From assembly GCA_033439255.1 (NCBI GenBank), contig CM065886.1, positions 806,001-870,000 on the forward strand: 64,000 nt of DNA, read 5' to 3'. The notes below the pieces were generated by a model. The model saw only the letters and a list, made by a program, of their open reading frames with translations. It did not search any database and had not been told where the DNA came from. The position numbers were made by a program, and so were the translations under genes. This stretch comes from Hericium rajendrae. Taxonomy: Eukaryota > Basidiomycota > Agaricomycetes > Russulales > Hericiaceae. Position 1 is the stretch's first letter, and each line of letters opens with the position of its first letter. This document shows, one piece after another, positions 1 through 64,000 of the stretch.

Positions 1-326
1 GTGCTCGCCATCCTCGGCTCCCACAGCACCGTCTTTGGATAAAGCCTAATGGCACACCTACTTGGATACTTCGTAAGATGGTCAGTGGATATCAGGGAAA
101 GGGGAAACAAGGTACGCTGCCCCGCTTTGGAGCTGCATCTTCGACTAACTGTAGTACAGCCTGAACCCAGTCTGCATCAGGACGTGGAACGTGACGAGCC
201 CTCATGATTTCTCCTAGCCTGTCAGGTTGTAATGATTTGATCTTATCCTAGTCATGTATCCCTAGTAGAATTTGTATCGTGATATGCGCACATCATTTAT
301 TCTCATGTCAGATGCTTGACGTCGGT
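1..326. other. No gene seen
   Basis: No convincing exon, repeat or RNA gene is visible here. It is the left flank of the hAT-like element that begins at 327. Confidence 0.5.
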
Positions 327-350
327 CAGTGTTGTGCAGGCCCGGCTTGA
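327..350 (+). repeat. Left terminal inverted repeat of the hAT-like element
   Basis: It begins CAGTG and contains the 18-bp core that recurs exactly, inverted, at 1505-1522. Confidence 0.65.
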
Positions 351-559
351 AGCCCCCGGCCGAGCCGAGCCAGGCCGTTTGAGCCGGTTTGAGCCGGGCC
401 GAAGCCGCCTTGGGCCGGGGAGGGACGGCCGGGCTTACAAGATCTGAGATACCCACCCCTCGATCCCGCCCCGTCTGCGCCTTGCTTGAAGCTTGAGCTT
501 GGGGTACGGTTACTGCCGCTTCCTGTTGGGTATGTATCTGCCTCACGCATGTATTCTTT

Positions 560-1310
560 GCGCCGGATTGTGATCTAGATAATCGCCCGCAATGAGCAAA
601 ACGTACAGCAAGTTGTTCAAACTCGCGCGCCGGACCACAACACAAACCCACTCGCGGTATGCTCGTTGTAGCATAACAGGTGCGTGCGACAGTTTGCAGC
701 ACAAGCACGCCCATTCGGCCAGTACAGATTCCAGACTGTCGCGGCCGTGCTGGCCATGTTGAGCAGGCTCCCGCGAGCAGCGGAAGGAACTCTCCCGTAA
801 GCATGCCCACGGCCCAGTTGCTGAGCACATAGATGTGCACCCACGCGGCGCGGTCGTACCCCGCGAGCGTGGCGCCCATCTCTGCGTCGACAGCGTCTGT
901 GGATCGAGCGCGATCATGTCCGCATTGTTCACGAGCGCGTCGTGCGGACACGGCGGCACGCAGGGCCGCGATGCTGACTTTCGTGGAGATGTTGGCCGCG
1001 GCGCCGGGTGGGCGCGTGAGCATGGGCGCGCGAGCATGGGCGGGCGGGCATGGGCGGGCGGGCATGGCGGGCAGGTGCGTACTAGGTCGCGCTATGTGGC
1101 GAGAGGGCGTTGAGCTTGGCGCAGGCGTCTGAGAGCATGTTCTCCTGCCGGCCGGGACTGGAAAAGCACGCGTTCAGGATGGGATGTTTTGTGCATGACG
1201 GCGACGTACCGTACCGCATTCACCGGCTTTGACCCAGGCTTCTGCCATTCAGAAGCCGAGGCCTGTCCTGCTGCCGATGATGACTGCGACGTCGTCTTTC
1301 GCATCGAAAA
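560..1310 (-). pseudogene. Short-chain dehydrogenase/reductase fragment
   Basis: Read on the minus strand, pieces of a classical SDR appear in order but in different frames. At about 1300-1245 there is a nucleotide-binding turn, VAVIIGSRTGLGF, followed by a stop. At about 930 there is LVNNAD, the counterpart of the NNAG motif. At about 860-770 there is GYDRAAW...LTGEFLPLL, the usual helix before the active-site strand. A following piece resembles the NMAST/S strand. The catalytic YxxxK region is not recognisable. Frameshifts, internal stops and the missing C-terminal half make it non-functional. It lies wholly inside the hAT-like element at 327-1528, so gene capture is the likely origin. The family assignment rests on these motifs alone. 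Confidence 0.55.
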
Positions 1311-1504
1311 GTTCCTCCGCCCACGAAGTGAACAGTGCGGGCAGGAATGGGATACAGATTACTAGTCACAATTAATTATTGAATATTGAGTACAAAGCCG
1401 CGGCCTGAGCCAAGCCGAGCCGTGGCCGAGCCTGAAGTGCAGGCGTCCTTAACTTTCCACGAGCCTGAGCCCCAGCAGGCCGAGCTGAAGCCAGGGCTTT
1501 CAGG

Positions 1505-1528
1505 TCAAGCCGGGCCTGCACATCACTA
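1505..1528 (-). repeat. Right terminal inverted repeat of the hAT-like element
   Basis: Read on the minus strand it begins TAGTG and then carries the same 18-bp core as the left end. Confidence 0.65.
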
Positions 1529-1851
1529 CGTGACATGTCAGAGCAGTCAGTGGTGTAAGAGGAGACGAACAGATACAAGACAAGTCATCGAGATTCAGAG
1601 TCGCCCGTCAGCCGACAAATATGTATTATGCTTATTTAGCTGCAAGTCAAACATCTTGAGGGGGTCTTGAGAGCTCTTGAAAAGAGAGACTGTCATGCCC
1701 AAATTGAAACCAGGATCGTACGTATTACAGTACTATCACTCAGTGGTCATCGCGCCGCGTTCCTTGAATGTAGTGCTCAGCGCTCAGCGCTCAGATCTCG
1801 GATACTCAACTCACGGTCCAAACAACCACCCTCTTCCATCATTGATACTGC
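1529..1851. other. Intergenic or unassigned 5' region of the JmjC gene
   Basis: Short open frames only. It could contain an upstream untranslated exon of the JmjC gene, but I see no convincing one. Confidence 0.3.
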
Positions 1852-4148
1852 ATGCCAGCTTCTGACAGTCTAGTTTTCCAGACGTTCTCATGCAAAAATG
1901 GGAGACGACGAAAGGAATTCAAGAGTCCTAATTTCAAGTATTGCTGTAGAGCGTGTCGACCGATAGTTTCAGAGGCAGAAGAACATGAGCCTTGTCGTTT
2001 CCAAGGTATCAGATGCCATATTTCATTCTGGATGCATTGAGTTGCCATCCTTTACAGGCGTTCGTGTCTTCGATACGGTCACAAAACAAGTGTCTTTTGA
2101 CTATCAGACTATTTGGCATGATGAAGAGGCGGTGGAACCCCATCTTCGTCAAACATATCTCAAGACACACAGTATGGACATCGTAATGCTCAAGAAAGTA
2201 CGTTGTTATGCTATCACCACCCTATTGCTTGGATGATATTGTGTCTTTCAAGGTTGCCTGCGCGAAACTTCTGCTACCCACACTTAAGGCAGAGTTGATC
2301 CACAGCCAGAAGACGAGATCTGTTTATCGAAAGCGGGAGCTATCAGTCCGCGTCACTTGTGGTATGCATGTTACGATCCTTAGAAATAGTTAATCAATTG
2401 ATGTGTCTGATGAATTTCTCTCTCAGATGTCTGTTCCACGGAGCTTTTCGCGTTATCCTCAATGTGCACCATATGCGGCGTGGAATTATGTTCACAATGT
2501 TTACAGGATATGGTACGGTTTTGTATTGTGTTCATGGTCTAGTTATATATCTCTTGATCTTTAATAGGATCGCACCAATGCATCCCGTTGTTCTGTGGAT
2601 AGACAAGTCCCTCACGCCAAAGAAGAGTTCTGCGCCATATATAGAATTCAACCGGAAGCGCTCGAGCGTATTATCGGTGACATGGAGTCAGTGGTGTCTG
2701 ACGATTTGCAGACGTATGCGCTTCTTCATCGCTTGTTACAACTTAGCTCACGAATTCTCAGCGCATGTCCATATTCGCTGTCTTGTATTGCACCAAATGA
2801 CATGCTCAGGATATCAGCTGACAATACCCATCGGTATATTGTGGATTTTTGTCAAGCCCTCTTCCATGGAATACCCAGTGTCATTGAAGGCGTCGGCAGT
2901 CACATGCAGGGCATATGGGATCCTGCGTACTTTACCCGCAATTACGGTAAGGTGGAGGTTTCCATTGTCAACAGCATCAACAAAGCGGAAACGACCATGA
3001 CGGTGGAAAATTTCTTTACCTCCTTCGGAAAGAAAAGCGCGGAGCACATCGGCTGGAAGCTCAAAGTGCGTAATTGTTTGGAGTGCAGTCTCAGACGTGG
3101 GACTCACGCTCTGGTAGGATTGGCCTTCTCAGGAGAACTTTGAAGTCAATTTTCCAGACTTATACGAGGCCTTCAAGGGTGCTGTCCCATTTCCAGATTT
3201 TACGCACCGAATAGGCACTTTAAATCTGGCTGCGCACTTCCCAACGAATGGTGTCCTGCCGGACCTTGGTGCGCTTCTGTGATTGACTTGTACTGTACGC
3301 ATCAGCCTCATGAAACCTCTAGGTCCGAAGATGTACAATGCATTCTCCACCGTCCTCGAAGGCAAACATTGTGGATCGACCGCGGCCCATATGGACATGA
3401 CCGATGCCATCAATGTCATGGTTTGGGCAGCAAGTCAGGTGGACGGCTTGCCAGGAGGTGCTCTTTGGCACATTTTTGCAAGAACGGACAGCGACAAACT
3501 GCGGGTCTTCTTGAAAGAAAAAAGCCACTTCCAGGGTCTTGATGATCCCATTCACTCTCAGTCGATCTATTTGACTGATGAGATGCTGACCAAACTTTAT
3601 CTGAACGTCGGCGTCAAGCCTTGGATCATCCACCAACGACCGGGTGAAGCGGTTTTTATTCCTGCGGGTTGCGTACACCAAGTTGGTGAAGCTCTACATT
3701 TTGTTTGAGTTTCCTTATTGATCGAGGATGTTAGGTCTCGAATACTACAGACTCCATCAAGATCGCCTCCGACTTCATCTCCCCTGACAGCGTGTTTGCT
3801 ACTGACATGGTTAGCCGTGAACTGCGCACTCAGCGTATTCTCAGCGGCAATGGTGACGACGTCCTCCAGTTCAAGACGACACTCTGGTACACATGGCATG
3901 CTTTGACCATTGTACAAGCCAGCCTAGCATCTGTAGGACCCACGTCTGCGGGTGAATATCCAATCCACGATACCACTAGCGGATTACCCGACGCATGTAC
4001 TACCCATGACGCATTTGATGCAGTGTCAGCACGGCATGGAACAATGAATCAAGTAGGGAAGGTTTGTGATCAGGGGTTAGAAATTGGTGAGCTGCCTACG
4101 AATCCTTTGGTCTGTGCGAGAGGGTTAACAAGAGATTTAACTTCATAA
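1852..4148 (+). CDS. JmjC-domain protein, KDM3/JHDM2-like histone demethylase family
   Basis: Proteins of this family are nuclear Fe(II)/2-oxoglutarate oxygenases, and KDM3 types act on histone H3K9. Introns inferred from GT/AG and frame: 2006-2057, 2198-2252, 2362-2426, one near 2520-2569, 3066-3117, 3269-3322 and 3682-3734. In order the protein shows a Cys-rich segment (YCCRACR...EPCRFQG); a zinc-finger block after exon 3 (DVCSTELF...CTICGVELC...CLQDM) like the KDM3 C6 finger; the JmjC approach (MQGIWDP, FFTSFGKK, WKLK-DWPSQENFE, LNLAAHFPTNG); the iron-binding HMD within GSTAAHMDMTDAINVM; and the distal histidine in FIPAGCVHQV. The segment DSIKIASDFISPDSV and a WYTWHAL helix follow. The iron-binding residues are intact, so it may be active. 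The start codon is uncertain, since an upstream exon is possible. The region 2700-2830 is hard to splice with certainty. Substrate specificity is inferred only. Confidence 0.8.
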
Positions 4149-4180
4149 CATCAGACTCGTCGATCTCGTCAGATTTATGT

Positions 4181-4605
4181 GAAGTCAGGACGTTGGATCA
4201 GCCTAACGAATTGGAAGTCATCGCACCTAGCAGTGGGCCAGACAGGTCACACAGTCGGAAGAGTTCTGCTCGCCAGAGAGAAAGGGATCGCTTGCATCGG
4301 AAGGAAAAAAAGCAAGCACCCCACGCAGATCTGAGCACGTATCGGTTTACATGCCCGCAAAAACCGTGTCAACGAAACTTCAAGAACACTTATGGCCTTA
4401 TAGATCATTTGTAGGTCAATATCCCATTGGAAAACTTTACACGAAGTCTGACATCACTTGTGGCAGACAGAGTCCCGCTCACCCAGAGAGGCCTTTGAAG
4501 GCGGTTCAGGACAAGCTGATTGCTAAGTTCAAGGTATCTGACCAAATGACTAACGAGCAATTTCAAGATCTCTTAGCACCGTATATTCATGTGCCGAGCC
4601 TTTGA
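4181..4605 (+). CDS. Possible 3' exons of the JmjC gene with a single C2H2-type finger
   Basis: A basic, Ser/Arg-rich stretch (KSSARQRERDRLHRKEKK) is followed by FTCPQKPCQRNFKNTYGLIDH, which fits one C2H2 finger whose last ligand may lie past an intron (about 4413-4468). The frame then resumes and ends at 4605. It starts about 40 nt after the stop of the JmjC reading frame. A splice from about 4061 to an acceptor near 4153 would join the two, so it could be the C-terminus of the JmjC protein or a small separate gene. No start codon is compelling. Confidence 0.4.
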
Positions 4606-5069
4606 AGTACATATGGCAATTTAATGTTTGTCCACGTCCATTCGAAATACAAGCTACATTTTCATTCAGCAACGACGGAGCAGATCGGTTACTAGTTACT
4701 AGGTGCGACTTCAAATGCCTCTTCCGTGCTCGAGCGTGGTCGTAAGATGCCCGCGGCCGGCTCCTTCGTTATTGATGGGATAAAAATGCAACACAGCCAA
4801 GTGCCTTCAAGTAAGTAAAAGGTACTTCGCTAGGCCTCAGTGACGTCGTGGGCGCTTTCAAACCATCGACAGTCAGATCTCAGATCTCAGATCTCGATCA
4901 CCTTGGTCCGGATTGGGTGCTTAGATAATGCCGAGCATGCCCACAGTAACTTCCACGCGTCTTGAAGGACAAAGGATCCAACTCCTCATATACAGACTCA
5001 AGATGATTTCGTTCATGGCATCTATTCTCCCCCATCTCTCCTTTGTGTGTTATTTCCCTCGAGTGTGCG
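4606..5069. other. Intergenic region, no gene seen
   Basis: It separates the JmjC region from the next + strand gene. A short triple repeat of AGATCTC lies at about 4876-4897. No clear TATA element was found. Confidence 0.4.
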
Positions 5070-8000
5070 ATGGAAGACAACTCGCCTCCGCCTCCATTTA
5101 TGCCGCTGCCTCCGCCTCCGCCTCCACCTCCGCCTCCACCTCCGCCTCTATCTATTCCGCCTCCTACGGATCCGGAAGTGCATATGGACTCAGACGATAG
5201 CCGGCCTCTGCATCGACAACCTCTGTCTATAGATGCGGAAGAACCTATGGACGACGGAGCACCCATGGACGACGGAGCACCCATGGACGACGGAGTACCC
5301 ATGGACGACGGAGTACCCATGGATGCAGAAGGACCTATGGATGCAGAGGTACCTATGGATGCAGACGGACTTGTGGGTGCTGAAATGTCTATGGGTGCTG
5401 AAGCATCGCCTCTCCCGAACGCTTCCAACATTAATCTTCCGTCTTGCGGTACTGATCGTGGTACTATCTCTTATACACCTCAAAGCGGCACTCAACCACG
5501 CGCGAGCGGTTCGAGAGGTACTGCATCCCATCGTACCTCCTCATCTCAAGCAGAATCATCTTCCCGCAACCATCCTTACCACGAGCATCTGTATCGCAAC
5601 TCCCGCCAAGTGGGTCCAGGTAAATCATATGAGACTTCGACCCAGTCCCGCAATCAGAAGCGCGGCGCAGAGGATATATGCAAGGCAGACGGTGGAGAAG
5701 ATGAGCAGGACGAGGATTTGGAGATCGTCTTGAAGAAGACGAAGGCAGGTCATCTAGGGATGCCTGACATTCCTGATGTGGTGAGCACAGGCTTTAGAAA
5801 ATGTTTTATCTGTGTATCTGATTTTTACATAGGTTCAGTCCGCACCGCATGCACTTCTTTTGCAAAGCCAGGTGCCGCCTCTCCATACCACCAGCAATGT
5901 TCAAAATCCTCATGTCTTCGCTCAAGGCACGACCGTAAGTAGGAATTTGTCCGACTTCAAATAATATCCATGACAAAGTAAACACCTCATAGCATCTCAG
6001 TAACCCTAGCCTACCGCACGCCGGTGCCAGCGAGTGATTTTCTTTTCTCAGCGGGACTGAGGCGGACAAAGTTTGGGACGCCCAGGTAGGCTTTCAATCT
6101 CTTAAACCCATTCAAGCGTTCTCAATCCATACCCGTTTTCATTATGAATAGGTCAACGCCAGCCAGACTGGGCGAATGGGAGGGCGCGTCGATGTTCCGA
6201 ATGTTCCGGTTCCCGATCTTCCAATGTCAGACTCGACCAGTCTCTCGATGCAAAATTACGAGGCCGAGCACAATGCCAAATCAATGTCAATGTTATCCCC
6301 AGGCGAAGCGCGTTTCGCTACCCATAGCGAGCCACAATCAGATCAATCGAATTCGCCAAAGGCACCTCCAGGAGACATCGTTCAATCTTCTGCCTCGGTG
6401 TTGGCAGACGCAGCGGGAATGACTCAGCCTCATATAACGGCAAATCCTGACCTCGCTCCCCCTTTTTCAATCATACAAGCTGCTCAAGCTGCTCACTCGA
6501 CACCGACGCTTGACGACTCTGCACCGGCGGTGAATATTTTAGCGCAAATCCGCGATGTTGAGAGAATCGGCCATGACCATGTTCCAGTTGATCTCGCCCT
6601 CCGTTCACCCCATGAGACCATTGAAAATACGCCTCATCCGTCGAGCGCCATTCAGCACCAAGTGGGGTCTAGTACATCGCATTCCCAGCTGGGCGCGGCA
6701 GAGCCAGATCATCATCTGTCAATGCCTGAGTCTGCATCCTTGGAAGGTGCCGTGGACACAGCTGTAGAGCTCCATGTCGATGGATATGTGGACACGTATC
6801 AGGAGCCTGCGATTCAGGCTAGATTACCGGAAGAGGCACTCCAGGGCGATGTCACTCCATCTCCTAGCCAAGGGTCAGTAGACGCGGCGGGAATAGCTCA
6901 GCCTCATACGACAGCGAATCATGGCTCTACTCCTTCTGTGACCACTCAGGCTATCCAGCCGACTCCGCGACAGGAGCCTGCGGTCCAGGTTAGATCACCG
7001 GCAGAGGCACCGGTAGCCCAGGGCGATGTCACTGGAATAGCTCAGCCTCATACGACAGCGAATCATGGCTCTACTCCTTCTGTGACAACTCAGGCTATCC
7101 AGCCGACTTCGCGACAGGAGCCTGTGGTCCAGGTTAGATCACCGGCAGAGGCACCGGTAGCCCAGGGCGATGTCACTCGATCTCCTAATCAACGGTTGGT
7201 AGATGCGGCGGGAATAGCTCAGTCTCGTACTGCGGTGAATTATGCCCCTCATTGCATAACGGCTCAGGCTACTCAGCCGATTCCGCTGCTCGATGCCTCT
7301 GCACCGGTACCAAGTCCTTTGGTGCAAAACCACGATGTTCAGAGAATCAGCGATGACCGTACGCCAGTCGATCTCGCCATCTCCTCACCCCACAAGACCA
7401 GCGAAGATGCGTCTCATTCGTCGAGCGCCATTCAGATGCACCAAGCGGCGCCTAGGACATCGGATTCGCCGCAGGGCGTAGCGGAGCTGGGTCATCATCT
7501 GTCAATGCCCGAGTCTGCACCCATGGAAGATATCGTACACGCAGCTGTAGAGCATGGCGAGGATAGAGAGAAGAATGTGGGTCAGGAGCCCTCTGTGTCA
7601 CAATCAACATCAAAGCATTTAGCGGAAGCTCAGGTTCAACAGCCACTTGCGGCACCGCACGTTCAGCAATTGTCCACTTCGGGAACTACTCATTTGCCAC
7701 CATTTGACTTTTCCTTCAGAGTCCCGAATCAACCATCGCAGGGACAGATCGAAGCCGATGCAGGAAGGTTACAAGACTCCTTAGCTGCCGGCGTAGGTGT
7801 ATTCTATATGCGTAATTAGGATACAGTATTCATGTCTTTTGACCTATTCCAGGCAGAGTCAATTCATGACATCTCGGAGTTGAGGAAGAGAAGGAGGGGA
7901 ATTCCAGACGGAGGGAGCGTGAGTATCATTTTATGCCGAGAATCATTGTCACTTCTTAACTTGAGCTATCTCCAGGCCAATAAAGTCTCCAACAACAGCG

Positions 8001-10621
8001 GTATCGGTCGCATACTGAAAGGCCTTCCTGGCTTGATGCGGACTCAACCTCGCAAGCCACCACCTGCCAATTCCCAGGAAGGTCCGTCAGGTTCCCAATC
8101 GCGAGCACCGCAGCAAACACTTGTCCCTCCCCCCAAACCCATCCCTCCCCAAGAGCCTGTCCGAGCGCCATTCACGCCCCAAACGCAGGGCCCGTCCACG
8201 CCAGGTTCTTCCATGGCAGTATCTATGCCCGGTGCATTTCCGCCGGCGCCACGTACCATCCAGCAAGGGCCTCCTGAGTCGGAATTCGGGAAGCCGAACA
8301 ACGCGCTCTTTCTACCGGACCATACCCATGTACCATCTTCGCAACCACCAACAGCCGTCCCTCCAGTTATCTCTCCGCCAGCCACTGCTGCATCTGGTCT
8401 CGGAGAGTCGGCCGATCCTGCTTTCTCGACAGATAGGACTCAGATGCTACTCTTACAGCTACAGCAGGACGGACGCATACCGCCTGAGACATTATCACAA
8501 ATTGAACAGCTATTGCGCAGTGATACTGCTCGGCCTTTTGAGCAGACTTCGCAGTTTTCCGCCGCCCAGCAGGTCCCGTCGAACGCGCATTCCATGGAAA
8601 CACACAGTCAGCCAGAGCCAATGATGTCAAGCAAAGTCAGTCAGGCTGAAACACCAGCTGTAAGCTTCCTGGAATCGTTTCTTCTATTCCATGATTGATT
8701 CTCTGATCTAGGGCGGAGCGCCAACGATTTCCGCCGTCGATCAGAGTATGAATAATGGTAGACAGGGCGAGTTCAGCGAGATAATTCGATCCCCCAATAT
8801 ATATATACACGCATCTGAGTTCAGGGTGCTCCACCGTGACCTAGGTCAGAAACGAACCTGAAGATCAGCCAATGATCGAGGAACCGATGAATGGCAAGCC
8901 AAATAAGGTAAGTTCTACCAGTGATGGCTACATACGACCAGTGAGATCCTAATAATAACTCTCTTAGGGAAAAGGCAAGCTCCAAGAGTCGGAAGATGAG
9001 GACATGGAGGATAGATTTCACACGGTAAGTGTTAACGAGTAGGCGTCGGTGAAAGTGACTGAAGGAATGACCTACGCTAGCCGCCAGCCGCCCCGTCCCC
9101 TTCCAGCAATGTCAAGCGCCGAAAAGTGCACAAAACACTGGTAAGTCGACTCTACCGACTCGCAGTTAAAGTAAACTTACCTCAATCCATGACAGTTCGA
9201 TCCAGGCTCATCAGACAACGACGGCGATAACGAAGATGATGAGCAAAACGCAGACGAACGCCCGACGGTCTGCAAGGTCTTTCAATTTCTTAATAAAATT
9301 CGGCTGATTGTCGATCAGGATGCTCAACCGGGGCCTGCATACGATTCCCATTTCACAGGCGCATTCACCGACCGTCGTGGGAAGCACGTAAGTAACAACT
9401 AGTTCGAAGCAGATCGTTCGCGCTGATGATTACTTGGCGCAGCACTTTCTAGTGACCGAAGACCATGTCCAGCGTGTCGAAAAGCGCGTACTTCATATGG
9501 ATGAAAAGCTTGACAAGATAGTCTTACACCAGAGAAAGGCTAAGTCTTCGCATCGCAAAACTCGCCGGGGCAATGATCGGATCGTCACTGATGATTCAGA
9601 CGGTGGTTATGACGATGACGGCGACGAGTCGGAGCCAGTACCATTCCTAGACCGAGGGACGGTACACAAGCCGGCCAAAGTGAACAAGTTCAATGTGCGT
9701 ATCAACGTCACATTCTCTAATTCGTCGAATGATGATTCCTCAACAACAGAAAACCATCCGAGTTCACACGTTGCTGCTCATGGGCCGAGAAGATAGGTAT
9801 TCACCTTGGACCGGCGTCATCGCACCTGACGACTTGAGATTGGAGGGATTCGAGTACAAAGAGCGGAGGAAAAGTCCTGCATGCACGGTCCAAACGTTCT
9901 GCATCAATCTACACGACGGACCAAAATGCGATTGGAACCAGTCGGCGGCTGACGTCTTCACAGCAGATTATATCTCCGTTCCCACTCATCTTACTAAGGA
10001 CTGGAAGAAAGTTCGGGATTCATTTTTGGGCCATGTCAAGGACTTGAAGCAGGCGTATACAAAAGAAACTAGTGCAGAGACGGCGAAACGATCAAGAATG
10101 ATTGGAAGAAGATCATCTGTCAGTTGGCAGAATAGAATCGTCCATTCGCGGTCTGACCCTTCATCTTCTAGCTCTTCCAAAGGCGGCTGTCGGTCGCTGA
10201 ATTCTACGAGGAATTCAAAGCCGCTGTCTATATGCTCCAGCGCCTGACTAGAGAGGGGATGAGCGACGACGAAACCGATACAGAGGTAGCGAATCAATTT
10301 CGAATTCTGAGGGTACCTTGGCGGAGCGAAATTGTCACCGTCTGGCTCCGAAAGCTTGATGCTTTTTGGGCCGATTACCTGAAGAGCAACGTGCCTTCCC
10401 GCAAGAAGGCAGCTGTACGGAAGTTCAAGGATAGTTGGAACAAGCCTCATGTCCGTATTGATTCGGAGCAGCCTTCCGCACACAAGGGGATAGTTCGCTC
10501 ACTCCCGAGGAATGCGTACTCTGACGCATGGTACAATGGTCTTGATCCCATGGAGAAGCAAAGTTACATGATCCAGGATGTAGTATTTCCCTTCACACAC
10601 CCTGCCACGGTGGATTTGTGA
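5070..10621 (+). CDS. Long low-complexity protein with a conserved C-terminal module
   Basis: A multi-exon gene of well over 1,000 codons. The start ATG at 5070 precedes a poly-proline run, then PMDDGA/V hexapeptide repeats. Introns I can place: 5781-5832, 5935 to about 5993, one ending at 6150, 7793-7852, 7919-7975, 8660-8711, several short ones between 8840 and 9490, 9692-9747 and 10119-10171. The middle (exon 6151-7792) is Pro/Ala/Gln-rich with internal duplications. The last third turns acidic and basic (SDNDGDNEDDE), then becomes globular: WTGVIAPDDLRLEGFEYKER, LTKDWKKVRDSFLGHVKDLK, RRLSVAEFYEEF, GMSDDETD, a WRSEIVTVWLRKLD helix, and a LPRNAYSDAW end. From memory, a GMSxDE...WR...LD module recurs in uncharacterised Agaricomycete proteins. 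Function unknown. Exon joins between 8757 and 9000 are uncertain, since a stop must be spliced out there. Confidence 0.6.
5244..5369 (+). repeat. 18-bp coding minisatellite
   Basis: About seven tandem 18-bp units (CCCATGGACGACGGAGCA type) encode PMDDGA/PMDDGV/PMDAEG hexapeptides. The first four are nearly identical and the later ones diverge. Confidence 0.85.
6890..7177 (+). repeat. 144-bp coding tandem duplication
   Basis: Two adjacent 144-bp units (6890-7033 and 7034-7177) are almost identical and keep the reading frame (48 codons each, starting GIAQPHTTANHG). A larger, older duplication surrounds them: the blocks at about 6510-6780 and 7285-7560 share DVxRI, PVDLA, SSAIQ and HHLSMPESA. 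Confidence 0.85.
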
Positions 10622-10977
10622 GGATTTTACTCTTTTCTCTCGGCATTTCTTGACGAGGTGTCTGCAGACGTCTACACACAATGTTGCAGTCCAAGTCAGC
10701 GCAAGCTAGTGGATCTGGGACGCGGAGATGAGAAAGTTTAAAGGATTGCTGCTCTAGTCGCTGAGGGCTTATTTGCGGTTGTTTGATAATAGTTACAATA
10801 TTCCGAATAGTCATCACAATAGGATAGGATGGTGATCGAGAAATACAGTGCCCGTTCAGTTTCGTTCGGCCGGCTGAGTAACAATGAAGACGCCTTAGGC
10901 GCCTGACTTCGAGCCTACCTCGGTTACTGTATCCCCCGTACTTTGCATCGGCATCTGACTCTCAGACATCTGTTCGT
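10622..10977. other. Intergenic region
   Basis: It lies between two + strand genes and holds the 3' end of one and the promoter of the other. No specific element is recognised. Confidence 0.4.
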
Positions 10978-12947
10978 ATGTATTCTTGCAAGCGAACCGT
11001 CAAGAGCTTCGAAGATTCAATAGACTGCGTTGAGTTTTCTCCTGACGGTGTATACGTGGCTGTGGGCAGCGAGGACGGAAGCTTACGGATCATTCACCAC
11101 CGAGATGATGCCCATGTTCGCAAGTTGCAGTTCGTCCATGCCATAACTTCGTTGTTATGGCATCCGAAACGACGGAATAGTTTGTTTGTGGGTGACCATG
11201 AGGGACGGGTGACTGTAGTTCGTCTTGGAGAAGAGCAGGTACTGTCGATTCTCAGACTCTCATATACTTTCTTTTCTGTTAAACAAAAGAATAGGATACC
11301 CCTATGAATGGACAGCTTAGGACAGGCGTCAATGCACCAGTAGAATGTCTAGCCTTTTGTTGTCGACGCAACGTGCTGGCGGTTGCAGTGGGCGGTGAGG
11401 TGGTCATGCACCACAGGCTGGATCAGAGTGAGCGAAACACCGGCACTTGTGTGGCGGGCCATATTGATTTCTTCTCTCGCAGGTCTCCAGAGCTATGGGC
11501 GCAATCTACCTCGGCCGCGCAAAGAAAAATTTAACCACGGCAACGAAGGAATGTTACCGCGTTCTTTACACTTCCAGAAGAGCGGTGCCTTAATCATTGC
11601 TTATTTCGAGCATGGTCTCATGTAAGTCAATAGGCACAATAGCTCATATGCACTCGTCTCCACAACTTTCAGTGTATGGTCATTACGCAGCATGTGGTCT
11701 CTACGCACTTGCACCTCGGATGTAGCATCCAAATTCATCACACCTGTTCATCGTCGAATGTAAGTTCAAAATCTTATCAATTGATTCATACTCTTCGCTC
11801 TCGAGCTCATCGTCTGCGTAGTGGACAGATGGCGGTATCTCCTAATGAAAAATATGTCGCCGTTTCCAATCTATGCAATGGCTTCGACCTCTATAGTTTG
11901 AAAGACGGCACGTGGCTGCGTCAATTCCCGTCCGTCGGTGACAATTACATCCTGCCACTCAAATTCATACATTCGGGCACCGCGATTTTGTGCGGGAGTT
12001 CAAGTGGTTTCATAATGCTATTTTCAATTTCTAACGGAGGACTAATTCAATCACTCCCCCATCCTGGTGAGTTATATCGGCATTCACCACATTCTCTATC
12101 TCACATCCTGTCACCAGAATGTCTTGTCTCTGCAGTGGTATGACCGCCGTTTGATGATCATCAACAACTGATGTCGTGCTAGGCGTTCTACGAGGGAGAG
12201 CATAGATTCATTGTCACTGGCTCGGCGGAGACCGGTGATGAGACTTTCTTGAAGCTATGGCAGATGCCTCTGCCAAAGGCGGGTCTCTGGCATACCGCCT
12301 GGCTCTGGAAGGTTTGAATACATAATTTGGAGGAATTCACTGACTCATCTCGAATTTTCAGAAACGGAAATTTCCCTTGCTTATCGTCCTCCTAGGTGGG
12401 GCTTTCATCTTCTTTACAAGGAATCTGCTGCCTGTGACATGGAACTGGGATGTGGCTCAACGACTGGAATGCTTGGGCAGGCCTTGCGTCGCCATCGTTG
12501 ACGCGGGTGCCCATGTGCGTTCTATAGTCGGCCCTACTCCTCGAAAGAAGGGAACTTACCAAATCTGAATAGCAAATGCAGTCTCCGGTCACGACAAGAC
12601 AATATGCCACAAACCTCGGCATGCAGTCAAGCTCCTCTCGTCATAACGGAGATAATGATCACAGCTTCAATCTGCCTCCGGTAGCTTTCACCTGTTAGCT
12701 TCTTTCATTTAGTGGCTCACTCGATCTCCCCCAGCATATCCCATCTCCTGCGACCCCATCACTTGTGACAATTGCAGACTATGACGGGAAGGAGACACAT
12801 CAAGCTAGTATTTCTGCTGACCAGGAGGGAACGAAATCTAACGATGACGAAGAAATGAAATCCGCACCTACGTTCACGTTATTATCTAGATTCCAAAAGA
12901 AGTTCCGAGGCATAAAGCCGCACAAGGTTTCGGCGGGTGACCTTTAG
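10978..12947 (+). CDS. WD40-repeat protein with a C-terminal membrane segment
   Basis: WD40 repeats fold into beta-propellers that scaffold protein complexes; the partner here is unknown. Exon 1 shows a WD repeat (CVEFSPDGVYVAVGSEDGSLRI). Later exons read VECLAFCCRRNVLAVAVGG, SLHFQKSGALIIAYFEHGLIVWSLRS, MAVSPNEKYVAVSNLCNGFDLY and RFIVTGSAETG. Introns placed: 11239-11294, 11428-11482, 11622-11672, about 11760-11820, one after 12066, about 12140-12181, about 12312-12360, about 12510-12570 and about 12681-12735. A hydrophobic stretch (LLIVLLGGAFIFF) near residue 430 suggests a single membrane span, followed by a polar tail ending at 12947. WD dipeptides are poorly conserved, so the repeats are divergent. 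Start is the first ATG of the conserved frame. Confidence 0.7.
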
Positions 12948-13392
12948 TTCATATTTACCAGCCATTATCAGTCATCGAATAGCCCATCCTACATTCTTAT
13001 TAGAACACCCGACGATTTTAGTTCCCCCTATATCCTGCAATATTTTACAGGCCTGAACAAATGCTCAACAACTGCTGCGGTGAATACACTTCCTTCCTTC
13101 AAAGATTCACCGTCGGGTGGAGTGACTGAGGACTCGGCCTTGGCGAAGAGTCGTGTGACGATAAACGGCACATTATGTAATTTTGATCAGTGGGATTGAC
13201 GCTGTTTGACGCTGTCTCACGACGCTCTCTGCCTTTCTTCTCCTCCTCAGCGCCCACTTCCATATGGCATAGTGCCGTGGTAGTGACAACTGCTATCTAC
13301 TCATGAGGGAGGTGAGCCTTTGGTCTCGTTTTTTTCCTTACGAATGATGTGGAGCGGCGACTTGCAGGTTCAATCGTAGCCAGCCAGCCTAA
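12948..13392. other. Gene-free stretch
   Basis: No exon-like frame or repeat is apparent. It runs from the WD40 gene's 3' end into the tandem repeat. Confidence 0.4.
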
Positions 13393-13760
13393 CCACGTCT
13401 TCAACCTGCTTGGCTTGGTTAAATCCTGTGTCTTCGGACTCATGGATGGGACTTTGTAAAGCGGGTTCGACACAGCACTAGCCTTGAGAGCGGCGAAGAT
13501 GGTGTTGAAGCACAGTATAAGGGTCAGCTGGACGGAAGCCCCTTCAAGCTCCTTGACGTGGAGGTTACCTACCTGACCACGTCTTCAATCTGCCTGGCTT
13601 GGTTAAATCCTGTGTCTTCGGACTCATGGACGGGACCTTGTAAAGCGGGTTCGACAAAGCACTACCCTTGAGAGCGGCGAAGACGGTGTTGAAGCACAGT
13701 ATAAGGTGTCGGTGGGACGGAAGCCTCTTCAAGCTCTTTATGTGGAGGTCAATACCACGT
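13393..13760 (+). repeat. 184-bp direct tandem repeat, two full copies
   Basis: Unit 1 starts at 13393 and unit 2 at 13577 (CCACGTCTTCAAYCTGCYTG). They match through CTTGGTTAAATCCTGTGTCT, GTAAAGCGGGTTCGACA and TTGAAGCACAGTATAAG. A decayed third piece near 13865-13930 keeps GGCTTGGTTAAA and GGGACCTTGTAAAGC. The spacing of TGGCTTGGTTA and GGTTCGACA loosely recalls pol III A and B boxes, but neither matches consensus, so a tRNA-derived origin is only a guess. Confidence 0.75.
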
Positions 13761-16704
13761 AGCGTGAGTCTCTGTCAAACATTATGTCTTCATGTTTATT
13801 AACCACTTCGTCATCCAATATAGCTTACCAGCACGCCGAGATACACGCTACATCTATGCTTGCTTGCCGGGCTTGGTTAAAGCTTTCATCGCGGTGGCGG
13901 AAGTCGGGACCTTGTAAAGCAATTGGGTTGAAGATGAACAGCTCGAGCTGTGGCAGCGTCACTTTAATGCGCGGCGTATGGGAAAATGGTCAATTAGGTG
14001 TTCCCGGTCGCACGGGGGATGCCTACGAAGGGGATGTCAGGGTTGTCTTTGGTATAATTTCTGGTATGCGGCTCCTCCATACACTGGAGCTAGGCTCCGT
14101 GACGCACTCGATAGCACTCCGATACATCGACGAAGCTAAACGATGGCCTTTCGGGTACAGTAAGTGATTTAGTCTTGCTGAAAGTTCTCGTTTTTGCTTA
14201 TGGACTGAATCCTTTTAGATCAGCTTCAGGAACACTCAGCCTTCGTAAAGTAATCCTCCAACAATACGATTAACTTCGGGTTACCTACGGCTGAGTAGAA
14301 GTGAGCCGGGGAGGTCGCTTGTATCGGCCGTCGAGGATCTCGTACACTGGGAACGACCACGCGTGGCCTCAACGGGGAGGTGCCCTTCACCGATTGTGAG
14401 AACCTCATGACGACTTCGGGATCAGGCGGCATTGCATCAAATGTGCGCGGTTCCATTCCTTGAACAATTATCAATCGTCGTACACATTCCGGCTGTTGGT
14501 TTCGTGTTCGATACCGTCAACCGCTGCGTCAATCAGGTGATGCATCACCTGTGCAGCTCTCACCATCAAGGAGGGCGACATTTGTCTGGCCGCAGTGGTC
14601 TTGAAGGCCGTCCCAGGCAGCTATGACGAGGTTCGGGTGGAATATCGCAGCCAAGGCACCTCTTGCCCGTCGTATCTACAAAGCACACTGAAGGACGAGG
14701 CGCGCGTTGCCTAGCGCCGCGAGTGGAATTAATTTCAAGACAGCTGCCCCAGCAGGCGGTATCGAACGTTTCAAGAATAGAGCACAAATGAGGTGTTATC
14801 GTACAATCCCAACATGTCCGCATGCCTACATCTCATCAACAAGACCGCTTTCCCGACCAGTGCCCTACAATCTATCCAATATCTCCTTCCATTCCTTCAC
14901 AAATTCTTGTTCGCTCGGCGGCGTTTTGACCTTCCATTCGACAATACCTAGCTTTCCATGCGAATTGTGGGCTGCAAGCTCTCTCAACTTCTCCTGATGG
15001 GCACCTTTGTTGCTCTGCAGCACCAAGTTTCGAATGTGCTCCCCGCTTTCTGCAACAAATATCTCTCCCCAGTCCCACCGCATGCCCAACCTCTCATCCT
15101 GTCGAAGATGTCGTGGAGGCCATGCGCGTGTACCTGATGTCGCGTCCGCGACGTCGCGTAAAAGCTTGCCGTATCCTCGATTCTAATACCTAGTGAGTCG
15201 ATTTAAGCCCGACATTTAGGGTTCACTAACAGATTCAAACGTCTTCAGAACGACTGTGCGAAAGAACTTCAGCAGGTTCATGTGGCGAACGTTAGAATGG
15301 ATGCGAGGATACGAGAGTCGGAGTTGTTACTGCAGTTTGCGACGTATCCGTTGTTTTCTCGCGACGAGGACTTGGAGGCAGCGGGAGGTCACAAGCGCCT
15401 GCAACCTGCTGCTCTAGCTTAGGGCTCAAGCATGAACGTATTCATCCCACATCGCAAGACCTTCGGGGCAAGCAAGGAATTCGCGCATCCTGTTTTCGGG
15501 TTGGTATGTGCGTCTGAAGTGATCAGGGTCCATCTCATGCGTTCTCAGTAATCCTATCAGCTCTCATTTTCCTGGATCTTGCTCAAAACGCTATCCATCT
15601 CCCGTTGCATGCCGCGCCGCTCGATGGATTCCCGGAATACGAAGCCGAAGTCATCGAAGAGCCGGAATCATTGCGATATGTTGCTATGCCTGTGCGTTTA
15701 GTGACCAACGGAGCTGTCGCTCTCGTACTACTCCGACTCCGGAAACAGATCGCGTCGGACAAAATCCAGGTTTCGCGGCTTCTACCTCGTCCTCAGGACG
15801 GAGAGATCATACAGGGTTTCGTGCGTGGGGAAGATACATATCGAGAACAAGATGTTTCGAATACAAACGGCAAAGCACCAGATACCCTCTAAGCGAGTGC
15901 GTCAAATATTTGTCAACGCGAACGTCGTCGCAACTCACCTATCTTCGCATACAGCGAGCCCTATCACTTCCGCCCCAGATCTCGAATTTAGTCGTGATTT
16001 GGGCTCAGCCAAAACTTCTTTCTGCCGTCAACCCAAAATATACGCACCACCACACACCGCCAACGTCGCATTTCCTCTTATGTTCGCTTTGGGCACCAGG
16101 CTTCCTGCAGTCTTCCCAAATTGTTCGCATGCAAGGAGACGAATGTCAACGGCTGCTCGCGTGACGACCTGGGAGATGCGCTGGCAGGAATTGATCGGCG
16201 ACTTTTCAGTATTCGAGCTCAGGAGCTTCCGCACGCATGATGTCGAATCGGAAATCAAGACTTGCGATGCCGCCTCGTCCACATTCAGCCAGTCTGGAAC
16301 AGATGCCCTTGGTGAACTCTCGGATCTCAGGTGCAATCTTCGTGAAAAGAGACGGCTTCAGCCATAGCTGGAGGCCGAGCGCATGCTGCAGTTCAGTGGA
16401 GAGCTTCAAGCTGCTGTCGGTGTGGACGGTGCACCCCCGATAGCACCGCGTTTGGCGGGTCGCGGTCGTGGCCTCGCGTCGTTCCGCGCGTCTGCGCGAC
16501 GACGCAGCGGAGGAATGTCCCTGCGCAGGCGGGGGCATCGCGCAAACGCAGTGAAAAATACAATAACTAAGTTAACGAAGTAATGCTGTATTAATTCGCC
16601 CGTGAGACTCCGACTTTCTGATGAATATGCAGTATCATAGCAAAACAACGAAACGCACGAGACGGACGAAATCAAAACAACAGCGGGCTGTGCGGCGCTG
16701 CACT
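13761..16704. other. Decayed region without a supportable gene
   Basis: Many short frames on both strands, none with a recognisable motif. The best candidates are a + strand frame at about 15245-15420 (ANVRMDARIRESELLLQF) and + frames around 15605-15892. A - strand frame at 16206-16430 (LGLQLWLKPSLFTKIAPE) also looks protein-like. These may be exons or relics of genes I cannot name. Confidence 0.35.
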
Positions 16705-17080
16705 TTATAGGTTGTGCCGGTCGAGGATGGCACGCGCCTTGACCCACTCCTCCAGCTCGCGGAACGCGCAGAACGATCTTCGGCGGGACCTCGAGCCGTG
16801 CCTTCCACACGCGCGTCTGCAGCGCGTCACGCCGCTTCTCGTCCTCCGACATGGACGACGACGACCTGGACGACGACGACCTGGATGACGACGACCTGGA
16901 CGACGACGACCCGGACGACGGCGTCATGGGCGGTCGCGCCATCGGCGACCCGTCCTGCTTCGGCTCCGCGGTGAACACGCAGCTCGAGCGGGGCGACGCC
17001 ATGCGCGAGGCCGGGGGCGAGAAGTAGTCCGTGCTCAGCGTGCGCGTGCGGCCGTCGGCGAAGGGCAGCGTGGGCGGCAC
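16705..17080 (-). pseudogene. Small Ser-rich protein gene with a one-base frameshift
   Basis: From ATG at 17080 the frame reads MPPTLPFADGRTRTLSTDYF, a polyserine/arginine tract encoded by an 18-bp repeat, then SEDEKRRDALQTRVWKAR and PPKIVLRV. At about 16765 the natural continuation (FRELEEWVKARAILDRHNL, stop at 16705) lies in another frame, one base away. Without the shift this would be a compact protein of about 124 residues. With it, the frame runs on into unrelated sequence. A sequencing error cannot be excluded. Function unknown. Confidence 0.5.
16850..16920. repeat. Trinucleotide/18-bp repeat
   Basis: GACGACGACCTGGACGACGACGAC-type units, encoding the polyserine tract on the minus strand. 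Confidence 0.8.
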
Positions 17081-17772
17081 AAGCGCGTCCGATGATATTC
17101 ACTACCATACGATGCGCTTGCACCTACGAAGCAGTCACCCATCAGAATGATTTGGAGGACACGTCGAAGCCGTACGTAGCCTGCCTGACTCGTCTCCAGA
17201 CCACCAAATTCACTTTGAATTTCGCGGTAACTATAGTCCGGATACCGCCCTGGAGCAGTGTGTGCGTGTCTGCGAGCTCTCGCGATGCACGTTTTAATCA
17301 AGCGAGAAGGGCAAGGTCTCTGCTGATCATGGTAAGCTTCCTTGTTCGTAAACGCAAAGACTTATGCTTATGGTGTATCGTAAGTTTGGCACGTGCAGCA
17401 ACAACAATGGCTATGCGGCTTAGCCATCGCGATCAACGGCGTCACCCACCGGGTAGTCGATATTTGGCAAGAAGTCGAGTGCGAGGTTGACGAGCGCGGA
17501 GGACTTCACTGCTTGGTAGATGCCGGCTTCGATCATGGCTCGGCGAGACGATGACAAATGTGAGCGAGTAGGCAGATGGGAGAGTGCTCTTGAACATTGA
17601 TAGCTGGCTGGCAAAGCGTTCGTCGTTCCTATACCTTCGTTTGGCCTCATTTGCTTAGTCGCATTCAGAAGGCCACTTTAGGCGCTTTCAAAGCAGTCTT
17701 ACACAACGACTGCCATCTACCAGAACATCCAACAACACCTCACACGCATCATCCCTCAAATCTATACTACTC
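17081..17772. other. No supportable gene
   Basis: Only short overlapping frames. A - strand frame ending about 17420 (YQAVKSSALVNLALDFLPNI) is the most protein-like but has no recognised motif. Confidence 0.3.
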
Positions 17773-18161
17773 ATGTGCATGTTCATTTTCCGCTCTCTTC
17801 TATCCCATTTGGGTCAATGTCTTCGCGCCCTTTGGGCTCGCCTGAACGGTGACAGCGCGGAGGTGAGGGTGCCGGGCGTGTATGAACCCTGGTGAGTCCG
17901 TATCCAGTGCGTGTAGAAGCTAGTGCTTACAGTCATAGGGCGCCGGCAGTTCCTGTGCCTATCACTCCGGTCAGCTTGGAGGTCTTTCAGGAAGAACAGG
18001 AGGACAACTTGGCTGATGGCGCAGAGAGCGGCGATGACGATGAGGAGCTTGGCCACGGTGCGGAAGGTGTCGACTGGGAGGAGATTGAGCCGGGCGCTAC
18101 CATGGTCCTGACGCCATTCGGCCTGGAAATCATCCAGGAAGTAGAAGGCGAGGAGGAGTAG
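17773..18161 (+). CDS. Small acidic protein, unknown function
   Basis: Exon 1 (17773-17891) starts MCMFIFRSLLSHLGQCLRAL. A GT-AG intron (17892-17938) restores a Trp codon, and exon 2 (17939-18161) encodes VPVPITPVSLEVFQEEQEDN and ends in EEE. The predicted protein has about 113 residues: a hydrophobic/basic N-terminus that could be a signal or membrane anchor, then a strongly acidic tail. The opposite strand also has a long frame (17814-18185) with two apparent membrane helices. That is what the complement of Glu/Asp codons gives, so I prefer the spliced + strand gene. Confidence 0.45.
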
Positions 18162-19702
18162 AAGTGCTCGCGCTCTGTGAGGCATGATTTCTTGTCGTTT
18201 GTGCTAGTTGCTTTGACTATCTGTGGCCTGTCAGCTGTTCAATCTCACCCGAGTAACTGCGGTTACTTCGCGTTCTCCGTTTAGCACGAGATTGTCTGCT
18301 TGAAGCAGCTACAAGTGTTCTGAATCTGCAGGGGCAAAACCGGCCCTCAAGCAGCTGGAGACTTCTCGTCCACGGTGAGTGTCGGATATTGTAGGCTTTG
18401 CCTTTTAAGCTGGAATTGGCAGTTGATGTGGCATGGTCCAATGTCTACGGTGGATGGCAATGTCGCATGGTGGATGGCGATGTCGCCGTCGCATAATGGA
18501 CATTGGATGTGGACAATTGATGGTTGACTGTGGACAATGGACTGTGGACATTTGCGCCAAATTTATCTGGGATGTTAATGTAGAGGTAAGGATTCATTCT
18601 TGCTTGATCTTAGTTGAGAGAATATGGCATCAGTATTGTCGATTTCATGGCCATTTGGGCTGAGTGGAAAGTATGTGAAAACAGTCTATTACTACCCGAT
18701 ATATGTGTCTCTTTAATGCAAAGGAAAGGGACGAAAACATCCCGGTACTCAGTACTGGTATTCGCAGACTTAAAGCCGGGCGGTAAGTGCGAGCTGATGG
18801 TTGATATATGTTGCAATTTCGGCTGTCTAATGCCCGAAGGGAGAGAATCGATTAACGCCCAGCTTTTATTGCGAGTATATGGATGATGTCACGCGGTTAT
18901 CCGCTGAGGGCAAAGGCCGGGAAAATCATTGTTTTCATGACTATGCAATCCTGGATTAGATCGTGCCCAGATCACACATTTTCTCTGTGATATTGGCCGA
19001 ACATATCCCCGACCGAAAGCGTCCAAGTAAGCTCAGCCCAAACGTGGGGCAAATCACAGCATAAACGGTCAGTTTCCGTGCCATATGTGCTCGGCAAATA
19101 TGTTGGCCTTTATTGCCTATTCTCTATCACATTTGCGCTAAATGTCAGCCGGGAGTAAATTGGTCTGTGCCCCCAGTGAAGGATTTTAAAGACAGAACGG
19201 TTCGCGTCGCGGTGTCTCAGCCCGACTACTGGTACGTCAAGCCGGGAAGCACTTTCAACTTCAGACTTCTAGATCGGAATATGTGCGCGCTTAAAATTAT
19301 GGAGAATATTCCGCTAGTACGACTGAGCTGGCCTCCTTATCTCGAAGAAACGCTTATTAAGCGTCCGGGTTGCTGTAGCCGTCACATTGAGATGGGTATG
19401 CGTGTTGAGTGGGAAAGTTGGGAGAATTTTGAGAGCTTAGATGAGGAAGAACAGGAGGAAGAGAGTTGACGAGTCGACCTCCCCAACATGTACATGGACA
19501 GCTTCTGATGGTTCTTGCATTCTGGAATCTTACACCGAACCAAGATCGCATAGATATAGAGAAAAGCTATGCTAGCTTGAGCGTGTCGATAGGACCCAGA
19601 AACACAGAAGCACTGAGCTATCGCACTATGAGGGTCACCATGCAGGATCTAATACACATGATCGTGCATCTAGGACTACGAGAATCCCACGATTTCTCTA
19701 CC
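18162..19702. other. No confident gene; TGGA-rich and weakly coding stretches
   Basis: At 18430-18555 there are imperfect repeats of TGGACAATGG/TGGATGGCGATGTCGC. Plus-strand frames at 18614-18886 and 19113-19469 look weakly protein-like (the second ends in an acidic tail EEEQEEES) but match nothing I know. A short imperfect inverted repeat (GGCCGAACATATCCCCG with CGGCAAATATGTTGGCC) spans about 18996-19112. Confidence 0.3.
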
Positions 19703-20763
19703 ATGACTGCTGTAGTCGCCTTGCATATTCGGCTCCCTAGGAGAATTAGATCGCGAATGCCGTCCGCACTGCGCTCTGCGACACAAAGGGCGCCTCGGTC
19801 GAGTACCACGACCTTCTCGCCGAGCTGGACTCGCTCGTGTACGCCATCACGAGCGTGCAGCGCACGTTGTCCAACCACGCCGTTCATGTCTGCATGCGCG
19901 GCGTCTCCTGACGCAGGCGAATGAGCAGGTCGCAGCCTTCCGCAGCTCGATGCATAGTAATTTATGGCGTAGGGTCGGATGGATGCTGGTTAGGGATGAC
20001 GAGGTCGTCGCGTTGCGTCTGCGGCTCTCAGAGCAGATAAAGGCGATAGACACACTGCTCTCGCTCGCACACGGGTGGGGGGTTCACATGCGTCCTGGCT
20101 GACGGGGAACTGACCTCCCTGGCAGAGATTGTCTGGATCGCGTCGTTAATCAGGTCAATAGCATCACAGATCAGGTCGACGGCGCCAGAGACCAATTTGG
20201 CGGTGTACAGGTCGCCATGCGCGAGCAGCACGCGTTCGTCGTGGAGATCCATCGCTGTGTCAAGACTCTCCCACAACGGCTGGGATATTTCTAGGAAGGC
20301 GATGCGGACGCCGAATCGTTGCCTGTCAAGCTCGAATTTACCGACAAGCGTGCCATCACTATACCATGGGAGCTTATGTGCGACGGAAGAGGTACGTCCA
20401 ATGATCGATACCCCAATGTGTCGCACCAGTCAGTGACTTTGGCACCTTGGCTTGATATAGCTTCTTCTGAAGTTCGAGAGGTCCTATTACCGCAACTTGC
20501 GCGAGGTAAAAGCTGTCCGCTGTTATCTGCGTGCCTCGACCAACGGCGAGGACACCGGTGACGATATCGAATGGGACTCCAAAGCGCGCCAAAGCGTGGA
20601 TGATTGGATCGAAGAGCACTTCGACGTCAAGCCACTGGGAACCACCGCGCAGCTCACAGTTTTGGGGCTCAACACACGCCGCCCAGGCGAGAACTTTCAT
20701 GAGGAACTGGACGGTCAGACAAACGTTGAAACAAGCACTAAGGCAACACACACCTGGCGATAG
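19703..20763 (+). pseudogene. Family-U pseudogene (copy A)
   Basis: This is a decayed relative of the intact genes at 30.6-31.7 and 59.1-60.1 kb. It starts with the same MTAVVA but then carries small deletions that shift frame. Pieces recoverable in order are ALCDTKG, DLLAELDSLVYAI, VAAFRSS, NLWRRVGWMLVRDDEVVALR, SEQIKAIDTLLSLAHG, REQHAFVVEIHRCVKTLPQR and LPVKLEFTDK. A TAG stop at about 20291 replaces the Trp of GYLWEGD. A second exon (about 20480-20763) carries EVKAVRC and FDVKPLGTTAQL, matching the C-terminal region of the other copies. It is on the + strand whereas the other two copies are on the - strand, and it is far more diverged, so it is an older copy. Confidence 0.7.
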
Positions 20764-21281
20764 TCAAATATGAACGTGTCAAATTGTATTTGAAGTCGGG
20801 TGCCGACCGTAGGACATTTCGCAAGATGGTGTTACTCTCGAGTCTCGACGCGAAAGCTCTCCGATCTCTTGACCACCAATATGACCGCAACCTTCTACTC
20901 ACCTATTCACCCGTTACTGATTCTATCGAGCCAATTGCAGGCCAGAGTATTCGCACAGGACGCACATTTGTATAGCAATCGATTTCGGTTCGCTGTCATA
21001 TCCTCGGCGACATAGGAAGATACTCTCGGATCACGCTCTAATTTTCTATGCAACTTTGGGCAGACCATTATTGCTCTCCAAGTCTCGATTGATAACAGAT
21101 GGCAGCTGAGATGTACACAGAACGTAAGCTTTATGTCTGTCATTCTTTTTTTCCACATGATCGGGCTTATGAGCGACGCTCATCCAGCGAAAAACAGGCA
21201 TTACTGTATGATGCTAACTTGGACATCTATCCTAGATCCCGATGTACGCAGCCAGTGGAGAGATCTGGTCGGCTCTGTTGA
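20764..21281. other. No supportable gene
   Basis: Short frames only. It lies between the family-U pseudogene and the MITE-like element. Confidence 0.3.
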
Positions 21282-21527
21282 CAGCTAATTGCAAAACGTT
21301 GGGCCAGGTCTGGGAAAAAATCGGGTATCATTGTTTTGATGGCGCTTTGCCCCGCTTCCCCCAAGCGTCTGCCGCGGTATGCCACAGCCACCGGCTCGAC
21401 GGCATTGTCGCGCGGAGACGCAAATCGAGGTGGCATACAGCGTCGTGGTTCAGTCTCCGTCAGTCTCCGTCTTCGCGCGGCTATGTGACTATTTTCGGGT
21501 GATGGCCTAACGTTTTGCAATTAGCTG
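21282..21527. mobile_element. MITE-like 246-bp inverted-repeat element
   Basis: An exact 18-bp inverted repeat (AGCTAATTGCAAAACGTT at 21283-21300; complement at 21509-21526) extends imperfectly inward through GGGCCA/AGGCCA and an AAAATMG stretch. The interior is short and non-coding. No convincing target duplication was found. The superfamily is not assigned. Confidence 0.6.
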
Positions 21528-22564
21528 GAACGGCCACCTTCTGAGCTAGACTTCCTGCTGTTGCTAGTAAGACGAATCAGCTACCCTGCGGCAAGGATTC
21601 GGCCTTCGCAATATGTTTGTCGTTGTGGACACCCGTCTTATTCGAAGTGCGGTACGCGGGTCGGTGAGTTCCTCTGATGATCACCGCTCTACTTCTTCCG
21701 CACGTCTTTGTACTTGTCGCTTTCTTATCGCTGCAAAGATTCTTCAGATCTGTGAAACGCCTGGTCGCGCCCATGAGATGTTGCTGGTACTAGTAATAGA
21801 ACACCATCCAATTCACTCTTGCTTCCACGCCGCCGGACGTCCTCTCTGATATCGATACTTATGACAATCCTGCGAGTACGTCTTGGGGGTCTGGACTTTC
21901 TCATGCCATGGATCAATTTAGGCTTCGTTGGCACTAGACCCGGATCTTTGTCGCATCCTGTGGCTTCTTTCCCGTTTCTTGGTCACAGAACGGTCCCGAG
22001 CTCATCACGCCAGCGCCCCACCTTGCCTAGTACGTATGTCGACCTGTTCAAACCTCAGGTTGATGAACTCGTTGCAGATGACTGTCGGCGACGTGTAGAT
22101 GCACCAAGATTTCTCGCTCTTATACCTCGCTCTCCGTTCCATCTAATTGACGGATATTTCCGACATTGGGGCGTGCGGTTCTCACATCCAACCAAGGACG
22201 TCCGTGAACGCATGGTTACGCAATTGCGTCCACAGCTCTGGGCGGAATATCGCTGCCCAGCATAGTCGAGGCCAGCCCACGGCAAGTTCCAGCATCTCTG
22301 CGGGCCCGTCTCCGGTCACGTGAAGCTAGTGCATCGAGGGGCGCTCGCCGCGGTTTGCCTATCCGGGCGAGAGCAGCCAAGTTTTCTGCGGATGGAACTC
22401 GAATAAGATCGATATCGGGTCGGCGGATGCGATTGTTTTAATTTAGGCGCGGAAATCAACAGCATACGAGCCCGGCCTCGTCATCTCTTAATGCCGTTGT
22501 CGTCCGATCAACTCATGTATCTCATACCTCACCTCCCTCGTACCCCACATTCCTATCTTCGACC
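21528..22564. other. No confident gene
   Basis: A + strand frame at 21819-22265 is open (147 codons), with a Pro/Arg-rich sequence and no motif I recognise. About 25 nt near 22240 (GGCGGAATATCGCTGCCCAG) resemble 14635-14655, perhaps a shared relic. The last 150 nt form the promoter side of the esterase-like gene. Confidence 0.3.
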
Positions 22565-24638
22565 ATGGGCATCCAGGCCATGCAGGCCCACCAGCCCGTC
22601 GTCCGTCATCCCACTCTGAAGACGACTTTCACTGGGATCCAGCATGCATTGTCCACGCTGGAGGCCCCGATTTACCAGTTCAGGGGCATCAAGTACGCCA
22701 GCATCCCCGCTCGCTTTCGCCAGTCAAAGCTCTTGACTTCGTATCTGTCTCGCACAGACGCGACTCGTTTTGGGTAAGTAGAGCAGAGAACAACATGTCC
22801 ACACGACTAACATTGGGCTCATTCAGACCTATATGCCCGCAACACAAGGGCCGGCCGATTGAAGAGGAGCTTTTCGGTTTCACCGAATGCGAGTTCCCTA
22901 GACAAAACCTCAAGCAAATAGAGTCTGAATGCTTGAATCTCAACATCACCTGTCCCGGCGGTCTGAACAAGGAGTCGCGTATACCAATTATGCTATGGAT
23001 ACACGGGTACGTTTCGCTCCCATTGGGTGGTTAGGACGCTTCATGCTAACCTCATGCAGTGGTAATTGCGGCTCAGGGTCACACTGGCTCTTTGATGGCG
23101 GCGCGCTTGTGCAGAACAGCATGCTCTTGGGAAAGCCTATCATGCTTGTGACTATCAAGTGCGTACGCTTCTCACATCCGGGCGTCGCCTGACCTGCATT
23201 AACGCATCTCTTTAAAAGTTTCCGACTGGGTATTTTTGGATTCGCCGCGAGTCCTAAGATGCAGGAAGACAACGAGGCGCATGGCGACGAAGGCGTTGGG
23301 AATTACGGGCTGCGTGATCAGCAAAAGGCCCTGGAATGGGTGCATCGTTTCATCGCAGACTTTGGTGGCGACCCCTCGAACATCACACTGTTTGGCGGGG
23401 CGACGGGCGGTATGGACATCCTATGCCACCTTGTCTCCCGCCAAAACGCTTCTGTTCCGCTCTTTCGCCGCGCGATCATCCAGAGTCCGATCATCGACTG
23501 CAGCGTGCCCGAAGTCTCTGTTGCTGGTGTTCAGCTCTCTCGATTGATGTGTGCACTTCATGTTTCGTCTCTGCAAGAGCTGCGAAGCATGGACGTAACG
23601 AAGTTAGCTAACGTCAAGTTCACCTCCCGCGCCGTCGACGACGGTGTCTTCTTCACTTCTAGGTGGAGGGAAGTCCTCTTTCCGAAAGAGTCTTTTCACA
23701 ACCGCCACCACCATCTTAGCAAAGCCACCTCCATGTCGTTCAGCGCCCACTCTATCATAGAGCGCCACCTCAATGAGCATCATAGCATGAGCAAGCTCCC
23801 GTCCGCGAAGGGCATACACCTCAGCCCACACCACCTCCGCCCATCAATAGCCAACGGACCCTTCACACCCTCTCAACCCATCATCATCGGCGATTGCGGC
23901 TTCGAGTCGCACCTCTACGCACTAGAAGCCTCGCTCTGGACCCCGCCCGGCGTCGTACGCCGCCTCAAAGCCATCTGCCAATCACTCACACGCGCCTCGG
24001 GGCTCCTGCGCGCGTACGACATCTCTACGAACACACCCCCGGAGGAACTCCCAGAGCGCGTGCTCGACCTCATCAACGACGCGCGCTTCGCGTGGCCGAC
24101 GGACTGCATGGCCGACGCGCTGCGGCGCGCGCACGGCGGCAGCGGCGTGTGGCGCTACGTCTTCGACCAGGAGTCGCCGCGCCGCGGCGTGCCCCACCAC
24201 GGCGCGGACCTGCTCTACCTCTTCGATACCGCGCGCCCGCTCTTTCCGCCGATTCCGACACCGGTCAACGGCTACTCGGACCTCGACACGGACACGGACA
24301 CGGATACGGAAACGTGCGACGTCGACACACTCGAGTGCGACGACGAGACGTGGGCGACGCCCGTCGTCGACGCGTACACGTACGCGCATGTGCGCGACGT
24401 GCTGCAGGGCCGCTGGCTTTCGTTCGCGTACGGCGAGGCGCCGTGGTCGGAAGAAAGCGTGTTCGTCTTCGGTCCGGAGGGCGAGACGGGCGAGCGCTGC
24501 CGGCCCATCTTCGAGGGCCGCCGCCGCCGGGCGATGTGGAAGGTGGCGCTGGAGCCGCTCGGCCGCGAGCTCATACACAAGGTTGGCGTCGAGCTTTGCA
24601 ACGGGCCAGTCGAGTGCGCATATATGGCGCGGTTCTAG
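22565..24638 (+). CDS. Type-B carboxylesterase-like protein lacking the catalytic serine
   Basis: The spliced protein has about 635 residues (introns 22774-22826, 23007-23059, 23159-23218), usual for a fungal type-B carboxylesterase. Family landmarks are present: APIYQFRGIKYA near the N-terminus; SECLNLNI; PIMLWIHGG; NFRLGIFGF; GNYGLRDQQKALEWV; and an acid-region loop, IGDCGFES. The catalytic His would be in PHHGADLLYLFD. However, the nucleophile elbow reads FGGATGG where the family has FGESAGG, so the serine is alanine (GCG codon at about 23400). The oxyanion-hole HGGGF is HGGNC. It is therefore probably not a hydrolase and may be a binding or structural relative. No signal peptide is evident. 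A (GACACG)n run encodes DTDTDTDTET near 24288. The exon 4 frame is long and undamaged, arguing against a pseudogene. Confidence 0.8.
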
Positions 24639-25342
24639 GCGGTCTGGGCTGTCTGATTTTCACGAGGCCGGTGCGATGCAGTTCAGGTTCGATGTTTTGT
24701 CTTCTTTTTTCATTCTAGGTGGTTTATGTCGGGGATCCTTTGTTTCCAGCGGTCCTCTTCATATCATTGCATGTTTCCCGCGTCCCTATCGACCCCCCTT
24801 TCCCCGCCCCTGCATCCCCATGTATTCTTCGCATCTTCTTCGGCTATTCCATGGTCACATTTACTCTGCATCTTACCGGTCCCCCAGAAAAGGAATTGTC
24901 GTCGAGGAGCTCACATCCCATTGCATTACCCATCGCACCCATCTTTGCCATGTATTTTATCATGTAATCTGCCATCCTGGCCCTCGTTGTACCGTAGAGT
25001 ATGTCGCCTTAGCCATTGTTGTACCATTCATAATCTGCCGATTCTACTTGAACACAGAACAATTATCTTTTGTCTAAGATCTGCCTGGTGACTACTCACT
25101 GTACAACGTCGTCCCCAAGTTGTGAAATGCAAAGCTCAATCCCATGTGTGTGCCTATACGAACGGACCGCATACCATGAACGAACGCATTCCAATGATGC
25201 AGCGTACAGGAAATGTCATTCAGAGCAAATGCAGTGCGATATCGTATGATTAGGAGTACAAGTGGACGATGTTGAAGTCCGTTTTAGTCTACACCCGACG
25301 TTGAATCTTCCGCCCAGATCCACCCCCACCGCCGCCGCACGC
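24639..25342. other. Convergent intergenic region
   Basis: It holds the 3' flanks of the esterase-like gene (+) and SHMT (-). Open frames here overlap T/C-rich untranslated sequence and show no protein character. Confidence 0.5.
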
Positions 25343-27951
25343 CTAATCGTCCTCCTCGATGCCCGCGGGCCGCTTGATCTCGCCCGTGATGCCGGGCACC
25401 GGCCAGCGCCTTGCGAACGCGCGCACCTCGGCGCGCAGGTCGCGCACCTGCTGCGCGCCGACCTTGCCGTCCTCGGGCGTCGTCGCGACGCGCACGAAGT
25501 CCTTCAGCAGCTTCGAGCCCGCCTCCTTCTGCAGCAGCAGCGCGAGCTGCACGCTGCGGTGCAGGAAGCGCGCGACCGTGCGCACGTCGTCTTCCAGCAT
25601 GTTGCGCGACGTCAGCGCCGAGGTGCCGAGGCGGATGCCGCCGGGCACCTGCGCGTTCGTGTCGCCCGACACCGCGTTCTCTGTCGTGCGTGTTAGCAAA
25701 GGTAGGGGGAGAGAGAGGGGGAAAGGCGCACTGTTGATGGTGATGCCGAGGAGGTCGCCGACCTTCTCGACTTTGGAGCCGGTGAGGCCGAGTGGGCGCA
25801 GGTCCCAGAGCACGAGGTGGTTGTCCGTGCCGCCGGTCTGGAGCTTGTAGCCCTCCTTGACGAGCTCGTCCGCGAGTGCGCGTGCGTTCGATACGACCTG
25901 CTTTGCGTATGCTTTCCACGAGGGCTGCGAGGCTTGCAGGAGCGCGACGGCGATGCCGGCGATGGTCTGCAGGGTCGTCAGCACGATGGAAGTGACAGAG
26001 GCAAAGTAGAACGCGCACGTTGTTGTGCGGGCCGCCCTGGCAGGCGGGGAAAACGGCGTCGTTCACGCGCTTCTCGAGGTCCTTGTTTTTCTCGCCGTCC
26101 TTGCGGAAGAAGATGAGACCCGCCCGCGGGCCACGGAGCGTTTTATGCCTGTAGAATTGTGAGCACAGGTGCAAGGTAGCTCAGGATGGTACGCACGTCG
26201 TAGTCGTCACGACGTCGCAGTATGCGAAGGGGTCATTGAGCTCCTGCGCGGCGATGAGGCCGGACGTGTGCGCAATGTCGGCCATCAGGTATGCGCCGTG
26301 CTCGTCAGCAGTCTTGCGCAGTGCGGCGTAGTCCCAGTCGCGGGGGTACGCGGATGCGCCGCAGATGAGGAGACGTGGCTTGAAGAGGCGCGCGTGCTTC
26401 GCGAGGCCGTCGTAGTCGATGAGCTGCGTCTGCGGGTCAAGGCCGTACGGGAGCGACTGGAAGTAGATGGAGGACGCGGTCATCTTCTTCTTGGCAGTGT
26501 AGTAACCGTGCGTCAAGTGGCCACCGTCGGGGAGACCGAGACCCATGAGGCGGTCCTGAGGCTGCAGAAGTGCGGTGAGCGCTGCGAAGCTACATTACAC
26601 GCGTGATCAGCATGAGTAGTGATCCGTCAGGATGCAGTCGTACTTGGCTGTTGAACCGGAGTAGGGCTGGACGTTGACACCCCACTTCGCGGGGTCAAGG
26701 TGGAAGGCCTCGAGCGCACGCTTGCGGCAAAGCAGCTCGAGCTCGTCAATCCACTCGTTCCCGCCGTAGTATCGCGCGTTGGGGAGACCTTCCGAGTACT
26801 TGTTAGTGAGGATGGAACCGTTGGCTTCCATCGTCGCGCGCGAGGTCAAGTTCTCGGACGCGATGAGCTCGAGGCCGGAGTACTGGCGCCATGTCTCCTT
26901 GTCGATGATGTTCTGCACCTCGGGGTCGATCTCGCCCAGAGGGGCGTAGAGAGCCTTGTTCTGTTAAAATATTAGCTCTGAACCGAATGAATCGACACAC
27001 GAAGCAAGGCAAAGGTAATTCCAGGGAAGCCCGGGCGATATCCTCCAACGTCTCCAGGCCCTGCACAACAAGCCTGATATGCGAGCCCCACATGGTCGTT
27101 GCTCTCCTCGGGAATCCGCCGCGCCGACAGCGTGACGCGCAAGTTGTCGAGGACCGTTATATCGTCGGCCGTCAGACCAATGCAACATATCCAGCAAAAG
27201 TGACGTATATCCAACGATGGGACATGCACGCAGCGCTGTCCATATGCCCTTGAAGGACACGCCGTCGCATGGGATATAGCGAGGATGATCCGACACAACC
27301 CCAGCAACTGTCCATTGGCCTGCACAAGTGACAGCAGCATGCATGGGGTGCTATTACGTGCGCTTGGCGCCGTTCATAGTCCCTCGGCGCATCTAGGACA
27401 CGAGGCGAAGTAATCCTGGGGGGATTTTGACACACCAGGGCCTGACTTGCAACGCAAGTGGAACACATCCCATCCATGCTACCGCGCTCATGCCATCCTG
27501 TTCCCTAGCGGGCCAAAAATGCGAAGCGAAGCAGCACTGAGGAACGACTAGTACACCAAACCAGAGCCGCGCGACTGTGCTCAGCGAGCACGGCACCTGC
27601 GTAAAGTGGCAGAAGCATGAATGCGATACGTTTGCAGCGCCGTCTCTCGCCCGATGGCGCAACACTCCAGCGCGAGTGATGTCTCATCCATGTTGCTGCG
27701 CCCAGTGCCGTGCATTGTCCCCTAGCGAAAACAGGAACCTGGGGATGACCTGGCACATCCCCCGCATTGCCTGCTGGCCAGAACAACATGTCCAGCACCA
27801 TTTGACACGTTTCTCGTGCATGCTATCGCGCTCAGCGCCATATAGAGTCCCCTAGCGCGTCGACGCGCCAGTGAACTGCATGCCATGCTGTCAGGAATAG
27901 CAAGAAAAGCAGATAACTCACAAAGTCCGGTGTCGCGGTTGACGAGGCCAT
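25343..27951 (-). CDS. SHM: Serine hydroxymethyltransferase, probably cytosolic
   Basis: The enzyme is PLP-dependent and interconverts serine plus tetrahydrofolate with glycine plus methylene-tetrahydrofolate, feeding one-carbon metabolism. Six exons on the minus strand: 27951-27922, 26960-26644, 26589-26197, 26148-26019, 25966-25732 and 25680-25343. Exon 1 encodes only [10 protein letters not shown] and has no mitochondrial targeting character. Diagnostic motifs are [59 protein letters not shown], the PLP-lysine loop [23 protein letters not shown] and [14 protein letters not shown]. Length (about 480 residues) and all key residues are normal, so it should be active. Intron 1 is exceptionally long (961 nt) while the others are 48-54 nt. 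Confidence 0.95.
26961..27921 (-). other. 961-nt first intron of SHMT with degenerate internal repeats
   Basis: It separates the ten-codon ATG exon from the enzyme body. Degenerate units of the type CATGYTRYYGCGCYCA...GCC...TSYCCCTAGCG begin at about 27475, 27689 and 27819, with a weaker one near 27335. There is no transposon end or protein motif. Such a length is unusual beside introns of about 50 nt and could hold a regulatory or alternative first-exon region. Confidence 0.6.
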
Positions 27952-28612
27952 TGTTCTGCGGGCGATGGGGATAGATGAGCGAAGAGGACGAGAGAGCAGA
28001 CGCAACATCGAAAAATTGACGCTGTCGATCGCCCCTTCAAATAATTGCTGTCAATTTGCTCGGACTCGAGCATTCACTTCAATCGGCTCCAAGCCTTATA
28101 TGTCGGCCGGCTGCTTCCGACCCGGCTTCCCTCTTCCGTTGACGCGTCTCCGTCGCCGTCGCGTCCTCCGTCGTCCCTCCGTACCGTGGCCACAAGACGT
28201 GTTCACTGCATCTCCACATCGTGCACAATGGACAGAATGCTCATTGACCGACCGCTTGTCGAGAACAAAGTCGCCGCGCTGGCCGAATCGATTATTTTTA
28301 GACGGGAAGTCGCGGAGTTTAAAAAGACCATACCTGCTTCGTTGGGACAATACAGACAATACCATCTCCATGCGATGCCCTCCCATTGTTCTGTTCTCCT
28401 TGTTCTTCGCGTATATATACCCCTCAACACCGCGCAATGGCCTCTAGCTTTTTCTCTCGTCTCTCTCAGTTAGATCCCCCGAGCCAGGTGCTCATCCACG
28501 ATATTTTAACGTCAAGTTCTGTCTCTTCACAACGCCGATTCTCTAGCATCTGCTTCACGGGCATCTCACATTCACTGTATCCAACATCTCGCATTTGTTG
28601 CATTTATTCATC
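27952..28612. promoter_or_regulatory. Divergent promoter region between SHMT and the secreted-protein gene
   Basis: The two genes are transcribed away from each other across about 660 nt. A TATA-like TATATATA at 28412-28419 faces the secreted-protein gene but lies about 200 nt before its ATG. CT-rich stretches occur on both sides. No operator is recognised. Confidence 0.4.
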
Positions 28613-29890
28613 ATGCAAGTTACACTTCTGAAGACTGTCTTCCTTTCTCTGCTTGTTGCGGAGGCATTTGCCCTCCCCACTCCAAAGATGACGGACAATG
28701 AGTCCACTTCTAAGGACGTGGACGCGGATTGCGGTATGCCACAATTACTCTTCTCTATTCACTCACCACTTACGCAACGTGTCCACGTAGACTCCTCGTC
28801 TGCTGCACCTGCAGCCACCGGAGCCGGCTTCGCCAACGCAGGCGTGCCCTCCGGGACCACCATCCTGCTGAACGCGCCCTCCGCTTCCGCTTCCGCCCCC
28901 ATCCTCTCCGGAAATGGCCAATCCAACAACGATGTGACACCCTCCGCCTCCATCATCAACCTCAACGCCCCCGCCCCCTCTCCCTCCGCGCCCGTCATGT
29001 ACAACCACGCGGGCGCCGCGACACCCTCCTCCGCCATCAACCTCAACGCCCCCGTTCCCTCCGCATCCACCAGCATCATCAAGCTCAACCGCCGCCAGGT
29101 GTTCGGCACGCCCGATTCGAGCGCGAGCGTCCCCGCGACGTTCAGCTTCGGCGACGCGGTGTCCTCGTCGACTGCAGTCGCGTCGGCTGAGACTTCGCCT
29201 GCCTTCGGCTCCGCGTCTGGATCTGTGGAGCCTACGGGCACCAGCACGCCGCTCATCGGCGTTTCCTCGTCTGCTGCCACCGGCGCTCTCTCCGCTTCCA
29301 CTACCCCCGAGGCTGCCACCGCGACCGAGGCATTCCCCAGCATCACCGACTCCGCGAGTGACGCATTCCCCATCGTGTCCACGTCCGCAACCGACGCATT
29401 TCTCACTACGTCCGCGTCCGCCAATGCTGCCGTCCCCACCGCATCCGCCAACGCTGCATCCGGATCCAGCGCCGTGACCGCCGACGCGCCCATCGTGACC
29501 GTAACCGTGACGGTCACTGCCGGCGCCGCCTCCGCCTCCGCATCCGGTGCAGCGGCCTCCGGCTCGGCCACCGCGCCCGTGTCCTCCGTGCTCGCGAGCT
29601 TCACGACCTCAGCAGCAGTGGTCTCGGAGACGACCTCTGCAGCAGCGGCATCTGCGACCACCACCGCAGTAACAGGCTTGACGACCACCTCCGCAGCGGC
29701 CGCCTCGGCGACGACGACCGCCGCTGCGTCCTCGCCCTTCGGCCCCATCGCCGTTGCCGCGCCCTCCTCGGTGTCCATCATCCAGCTCACGCCGACCACA
29801 CCGACGGCCACTGCAGTCGTGAATACCGCTGCGTCGCCCTCTGCGGGCAATCCGTTTGGGCTGAGCCGGTTCGGGGGCGCGCGGGTGTGA
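28613..29890 (+). CDS. Secreted Ser/Ala/Thr-rich low-complexity protein
   Basis: The start at 28613 gives a clear signal peptide (MQVTLLKTVFLSLLVAEAFA, cleavage near ALP-TP). An in-frame GT-AG intron at 28734-28790 is more likely than translation of its MPQLLF... stretch. The mature protein is built of imperfect units ending in LNAP (ILLNAPS, IINLNAP, AINLNAP, IIKLN), then a long Ser/Thr/Ala region likely to be O-glycosylated, ending GLSRFGGARV. There is no hydrophobic GPI tail and no catalytic domain. It probably sits in the cell wall or medium. A broken paralogue lies at 33182-33229 plus 57642-58520. The antisense strand is also open for 363 codons, an effect of GC-rich codon bias. Confidence 0.7.
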   Translation: MQVTLLKTVFLSLLVAEAFALPTPKMTDNESTSKDVDADCGMPQLLFSIHSPLTQRVHVDSSSAAPAATGAGFANAGVPSGTTILLNAPSASASAPILSGNGQSNNDVTPSASIINLNAPAPSPSAPVMYNHAGAATPSSAINLNAPVPSASTSIIKLNRRQVFGTPDSSASVPATFSFGDAVSSSTAVASAETSPAFGSASGSVEPTGTSTPLIGVSSSAATGALSASTTPEAATATEAFPSITDSASDAFPIVSTSATDAFLTTSASANAAVPTASANAASGSSAVTADAPIVTVTVTVTAGAASASASGAAASGSATAPVSSVLASFTTSAAVVSETTSAAAASATTTAVTGLTTTSAAAASATTTAAASSPFGPIAVAAPSSVSIIQLTPTTPTATAVVNTAASPSAGNPFGLSRFGGARV

Positions 29891-30640
29891 AGGGGGGAGG
29901 GAAATAATGTCTGTACGATGTTCGTGTTGTATTTAGTAGTTTGTGGATAGGAATGAGATATATCATATGTTGCTATGCGTGTGTGATTCTGGGACGTGTA
30001 CTTTGTCTATTGGGATATTGCGCGCTGCGCAGAGATCTCGATGATGAGCGCGCGCGTGTCGTTCTTGCACGGCGGCCTCCATATCATCCAGCTGGTCTGT
30101 GGCACTGAACAGGTTTAATCGCCGCCAATCAGGACCGACGCGGATAATTTACCATTGCGCGAGCGTGAGCAGAGTGTAGAATATATCGCCTTGATCTGCT
30201 CAGAGAGCCGGAGACGCGGTGCGACTGTTGCGACGATATACTTATCTGCAACCGCTGCATGCACTACAACGGATCTCCCGAAAGCTTGGACTTGATCATC
30301 GACTTATCCGAGCCCGGTGCTCTCTTACCGTCATTTCTAACAGACAATGAGACTCCAGTCACATTTAACGATGCCCGAGTTGATTTTGTTTTGTGATTTG
30401 CTTGCTCTGATCCCCTTCTAATATATGAGTTGCCTTACCATAGATTCGTTATTCGCTGACACTTGTCTTCTGTCTGAGGTCAGCTACGGAGACTCTGCCG
30501 TATGTACTTTAATACCACTAGCTATGCCGACAAATGAGTTAGAAATGTAAGACACCGCTGCGGGACCTCGTTTTGGCCCCACGGCTCGTATCCGACTATC
30601 TTCGGGGACGTGTTGCCTTCGAGCAACCTATCACTAGTGC
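29891..30640. other. Intergenic part of the duplicated block
   Basis: No gene. Some 350 nt of it are recognisable again at 58690-59080, so it was duplicated with its neighbours. Confidence 0.5.
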
Positions 30641-31698
30641 CTACTTCAATGCTTGTCCATCCCTCCAGTGCCTCCGAATGGAACCTGGATGGATGGTACT
30701 TTTTCTCTTCAGCTCCAAAATTGTGAAGTGTAAGGTGGTTCCTGGCTTGAACTCGAAATATTTTGTGACCGAGTTTTCGACCGCTTCGCCGTCTCCTTCG
30801 AAAACAAAAGCCCACTTGTCGGTATTGATCGAGCCATCTAGGAACACTTCACAATGGACAGCTTTCACTTCATGTGGCTTCCGAAAATAGAAATTTAGGA
30901 AGTCCCTGAAAAGCTATACCAAACCAAGGTGCCAAAGTTACTGATACGACACAACTAAGCATCGACCATTGGACGTACCTGTTGCGTCGCACATAACTCC
31001 CATGGTACAGTCATGACATGCTTATCGGTGAGTTCGAGTCTGATAGGCAACGATTCTGCGTCCTGGTCACCTTCCCAGAGATATCCCAGCCGTTGTGGCA
31101 GATTCTTGACACAGCGGTGGATCTCCATGACGAGCGCACGCTGCTCGTGCACGGCGACCTGCACAGATTCGAGCCGATCTCCCGTGCGATCGACCTGATT
31201 CGAGACGCGATCCAAGCGATCTCTGCATGGCACAGTAAATTTTCCAATCAATGGGGTGACGGGGGGTACTGACCCTTGTGCAAGCGTGAGTAGCGTGTTG
31301 ATCGCCTTGATCTGCTCCGAGAGCCGGAGACGCAGCGCGACGACCTCGTCGTTCCTCACCAGCATCCATCCGACCCTACGCCACAAATTACTCGTCGTCG
31401 AGCTGCGGAAGGCTGCAACCCGCTCATTTGCCTGCGTTAGAAGACGTAGGCAGACATGCACGGCGTGGTACAACCCATTCTCGACGGACTGGGACAGTCG
31501 ATCTGGGCCTTGGACAGACAGCGTATGCTGCGCGCTCGCAACGGTATACACGAGCGAGTCGAGTTCGGCGAGGAGGTCGCGGTACTCGGCCGACGTGCCC
31601 TTGGTGTCGCAGAGCGCAGTGCGGATGGTATTCGCGATCTGGAGGAGCGAGATGATGTCTCCTAGCGAGCCGAATGTGAAAGCGACCACGGCGGTCAT
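30641..31698 (-). CDS. Family-U protein (copy B): helical N-terminus plus ubiquitin-like-type C-terminus
   Basis: Exon 1 (31698-30979) and exon 2 (30913-30641) with intron 30978-30914 give about 330 residues. The N-terminus FTFGSLGDIISLLQIANTI resembles the FS(V/F)G(S/D)xGD helical start common in fungal STAND/NLR-associated and related proteins. A helical middle follows (DLLAELDSLV, LSEQIKAINTL, REQ/HEQRALVMEIHRCV). The end of exon 1, IRLELTDKHVMTVPWELC, and exon 2, LFRDFLNFYFRKP...FKPGTTLHFTILEL, have the pattern of the fungal ubiquitin-like (ULD-type) domain, in which a tryptophan/proline segment precedes a short helix. This assignment is from memory of the pattern. The function is not known; a signalling or incompatibility role would be speculation. 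The C-terminal tail differs in frame from copy C after ELKRK. Two relatives are in this window (19703 and 59082). Confidence 0.6.
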
Positions 31699-31850
31699 GG
31701 TGGGGGGATCGCGGGTCGCTGATAATCATGGATCTACAAGGTATTATTGTTATATTGTCATCCTGCTCTCCACGGTGCAGCCTCATGGCGTGCACAGGTT
31801 GGCGCTTCTGTCCCTCCCAGGGCTATCGTCGAAGCGCTGATCCTAGGATA

Positions 31851-32592
31851 GAAGGGGTCATGAGGAAGACGTCGATATGATTTCCTACGCACCGATTTAT
31901 CATATAGCTTTCAACTGGGTTCAGCAGTGCGTCTGAAAGATCCGCAAGGAGCGGCTTAGATGTGTACAACTTCGAACGCAACATAAGTCATATGGGAAGA
32001 GTTCAGAAAGTGACCTGAGCGGAGTTGTCACTCGATCTCTATGCTCATCTCGAGGCTCGGGGAATGCCGAGACTGGCTGAACCTGGCCGAACAACTTCTG
32101 TCAAGTGCATCGTTCTAAGTTCTGTCATTCCGTCCTTCCGTCCTCCATTCTTTCCTTCCAGCACATCTGTACGGGGAGTGATAGTCTAGATCTCGTCGTC
32201 TTATCTCTGTTTTCTTGCGCAGCTCCAAGGATTCGTGGTGAGCAAAGGCGGCATAAGAATTGACAGTGGCACACTATTACAGGCTTATGGTCTGGCGATC
32301 GCTTGAACAGCGTTTCGAGAACAACCTCGTGTCGTCAATCCAGTACGTCGTGTTCAGAACCATATGTATGGTGCATACACAGCAGGAATCGAGTCGTGCC
32401 TGGACGTAGGCCGCAGTAACTTCAATACTGTCAGTAATTCAGTGTCTCACACTAACCGCCGCTATCACTGGATCCTTAGTGCCCGCAGTATGGTGACGCG
32501 CGGTTTATAAGGAAGCGGAGCCAAATCCTCCAATTTCATGAAAGCAGGACGAGCGGGCCTATCTTGTCCTCTTTTTTCTGTCGCCATAGACC
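31851..32592. other. Intergenic region upstream of the hydrolase gene
   Basis: No gene or repeat recognised. A T-rich stretch and short CT runs precede the ATG at 32593. Confidence 0.4.
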
Positions 32593-33317
32593 ATGTCGCG
32601 CCCGCCCTCGACAGGCAAGTATATACACTCTGCGGATGGAACGACCATCTACGCCGAGGCATCTGGCTCCCACTCGAACACACACATCGTGCTCATCCCG
32701 GGTCTCGGCCTGAGTGACGCAGTGTTCGACGAGTTCTGCGGCGACGAAAGTCTGCTCAAGTCGGTCTATGCGGTGCGTGTTCGTCGTGCCGCGTGCCGCT
32801 ACAATGTTGTGCTATCTAGCGCAGGTGCGTGTCGATCCTCGCGGTCATGGGCACAGCAGCCCTACCACGACCGCTTACTCGCAGGAATCGAAGCGTTACG
32901 CAGAAGACTTCGAAGCGATCGTGAAGGCATTCGACTTGCACAAGCCGGTCCTTGTCGCATGGTTCGTCGTCGGCCCTTCACGCATTCTCTGTACTCACGT
33001 CCTGCCTCGCACGCCAGGAGCCTCGGCGGTAAGCCGCGTCCGCGCAGCGCACATTCACTATCCTAATCCATCTACCAGGCGCCCTCCTCTGCGACATCGC
33101 CACATACCTCCCGTCCTTCACCCTGTCCGGCTGCGTCTTCCTCGCGGGGATGCCCTGGGCGCAGGAGCTCCTCCAGGACGAAGATTCCTCATTTGTTGTG
33201 CCTGCAGCCACCGGAGCTGGCTCCCCCTGGGAGATCAAACCCGCGCCAACATTGGCCGGAACGGGAAGGAAATTCAAACTGGCGCCAACATATGATGTAA
33301 GCGGCGGGGCCACGTGA
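32593..33317 (+). CDS. Truncated alpha/beta-hydrolase fused to secreted-protein fragment
   Basis: Exons 32593-32772, 32825-32961, 33018-33028 and 33079-33317 give an alpha/beta-hydrolase N-terminal half: HIVLIPGLGLSD (HGxG-like loop), VRVDPRGHGHSSP, and the nucleophile elbow AWSLGG. The elbow's Ser codon lies in an 11-nt exon (33018-33028). It continues ALLCDIATYLPSF and VFLAGMPWAQEL. After QDE the same frame enters EDSSFVVPAATGAGS, homologous to exon 2 of the secreted protein (28791 on), then the MULE terminal repeat, and stops at 33317. The cap, catalytic acid and His are missing, so no activity is expected. The fusion point (about 33180) is the left end of the duplicated block, and the MULE start (33230) lies 48 nt beyond. 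Confidence 0.7.
33221..33229. repeat. Left 9-bp target-site duplication (CTCCCCCTG) of the MULE composite
   Basis: Identical to 57633-57641. Nine bases is the usual MULE target duplication. Removing everything between the copies rejoins the secreted-protein homology (GAGS / CAGAPYGTSILLNAPS). Confidence 0.85.
33230..33269 (+). repeat. M1 5' terminal inverted repeat
   Basis: Forty bases beginning GGAGATCAAACCC and ending GGAACGGGAAGG. The inverted partner is at 54367-54406, where C14 is T. Confidence 0.9.
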
Positions 33318-33415
33318 TTAGAACGCGTCACCGCGCACCGCGCGACGCGCTCCTCGTCGTCGTTACCCTTGACCCTGTATCCTCCTCCTCTCGTAGTTTT
33401 TAATCGTAACATACC

Positions 33416-34740
33416 ATGGCTACAATTCAAGATTATTTTGCACCCTCTAAAAGTACTGCTAAGCCTCCTCCTGCAAGAGCACCACCACCTCCTGCAAGAA
33501 AAGCACCAAATTCGAACACTGCCCGAACATTGAATAAACCACTCAACGGGCTCAAGCTCACGCCGGCCTCGAAAGAAGCATTTCAGCATCACCTCGATCT
33601 GGTCGGCTATGAAGGCCAATCATTCTTCCAGGCCAAGCCATCGCAAGGTAAGTAGCTACCAGACTGTATGCAATTACCTAATGACCGAATCCTCGGAATC
33701 AGTTCATGCGTTCACGCTTTTCGGCCAATTAGGCCTCTATATGCCGGACGAGATTCATCGGTCGGCAAACTCGAAGCTTGTTATCGCGAAGAGTGGATCT
33801 CGAGGCATTGGCGAGAAGCCCTTTGTCTACAAGCGATGGACACGCGTTTTCCAGTGCATGAGCAGCATCGAAGATCCCGCAGAATCGAACTTCACCAATG
33901 CATCAACGGAGTCAGAAGCTACATCAAACGATGGATCATCAACCAGCGGAGAAGCGGCACCATCAAAAAGCGGCAAACCGAAGAAGCGCCAGCGTCCGCT
34001 TCCATACCTCGGGTGCTGTTTCTGTGTCCGTCTTGTAACGACACATCTGGCAACGGACGAAGGTCAGGATTCCTAAAATAGGGGATTGCTTTGTTACTAA
34101 TTCAAGATTAGGACAAAAAATTGAATACATTGACGAGATTACAGGCATTTTCGATCACTGTGCCGACTGCAAGAATCTAGAAGAGATGCCAGGCACACCT
34201 AGAATCCCCCCCCATCCTGAACTCTGTGCTTTCGCCCTCGCTTGCATCAAAAATGACAACATGACACCACAGCAACTGGCGAAGCGATGCCATGAGTGGG
34301 CCAAGACAAATGGGGAAAGAACTACCCACCTGGCGACAAATCTCATCAGTATCTGCTTACCTCACATGACCGGACAAGCATCTATCGCACGATTGCAGCT
34401 CGGACAGGGGTTCCACAGCACTCGGCTGCTGAGTCAAATCTAGATCTTTGGTTCCGATCCAACTCGCCGGCTCCACCTTCTGCAGTTCTCTCGGAATCTG
34501 TCTTGCACTATGAGCCATTTGTCGAGGGCGAATCAGATCGGTTTGTGCTCATACTCAGTCATCCCGAGGAGCAAAAATTTGCCGAAAGCGTCGCGCACAA
34601 TGGTCAAGTTGACTTCGACATCACCTTCGGTTTCTCAAGTGCGCGGGCCAGTCTCATGAACATTGTTGCTATTGATCATCGGAACAATTCTGGAGTTCCG
34701 ATCGGCCACATCATATATACGGCATGCCCATCTGCCAAGG
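33416..34740 (+). pseudogene. MULE-like transposase, 5' half (M1)
   Basis: Exon 1 (33416-33647) is identical in protein to M2's exon 1 (MATIQDYFAPSKS). Exon 2 (33703-34062) carries KPFVYKRWTRVFQC. The third exon begins at 34112. A missing G at about 34302 (HEWA, then wrong frame) breaks the reading frame. At 34740, after CPSAK, the gene is cut by Gypsy G2. The rest resumes at 52613 (52613-52617 repeats 34736-34740). Non-functional. Confidence 0.85.
34736..34740. repeat. Target-site duplication CAAGG, left copy (G2)
   Basis: Repeated at 52613-52617. The uninterrupted sequence exists in M2 (about 56160) with a single CAAGG. Confidence 0.9.
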
Positions 34741-34906
34741 TGTCACGGATCGCTCCATTTCTCTCCGCCTTCTTCTCTGCCATCAAGGCATCGCGTCGGT
34801 CATGTGCTCCAGCAGCCCCATCACATGTTCACTTCCTCACATGACCTGGGGCTATCCTTCACCCATGCCCTTGTTCCCCTTTGGGACATCCTATTGTTCT
34901 CCCTCC
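34741..34906 (+). repeat. G2 5' LTR, first part
   Basis: Matches the first 166 nt of 52190-52612. It ends in CCTCC, the target duplicated by G1. Confidence 0.9.
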
Positions 34907-35329
34907 TGTCAGGACTCGGTCGTAGACAGCAGAGAACCACCCAAGTCACCAGTGATGATGGGAGCGAGAGAGCAGAGAGCGACTAGCAGCGCAGTGACCT
35001 GTATTGGAGGTACAGTACGGTACAGACGAAATGGACAATCTAGGGAAATAGGCGAGCGACAGGGAGCCTATAAGTACTGGGACGACAATGGGAAAAGAAC
35101 AATGGACACCATAACGGGTCGAACAATAGAGTGAGAACAATGGTGGCCAAAAGGAGAACAATGGGAGGGAGAACAATAGGATGTCCCAAAGGGGAACAAG
35201 GGCATGGGTGAAGGATAGCCCCAGGTCATGTGAGGAAGTGAACATGTGATGGGGCTGCTGGAGCACATGACCGACGCGATGCCTTGATGGCAGAGAAGAA
35301 GGCGGAGAGAAATGGAGCGATCCGTGACA
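34907..35329 (-). repeat. G1 3' LTR
   Basis: 423 bp, TGTCACGG...CTGACA on the minus strand. The start of this LTR also encodes the last residues of the pol frame (stop at 35226). Confidence 0.92.
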
Positions 35330-38300
35330 TCACCCCCTCTCTAAGACGCACTTTCGCCTGGAGTGCGTGATGAGCATGGACGGGGTCGAGGTAGATGAGT
35401 CCACGAAGATTGGGAGCCTTGAGTGCATGCGGATGGTGGGTGTAGAAGTCGGTGATTGCACCATGGGCATTGGAAAGGGAGGTACGGGAAAGCCACTGAT
35501 TTTCCGAATCAGGGTAGCCTGCCCATTTGACGAGATATTCAATGCCGCGTTTGTTCCGGGTGAGACGAGCATCGAGGACAGACTCAACTTCGTACTCTTC
35601 CTCGCCCTCCACAAGGTCAGGTGGTGGTGCAGGGAAGTTGGGACCATGAGCGTCGGTTTCCTTGTAAGGGGACAACAGGGACGTGTGGAACACCGGGTGG
35701 ATACGCCAGGTGGGCGGTAGCTTCAGTCGATAAGAGACTGGGCCCAGGACGTCAGTGATTTCGAAAGGTCCCAGGCGTCGATCAGCAAGCTTAGCTTTGG
35801 GTCGCGTGGTTTTGATGTTCTTGCCATCGAGCCAGACCTTGTCACCAACCTGGAAGTGGATGGTGTCGTGCATATGGTCCTGGTTGTTGCGCTTCATGAG
35901 ATCAGCAGCTGTTTGAAGGCTGGCCTGGACCTCAGTGCGAAGTTGTTCGAGGTGACGGAAACGATCCTCGACGGCGGGTGTAGACGATGTGGGGTTGACA
36001 GTGGGGATGGCAGTGGGAATATAGCCAAGGAGCATTTCAAATGGAGCTCGGTTAGTGGCGCTGTGGATACGGTGGTTGTGCGAGAACTCAGCATAAGGGA
36101 GCCATTGGACCCAATCATCCTGACGGTAGTTGCAGAAGGTACGAAGGAACTGCTCGAGTTCTTGATTGACGCGTTCTGACTCGCCGTCGGTCTGTGGATG
36201 ATAGGCGGTGCTGAGGGAGGACTTGATACCAAGTTTGTCGAAGACACCACGCATGACTTTGCCTGCATACTGTGGGCCACGATCAGAGATGAGGCGTTCC
36301 CAGAGGCCGTAGTTCCGATAAATCCTGTCAAAAAGGATGTCGACTGTGCCATCACTGGTAATGGTCTCTTTACAAGGAGTGAAGGAGACATGCTTTGTAA
36401 AACGGTCGACGACCACATTGATGGAGTCATAGCCTTGGCATTCTGGGAGTTTGACGATGAAGTCCGAGGTAATGTCTTGGAAGGGACGGGTAGGGATGGC
36501 ATTGGGAATTGTTTCAACATGAGGGCGGTGATTTTGAACCTTGGTGGCCTGGCAGGTAGCACAGCCATCAACATAATCACGAACGAAGACAGACATACCG
36601 GGCCACCAGTAGTTGCGACTGAGGAGCTCATAGGTCTTATAGCGTCCTGGGTGACCAGCCATGGGGGTGTCATGATGCAGCTTGACGATGTCCCGACGAA
36701 GGTCCTTGTCAGCAGGGATGTAGACTTTGCCACGAAAGAGGATGAGGCCATCCTCGTAGTTCCATTCTTGGAGGTTCTTGACGAGGGAACGAGGACCATT
36801 GTTCAGGATCACATCAAGGGCTTGAACAACCTCAATATCCTTGGTCTTGGCATTGCGAATGCGTTGGCGAAGATCAGCATTGCCAATGGACTTGACAGCA
36901 GCTGGACGTGTAGCACGGATCTGGAAGTACTTGGGGTCAAGGAGGACACGATCGGAGTTGTCGTCGTCCACCCCCTCTCTATGGTCAGGTCGTCTCGACA
37001 TGGCATCTGGCCGGTGATGAATACCGGGTTTGTGGATCAGGGTGAAGTCGAAACGAGTGAGGAAGAGAGCCCAGCGAGCCTGACGACGACTCAGCTTTTG
37101 GGCAGACTTGAAGTATTCCAGGTTCTTATGGTCGGTCCAGATCTCCACAGTATGGGGAGAACCTTCCAGGTAGTGGCGCCAGGCTTCGAGGGCGCGGATG
37201 ATGGCCAGGAGTTCCTTGTCATAGATGTCGTAGTTGCGTTCGGGGGCGGTGAAGGCCTTGGAGATGTAAGCAACAGGGTGCCATTGCTCGTCCTCCCGCG
37301 CTGGGATAGGATACCTCCTGTGGCATAGTCTGAGGCATCGACCTCAACCAGGTAGGGTTTGGACGGGTCAGGCATGATAAGGACTGGGGACGAGGTGAAC
37401 GCAGCTTTAAGAGCCTCAAAGGCATGTTGACATTCAGCAGACCAGGCCCAAGGATGGTCTTTCTTAGTAAGGTCAAACATGGGACGAGCGACTTTGGAGA
37501 AGTCCTGGATAAAGCGTCGATAGAAGTTGCCAAAGCCAACAAAGGACTGGACGTCCTTGACGTTACGAGGGGCAGGCCATTCAGCAATGCCTGCAACCTT
37601 GACAGGGTCCATGGCGAGCGTGTTATGGGAGACGATGAGACCGAGGAACTCAACTGAGGGCTGCTCAAACGAGCACTTCTCTGGTTTGAGGAAGAGGTCA
37701 TTGTCCTGGAGGCGTTGGAGGACCTTGCGCACAAGGTCGCGATGTTCTTCGAGGGTTTCGGTGAAAATGAGGATATCGTCCATGTAGATGACGACTTTGC
37801 CCGTGTCGATGAGATCCTTGAAAAGTTCATTCATCATTCCTTGGAACGTGGCAGGGGAGTTGGTAAGACCAAAAAACATCACCAGGGGTTCAAAGAGACC
37901 GCGGTTGGTTTTGAAGGCGGCTTTCCATTCGTCGCCCTCCTTGATGCGAACATTGTTGTAACCCCAACGAACGTCCATCTTGGAGAAGACTTTGGCACCC
38001 TTGAGCTTGTCAACAAGTTCAGAGATGAGGGGCAGGGGATATTCATTCTTGATGGTGCCTTTGTTGAGGGTGCGATAGTCCTGGACGGGGCGTAGTTTTC
38101 CATCTTTTTTCTTGATAAAGAAGAAGGGACTCGCCATAGGGGATTTGGAAGGACGGATGTAGCCTTTCTTGACCTGGTCATCAAGGAATGAATCGAGGTC
38201 CTCCTGCTCGGTAGGAGCCATGGGATAGACCTTGCATGAACGGGGTTCAAAACCATCTTTCAGGTCAATGGCGTGATCCCAAGGGCGACGTTCGGGGAGG

Positions 38301-39354
38301 CGATGGGAGGATTCCTCGTCGAAGACGGGTTGGAAATCCTGATACTGAGGGGGAACCATCTCAGCAAAGGACTTCTCTGCAACACGAGTGGCCACACGCT
38401 CCGCCAGTTTCTGAGCATTGGTGAAAGAGCGACGGATACGGATGGTGTGTTGATAGTCGGGGTCGTCGTCTGGTGGGGGTGGTGTGTCCCAGTCAGGGAG
38501 AACACCAGCTAGACGAAGGCCCTCTTCCACCCAGTTGTCCTCGACATTAGGTCGGGGGTCATCGTCCTCAGTGAATAGACGTGCAGGGACTTTGGACAGG
38601 TGGATGCGGCGAAGGCGGACACCTTGGACTCGGCGAGCGGGGATCACGTATTTGGGAAGTGGAGCAGCAACAAATGGTGGGGGCAGTGGGAGCAATGGAG
38701 GGGGGCAAGGTGGGGGGAGCAGTACTGCAGCAGTGCTGAGGACTGGTGGACGAGGGGCTGAGTGGCGGCGTTCAGTGCGAGTGGACAGGTTCTTGACCGG
38801 GGGTTTATTCAGAGTGCAAGAGGGAGGGCAGCGAGTCATGTCGACACGACGAGAGACCCAATCAATTTCAGGGTTGTGTTCCTGTAACCAATCGGTCCCA
38901 AGGATAATGTCGTAGTCACCAATGTCAACGAGATAGAACTCAGCTGTCTCCTCATGGAAGGACGTCGAGTCCTTGGCGTAAATGCGGATGTTCTGGTTGA
39001 CTGAATAGCGGACCCAGCCCATGATGTTTTCGGAGTTGTCCACATTGCGAACGGGAAAGGGTTTAGGGAGTTTCTTGAGGGGGAACTGGTGTTTCTTGGC
39101 AAACTCGGGATGCATAATGATGCCTTCTGCACCACTATCGAGAAGTGCCTCAGCGTCGATTTGTTTCTTGATCGGGGTAGTGATAATCTTGGCCTGGAGC
39201 GTAATGGATGGTGTCTGACGATTGGGCGTGATAGCGGACATGCGCAAAGACGATGGATACGATTGCTCACAGGGGTCGGATAGTACAGAGAAGCGATTCG
39301 ACGGATCAAAGAAATGTTTCTTGCCACCCACGGACGACGTGACCGGGGGGCGCT
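35226..39354 (-). pseudogene. G1 pol polyprotein, one-base frameshift
   Basis: Reads protease (ALLDSGAEGIIMH), reverse transcriptase (YMDDILIF), RNase H (VEVDASDYATGG), integrase with an HHCC finger (HHDTPMAGHPGR...CATCQATK), the DDE core (VDRFTKHV, ISDRGPQY, YHPQTDGESERVNQE), a GPF/Y region (RRLGPFEITDVLGPVSYRL) and a chromodomain (YEVESVLDAR...YLVKWAGYPDSENQWL). A missing G in the run at 37295-37297 (SQRG, then out of frame) separates PR-RT from RNase H-INT. Apart from this all motifs are intact. The frame ends inside the LTR at 35226. Pol has no ATG of its own and is in the -1 frame relative to gag. Confidence 0.9.
35330..35346 (-). promoter_or_regulatory. Polypurine tract of G1
   Basis: On the minus strand the sequence AGAGAGGGGGTGA abuts the 3' LTR, as expected for the plus-strand primer of reverse transcription. 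The same tract is at 52174-52189 in G2. Confidence 0.75.
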
Positions 39355-40344
39355 TTAAAAACCCTCAACCATATCCTTTAATGCAGCTTTTGCCTCTTCC
39401 CTTTCTTCCTCACTCAAGTCCTTCAACTGCGACGATAAGTCGGCGATGGACCTGTTGATGGCGGGGACAGCGAGGGCGGCGGCTGCATCTTCTGGAGCTA
39501 CTCCCGGGGCAGAGCCGGTTTCTAGCGCTCGGACACGAGGGATTGGGGCACGGGGGTTGGAGTCGGCATTGAGGGGGCAGTCGCGGAAGCCATGGCCCTT
39601 CTGGCGGCAGCGGAAGCAACCACCCTCACGCCTGAGACGCTCACGGTCAGGCTCCAAGAGTTTGGGCAGTGGGGCACCTGTAGCAGCAACTGTGCGGGAT
39701 CGGCCAGTAGATGTGGACTGAGGGGGGCGAGTGCTCACCGGGGCGCGCCCAGTTGTAGGGCGGGGACTCTGGAACCGGGTGCGCATGAGGTAGGCAGCAT
39801 TCCTGTCCCGGGCCCTTGCCTTCCACTCAACCAGGGTGGTGGGCGTGGGGTAGCTGCGCTGGCAATCGTCTCGCAAGGCGCTGTTGAGGCCATGTAGGAA
39901 CCAATCGATCAGGGCCACATCGTTGTAGCCGGTGCGAGGAGCGAAGGACTCGAACTCGGTGATGTAGTCGACTACCGGGCGCGTGCCCATCTGGAGGGTC
40001 TGGATGGCATGGGAGGCGTCCTTGGAGTCGTCAAGGGGAGAGAAGTCCAAATTGAAGCGAGTTCGAAGGGCAGCGAGGTTGGCGTAGCGAGGGACATGGG
40101 CTGGAGATGTGGCTGCAGCCACAAGATCGTCATCCTCAAGGATCTCCTCGACACGCTGGGTGGCCCACTGGCCGGCAATAGGGCCCTGGCAGAGGTCGAG
40201 GAAGAGGGAGATCTGGGCGGTATCCTCTTTATACCTGACAGAGTTGGCACGAAGGAATAAGCGAATACGCAGCTGGAATTCCTTGGACTTGGAACGATCT
40301 CCCTCAAAGGGAGCAGGTTTGATGCCGATCTCGGGGTTGGACAT
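39355..40344 (-). CDS. G1 gag, nucleocapsid with zinc knuckle
   Basis: A frame of 329 codons from MSNPEIGIKP. The capsid-like part has PFEGDRSKSKEF, WATQRVEEIL and VVDYITEFESFAPRTGYND, typical of retrotransposon gag. The knuckle CFRCRQKGHGFRDC fits CX2CX4HX4C. It ends DMVEGF-stop. The frame is open further upstream without another ATG (to about 41040), so the true N-terminus may be longer. The stop is preceded by a -1 slippery site. Confidence 0.88.
   Translation of the reverse strand: MSNPEIGIKPAPFEGDRSKSKEFQLRIRLFLRANSVRYKEDTAQISLFLDLCQGPIAGQWATQRVEEILEDDDLVAAATSPAHVPRYANLAALRTRFNLDFSPLDDSKDASHAIQTLQMGTRPVVDYITEFESFAPRTGYNDVALIDWFLHGLNSALRDDCQRSYPTPTTLVEWKARARDRNAAYLMRTRFQSPRPTTGRAPVSTRPPQSTSTGRSRTVAATGAPLPKLLEPDRERLRREGGCFRCRQKGHGFRDCPLNADSNPRAPIPRVRALETGSAPGVAPEDAAAALAVPAINRSIADLSSQLKDLSEEEREEAKAALKDMVEGF
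39358..39364 (-). promoter_or_regulatory. Putative -1 ribosomal frameshift site, gag-pol (G1)
   Basis: On the minus strand the gag codons end G GGT TTT TAA. GGGTTTT is a canonical X XXY YYZ heptamer, immediately before the gag stop. The -1 frame is open and continues into protease. A short stem (GCCCCCC with GGGTGGC) can form just downstream. Confidence 0.7.
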
Positions 40345-41583
40345 GTCGTCGGGCGGCGGAACAGGGGGAGCTAGGGCGATGATTGGTTTGACGTTGACGG
40401 TGGGTGTCGATGCAACAGCGGCAATGGGTGGAGCAGGTGAGGGGACTGGTACTGGGGTAGGCGTTGAAACAGGTGGTGGTAGTAGGGCCCGAAGGGTATC
40501 GAGGCGGGTAGCTTGTTGCTGAGCGAGATTCTCTATAACTGCCTGAGAGAGTGCAAGTTCTGCAGCAGTTAAGAAGAGGGTACTGGCCTGCCAAAACCAC
40601 AGGTCACTTTCGTCTACGAGGCTGGGTCGCCAACCAACTACAAGCCGATTGGTGTCGGAGCGGTATGCGTAGTAGTTGTTGGTTACCGGGTTGAAGGTAA
40701 TACCTGGGGGAACAACAAGTGGTGTGGTGCGAGCAGGGGGAGAATCTTCGCTAGAAAGGGCAACGGTGGGAAGCGGTGGGGTAGCGGGGTGTTGACGGCG
40801 GTGTTCTGTAGCTGCGACGTCAAAGTCGTTAAGCTCGAGGTCCTCCTGGTCGTCACGATCAGCGAAGTACCACTGTGCAGGACCGTCGTCGTCCTCGTCC
40901 GGAGTGTCAAAGTCTACTCGAACGATGCCGGAAAGGGTGTAGATGAAGTATTCGTCGAGCGAGGCAAAGATGCCAAGTGGGTATGGTTCAGTGGTCTGGA
41001 AACGGGGGTCGGTGGGATCAATGGTGAGGTCTAGAAGAAGTCAGCCGCAACTGGGCGACGACCAAGAGCACGAGGGTACAGGGGATCCGAGTATGGGGTT
41101 CTGAGGAATCGGTGGCCGAGGCGTTCTCTGGCCCACACAGGCTCAGGCGAGGTTTCAGGGGTGAAGAGACCTAGTGTGCAAAAGGGGAACGAGGTCGATG
41201 GCAGGATGCTTGCAGGGGATCCTCGGTTGGGTTGGCGACAGTGGTAAGCGATGTCCGAGGCACCGAACGTGAATTCTTGCAAGTCGACGTCAAAGGAAAC
41301 TCGAATTCGAACGTATAAGGCAATGGAGATAGCACCTGCACGTGGTTTCCACGACCTCAATCGAAACCAAACTCCTTCGGCTTCCCAACGCTTCACAGCA
41401 CAATAGCGGAGGAGGGGGATGAGTGCACTGCCCTCGATAGTGTTGGCGATGGGGAAGGGGAGATGAGGTTGATGGAATGGGTGTCGAGATTCGGTGAAGA
41501 TGTCGGCGGTGAAGGGTTCAAAGAAGAAAGGTATGATGGGCGATAGTAGAGAGGTGAGGCGGGTGTATGAGAGATTGTCCAGG
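40345..41583 (-). other. G1 leader with long ATG-less open frames
   Basis: From the end of the 5' LTR one frame runs about 180 codons without a stop (passing FRLRSWKPRAGAISIALYVR and ending PVAADFF-stop at 41031). A -1 frame then opens at CTTCTTCTAGAC and runs without interruption into gag (DEYFIYTLSGIV, QWYFADRDDQ, NNYYAYRSDTNRLVV). No ATG precedes MSNPE in either frame. The same arrangement is in G2. Confidence 0.6.
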
Positions 41584-42006
41584 TGTCAGGACTCGGTCGT
41601 AGACAGCAGAGAACCACCCAAGTCACCAGTGATGATGGGAGCGAGAGAGCAGAGAGCGACTAGCAGCGCAGTGACCTGTATTGGAGGTACAGTACGGTAC
41701 AGACGAAATGGACAATCTAGGGAAATAGGCGAGCGACAGGGAGCCTATAAGTACTGGGACGACAATGGGAAAAGAACAATGGACACCATAACGGGTCGAA
41801 CAATAGAGTGAGAACAATGGTGGCCAAAAGGAGAACAATGGGAGGGAGAACAATAGGATGTCCCAAAGGGGAACAAGGGCATGGGTGAAGGATAGCCCCA
41901 GGTCATGTGAGGAAGTGAACATGTGATGGGGCTGCTGGAGCACATGACCGACGCGATGCCTTGATGGCAGAGAAGAAGGCGGAGAGAAATGGAGCGATCC
42001 GTGACA
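41584..42006 (-). repeat. G1 5' LTR
   Basis: 423 bp. It appears identical or nearly so to 34907-35329, indicating recent insertion. Confidence 0.92.
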
Positions 42007-42011
42007 CCTCC

Positions 42012-42268
42012 CATTGTTCTCCTTTTGGCCACCATTGTTCTCACTCTATTGTTCGACCCGTTATGGTGTCCATTGTTCTTTTCCCATTGTCGTCCCAGTA
42101 CTTATAGGCTCCCTGTCGCTCGCCTATTTCCCTAGATTGTCCATTTCGTCTGTACCGTACTGTACCTCCAATACAGGTCACTGCGCTGCTAGTCGCTCTC
42201 TGCTCTCTCGCTCCCATCATCGCTGGTGACTTGGGTGGTTCTCTGCTGTCTACGACCGAGTCTTGACA
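42012..42268 (+). repeat. G2 5' LTR, second part
   Basis: The remaining 257 nt of the LTR (166 + 257 = 423). It is preceded by CCTCC (42007-42011), the right-hand target copy of G1. Confidence 0.9.
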
Positions 42269-43369
42269 TCTGGACAATCTCTCATACACCCGCCTCACCT
42301 CCCTACTATCGCCCATCATACCTTTCTTCTTTGAACCCTTCACCGCCGACATCTTCACCGAATCCCGACATCCATTCCATCAACCTCATCTCTCCTTTCC
42401 CATCGCCAACACCATCGAGGGTAGTGCACTCATCCCCCTCCTCCGCTATTGTGCTGTGAAGCGTTGGGAAGCCGAAGGAGTTTGGTTTCGATTGAGGTCG
42501 TGGAAACCACGTGCAGGTGCTATCTCCATTGCCTTATACGTTCGAATTCGAGTTTCCTTTGACGTCGACTTGCAAGAATTCACGTTCGGTGCCTCGGATA
42601 TCACTTACCACTGTCGCCAACCCAACCGAGGATCCCCTGCAAGTATCCTACCATCGACCTCGTTCCCCTTTTGCACACTAGGTCTCTTCACCCCCGAACC
42701 CTCACCTGAGCCTGTGTGGGCCAGAGAACGCCTCGGCCACCAATTCCTCAGAAACCCGTACTCAGACCCCCTGTACCCTCGTGCTCTTGGTTGTCGCCCA
42801 GTTGCGGCTGACTTCTTCTAGACCTCACCATTGATCCCACCGACCCCCGTTTCCAGACCACAGAACCATACCCACTCGGCGTCTTCGCCTCGCTCGACGA
42901 ATACTTCATCTACACCCTTTCTGGCATCGTTCGAATAGACTTCGTCACTCCAGACGAGGACGAGGACGGTCCCGCACAGTGGTACTTTGCCGATCGTGAC
43001 GACCAGGCAGACCTCGAGCTTAACGACTTCGACGTCGCAGCTACAGAACACCGTCGCCAACACCCCGCTACCCCGCCGCTTCCCACCGTCGCCCTTCCTA
43101 GTGCAGATTCTCCCCCTGCTCGCACCACCCCACTTGTTGTTCCCCCAGGTATTACCTTCAACCCGGTAACCAACAACTACTACGCATACCGCTCCGACAC
43201 CAATCGGCTTGTAGTCAGTTGGAGACCCAGCCTCGTAGAAGAAAGTGACCTGTGGTTTTGGCAGGTACCCTCTCCTTAACCACTGCAGAACTCGCACTCT
43301 CCAGTTATAGAGAATCTCGCTCAGCAACAAGCTTAACCACTGCAGAAGCCCCCTGTTCAGCCATCCATC
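42269..43369 (+). other. G2 leader, counterpart of the G1 pre-gag frames
   Basis: The same ATG-less frames as in G1 (VKRWEAEGVWFRLRS...VAADFF-stop at 42821, then the -1 frame DEYFIYTLSGIV). From about 43265 the copy is rearranged: CTTAACCACTGCAGAA is repeated and a block corresponding to the Pro-rich part before gag is missing. Confidence 0.65.
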
Positions 43370-43443
43370 GACATGTCCAACCCTGAGATCGGCGTCAAAC
43401 CTGTTCCTCTCTCAAGCAGATTATAGAGAATTCCAGCAACAAG

Positions 43444-46400
43444 CAGGGATCTGCAGGGGTATTCCTTCGCGCCAACTCTACCCGGGGACCCCCAGAGGGA
43501 TCTGCAGGGGTAGGGGGACCCCCAGAGGGTTAGGGGTAGGGGTACCAAGGGGTAAGGGTAGGGGTTAGTCTTCGGAGACCCTTGTACCCTTGTACCCCTA
43601 CTGAGGGGTTAAGTCACAATACCCCTCACACTTTTCTGTTCTCTATGCTCACACTTAGCTTGCTACATGTAAAGCTTGCATTCAATAAATACACTGCCTG
43701 TGTTCTGACACGAAATCCTACTATGGAGAGTGTGTAGCCACAACTAGAACTATTAGGTTTACCTCCGTAACTTTAATTATCTTGCTGCAGCCTATCATCA
43801 ACTTCACTTATCTGCCGCTGTCCTTTCACCCCACCTTGATTTAACCCCCCTTCCCCTTCCCTTGGTATATCATGGGTCGAGGCCGTGGTCATCAGCGCTC
43901 ACACTCGTCAAAGGATAAACGCCAGGCATCAAGCTCTCCGACGCCACCACCTGTCAAGAAGCGCAAGCGCACTGGCACTACTACATCTGAGCCAGCTTCG
44001 GAGAGGTCCAGCGCTGTGCCATCTGTTTCGCGCAAGGCTACCATGCAGACCGATGAGGATGAAGTGGCATCTCGTGAGTACATTGAGGTGGATGGCAGCA
44101 GTGGGGAGGAAGATATAGTTGTGGAGCCAGTGCTTGAAGAGGACAAGGAGAATTTGAAGCTGAGCTCGGTAAGATCACTACATTTAAAATGGAAACTATA
44201 GAACTCACCGTATTTCAGAACGATTGGTCGAGAAGTGGACTTCGCCGATTTATGCATTCTTCGCAGCGAAGCCGACTGTTGATTATGTCAAGGACCGTTG
44301 TGTTCATGCCTTTAAGTGCATGGGGCATGGCTGTAAGAAGACGATCAGACGTTATCTTGACACATCGGATGCAACATCTACAGGCAATCTCCGCAAACAT
44401 GTCGAGAGCTGTTGGGGAGAAGACATTCTATGCGCAGCCATGCGTGCAAAGACGGCACAGGTGGCGTGCGAGACCATCAAAGGTGTCAAGGAGAACGGGT
44501 CAATTACGGCTGCATTCGAGCGCATCGGCAAGGGAAAAGTCACTTACTCCCACAAGCAGCACTCACCCATGCAGACAAGGTGTGCTTTTCTCACTATCCG
44601 ATGTCCTGTGCCTGATCTTGCTGACTTCTCACTGCAGAGCGGAGATAGTCCGCTGGGTGGCTGAAAGCAAACGGCCATTCGAAACTGTTGCAGATAGAGG
44701 TTTCAGTGTTTGATGAAGACCGGAAGGCTGGAACATTACATACCTTCACCTGCAACAGTCTCGCGTGATGTGCGACTGGTTTTCGTGAACGTGCGTAAGC
44801 GCATCGCAAAGCTGCTGCAGGTATGTCTCTTGATCAGCATCTATAGACAGATATTAAATCCTTACCAGTACCAGGACTACGATGGTGCTTTGCACTTCAC
44901 TACCGATGCTTGGACTTCGCCGAATCACCGTGCTTCATTGCTGTATCGGTTCACCTGGAGCATGATGGAAAACCCATGAGTTTTGTCCTCGATGTTGTAG
45001 AAGTACCGAGAGTACGTACCCTGTATACACTTCGATACATCTAAACCAATCTCGAATACTTAGTCGCATACTGGGTTCACACTTGCGGAGGAATTTGCAA
45101 AGATCCTGGAAGACTTCGGAATATCACACAAGGTTAGTTCAAACCAGCCAAAAAAATAAGAGACATATTGAGACAATACCGCTGCAGATCTTGAGCATAA
45201 CGTGTGATAATGCATCGAACAATGATACGATGATCGAGGAACTTGCCAGCCTGATCGCTGAGTTCCCCGGCGAAAGCAAACCGGACATGGTGCTTCCTGC
45301 ATATCGTAAATTTGGTTGCAAAGTCTCTCCTAAAGCAGTTCAACGTACCAGCAGGGCGCGCAGCAGTTGCCTCATCAGAAGCCGAGCAAGAGCTGCAAGA
45401 CTTACTGAAAGATATCGAGAAGAGGAGCAAATTACCGAGATGGAGATGGGGGCGACGGAAGGCAGTGAGGGTAACGACGACGTCGATATCAGTCTTGAAG
45501 ATGGAGTGTTGCTCGGCGAAGATGAGAGCGCAGAGCTGCGCGAGACTGTAAGACCAGTACGACTTGCGCTCACCAAGGTCAGTGAGCAGATTATGTCGCA
45601 GTGACACAGCACTCACCATTTAGAAACAGATCCGAAAGCTAGCCTACAAGATAATACACTCTACGACCAAGATACTTCCAACTTGGCATGAGTATGTGCA
45701 CGCGGCCTGAACGATCGTCTCATGCCGCGAGATGTAGCCACTTGCTGGAACTCGACATTTGACATGCTCGAGTTTGCTTTGAAGTACCGAAAGGTGCTTG
45801 ATACGTTGACGGCAGATCGAAGGATGGATTTGCGCCAGTTCGAGTTGAAAGAGGACGAGTGGAATGCTATGAGCCAGCTCTGCGATGTGCTCAAGGTGCG
45901 TCGTCGAAAATTATCTGTGTTTGGCGTAAATTTGTGGACAACATGGACCCACAAAGGCCTCACAACGCCGAAGTTCGACCTTCGGCGTTCTGATTGATTG
46001 TCTTTACTTACGCTCGCTCTCTCTTAGGTATTGAAAGATGCTACTTTGTTTTCTCTCGCTCGACTCCCAATTTAGCCACTGTCATTCCGGCAATGGACCA
46101 CATCGACCGCACATTCAGCACGGGCGCCCTAAATGAGGACTTTGAACCATCCATCCGCGCATCTCTGAGCTTCGCAAAGCGAACCTTGAACAAGTACTAC
46201 AATTTGACGGACTCGTCTGAGGTTTACAGAATAGCTATGGGTACGTCAATTCTCATGTATCGCACATTATAACATCTCACGTGTACATACAAGTCCTTCA
46301 CCCTAGGCACAAATTAGCTTATTTCAAGGCGGCACAGTGGGAGCAAGACTGGATCGACACCGCGGAGCAAATCGTCCGCAATGAGTTCGAGCATGTATAT

Positions 46401-47298
46401 GCATCGCCTAGCGCTGATGTGGATGGTGAGGAATTGGAGATGCCGCCTGAAGATGTACCGTCTGGCTCGAAATCTGCGGTACGTTTGCATTGATCTATTG
46501 TCATTTCCGACGGGTATCTTACTCATACAATGGCATGCTCCAGTCAGCGAGTTTCAACATATTCGATAGCCTCCCTGCCCTTGTCGCGCCAAAGCACTCC
46601 GACCTACGCGACGAACTCGACACATACTTGAGTACTGACCCGGAAGTGGTCCCTGATGTTCTGCAGTGGTGGGCAGGAAAGAAGAAGACATACCCACGTC
46701 TCTCACGAATGGCATTGGACTACCTTTCGATACCTGGTATGTCACCTTTTCAGCTGTTCATCTACAGATTCGACTCACTGTTGCGCACTCGATCATCTTG
46801 GCCAGCCACATCCGTTGACGTGGAGCGGATATTTAGTCAAGGTCGTCTCCTACTTCCTTATATCCGTAATCGGCTTTCAGCGCAGACGACACGCGCGCTA
46901 CTCTGCCTCGGAGCATGGAGTCTCATGGGACTGGTATGGGACAAAGATGTCCTTGCTATCACGACTGTGATGCCAGAAATTCAGGGGGATCCTACAGATG
47001 AGGAACAGGAGTTTGAAGATGGTTGGGACATGATTGCCCCAAAGACCGTAGATAGTACTTAGCTATCTGTACACCGGCACTCCAAGACCTTATTCAAATC
47101 TTTTTGTTTTGACTGGGAATAGATACTGAGGTCAAACCCTTGTGAATACCCTTGGAGGGTAGAATACCCTTGTGTACCCTTCTACCCTTGCATAATACCC
47201 TTACCCCTGGTGACCCCCGGGTTGAAGGGTAGGGTATATGGGGGGTAAGGGTAAGGGTTAGGGTCCCGAAACCCCGGGGTTACCCCTGCAGATCCCTA
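43444..47298 (+). mobile_element. hAT transposon, decayed
   Basis: Outer ends share the inverted 17-mer AGGGATCTGCAGGGGTA (43445-43461 and again 43496-43512 on the left; complement 47281-47297 on the right). Inside are G-rich subterminal arrays of GGGGTAAGGGTAGGGGTTAG type (left about 43513-43620, right about 47100-47280). The transposase gene between them has hAT motifs. The exact left end is ambiguous because the 17-mer is duplicated around a gag scrap. No clear 8-bp target duplication remains. Confidence 0.8.
43872..47062 (+). pseudogene. hAT-family transposase
   Basis: Starts MGRGRGHQRSH, a Ser-rich nuclear-type tail. A BED-like finger region follows after the first intron (FKCMGHGCKKTIRRYL...NLRKHVESCWG: C, C, H, C). 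Core pieces are ALHFTTDAWTSPNHR, MSFVLDVVEVPR, ITCDNASNN and CFLHIVNLVAKSLLKQF. The C-terminal dimerisation domain reads PATSVDVERIFSQGRLLLPYIRN and LSAQTTRALLCLGAW. Apparent one-base losses at about 44702, 44935 and near 45285 disrupt the frame, so it is unlikely to be active. Introns of about 50 nt are still recognisable. Confidence 0.85.
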
Positions 47299-48154
47299 CC
47301 GCCCAGATCTCCCTCTTCCTCGACCTCTGCCAGGGCCCTATCGCTGGCCAGTGGGCCACCCAGCGTGTCGAGGAGATCCTTGAGGATGACGATCTCGTGG
47401 CTGCAAAAACATCTCCAGCTCATGTTCCCCGTTACGCCAACCTCACCGCCCTTCGAACTCGCTTCAACTTGGACTTCTCTCCCCTTGACGACTCCAAGGA
47501 TGCCTCCCATGCTATCCAGACCCTCCAGATGGGTACGCGCCCGGTAGTCGACTACATCACCGAGTTTGAGTCCTTCGCCCCTCGCACCGGCTACAATGAC
47601 GTGGCCCTGATCGACTGGTTCCTGCATGGCCTCAACAGCGCCCTGCGCGATGATTGCCAGCGCAGCTACCCCACGCCCACCACCCTGGCTGAGTGGAAGG
47701 CGAGGGCCCGTGACAGGAATGCTGCCTACCTCATGCGCACCCGGTTCCAGAGTCCCCGCCCTACAACTGGGCGCACCCCGGTGAGCACTCGCTCCCCTCA
47801 GTCCACATCTACTGGCCGATCCCGCACAGTCGCTGCTACAGGTGCCCCACTGTCCAAACTCTCGGAGCCTGACCGTGAGCGCCTCAGGCATGAGGGCGGT
47901 TGCTTCCGCTGCCGCCAGAAGGGCCATGGCTTCCGCGACTGCCCCCTCAATGCTGACTCCAACCCCCGTGCCTCAACCCCTCGTGTCCGAGCGCTAGAAA
48001 CCGGCTCTGCCCCGGGAGTAGCTCCAGAAGATGCAGCCGCCGCCCTCGCTGTCCCCGCCATCAACAGGTCCATCGCCGACTTATCGTCGCAGTTGAAGGA
48101 CTTGAGCGAAGAAGAGAGGGAAGAGGCAAAGGCTGCATTAAAGGATATGGTTGA

Positions 48155-48161
48155 GGGTTTT
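48155..48161 (+). promoter_or_regulatory. Putative -1 ribosomal frameshift site, gag-pol (G2)
   Basis: G GGT TTT TAA, the same context as G1: slippery GGGTTTT immediately before the gag stop, with the -1 frame open into protease. Confidence 0.7.
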
Positions 48162-48164
48162 TAA

Positions 48165-51100
48165 AGCGCCCCCCGGTCACGTCGTCCGTGGGTGGCAAGA
48201 AACATTTCTTTGATCCGTCGAATCGCTTCTCTGTACTATCCGACCCCTGTGAGCAATCGTATCCATCATCTTTGCGCATGTCCGCTATCACACCCAACCG
48301 TCAGACACCGTCCATTACGCTCCAGGCCAAGATTATCACTGCCCCGATCAAGAAACAAATCGACGCTGAGGCACTTCTCGATAGTGGTGCAGAAGGCATC
48401 ATTATGCACCCCGAGTTTGCCAAGAAACACCAGTTCCCCCTCAAGAAACTCCCTAAACCCTTTCCCGTTCGCAACGTGGACAACTCCGAAAACATCATGG
48501 GCTGGGTCCGCTATTCCGTCAACCAGAACATCCGCATTTACGCCAAGGACTCGACGTCCTTCCATGAGGAGACAGCTGCGTTCTATCTCGTTGATATTGG
48601 TGACTATGACATTATCCTTGGGACCGATTGGTTACAGGAACACAACCCTGAAATTGATTGGGTCTCTCGTCGTGTTGACATGACTCGCTGCCCTCCCTCT
48701 TGCACCCTGAATAAGCCCCCGGTCAAAAGCCTGTCCACTCGCTCAGAACGCCGCCAATCAGCCCCTCGTCCACCAGTCCTCAGTACCGCTGCTGTACTGC
48801 TCCCCCCACCTTGCCCCCCTCCATTGCTCCCACTGCCCCCGCCATTTGTTCCTGCCCCACTTCCCAAATACGTGATCCCTGCTCGCCGAGTCCAAGGTGT
48901 CCGTCTTCGCCGCATCCACCTGTCCAAAGTCCCTGCACATCTGTTTACCGAGGATGATGACCCGCGACCTAACATCGATGATGACTGGGTTGAAGAGGGT
49001 CTTCGCCTAGCTGGTGTTCTCCCTGACTGGGACACACCACCCCCTCCAGATGACGACCCAGACTACCAACATACCATCCGTATCCGTCGCTCTTTCACCA
49101 ATGCTCAGAAACTGGCTGAGCGTGTGGCCGCCCATGTTGCGGAGAAGTCCTTTGCTGAGATGGTTCCCCCTCAGTACCAGGATTTCCAACCCGTCTTCGA
49201 TGAGGAATCCTCCCATCGCCTTCCTGAACGTCGCCCTTGGGATCACGCCATCGACCTGAAAGATGGTTTTGAACCCCGTTCATGCAAGGTCTATCCCATG
49301 GCTCCCACTGAGCAGGAGGACCTCGATTCGTTCCTCGATGACCAGGTCAAAAAAGGCTACATCCGTCCTTCCAAATCCCCTATGGCGAGTCCCTTCTTCT
49401 TTATCAAGAAAAAAGATGGAAAACTACGCCCGTCCAGGACTATCGCACCCTCAACAAGGGCACCATCAAGAATGAATATCCCCTGCCCCTCATCTCTGAA
49501 CTTGTTGACAAGCTCAAGGGTGCCAAAGTCTTCTCCAAGATGGACGTTCGTTGGGGTTACAACAACGTTCGCATCAAGGAGGGCGACGAATGGAAAGCCG
49601 CCTTCAAAACCAACCGCGGTCTCTTTGAACCCCTGGTGATGTTTTTTGGTCTTACAAACTCCCCTGCCACGTTCCAAGGAATGATGAATGAACTTTTCAA
49701 GGATCTCATCGACACGGGCAAAGTCGTCATCTACATGGACGATATCCTCATTTTCACCGAAACCCTCGAAGAACATCGCAACCTTGTGCGCAAGGTCCTC
49801 CAACGCCTCCAGGACAATGACCTCTTCCTCAAACCAGAGAAGTGCTCTTTCGAGCAGCCCTCCGTTGAGTTCCTCGGTCTCATCGTCTCCCATAACACGC
49901 TCGCCATGGACCCTGTCAAGGTTGCAGGCATCGCTGAATGGCCTGCCCCCCGTAACGTCAAGGATGTCCAGTCCTTTGTTGGCTTTGGCAACTTCTATCG
50001 ACGCTTCATCCAGGACTTCTCCAAAGTCGCCCGTCCCATGTTTGACCTTACCAAGAAAGACCATCCTTGGGCCTGGTCTGCTGAATGTCAACATGCCTTT
50101 GAGGCTCTTAAAGCTGCGTTCACCTCGTCCCCAGTCCTTATCATGCCTGACCCGTCCAAACCCTACTTGGTTGAGGTCGATGCCTCAGACTATGCCACAG
50201 GAGGTATCCTATCCCAGCGCGGGGAGGACGAGCAATGGCACCCTGTTGCTTACATCTCCAAGGCCTTCACTGCCCCTGAACGCAACTACGACATTTATGA
50301 CAAGGAACTCCTGGCCATCATCCGTGCCCTCGAAGCCTGGCGGCACTACCTGGAAGGCTCTCCCCATACTGTGGAGATCTGGACCGACCATAAGAACCTG
50401 GAATACTTCAAGTCTGCCCAAAAGCTGAGTCGTCGTCAGGCTCGCTGGGCTCTCTTCCTCACTCATTTCGACTTCACCTTGATCCACAAACCCGGTATTC
50501 ATCACCGGCCAGATGCCATGTCGAGACGACCTGACCATAGAGAGGGGGTGGACGACGACAACTCAGATCGTGTCCTCCTCGACCCCAAGTACTTCCAGAT
50601 TCGTGCTACACGTCCAGCCGCTGTCAAGTCCATTGGCAATGCTGATCTTCGCCAACGCATTCGCAATGCCAAGACCAAGGATATTGAGGTCGTTCAAGCC
50701 CTTGACGTGATCCTGAACAATGGTCCTCGCTCCCTCGTCAAGAACCTCCAAGAATGGAACTACGAGGATGGCCTCATCCTCTTTCGTGGCAAAGTCTACA
50801 TCCCTGCTGACAAGGACCTTCGGCGAGATATCGTCAAGCTGCATCACGACACTCCCATGGCTGGTCACCCCGGACGCTACAAGACCTATGAGCTCCTCAG
50901 TCGCAACTACTGGTGGCCCGGTATGTCTGTCTTCGTTCGTGATTATGTCGATGGCTGTGCTACCTGCCAGGCCACCAAGGTTCAAAATCACCGCCCCCAT
51001 GTTGAAACAATCCCCAATGCCATCCCTACCCGTCCCTTCCAAGACATTACCTCGGACTTCATCGTCAAACTCCCAGAATGCCAAGGCTATGACTCCATCA

Positions 51101-52293
51101 ATGTGGTCGTCGACCGTTTTACAAAGCACGTCTCCTTCACTCCTTGTAACGAGACCATTACCAGTGATGGCACAGTCGACATCCTTTTTGACAGGATTTA
51201 TCGGAACTACGGCCTCTGGGAACGCCTCATCTCTGATCGTGGCCCACAGTACGCAGGCAAAGTCATGCGTGGCGTCTTTGACAAACTTGGTATCAAGTCC
51301 TCCCTCAGCACCGCCTATCATCCACAGACCGATGGTGAGTCAGAACGCGTCAATCAAGAACTCGAGCAGTTCCTTCGTACCTTCTGCAACTACCGTCAGG
51401 ATGATTGGGTCCAATGGCTCCCTTATGCTGAGTTCTCGCACAACCACCGTATCCACAGCGCCACTAACCGAGCTCCATTTGAAATGCTCCTCGGCTATAT
51501 TCCCACTGCCATCCCCACTGTCAACCCCACATCGTCTACACCCGCCGTCGAGGATCGTTTCCGTCACCTCGAACAACTTCGCACTGAGGTCCAGGCCAGC
51601 CTTCAAACAGCCGCTGATCTCATGAAGCGCAACAACCAGGACCATATGCATGACACCATCCACTTCCAGGTTGGCGACAAGGTCTGGCTCGATGGCAAGA
51701 ACATCAAAACCACACGACCCAAAGCTAAGCTTGCTGATCGACGCCTGGGACCTTTCGAAATCACTGACGTCCTGGGCCCAGTCTCTTATCGACTGAAGCT
51801 ACCACCCACCTGGCGTATCCACCCGGTGTTCCACACGTCCCTGTTGTCCCATTACAAGGAAACCGATGCTCATGGTCCCAACTTCCCTGCACCACCACCT
51901 GACCTTGTGGAGGGTGAGGAAGAGTATGAAGTTGAGTCTGTCCTCGATGCTCGTCTCACCCGGAACAAATGCGGCATTGAATATCTTGTCAAATGGGCAG
52001 GCTACCCTGATTCGGAGAATCAGTGGCTTTCGCGTACCTCCCTTTCCAATGCCCATGGTGCAATTACCGACTTCTACACCCACCATCCGCATGCACTCAA
52101 GGCTCCCAATCTTCGTGGACTCATCTACCTCGACCCCGTCCATGCTCATCACGCACTCCAGGCGAAAGTGCGTCTTAGAGAGGGGGTGATGTCACGGATC
52201 GCTCCATTTCTCTCCGCCTTCTTCTCTGCCATCAAGGCATCGCGTCGGTCATGTGCTCCAGCAGCCCCATCACATGTTCACTTCCTCACATGA
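48165..52293 (+). pseudogene. G2 pol polyprotein, one-base frameshift
   Basis: Same domain order as G1. Protease (LLDSGAEG) to KKKDGKLRP is in one frame. A C is missing from the run at 49429-49431 (G1 has four), so VQDYRTLNKG is shifted. From about 49432 the frame continues undamaged through RT (YMDDILIF), RNase H, integrase and chromodomain to a stop at 52293, inside the 3' LTR. The damage is at a different point from that in G1. Confidence 0.9.
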
Positions 52294-52612
52294 CCTGGGG
52301 CTATCCTTCACCCATGCCCTTGTTCCCCTTTGGGACATCCTATTGTTCTCCCTCCCATTGTTCTCCTTTTGGCCACCATTGTTCTCACTCTATTGTTCGA
52401 CCCGTTATGGTGTCCATTGTTCTTTTCCCATTGTCGTCCCAGTACTTATAGGCTCCCTGTCGCTCGCCTATTTCCCTAGATTGTCCATTTCGTCTGTACC
52501 GTACTGTACCTCCAATACAGGTCACTGTGCTGCTAGTCGCTCTCTGCTCTCTCGCTCCCATCATCGCTGGTGACTTGGGTGGTTCTCTGCTGTCTACGAC
52601 CGAGTCTTGACA
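52190..52612 (+). repeat. G2 3' LTR
   Basis: 423 bp, TGTCACGGATCG...CCGAGTCTTGACA, followed by CAAGG. Confidence 0.92.
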
Positions 52613-52617
52613 CAAGG
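52613..52617. repeat. Target-site duplication CAAGG, right copy (G2)
   Basis: Second copy of the target at 34736-34740. M1 transposase coding sequence continues from here. Confidence 0.9.
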
Positions 52618-54060
52618 CTGTTCACGGAGATTATAACACAGCGCTTCTCACTCGGCTGATCGGACTTTTCAACGAGCGGCTATGCGAGCGGCTAGGCATC
52701 AATTTTACCATTTGCGTGGCCAACACGGACAACGATTCTCGGGAGCGCGCTGCCTTGACAACGACGTGGAACGGTGTGCACCTCATGCTTTGCATGTTCC
52801 ATATTTGGCAGGCTTGGCGCAACAAACTCAGATTGTGCCTGCAGTCAGTTCCCGTAGGCGAGGCACGCAAAACAACTAGATCTGATCTGGCACAATTCTC
52901 GATGCAGCTTCTGAAGGATGTGAAGACACACGCGGAAGCAACCACGGCGTTCAATGACATTCTTGCATGTTACCAGGCACTCGAGCTACAGCCGGATGAG
53001 ATCTCGAAGAAGCGAGCTCGAGCTGGGATGACTTACTTGGCTTATTTCCGAGGTTATCTCAAGGAGCCGGCGTTCTGGAAAGCGTGGTCACCTGCCGGCG
53101 CTGTTGAAGCTGCCGAGAAGCTCGGCATACCCCTGGAGAAGGTCGCGTGCACGACAAATCACGTAGAGTATTTCAATCATCTCATCAAAGGGCCGCTCTT
53201 TGCTATGTTCGAGAGAGGCGGGCGGCGCCCTCGGCTGGACATATGGGTCCTTACCCTGCTCACCGAGATTCTTCCCAGCTTCTTCTGCGAGAAAGCACAA
53301 AGGGGGCAGATGAATGATTTTCGACAGGAAATGAGGCAGTTGCACCCGACGCAGTTGCGCCCGACGTCATCTAGCAACGAAGGTAATTAAAATTTGATGT
53401 CCACCATTGGTGCGCTAATTATAACCGACAGAAGCGCACAACGTCGTGAAAAATTTTGATGACCCGGAACAATGGCTTGCCGATGCTATCTGTGCCGTCA
53501 ATGAGGATGATGACAAAGTTCTTTGCCGTGGCGATCCCGACACATCGCTCATTGAAGGTTATGGACTGCCCTTAGACGACGACTTTGCATTTGAAGATGC
53601 CCGAGAATCAATAGATATCTTACTGGACCTCTCGCGTGAAGCAGAAGCTGTGTCTGATTCTGAAGGTTCAACTCCGGGCCCAATGTTCCTGCAGGATCTC
53701 GGCATCATCAAAAGCGCCCAGGAACGTAACGAAAGCGGCCATACATCGCGGCAACAGGCTATTCTTGCGACCGGTCTGTCTATGATCCAGAAGGCCGAGG
53801 ACATGCTTCGCGATGCCATCAAGATGTGCCAGTCAGCTGGTCAGTCAGACTTTGATGCCGAGTACTACCGGAGCGACAGCTTGCGAGATCAAGACGACAG
53901 CAAACCTATGCCATTCGAAGTTCACGTTGCACAAAGTGAGGGGAGGATCTCGATGTCACCTCCACTACTCCTGGGGCCATCTCGGCATGAAAACCGGGTA
54001 CTCGGCACACTCGAGCGGCAAAAGAAGGCGAAGCGAATTCAGTCGTACGGTGTTCGATAA
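52613..54060 (+). pseudogene. MULE-like transposase, 3' half (M1)
   Basis: Continues from the split at 34740: AVHGDYNTALLTRL, then NTDNDSRERAAL (M2 has NMDNDS), LMLCMFHIWQAWRNKL, a NHVEYFNHLIKGPLF segment, an intron near 53383-53431, and the acidic C-terminal exon ending RIQSYGVR at 54060. Nearly identical to M2. Confidence 0.85.
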
Positions 54061-54366
54061 GCGTGCGGAGCACGATGTAAACATAGTTTGTATTATTAGT
54101 AAATAACATTGAGTCATGAAAACCTGAGCTGCGTGCAGCACGGGGGGGTTTGGGGGGGAACGCCCCAACGGGGGTCCAGGGGGGGACCCCCCCCTCGCCG
54201 CGGCCGACGCCGCAAACAATCCATGCCAAAAAAAACAACAACATTCGTATTATGTGCTACTGTACACACACGACACGACGCACACCGCGCACTGCGCTGA
54301 CTACGACAAACGCCTCGCGCCCATCTTACGAGGCGCGGCATTGTTGGTGGCGCTTACGTCAGCCCG
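54061..54366. other. Non-coding 3' part of M1
   Basis: Contains C/G homopolymer runs (54140-54195) and lies in the left arm of the palindrome, mirrored at 54409-54715. No gene. Confidence 0.7.
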
Positions 54367-54406
54367 CCTTCCCGTTCCGGCCAATGTTGGCACGGGTTTG
54401 ATCTCC
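54367..54406 (-). repeat. M1 3' terminal inverted repeat, at the palindrome centre
   Basis: Inverted partner of 33230-33269 (39 of 40 bases). It is followed by one extra G and then the M2 arm. Confidence 0.88.
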
Positions 54407-54407
54407 G

Positions 54408-57400
54408 ACGGGAAGGCGGGCTGACATAAGCGCCACCAACAATGCCGCGCCTCGTAAGATGGGCGCGAGGCGTTTGTCGTAGTCGGCGCAGTGCGCGGTG
54501 TGCGTCGTGTCGTGTGTGTACAGTAGCACATAATACGAATGTTGTTGTTTTTTTTGGCATGGATTGTTTGCGGCGTCGTCGCGGCGACAGGGGTCCCCCC
54601 TGGACCCCGTTGGGGCGTTCCCCCCAAACCCCCCCGTGCTGCACGCAGCTCAGGTTTTCATGACTCAATGTTATTTACTAATAATACAAACTATGTTTAC
54701 ATCGTGCTCCGCACGCTTATCGAACACCGTACGACTGAATTCGCTTCGCCTTCTTTTGCCGCTCGAGTGTGCCGAGTACCCGGTTTTCATGCCGAGATGG
54801 CCCCAGGAGTAGTGGAGGTGACATCGAGATCCTCCCCTCACTTTGTGCAACGTGAACTTCGAATGGCATAGGTTTGCTGTCGTCTTGATCTCGCAAGCTG
54901 TCGCTCCGGTAGTACTCGGCATCAAAGTCTGACTGACCAGCTGACTGGCACATCTTGATGGCATCGCGAAGCATGTCCTCGGCCTTCTGGATCATAGACA
55001 GACCGGTCGCAAGAATAGCCTGTTGCCGCGATGTATGGCCGCTTTCGTTACGTTCCTGGGCGCTTTTGATGATGCCGAGATCCTGCAGGAACATTGGGCC
55101 CGGAGTTGAACCTTCAGAATCAGACACAGCTTCTGCTTCACGCGAGAGGTCCAGTAAGATATCTATTGATTCTCGGGCATCTTCAAATGCAAAGTCGTCG
55201 TCTAAGGGCAGTCCATAACCTTCAATGAGCGATGTGTCGGGATCGCCACGGCAAAGAACTTTGTCATCATCCTCATTGACGGCACAGATAGCATCGGCAA
55301 GCCATTGTTCCAGGTCATCAAAATTTTTCACGACGTTGTGCGCTTCTGTCGGTTATAATTAGCGCACCAATGGTGGACATCAAATTTTAATTACCTTCGT
55401 TGCTAGATGACGTCGGGCGCAACTGCGTCGGGTGCAACTGCCTCATTTCCTGTCGAAAATCATTCATCTGCCCCCTTTGTGCTTTCTCGCAGAAGAAGCT
55501 GGGAAGAATCTCGGTGAGCAGGGTAAGGACCCATATGTCCAGCCGAGGGCGCCGCCCGCCTCTCTCGAACATAGCAAAGAGCGGCCCTTTGATGAGATGA
55601 TTGAAATACTCTACGTGATTTGTCGTGCACGCGACCTTCTCCAGGGGTATGCCGAGCTTCTCGGCAGCTTCAACAGCGCCGGCAGGTGACCACGCTTTCC
55701 AGAACGCCGGCTCCTTGAGATAACCTCGGAAATAAGCCAAGTAAGTCATCCCAGCTCGAGCTCGCTTCTTCGAGATCTCATCCGGCTGTAGCTCGAGTGC
55801 CTGGTAACATGCAAGAATGTCATTGAACGCCGTGGTTGCTTCCGCGTGTGTCTTCACATCCTTCAGAAGCTGCATCGAGAATTGTGCCAGATCAGATCTA
55901 GTTGTTTTGCGTGCCTCGCCTACGGGAACTGACTGCAGGCACAATCTGAGTTTGTTGCGCCAAGCCTGCCAAATATGGAACATGCAAAGCATGAGGTGCA
56001 CACCGTTCCACGTCGTTGTCAAGGCAGCGCGCTCCCGAGAATCGTTGTCCATGTTGGCCACGCAAATGGTAAAATTGATGCCTAGCCGCTCGCATAGCCG
56101 CTCGTTGAAAAGTCCGATCAGCCGAGTGAGAAGTGCTGTGTTATAATCTCCGTGAACAGCCTTGGCAGATGGGCATGCCGTATATATGATGTGGCCGATC
56201 GGAACTCCAGAATTGTTCCGATGATCAATAGCAACAATGTTCATGAGACTGGCCCGCGCACTTGAGAAACCGAAGGTGATGTCGAAGTCAACTTGACCAT
56301 TGTGCGCGACGCTTTCGGCAAATTTTTGCTCCTCGGGATGACTGAGTATGAGCACAAACCGATCTGATTCGCCCTCGACAAATGGCTCATAGTGCAAGAC
56401 AGATTCCGAGAGAACTGCAGAAGGTGGAGCCGGCGAGTTGGATCGGAACCAAAGATCTAGATTTGACTCAGCAGCCGAGTGCTGTGGAACCCCTGTCCGA
56501 GCTGCAATCGTGCGATAGATGCTTGTCCGGTCATGTGAGGTAAGCAGATACTGATGAGATTTGTCGCCAGGTGGGTAGTTCTTTCCCCATTTGTCTTCGG
56601 CCCACTCATGGCATCGCTTCGCCAGTTGCTGTGGTGTCATGTTGTCATTTTTGATGCAAGCGAGGGCGAAAGCACGGAGTTCAGGATGGGGGGGGATTCT
56701 AGGTGTGCCTGGCATCTCTTCTAGATTCTTGCAGTCGGCACAGTGATCGAAAATGCCTGTAATCTCGTCAATGTATTCAATTTTTTGTCCTAATCTTGAA
56801 TTAGTAACAAAGCAATCCCCTATTTTAGGAATCCTGACCTTCGTCCGTTGCCAGATGTGTCGTTACAAGACGGACACAGAAACAGCACCCAAGGTATGGA
56901 AGCGGACGCTGGCGCTTCTTTGGTTTGCCGCTTTTTGATGGTGCCGCTTCTCCGCTGGTTGATGATCCATCGTTTGATGTAGCTTCTGACTCCGTTGATG
57001 CATTGGTGAAGTTCGATTCTGCGGGATCTTCGATGCTGCTCATGCACTGGAAAACGCGTGTCCATCGCTTGTAGACAAAGGGCTTCTCGCCAATGCCTCG
57101 AGATCCACTCTTCGCGATAACAAGCTTCGAGTTTGCCGACCGATGAATCTCGTCCGGCATATAGAGGCCTAATTGGCCGAAAAGCGTGAACGCATGAACT
57201 GATTCCGAGGATTCGGTCATTAGGTAATTGCATACAGTCTGGTAGCTACTTACCTTGCGATGGCTTGGCCTGGAAGAATGATTGGCCTTCATAGCCGACC
57301 AGATCGAGGTGATGCTGAAATGCTTCTTTCGAGGCCGGCGTGAGCTTGAGCCCGTTGAGTGGTTTATTCAATGTTCGGGCAGTGTTCGAATTTGGTGCTT

Positions 57401-57632
57401 TTCTTGCAGGAGGTGGTGGTGCTCTTGCAGGAGGAGGCTTAGCAGTACTTTTAGAGGGTGCAAAATAATCTTGAATTGTAGCCATGGTATGTTACGATTA
57501 AAAACTACGAGAGGAGGAGGATACAGGGTCAAGGGTAACGACGACGAGGAGCGCGTCGCGCGGTGCGCGGTGACGCGTTCTAATCACGTGGCCCCGCCGC
57601 TTACATCATATGTTGGCGCCAGTTTGAATTTC
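54408..57632 (-). mobile_element. Inverted, end-trimmed MULE copy M2
   Basis: The mirror image of M1 without the Gypsy insertion, 3,225 bp. Its inner end starts ACGGGAAGGCGGGC, lacking the outermost 31 nt of the terminal repeat. Its outer end stops at AATTTC(CT), lacking essentially the whole 40-bp repeat, and runs directly into the right-hand target copy. The transposase gene is intact. With trimmed ends it should not be able to transpose by itself, though its product could act on other copies. Confidence 0.88.
54717..57485 (-). CDS. MULE-like transposase, intact copy (M2)
   Basis: Four exons: 57485-57254, 57198-56839, 56789-55395 and 55345-54717, giving 871 residues without a stop. N-terminus MATIQDYFAPSKS is Pro/Lys-rich. 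KPFVYKRWTRVFQC and the segment YLGCCFCVRLVTT...ITGIFDHCADC match the N-terminal pattern of Agaricomycete MULE-type transposases. NLDLWFRSNSPAP is followed by the catalytic core: VDFDITFGFSSARA (first Asp), VAIDHRNNSGVPIGHIIYTA, GDYNTALLTRL, NMDNDSRERAAL (second Asp), LMLCMFHIWQAW (C/H motif) and, further on, a NHVEYFNHL region. The acidic tail has a DAEYYRSDS segment. Three introns of 49-55 nt. Family assignment is by motif pattern, and catalytic residues are inferred. Confidence 0.82.
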
Positions 57633-57641
57633 CTCCCCCTG
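57633..57641. repeat. Right 9-bp target-site duplication (CTCCCCCTG)
   Basis: Pair of 33221-33229, directly after the trimmed M2 end. Confidence 0.85.
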
Positions 57642-58520
57642 TGCAGGCGCACCCTATGGGACATCCATCCTACTGAACGCACCGTCTGCTGTCATATGCG
57701 GCAATGACCTATTTGACTCTAACGCCGCAAGTGTGCGACAGCGTCCGCCTCCATCGTCCACCTCAACATTCCCTCGCTCCCGTTATGTACGACCTAGACG
57801 ACCCCGCCAATGATGCCGCGATAGCCTCCTGCATTATCAACTTCAATGCTCCAGCCCCCATGACATTCAGCTTCGGTGGCATCCCGCCTTCGTTTATTCA
57901 TATCGTAGCCAGACCCGCGATATCAGTGCGGCCCTCATGTCTGGCACTGCTTCTGGATTTACGGAGCCCACAGACACCACGACACTGCTCTTCAGTGCTC
58001 TCACATCTAATGCACAGGTCACCGGTGCTCCCTGTGCCGCCATCTTATCAGGTGCCTTCCATGGCATTAGAGACTTTTCGCAACCGACCGACTCGGACTC
58101 GGACTCGACTAGTGGAGTGCCGAGTCCGACTGAGATGCAGCTGTAAACTGGCGTAGATGGCAGGGTGGAGCGACTTATGGAGCCTGTGGCTCGACTGGTT
58201 GGGTTCGAGTCGGAGGGTTGCGAAAAGTCTCTATTACCACCTCCGTGACTGACTCATTTCCCATCACCTCCCTTGTCCACCAGTACTGCCTCCCCCACTG
58301 CGAACACCGCATCTGGATCCAGCGCCGCGACTGCCGGCACGTCTTGGCACACTACCGCGCCCGTCACCGCGACCGTCATAGTCTGTGCTGGCGGTGCCTT
58401 CGACGCCTCCGCTACGTATCACGCCCCCGGCTCTGCTTCTGCGTCTGTGTCCTCTGCACCGGCAGGCTTCACACTACCTTTGCAACTGTGGTGTTGGATA
58501 TAACCTGTGCAGCTGCTACA
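57642..58520 (+). pseudogene. Secreted-protein paralogue, broken by the MULE composite
   Basis: Continues the fragment at 33182-33229: CAGAPYGTSILLNAPSA corresponds to NAGVPSGTTILLNAPSA of the gene at 28613. Later pieces in shifting frames match (SGTASGFTEPT for SASGSVEPT; TASGSSAATAG for NAASGSSAVTA; APGSASASVSSAPA). There are many indels and stops. It has no signal-peptide exon, since the duplicated block begins within exon 2. Confidence 0.75.
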
Positions 58521-59081
58521 TCTGAAATGACTACTAACTATTGCTGCAGCAGCAGCAGTGACGTCCGCATTGCCCTTTGGCATCATCGCCGTCGCTGCAT
58601 GGCTGCGTCTTCATCCACGGTCCCATCAGCAAAATTCGCATGCATTTCTTCCCCTGAGAATGAAAACTGCAATTGCAATCACAACGACATATCTTCAAAG
58701 CTTGGACTTAATAGTCAGTTTATTCGAGCCCGGTACCCTTTTGCCTTCATTTCTAACAGACAATGAGACAGCACTTATATTTAACGATGCCCCAGTCACT
58801 CATACTTAGTTGATTCTTTTTTTTTGAGATTTATTTGCTCTGACCCCTTCTTATATATGACTTGCTTTATCATAGATTTGTTGATGATTGTCTTCTGTCT
58901 GAGGTCAGCTACGGAGACTCTGCTGTATGTACTTTAGTACCATCGGCTATGCCGATAAATGAGTTAGAAATCTAAGACACTGCTGCGGGACCTCATTTCC
59001 ACCCCACGGCTCGTATCCGACTATCTTCGGGGATGTGCTGCCTTCGAGCAACCTATCACTAGTGCCTACTTCAATGCTTGT
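58521..59081. other. Intergenic part of the duplicated block
   Basis: Matches about 30100-30640. No gene. Confidence 0.5.
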
Positions 59082-60124
59082 CTATCCCTCCAGTGCCTCC
59101 GAATGGAACCTGGATGGACGGTACTTTTTTCTCTTCAGCTCCAAAACTGTGAAGTGTAAGGTGGTTCCTGGCTTGAGCTCGAAATGTTTTATGATTGAAT
59201 TTTCGACCTCTTTGCGGTCCCCTTCAAAAACGTAAGCCAGGTTGTCGGTATTGATCGAGCCATCTAGGACCACTTCACAATGGACAGCTTTCACTTCATG
59301 TGGCTTCCGAAAATAGAAATTTAGGAAGTCACTGAAAAGCTATACCAAACCAAGGTGCCAAAGTTACTGATACGACACAACTAAGCATCGACCATTGGAC
59401 GTACCTGTTGCGTCGCACATAACTCCCATGGTACAGTCATGACATGCTTATCGGTGAGTTTAAATCTGATAGGCAACGATTTTGCGTCCTGGTCACCTTC
59501 CCAGAGATATCCCAGCCGTTGTGGCAGATTCTTGACACAGCGGTGGATCTCCATGACGAGCGCACGCTGCTCGCGCACGGCGACCTGCACAGATTCGAGC
59601 TGATCTCCCGTGCGATCGACCTGATTCGAGATGCGATCCAAGCGATCTCTGCATGGCACGGTAAATTTTCCAATCAACGAGGTGACGGGGAGTACTGACC
59701 CTTGGGCAAGCGTGAGTAGCGTATTGATCGCCTTGATCTGCTCCGAGAGCCGCAGACGCAGCGCGACGACCTCGTCGTTCCTAACCAGCATCCATCCGAC
59801 CCTACGCCACAAATTACTCGTCGTCGAGCTGCGGAAGGCTGCGACCCGCTCATTCGCCTGCACTAGGAGACGTAGGCAGACATGCACGGCGTGGTACAAC
59901 CCATTCTCGACGGACTGGGACAATCGATCCGGGCCTTGGACAGACAGCGTATGCTGCACGCTCGCAACGGTGTACACGAGCGAGTCGAGTTCGGCGAGGA
60001 GGTCGCGGTACTCGGCCGCTGTGCCCTTGGTGTCGCAGAGCGCAGTGCGGATGGTATTCGCGATCTGGAGGAGCGAAATGATGTCTCCTAGCGAGCCGAA
60101 TGTGAAGGCGACTACGGCGGTCAT
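59082..60124 (-). CDS. Family-U protein (copy C)
   Basis: Exons 60124-59405 and 59339-59082 with intron 59404-59340. It is almost identical to copy B over the first exon (for example FTFGSLGDIISLLQIANTI, DLLAELDSLVYTVAS, REQRALVMEIHRCVKNLPQR) with a few substitutions. Exon 2 carries VKAVHCEVVLDGSINTDN and LKPGTTLHFTVLELKRKK, then ends PSRFHSEALEG. Copy B is shifted by one base after ELKRK and has a longer tail, so one of the two has lost the original C-terminus. Function as for copy B: unknown. Confidence 0.6.
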
Positions 60125-60647
60125 GGTGGGAGGATCGTGGGTCGCTGATAATCATGGATCTACAAGGTATTATTGTTATCCTGACCTCCACGGTGCAGCC
60201 TCATGGCGTGCACAGGTGCACAGCCTAGTGCTTCTGTCCCTTCCAGGGGTATTGTTGAAGCACTGAAAGTAGGTAGTGAGCATCCGCGAGAGATTTCCTG
60301 TGCTCATCGGGAAAAACGTCGCTCGTTCACGATTAATAGCTCGGAAAGATTAGATGTAAAATGATTTCAGAGCAAGTGATATGAAAACTATTGAAGCTCC
60401 CTAATCAACTATTGAAGCTCATCTTCAGAGCAGCATATGAGAAAGTTGGATCGGAGTTGAAGCATGTTGAAGCATCGCTGAGCGCAGAGGTGCCAAATCT
60501 CGATCGACCTTGGCGCTGAGCTGAGAATGATTTCAGGTGATACGCAACAATACGATGGAACAAGATAGAACTCAAACCATGTGCCGCGAGGGGAAGATCG
60601 TGGTGGTCATGAAGAGGTGGACTGAGACAACGTTTGAGTGACTAGGC
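60125..60647. other. Intergenic region, no gene seen
   Basis: Homology to copy 1 fades at about 60270. A short direct repeat (AACTATTGAAGCTC) occurs at about 60388 and 60408. Confidence 0.4.
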
Positions 60648-60815
60648 TGGCAACCTTGCCGTAGCAAGGGTGTCTAAGGTCGCGAACGGTCGACCGTCTC
60701 TGACCGTTCGACCGTTCCGTTTGGCTGCGCGTGGCAACCTTGCCGTAGCAAGGGTGTCTAAGGTCGCGAACGGTCGACCGTCTCTGACCGTTCGACCGTT
60801 CCGTTTGGCTGCGCG
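60648..60815. repeat. Two 84-bp tandem units containing palindromes
   Basis: Units 60648-60731 and 60732-60815 are identical or nearly so. Each contains AACGGTCGACCGT and GACCGTTCGACCGTT, which are near-complements and could form a hairpin around CTCT. Confidence 0.85.
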
Positions 60816-61489
60816 AAAACGCAAAACGATCCCGTTTTCTTTGTCAGCTTTTTTTGCGTCATGCATCACGTGACCGGCGGACCGCGGGGGGCCGACGCGA
60901 ATTTCTCGCTAAGTCGAAAGGGGCGTCATCGCCGTCGTCGACGGCGGCGCGCGGGCGCGCGGGCACACGGGCGGACAGCGAGCGGCATGGATTCATTAGA
61001 GACGTAGGTAAGGTACATGCAGGCAAAAAATCAGGCGAAAGCGCCGACGGCAACAACGGCGGGAGCCGATTTTGGGCGCGAACGGGCCCCCCCGGCGGGC
61101 GGGGTCGTCCCCGACGTCCGCGCGGCGGCAGCGGCGGCGGCGGAATTAGTGGAGCCATGGCGGCGGCGGGTCGTGCACGCCGCCGGGCACTGCAGAGTAG
61201 GGTAGAGTAAGCAGTGAATAGCAAGAAAGTAAAGTGAATCGAGGAAATAACATGCACGACGCACGCGCGCAAACGTGAACGGCGCGGCGCTGGAGGACGA
61301 GGCCTCCAAGGCGCCCGGGATTGAAAATAAGGTAAAGAGACCGAGAGGGATGTGAACGAAAAGAAAAGAGGTGAAAATGAGATGGACGTCGCGCTCCAAG
61401 GTGCATGCGCACGCATGCGGACGTGAATGCAAACGGCGCGCGAGACGATGACGGGCGCGAGCGCGAGCGCGGCTCGAGACGACGGCAGC
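60816..61489. other. GC-rich 3' flank, no gene seen
   Basis: Open frames on both strands reflect GC-rich composition. No motif. It lies 3' of the - strand gene ending at 61490. Confidence 0.45.
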
Positions 61490-64000
61490 CTATGCACCAG
61501 CGGCGGCACGCAGCATGAGGCCGCTGGGCCCGGCATGCTCCTCGTCCGAGAGCATCTGTATGTAGAGACACTCTTTGCCTTCGTAGTGGCGGACCATGTC
61601 CTGCGGCAGCTTCGCGGGCGCCGGCGTCGTCTTGAGGTGCACGTACAACGGAAAGAGGACATCGCCGTTGTCGAGGACGAACATCCTGCCCTTGATAAAC
61701 TCGCCAAATGCGTCCGATTCGAGCGTCGGCGCCGGTGCATGTGCCAGCTCGAGCACCGTCGTCTCGTAGAAGTTCTTGACGGCTGCGAGGAACGGCATCA
61801 CATGGAACTCCTTGCCGTCCACGAATATGCCCTCCGGCTGTGGCCAGGGCGGCGGCTTGTCGAGCACCTTGTTGTCCATGCGCGAGGGCGCGCCGTCCGA
61901 GCAGCAGCTGCGTCGGTGGTTCCCGACGCCGCCGACGCCGCCGCCATACTTCGTGACTTTGCACCGCTGGCACGTCTGCGGCTTGCGCTATCGATGTGTC
62001 AGAAAATTGTCAGTTCCGCGCGGGCAGACAATGTAACCCGCACTCACCCCCTTGGCAGTCCCTTCGCTCGAGACGAGCCCGGGGACTGCGTGACATTCCC
62101 TCCGCCAGAACGTCTCGTCGCCGTCATTATCTGCGACAAATGCAGGTCAGTAACAGGTCAGGAACAAGTAGAAGAAGTCAAAGCTTACTTTCGTATTTGT
62201 TGTTCTTCACGCGGTCGATGATGATCTTCTCAATCTTCGTGATCATGCGCACCAAGGCGCGCGGGTGCTTTTCGACTGGCGGCTCGGGGATCTTCGCCTC
62301 TGTGTAGTCCAGCGCCAGCTGAGCATTGTATATCGGAGTCGCCGCCGCCCATCCGCGCGTCGTCATCGAGAAACTCGCCCACTGGTGCTGGGCGCGCAGC
62401 TTCATGAAAGTGAAGAACTCGAGGCCCCAGTCAATCTCCATAGCACGCACATCGATGTGGGTCATGATGGACCAGATGTGCTGCGAGCGCGACAGCCCAC
62501 GCGGCCCATGTTGCGGGACGGGCAAGCGAGTTCTGAGTGCGGCCGCGCGTGCCTCAACCGTCGACGTGCCCGTGGCTGGTGTGTCGATGGACGTGCTGGG
62601 CGCGATGGCGCCGGGTGCGATGGCATCCGGTTGTGGTGCGGACGCGGCGGGGTTGGCAGACGGAGCGCCAGTGCTGCTTCTGGTTTTAGCTGCGACATTG
62701 GCAGCCTTTGCAGACGCGATCGCGTCATTGGCGGATGGAGCGCTCGTCGGCGTTGTCGAAGGCAGTGGGTGGCCGACCACCGGGGCTGCCTTGGCCGACG
62801 TTGAAGTTGGCTTGCGCGGTTGAAAGATGGCGTGGAGAGGACGGGTGCCCTGCGCAACAGCCGTGCCGGGTATAGAGATACTGGGAACCTGTAGATACCG
62901 ACAACGCAGAGTGATGTCAGCATTTGACAGAAGCACAAGGATGTACAACTTACCAGGGTCACTGCGCTGCTCTCGAGCGCGGCTGTGCATGTCTCTCTCC
63001 CCGCCGCTGATTTCTGTTTCTTGGTGTGGACAGAGCCGCTGCTCTCAGCGTCCACGGCCGTGGCCTTGCGCTTGCGGCTTGAGGCAGTCCGTGCGGCAGA
63101 GACAGGCGGCGGCGGCATGGGTGCGCCCTGACGGCCTTCAGGCTCGTTCTCGTCACCTTGTGTCAAGTCCTGGGGCCAGAGCAGAAATGTTAGCACAACA
63201 ACGGAGGATGAACAAGGCTGGCCACACACCACGAATAATTCGTCATGCAGTGGCGGCCCAACCACTCTAGCATCATGCTCCGCCTCCTCCTGCCCATGAT
63301 TGACCGTCGCCGCCGTGTTCGAGCTTGTGAGCGGCGCGATGAGCTGAGGGTCCGGCTCGATGAGCTGCGGATCCAGGTCTATCGTCGTCGCCGCGACTGG
63401 TGCCGCTGCTGATGCGTGTGCTCTGGGAGGTCGAGCGCCAAGCGCGATGGCACGCGCTGTCGTGGTTGTCATGGGGCGACGTGAGGCGGTGGACTCCGAT
63501 AGCGCCGGAGTTGCAGTACTCGCATGTGTTGCGAGAGCGCCAGATGCTGTCCGCGCCGTTGCACGTGGATCCGAGTCGGGGATGACGAAGAGCGACGGAT
63601 CGATACCCATCTCCTCGCTCACCTGCTCAAATGTAAGTTCGGTCTCCTCTGCGCATTGCAGGAGTTCTTCCTCCTCTGAAACCGGCTCCTCCTCCTCCTT
63701 GAGGCGAATCAGGCCACCGAAAGTCTCTGCATCGATGGATCGGATGAGACCAAAGGTCTCGCCACTGTTGACGATCTTCATTTCGGGGCGTGGCTGGTAA
63801 TCATGCCCGGCGCCGTTGTAGAACGTCCGATTGGCCTCGATGGCCGAGTTCCATAGGCTGGCACCACGGCTTGCCAGTCGGATGTGGTGGGAACCGAAGG
63901 TCGATTGGGCGACGAATGGCGGTGGGTCTGCGCGTGAAGACCCAATGCGAATGTTGCGACGGAGAACGAAGTCATGCCCCAGGGCGACGAAAGTCTCGAG
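61490..64000 (-). CDS. Uncharacterised protein with a C2HC-type motif, 5' end outside the window
   Basis: The reading frame is open to the window edge (VALGHDFVLRRNIRIGSS...WNSAIEANRTFYNGAGHDYQPRPEM), so ATG at 63781 is probably internal. Introns: about 63230-63171, 62953-62889, 62188-62131 and 62047-61988. The middle is Ala/Pro/Ser-rich and disordered with a basic SRKRKATA segment and TKKQK, a plausible nuclear signal. Then MTHIDVRAMEIDWGLEFFTFMKL is a globular region. A likely zinc motif follows, CQRCKV...GNHRRSCCSDG (C-X2-C, then H and C). The end has PPPWPQPEGIFVDGKEFHVMPFLAAV and YIQMLSDEE. From memory, PPWPQPxGIF...F...FL segments after such a motif recur in uncharacterised Agaricomycete proteins. 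Function unknown; DNA or RNA binding is possible. Confidence 0.6.

Follow-up and report, generated by a model that had tools for sequence, protein, structure and literature searches.

A nest of five mobile elements in Hericium rajendrae in which a MULE probably entered its own near-identical copy

This study revealed a nest of five mobile elements, comprising two MULEs (M1 and M2), two Gypsy elements (G1 and G2) and one hAT element, at 33221-57641 of the window, by which we mean the whole 64,000-nucleotide stretch that was analysed (C9:806001-870000; genome searches covered the 46.8-Mb, 19-contig genome). On the evidence of the sequence the nest is real, and ordinary insertions, telescoped one into another, very probably explain it. 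M2 is read as the older, outer element, and M1 as a complete element (33269-54406) lying in the opposite orientation inside the 3' end of M2. The order of arrival that this architecture indicates is M2, M1, G2, G1; the sequence leaves the date of the hAT element relative to G1 unfixed. The first-pass annotation had given the order as MULE, G2, G1, which stands for the two Gypsy elements and misses one step, the arrival of M2 before M1. The features are as follows.

28547-29890, forward strand: uninserted relative of the split gene, with a 447-aa open frame
33178-33220, forward strand: left part of the diverged gene relative that the insertion splits, aligning with 28785-29059 across the junction
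33221-57641: the five-element nest, between 9-bp copies of CTCCCCCTG
33221-33229: left copy of the M2 target duplication CTCCCCCTG; the related uninserted gene has one 9-mer
33230-33268, reverse strand: 3' terminal 39 bp of M2 including its 3' terminal inverted repeat (TIR), adjoining the outer target copy; 100% identical to the MULE copy L008 over 40 bases (33230-33269)
33260-33268: left 9-bp target copy of M1, AACGGGAAG, inside the M2 3' end
33269-34740, forward strand: 5' part of M1 with its true 5' end GAAATTCAAACTGG; 99.06% identical to L008
34736-34740: left target copy of G2, CAAGG
34741-34906, forward strand: first piece of the G2 left LTR; 0 of 166 positions differ from the right LTR
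34902-34906: left target copy of G1, CCTCC
34907-42006, reverse strand: G1, a chromodomain-bearing Gypsy LTR retrotransposon whose LTRs lie at 34907-35329 and 41584-42006
42007-42011: right target copy of G1, CCTCC
42012-42268, forward strand: second piece of the G2 left LTR; 1 of 257 positions differs from the right LTR
42269-52189, forward strand: G2 internal region, broken by the hAT element; its pol side is 96.8% identical to that of G1 (5.3 kb compared)
43444-47298, forward strand: hAT element, 3.85 kb, with matching ends CAGGGATCTGCAGGGGT and TAGGGATCTGCAGGGGT and a PF05699 domain
52190-52612, forward strand: G2 right LTR, 423 bp
52613-54406, forward strand: 3' part of M1, opening with the right CAAGG copy and closing with the true 3' end GATCTCC; 99.0% identical to L008
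52613-56164: palindrome in which the 3' half of M1 faces that of M2; the arms measure 1763 and 1757 bp and the centre 32 bp
54407-54415: right target copy of M1, GACGGGAAG, with one mismatch to AACGGGAAG
54407-57632, reverse strand: main part of M2, whose true 5' end abuts the right target copy; 98.9% identical to L008 over 3231 columns
55390-56862, reverse strand: M2 transposase open frame, 491 aa
57633-57641: right copy of the M2 target duplication CTCCCCCTG
57642 to about 58500, forward strand: right piece of the split gene relative

The true ends of the MULE family were read from L008, a copy at C9:1815209 ff., and from a further copy on contig C3. When 33150-33350 was used as a query, bases 120-201 matched the 5' end of this copy and bases 81-120 matched its 3' end on the opposite strand. 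L008 starts with GAAATTCAAACTGGCGCCAACAT, ends with ATGTTGGCGCGGGTTTGATCTCC and carries GCAAGCTAA on both sides; on its evidence, the family has the ends 5' GAAATTC and 3' GATCTCC, a 9-bp target duplication, and imperfect TIRs of about 23 bp (18 of 23 positions matching), not 40 bp. M1 had been credited with 40-bp terminal repeats, but the 40-mer concerned, 33230-33269, is the family 3' end, identical to that of L008 at 40 of 40 bases. At the 5' ends of L008, the copy on contig C3 and M2, where it was looked for, the 40-mer was absent in all three cases.

With regard to M2, its left piece (33230-33269) corresponds to positions 3262-3223 of the family alignment and its right piece to positions 3231-2, exactly nine positions being common to both. 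Taken together with the family ends, this overlap argues that M2 was present first and that M1 landed in its 3' end. Without G2 and the extra CAAGG, M1 measures 1472 + 1794 - 5 = 3261 bp, which is the length of L008; M2 is about 3.26 kb long. It had been proposed instead that M1 has 40-bp terminal repeats and that M2 is a mirror copy between the 3' end of M1 and the right target copy, in which case M2 would have been made by, for example, fold-back repair synthesis. The main part of M2 is indeed about 99% like M1 in reverse, and it lacks the last 31 bp of the 3' end. However, these 31 bp sit at 33230-33260, the two pieces of M2 have exactly nine positions in common, and the 5' end of M2 is complete when judged by L008 and the C3 copy. 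Together with the absence of the 40-mer from the three 5' ends, this makes mirror copying extremely improbable. Template switching and composite transposition were also considered as origins of M2 and, like mirror copying, were set aside after L008 had shown the true ends. With M1 nested in M2, the orientations of the elements account for the large inverted repeats, and mirror copying is not needed.

The length of the target duplication was 9 bp, within the 8-11 bp that mark MULEs, in all four close copies (M1, M2, L008 and C3; the relatives on contigs C10, C19, C1 and C13 are left out of this count). The two sides match at 9/9 positions for M2 and for L008, and at 8/9 for M1 and for the C3 copy, which is flanked by GGTAGGAGA and GGCAGGAGA. 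For M1, a perfect 9-mer, ACGGGAAGG, is obtained when the flanks are read one base over; the 8/9 frame is preferred because it leaves M1 with the same ends as the other copies. When site pairs were drawn at random in the window, 45 of 200,000 matched at 8 or 9 of nine positions. The difference at one of nine bases in the preferred frame counts against the proposed succession of insertions.

At the outer edges, CTCCCCCTG was found at both 33221-33229 and 57633-57641, as the first-pass annotation had reported. The same 9-mer occurs three further times in the window (on the forward strand at 43110 and, complemented, at 40362 and 40734), and its presence is therefore, by itself, weak evidence for a target duplication. 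More informative is the uninserted gene relative, located 4.4 kb upstream of the nest. When the host flanks were joined with a single copy of the 9-mer, they aligned with 28785-29059 at 65% identity over 278 columns; the junction is gap-free, and the 11 gap columns all lie further right. The flanks compared singly gave the same pairing (33178-33222 with 28785-28829, and 57643-57690 with 28838-28885). This gap-free alignment supports CTCCCCCTG as a target duplication, in agreement with the earlier interpretation, although the duplication belongs to M2 and not to M1. It also bears out the claim that the MULE insertion splits a gene duplicate with another copy nearby, the latter being the diverged relative at 28.5-29.9 kb. 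No Pfam match was found for the 447-aa frame of this relative. The split relative has diverged, and on the left only about 50 bp of it can still be recognised, so it may have been non-functional at the time of the insertion.

Further repeats are found in the host sequence of the window. The segments at 30256-31840 and 58674-60266 are direct repeats at 90% identity, with an inverted relative at 19686-20672 (about 70%); a 256-aa frame within the two close copies is 95% identical between them and has three protein matches, all from Hericium alpestre. The closest named relatives of the proteins searched come from Russulales and other mushroom-forming fungi, and these matches place the host in or near Russulales, the order of Hericium alpestre and Artomyces pyxidatus as well as of Amylostereum and Auriscalpium. 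Tandem duplications are present at 60648-60815 (a perfect duplication of 84 bp), at 6890-7177 (144-bp units, with diverged neighbours) and at 13388-13749 (184-bp units).

The outer target copies also bear on a composite origin, in which the inverted, nested M1/M2 pair would have formed elsewhere and been moved as a unit by the outer ends of M2. Those ends are intact, and the outer target copies would look no different after such a move. However, the nesting of M1 in M2 would still have to come first, and no other inverted pair was present among the 13 genome matches obtained with M2, and not the junction, as the query. We consider a move of the preformed pair very unlikely and retain the insertion of M2 at this site, followed by M1.

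Comparison of the window with itself gave four inverted repeats: 33263-34749 with 57638-56149 (99.5%), 34907-40222 with 52612-47297 (96.8%), 52613-56164 with itself (98.4%) and 40510-41845 with 43333-42007 (95.2%). Two large palindromes in one locus could be produced by fold-back or misjoined reads during assembly. An artefact of this kind is scarcely credible here, as the arms differ from each other, in the MULE palindrome at 15 of 1763 columns and between the pol sides of G1 and G2 by 3.2%, and as each of the elements M2, M1, G2 and G1 is bounded by target copies where these would be expected.

The placement of the two Gypsy elements in the first-pass annotation was borne out: CAAGG was found at 34736-34740 and 52613-52617, which places G2 inside M1, and CCTCC at 34902-34906 and 42007-42011, which places G1 inside the left LTR of G2. 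Both elements have 5-bp target copies and LTRs of the TG...CA type. G1 matched the Pfam gag, protease, RT, RNase H, integrase and chromo domains and, judging from these together with its LTRs and target copies, is a Gypsy LTR retrotransposon. In its domain set, 5-bp target copies and LTR termini it resembles known chromodomain Gypsy elements, with no notable difference. G2, on the opposite strand, is assigned to Gypsy by its 96.8% likeness to G1, the domain scan having covered the frames of G1 only. The LTR pairs differ at 0 of 423 positions in G1 and at 1 of 423 in G2, and this near-identity fits a later arrival and the nesting order. The genome is rich in LTRs of this type: of 397 candidates, 40 were scored, and every one of these was full-length at 99-100% identity.

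The insert in the gag region of G2 contains a hAT dimerisation domain (PF05699, E 5.7e-16, in one of six frames, with stops read as X), which agrees with the earlier placement of a hAT element there. An 8-bp target duplication was not found: the left flank GCAACAAG and the right flank CCGCCCAG are mismatched, and an exact-match scan for such a duplication returned two rows only, both artefacts of the stretch end. The hAT call is based on the domain and the ends and not on a clean insertion. To the left of the element lies about 40 bp of filler with no match in other gag copies; 28 bases of it, sought in the genome, were found once. The G2 gag region at 43334-43443 lacks about 126 bp present in other copies (e.g. 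C12:496133-496275). The missing duplication, the filler and the missing gag sequence suggest that the arrival of the hAT element, or a later event, involved flanking loss or rearrangement, and these same irregularities count against the nest as a series of clean insertions. Among the matches listed in the genome search, the hAT element is the sole near-identical full-length copy; a relative on contig C6 is 66% identical over about two thirds of the length. Other Gypsy copies carrying the hAT element were absent among the matches listed, which makes its arrival after G2 likelier than its arrival together with G2.

The 491-aa frame of M2 had 14 protein matches, nine of which carry a source name; the named relatives come from Hericium, Ephemerocybe, Pluteus, Gymnopilus, Coprinopsis, Mycena, Roridomyces and Suillus, and two of the 14 are named 'MULE transposase domain' in a source. 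Among ten aligned proteins (that of the window and nine of the 14 found), seven matched PF10551 at E up to 0.1, the best at 5.1e-08. D194 and E418 are invariant in this alignment and D274 is nearly so; these would be the catalytic residues. Given the transposase domain with its putative DDE residues, the 9-bp target duplications and the TIRs, M1 and M2 are placed in the MULE superfamily. They share with other MULE DNA transposons the 9-bp target duplications and the PF10551 transposase relatives, and with the 'non-TIR MULEs' described in PMC3903597 the short, imperfect TIRs. They differ in that the frame of M2 scores below the Pfam cut-off (E 0.022; 15.6 versus 27.6 bits) and in that the TIRs measure about 23 bp, with 18 of 23 positions matching. 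When L008 was searched against Pfam in a single frame, with stops read as X, there was no match, probably owing to frame changes along the element.

The family has few copies. The search with M2 listed the close copies M1, M2, L008 and C3, relatives on C10 and C19 at about 76%, and relatives on C1 (a match to the 3' end only) and C13. In the C13 relative (L023:3868-4546) both MULE ends lie about 0.7 kb apart, possibly as an internally deleted derivative. The C3 copy contains two inserts of 1.66 and 2.5 kb, and the flanks of the latter (L019:3259-5768) overlap by 9 bp of the element. A second MULE-in-MULE nest was looked for in the C3 copy and not found, as neither of its two inserts matched the window or L008.

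M1, M2 and L008 were compared at 3228 ungapped columns, with the C3 copy used for polarisation. There are 21 states common to M1 and M2 and different in L008; at these, C3 agrees with L008 at 13 (M1/M2 derived) and with M1/M2 at six, has no base at one and has another base at one. Private states number 12 in M2 and three in M1, and all three copies differ at one column. A gapped stretch of G/C runs (columns 1577-1606, second block), in which single columns are not trusted, was set aside; it holds six of the private states of M2, one of those of M1, the one all-different column and one of the 13 shared derived states. Outside it, M1 and M2 differ by eight substitutions, each of which turns CpG into TpG or CpA, a pattern suggestive of methylated-CpG decay. 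Among the four copies compared, M1 and M2 are each other's closest. We infer that M1 would be a sister copy of M2 after a short move, for instance between replicated chromatids. The comparison behind this sister origin includes two other copies, one of them the C3 copy with its two inserts, and this limit counts against it.

On the evidence of the sequence, the locus was very probably assembled in five steps. M2, a 3.26-kb MULE, entered the gene relative in reverse orientation, duplicating CTCCCCCTG. The near-identical M1 then entered M2 in forward orientation, 39 bp from its 3' end, duplicating 9 bp. G2 entered M1 with duplication of CAAGG, and G1, on the opposite strand, entered the left LTR of G2 with duplication of CCTCC. 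The hAT element lies in the gag region of G2 without a target duplication and may have arrived later than G2 or, less probably, together with it.

Transposons insert in their own kind too. A literature search on fungal MULEs, nesting and self-insertion yielded, among the papers listed and judged by title, no report of a fungal MULE nested in its own twin. Nested insertions in MULEs are well known from maize and rice: among the coding MULE candidates treated in PMC3903597, over a third contain nested elements, in maize mostly LTR retrotransposons; in the nest described here, by comparison, the first guest is a near-identical copy of the host element, and the organism is a fungus. The locus is the product of ordinary transposition, and the new reading of the MULEs makes it simpler, not stranger. 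It also provides a worked example of how two opposite insertions of one family mimic a mirror-copied composite until an outside copy fixes the ends.

The MULE palindrome forms a long inverted repeat over transposase sequence, with 1748 of 1763 columns identical and the 3' part of the transposase frame covered. In maize, according to PMC3440606, Mu killer consists of inverted MULE copies with arms of about 1.3 kb that cover transposase sequence, and it silences MuDR; it is an internally deleted, partly duplicated element whose centre resisted sequencing, and that paper disputes where its transcripts come from. The two loci are alike in having two inverted MULE copies with long arms over transposase sequence (1.76 kb here). 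They differ in that silencing was shown for Mu killer, whereas the palindrome described here owes its shape to nesting and is known from its sequence alone. The genome has matches to Piwi at ten places, to DNA methylase at five and to Dicer_dimer at three. That the self-nesting palindrome acts as a natural silencing hairpin of this low-copy family, as a fungal counterpart of Mu killer, is unlikely. Hairpin-shaped DNA of this kind could in principle silence the family, and if the palindrome were transcribed, self-nesting would give a transposon family a simple way to make its own silencing trigger.
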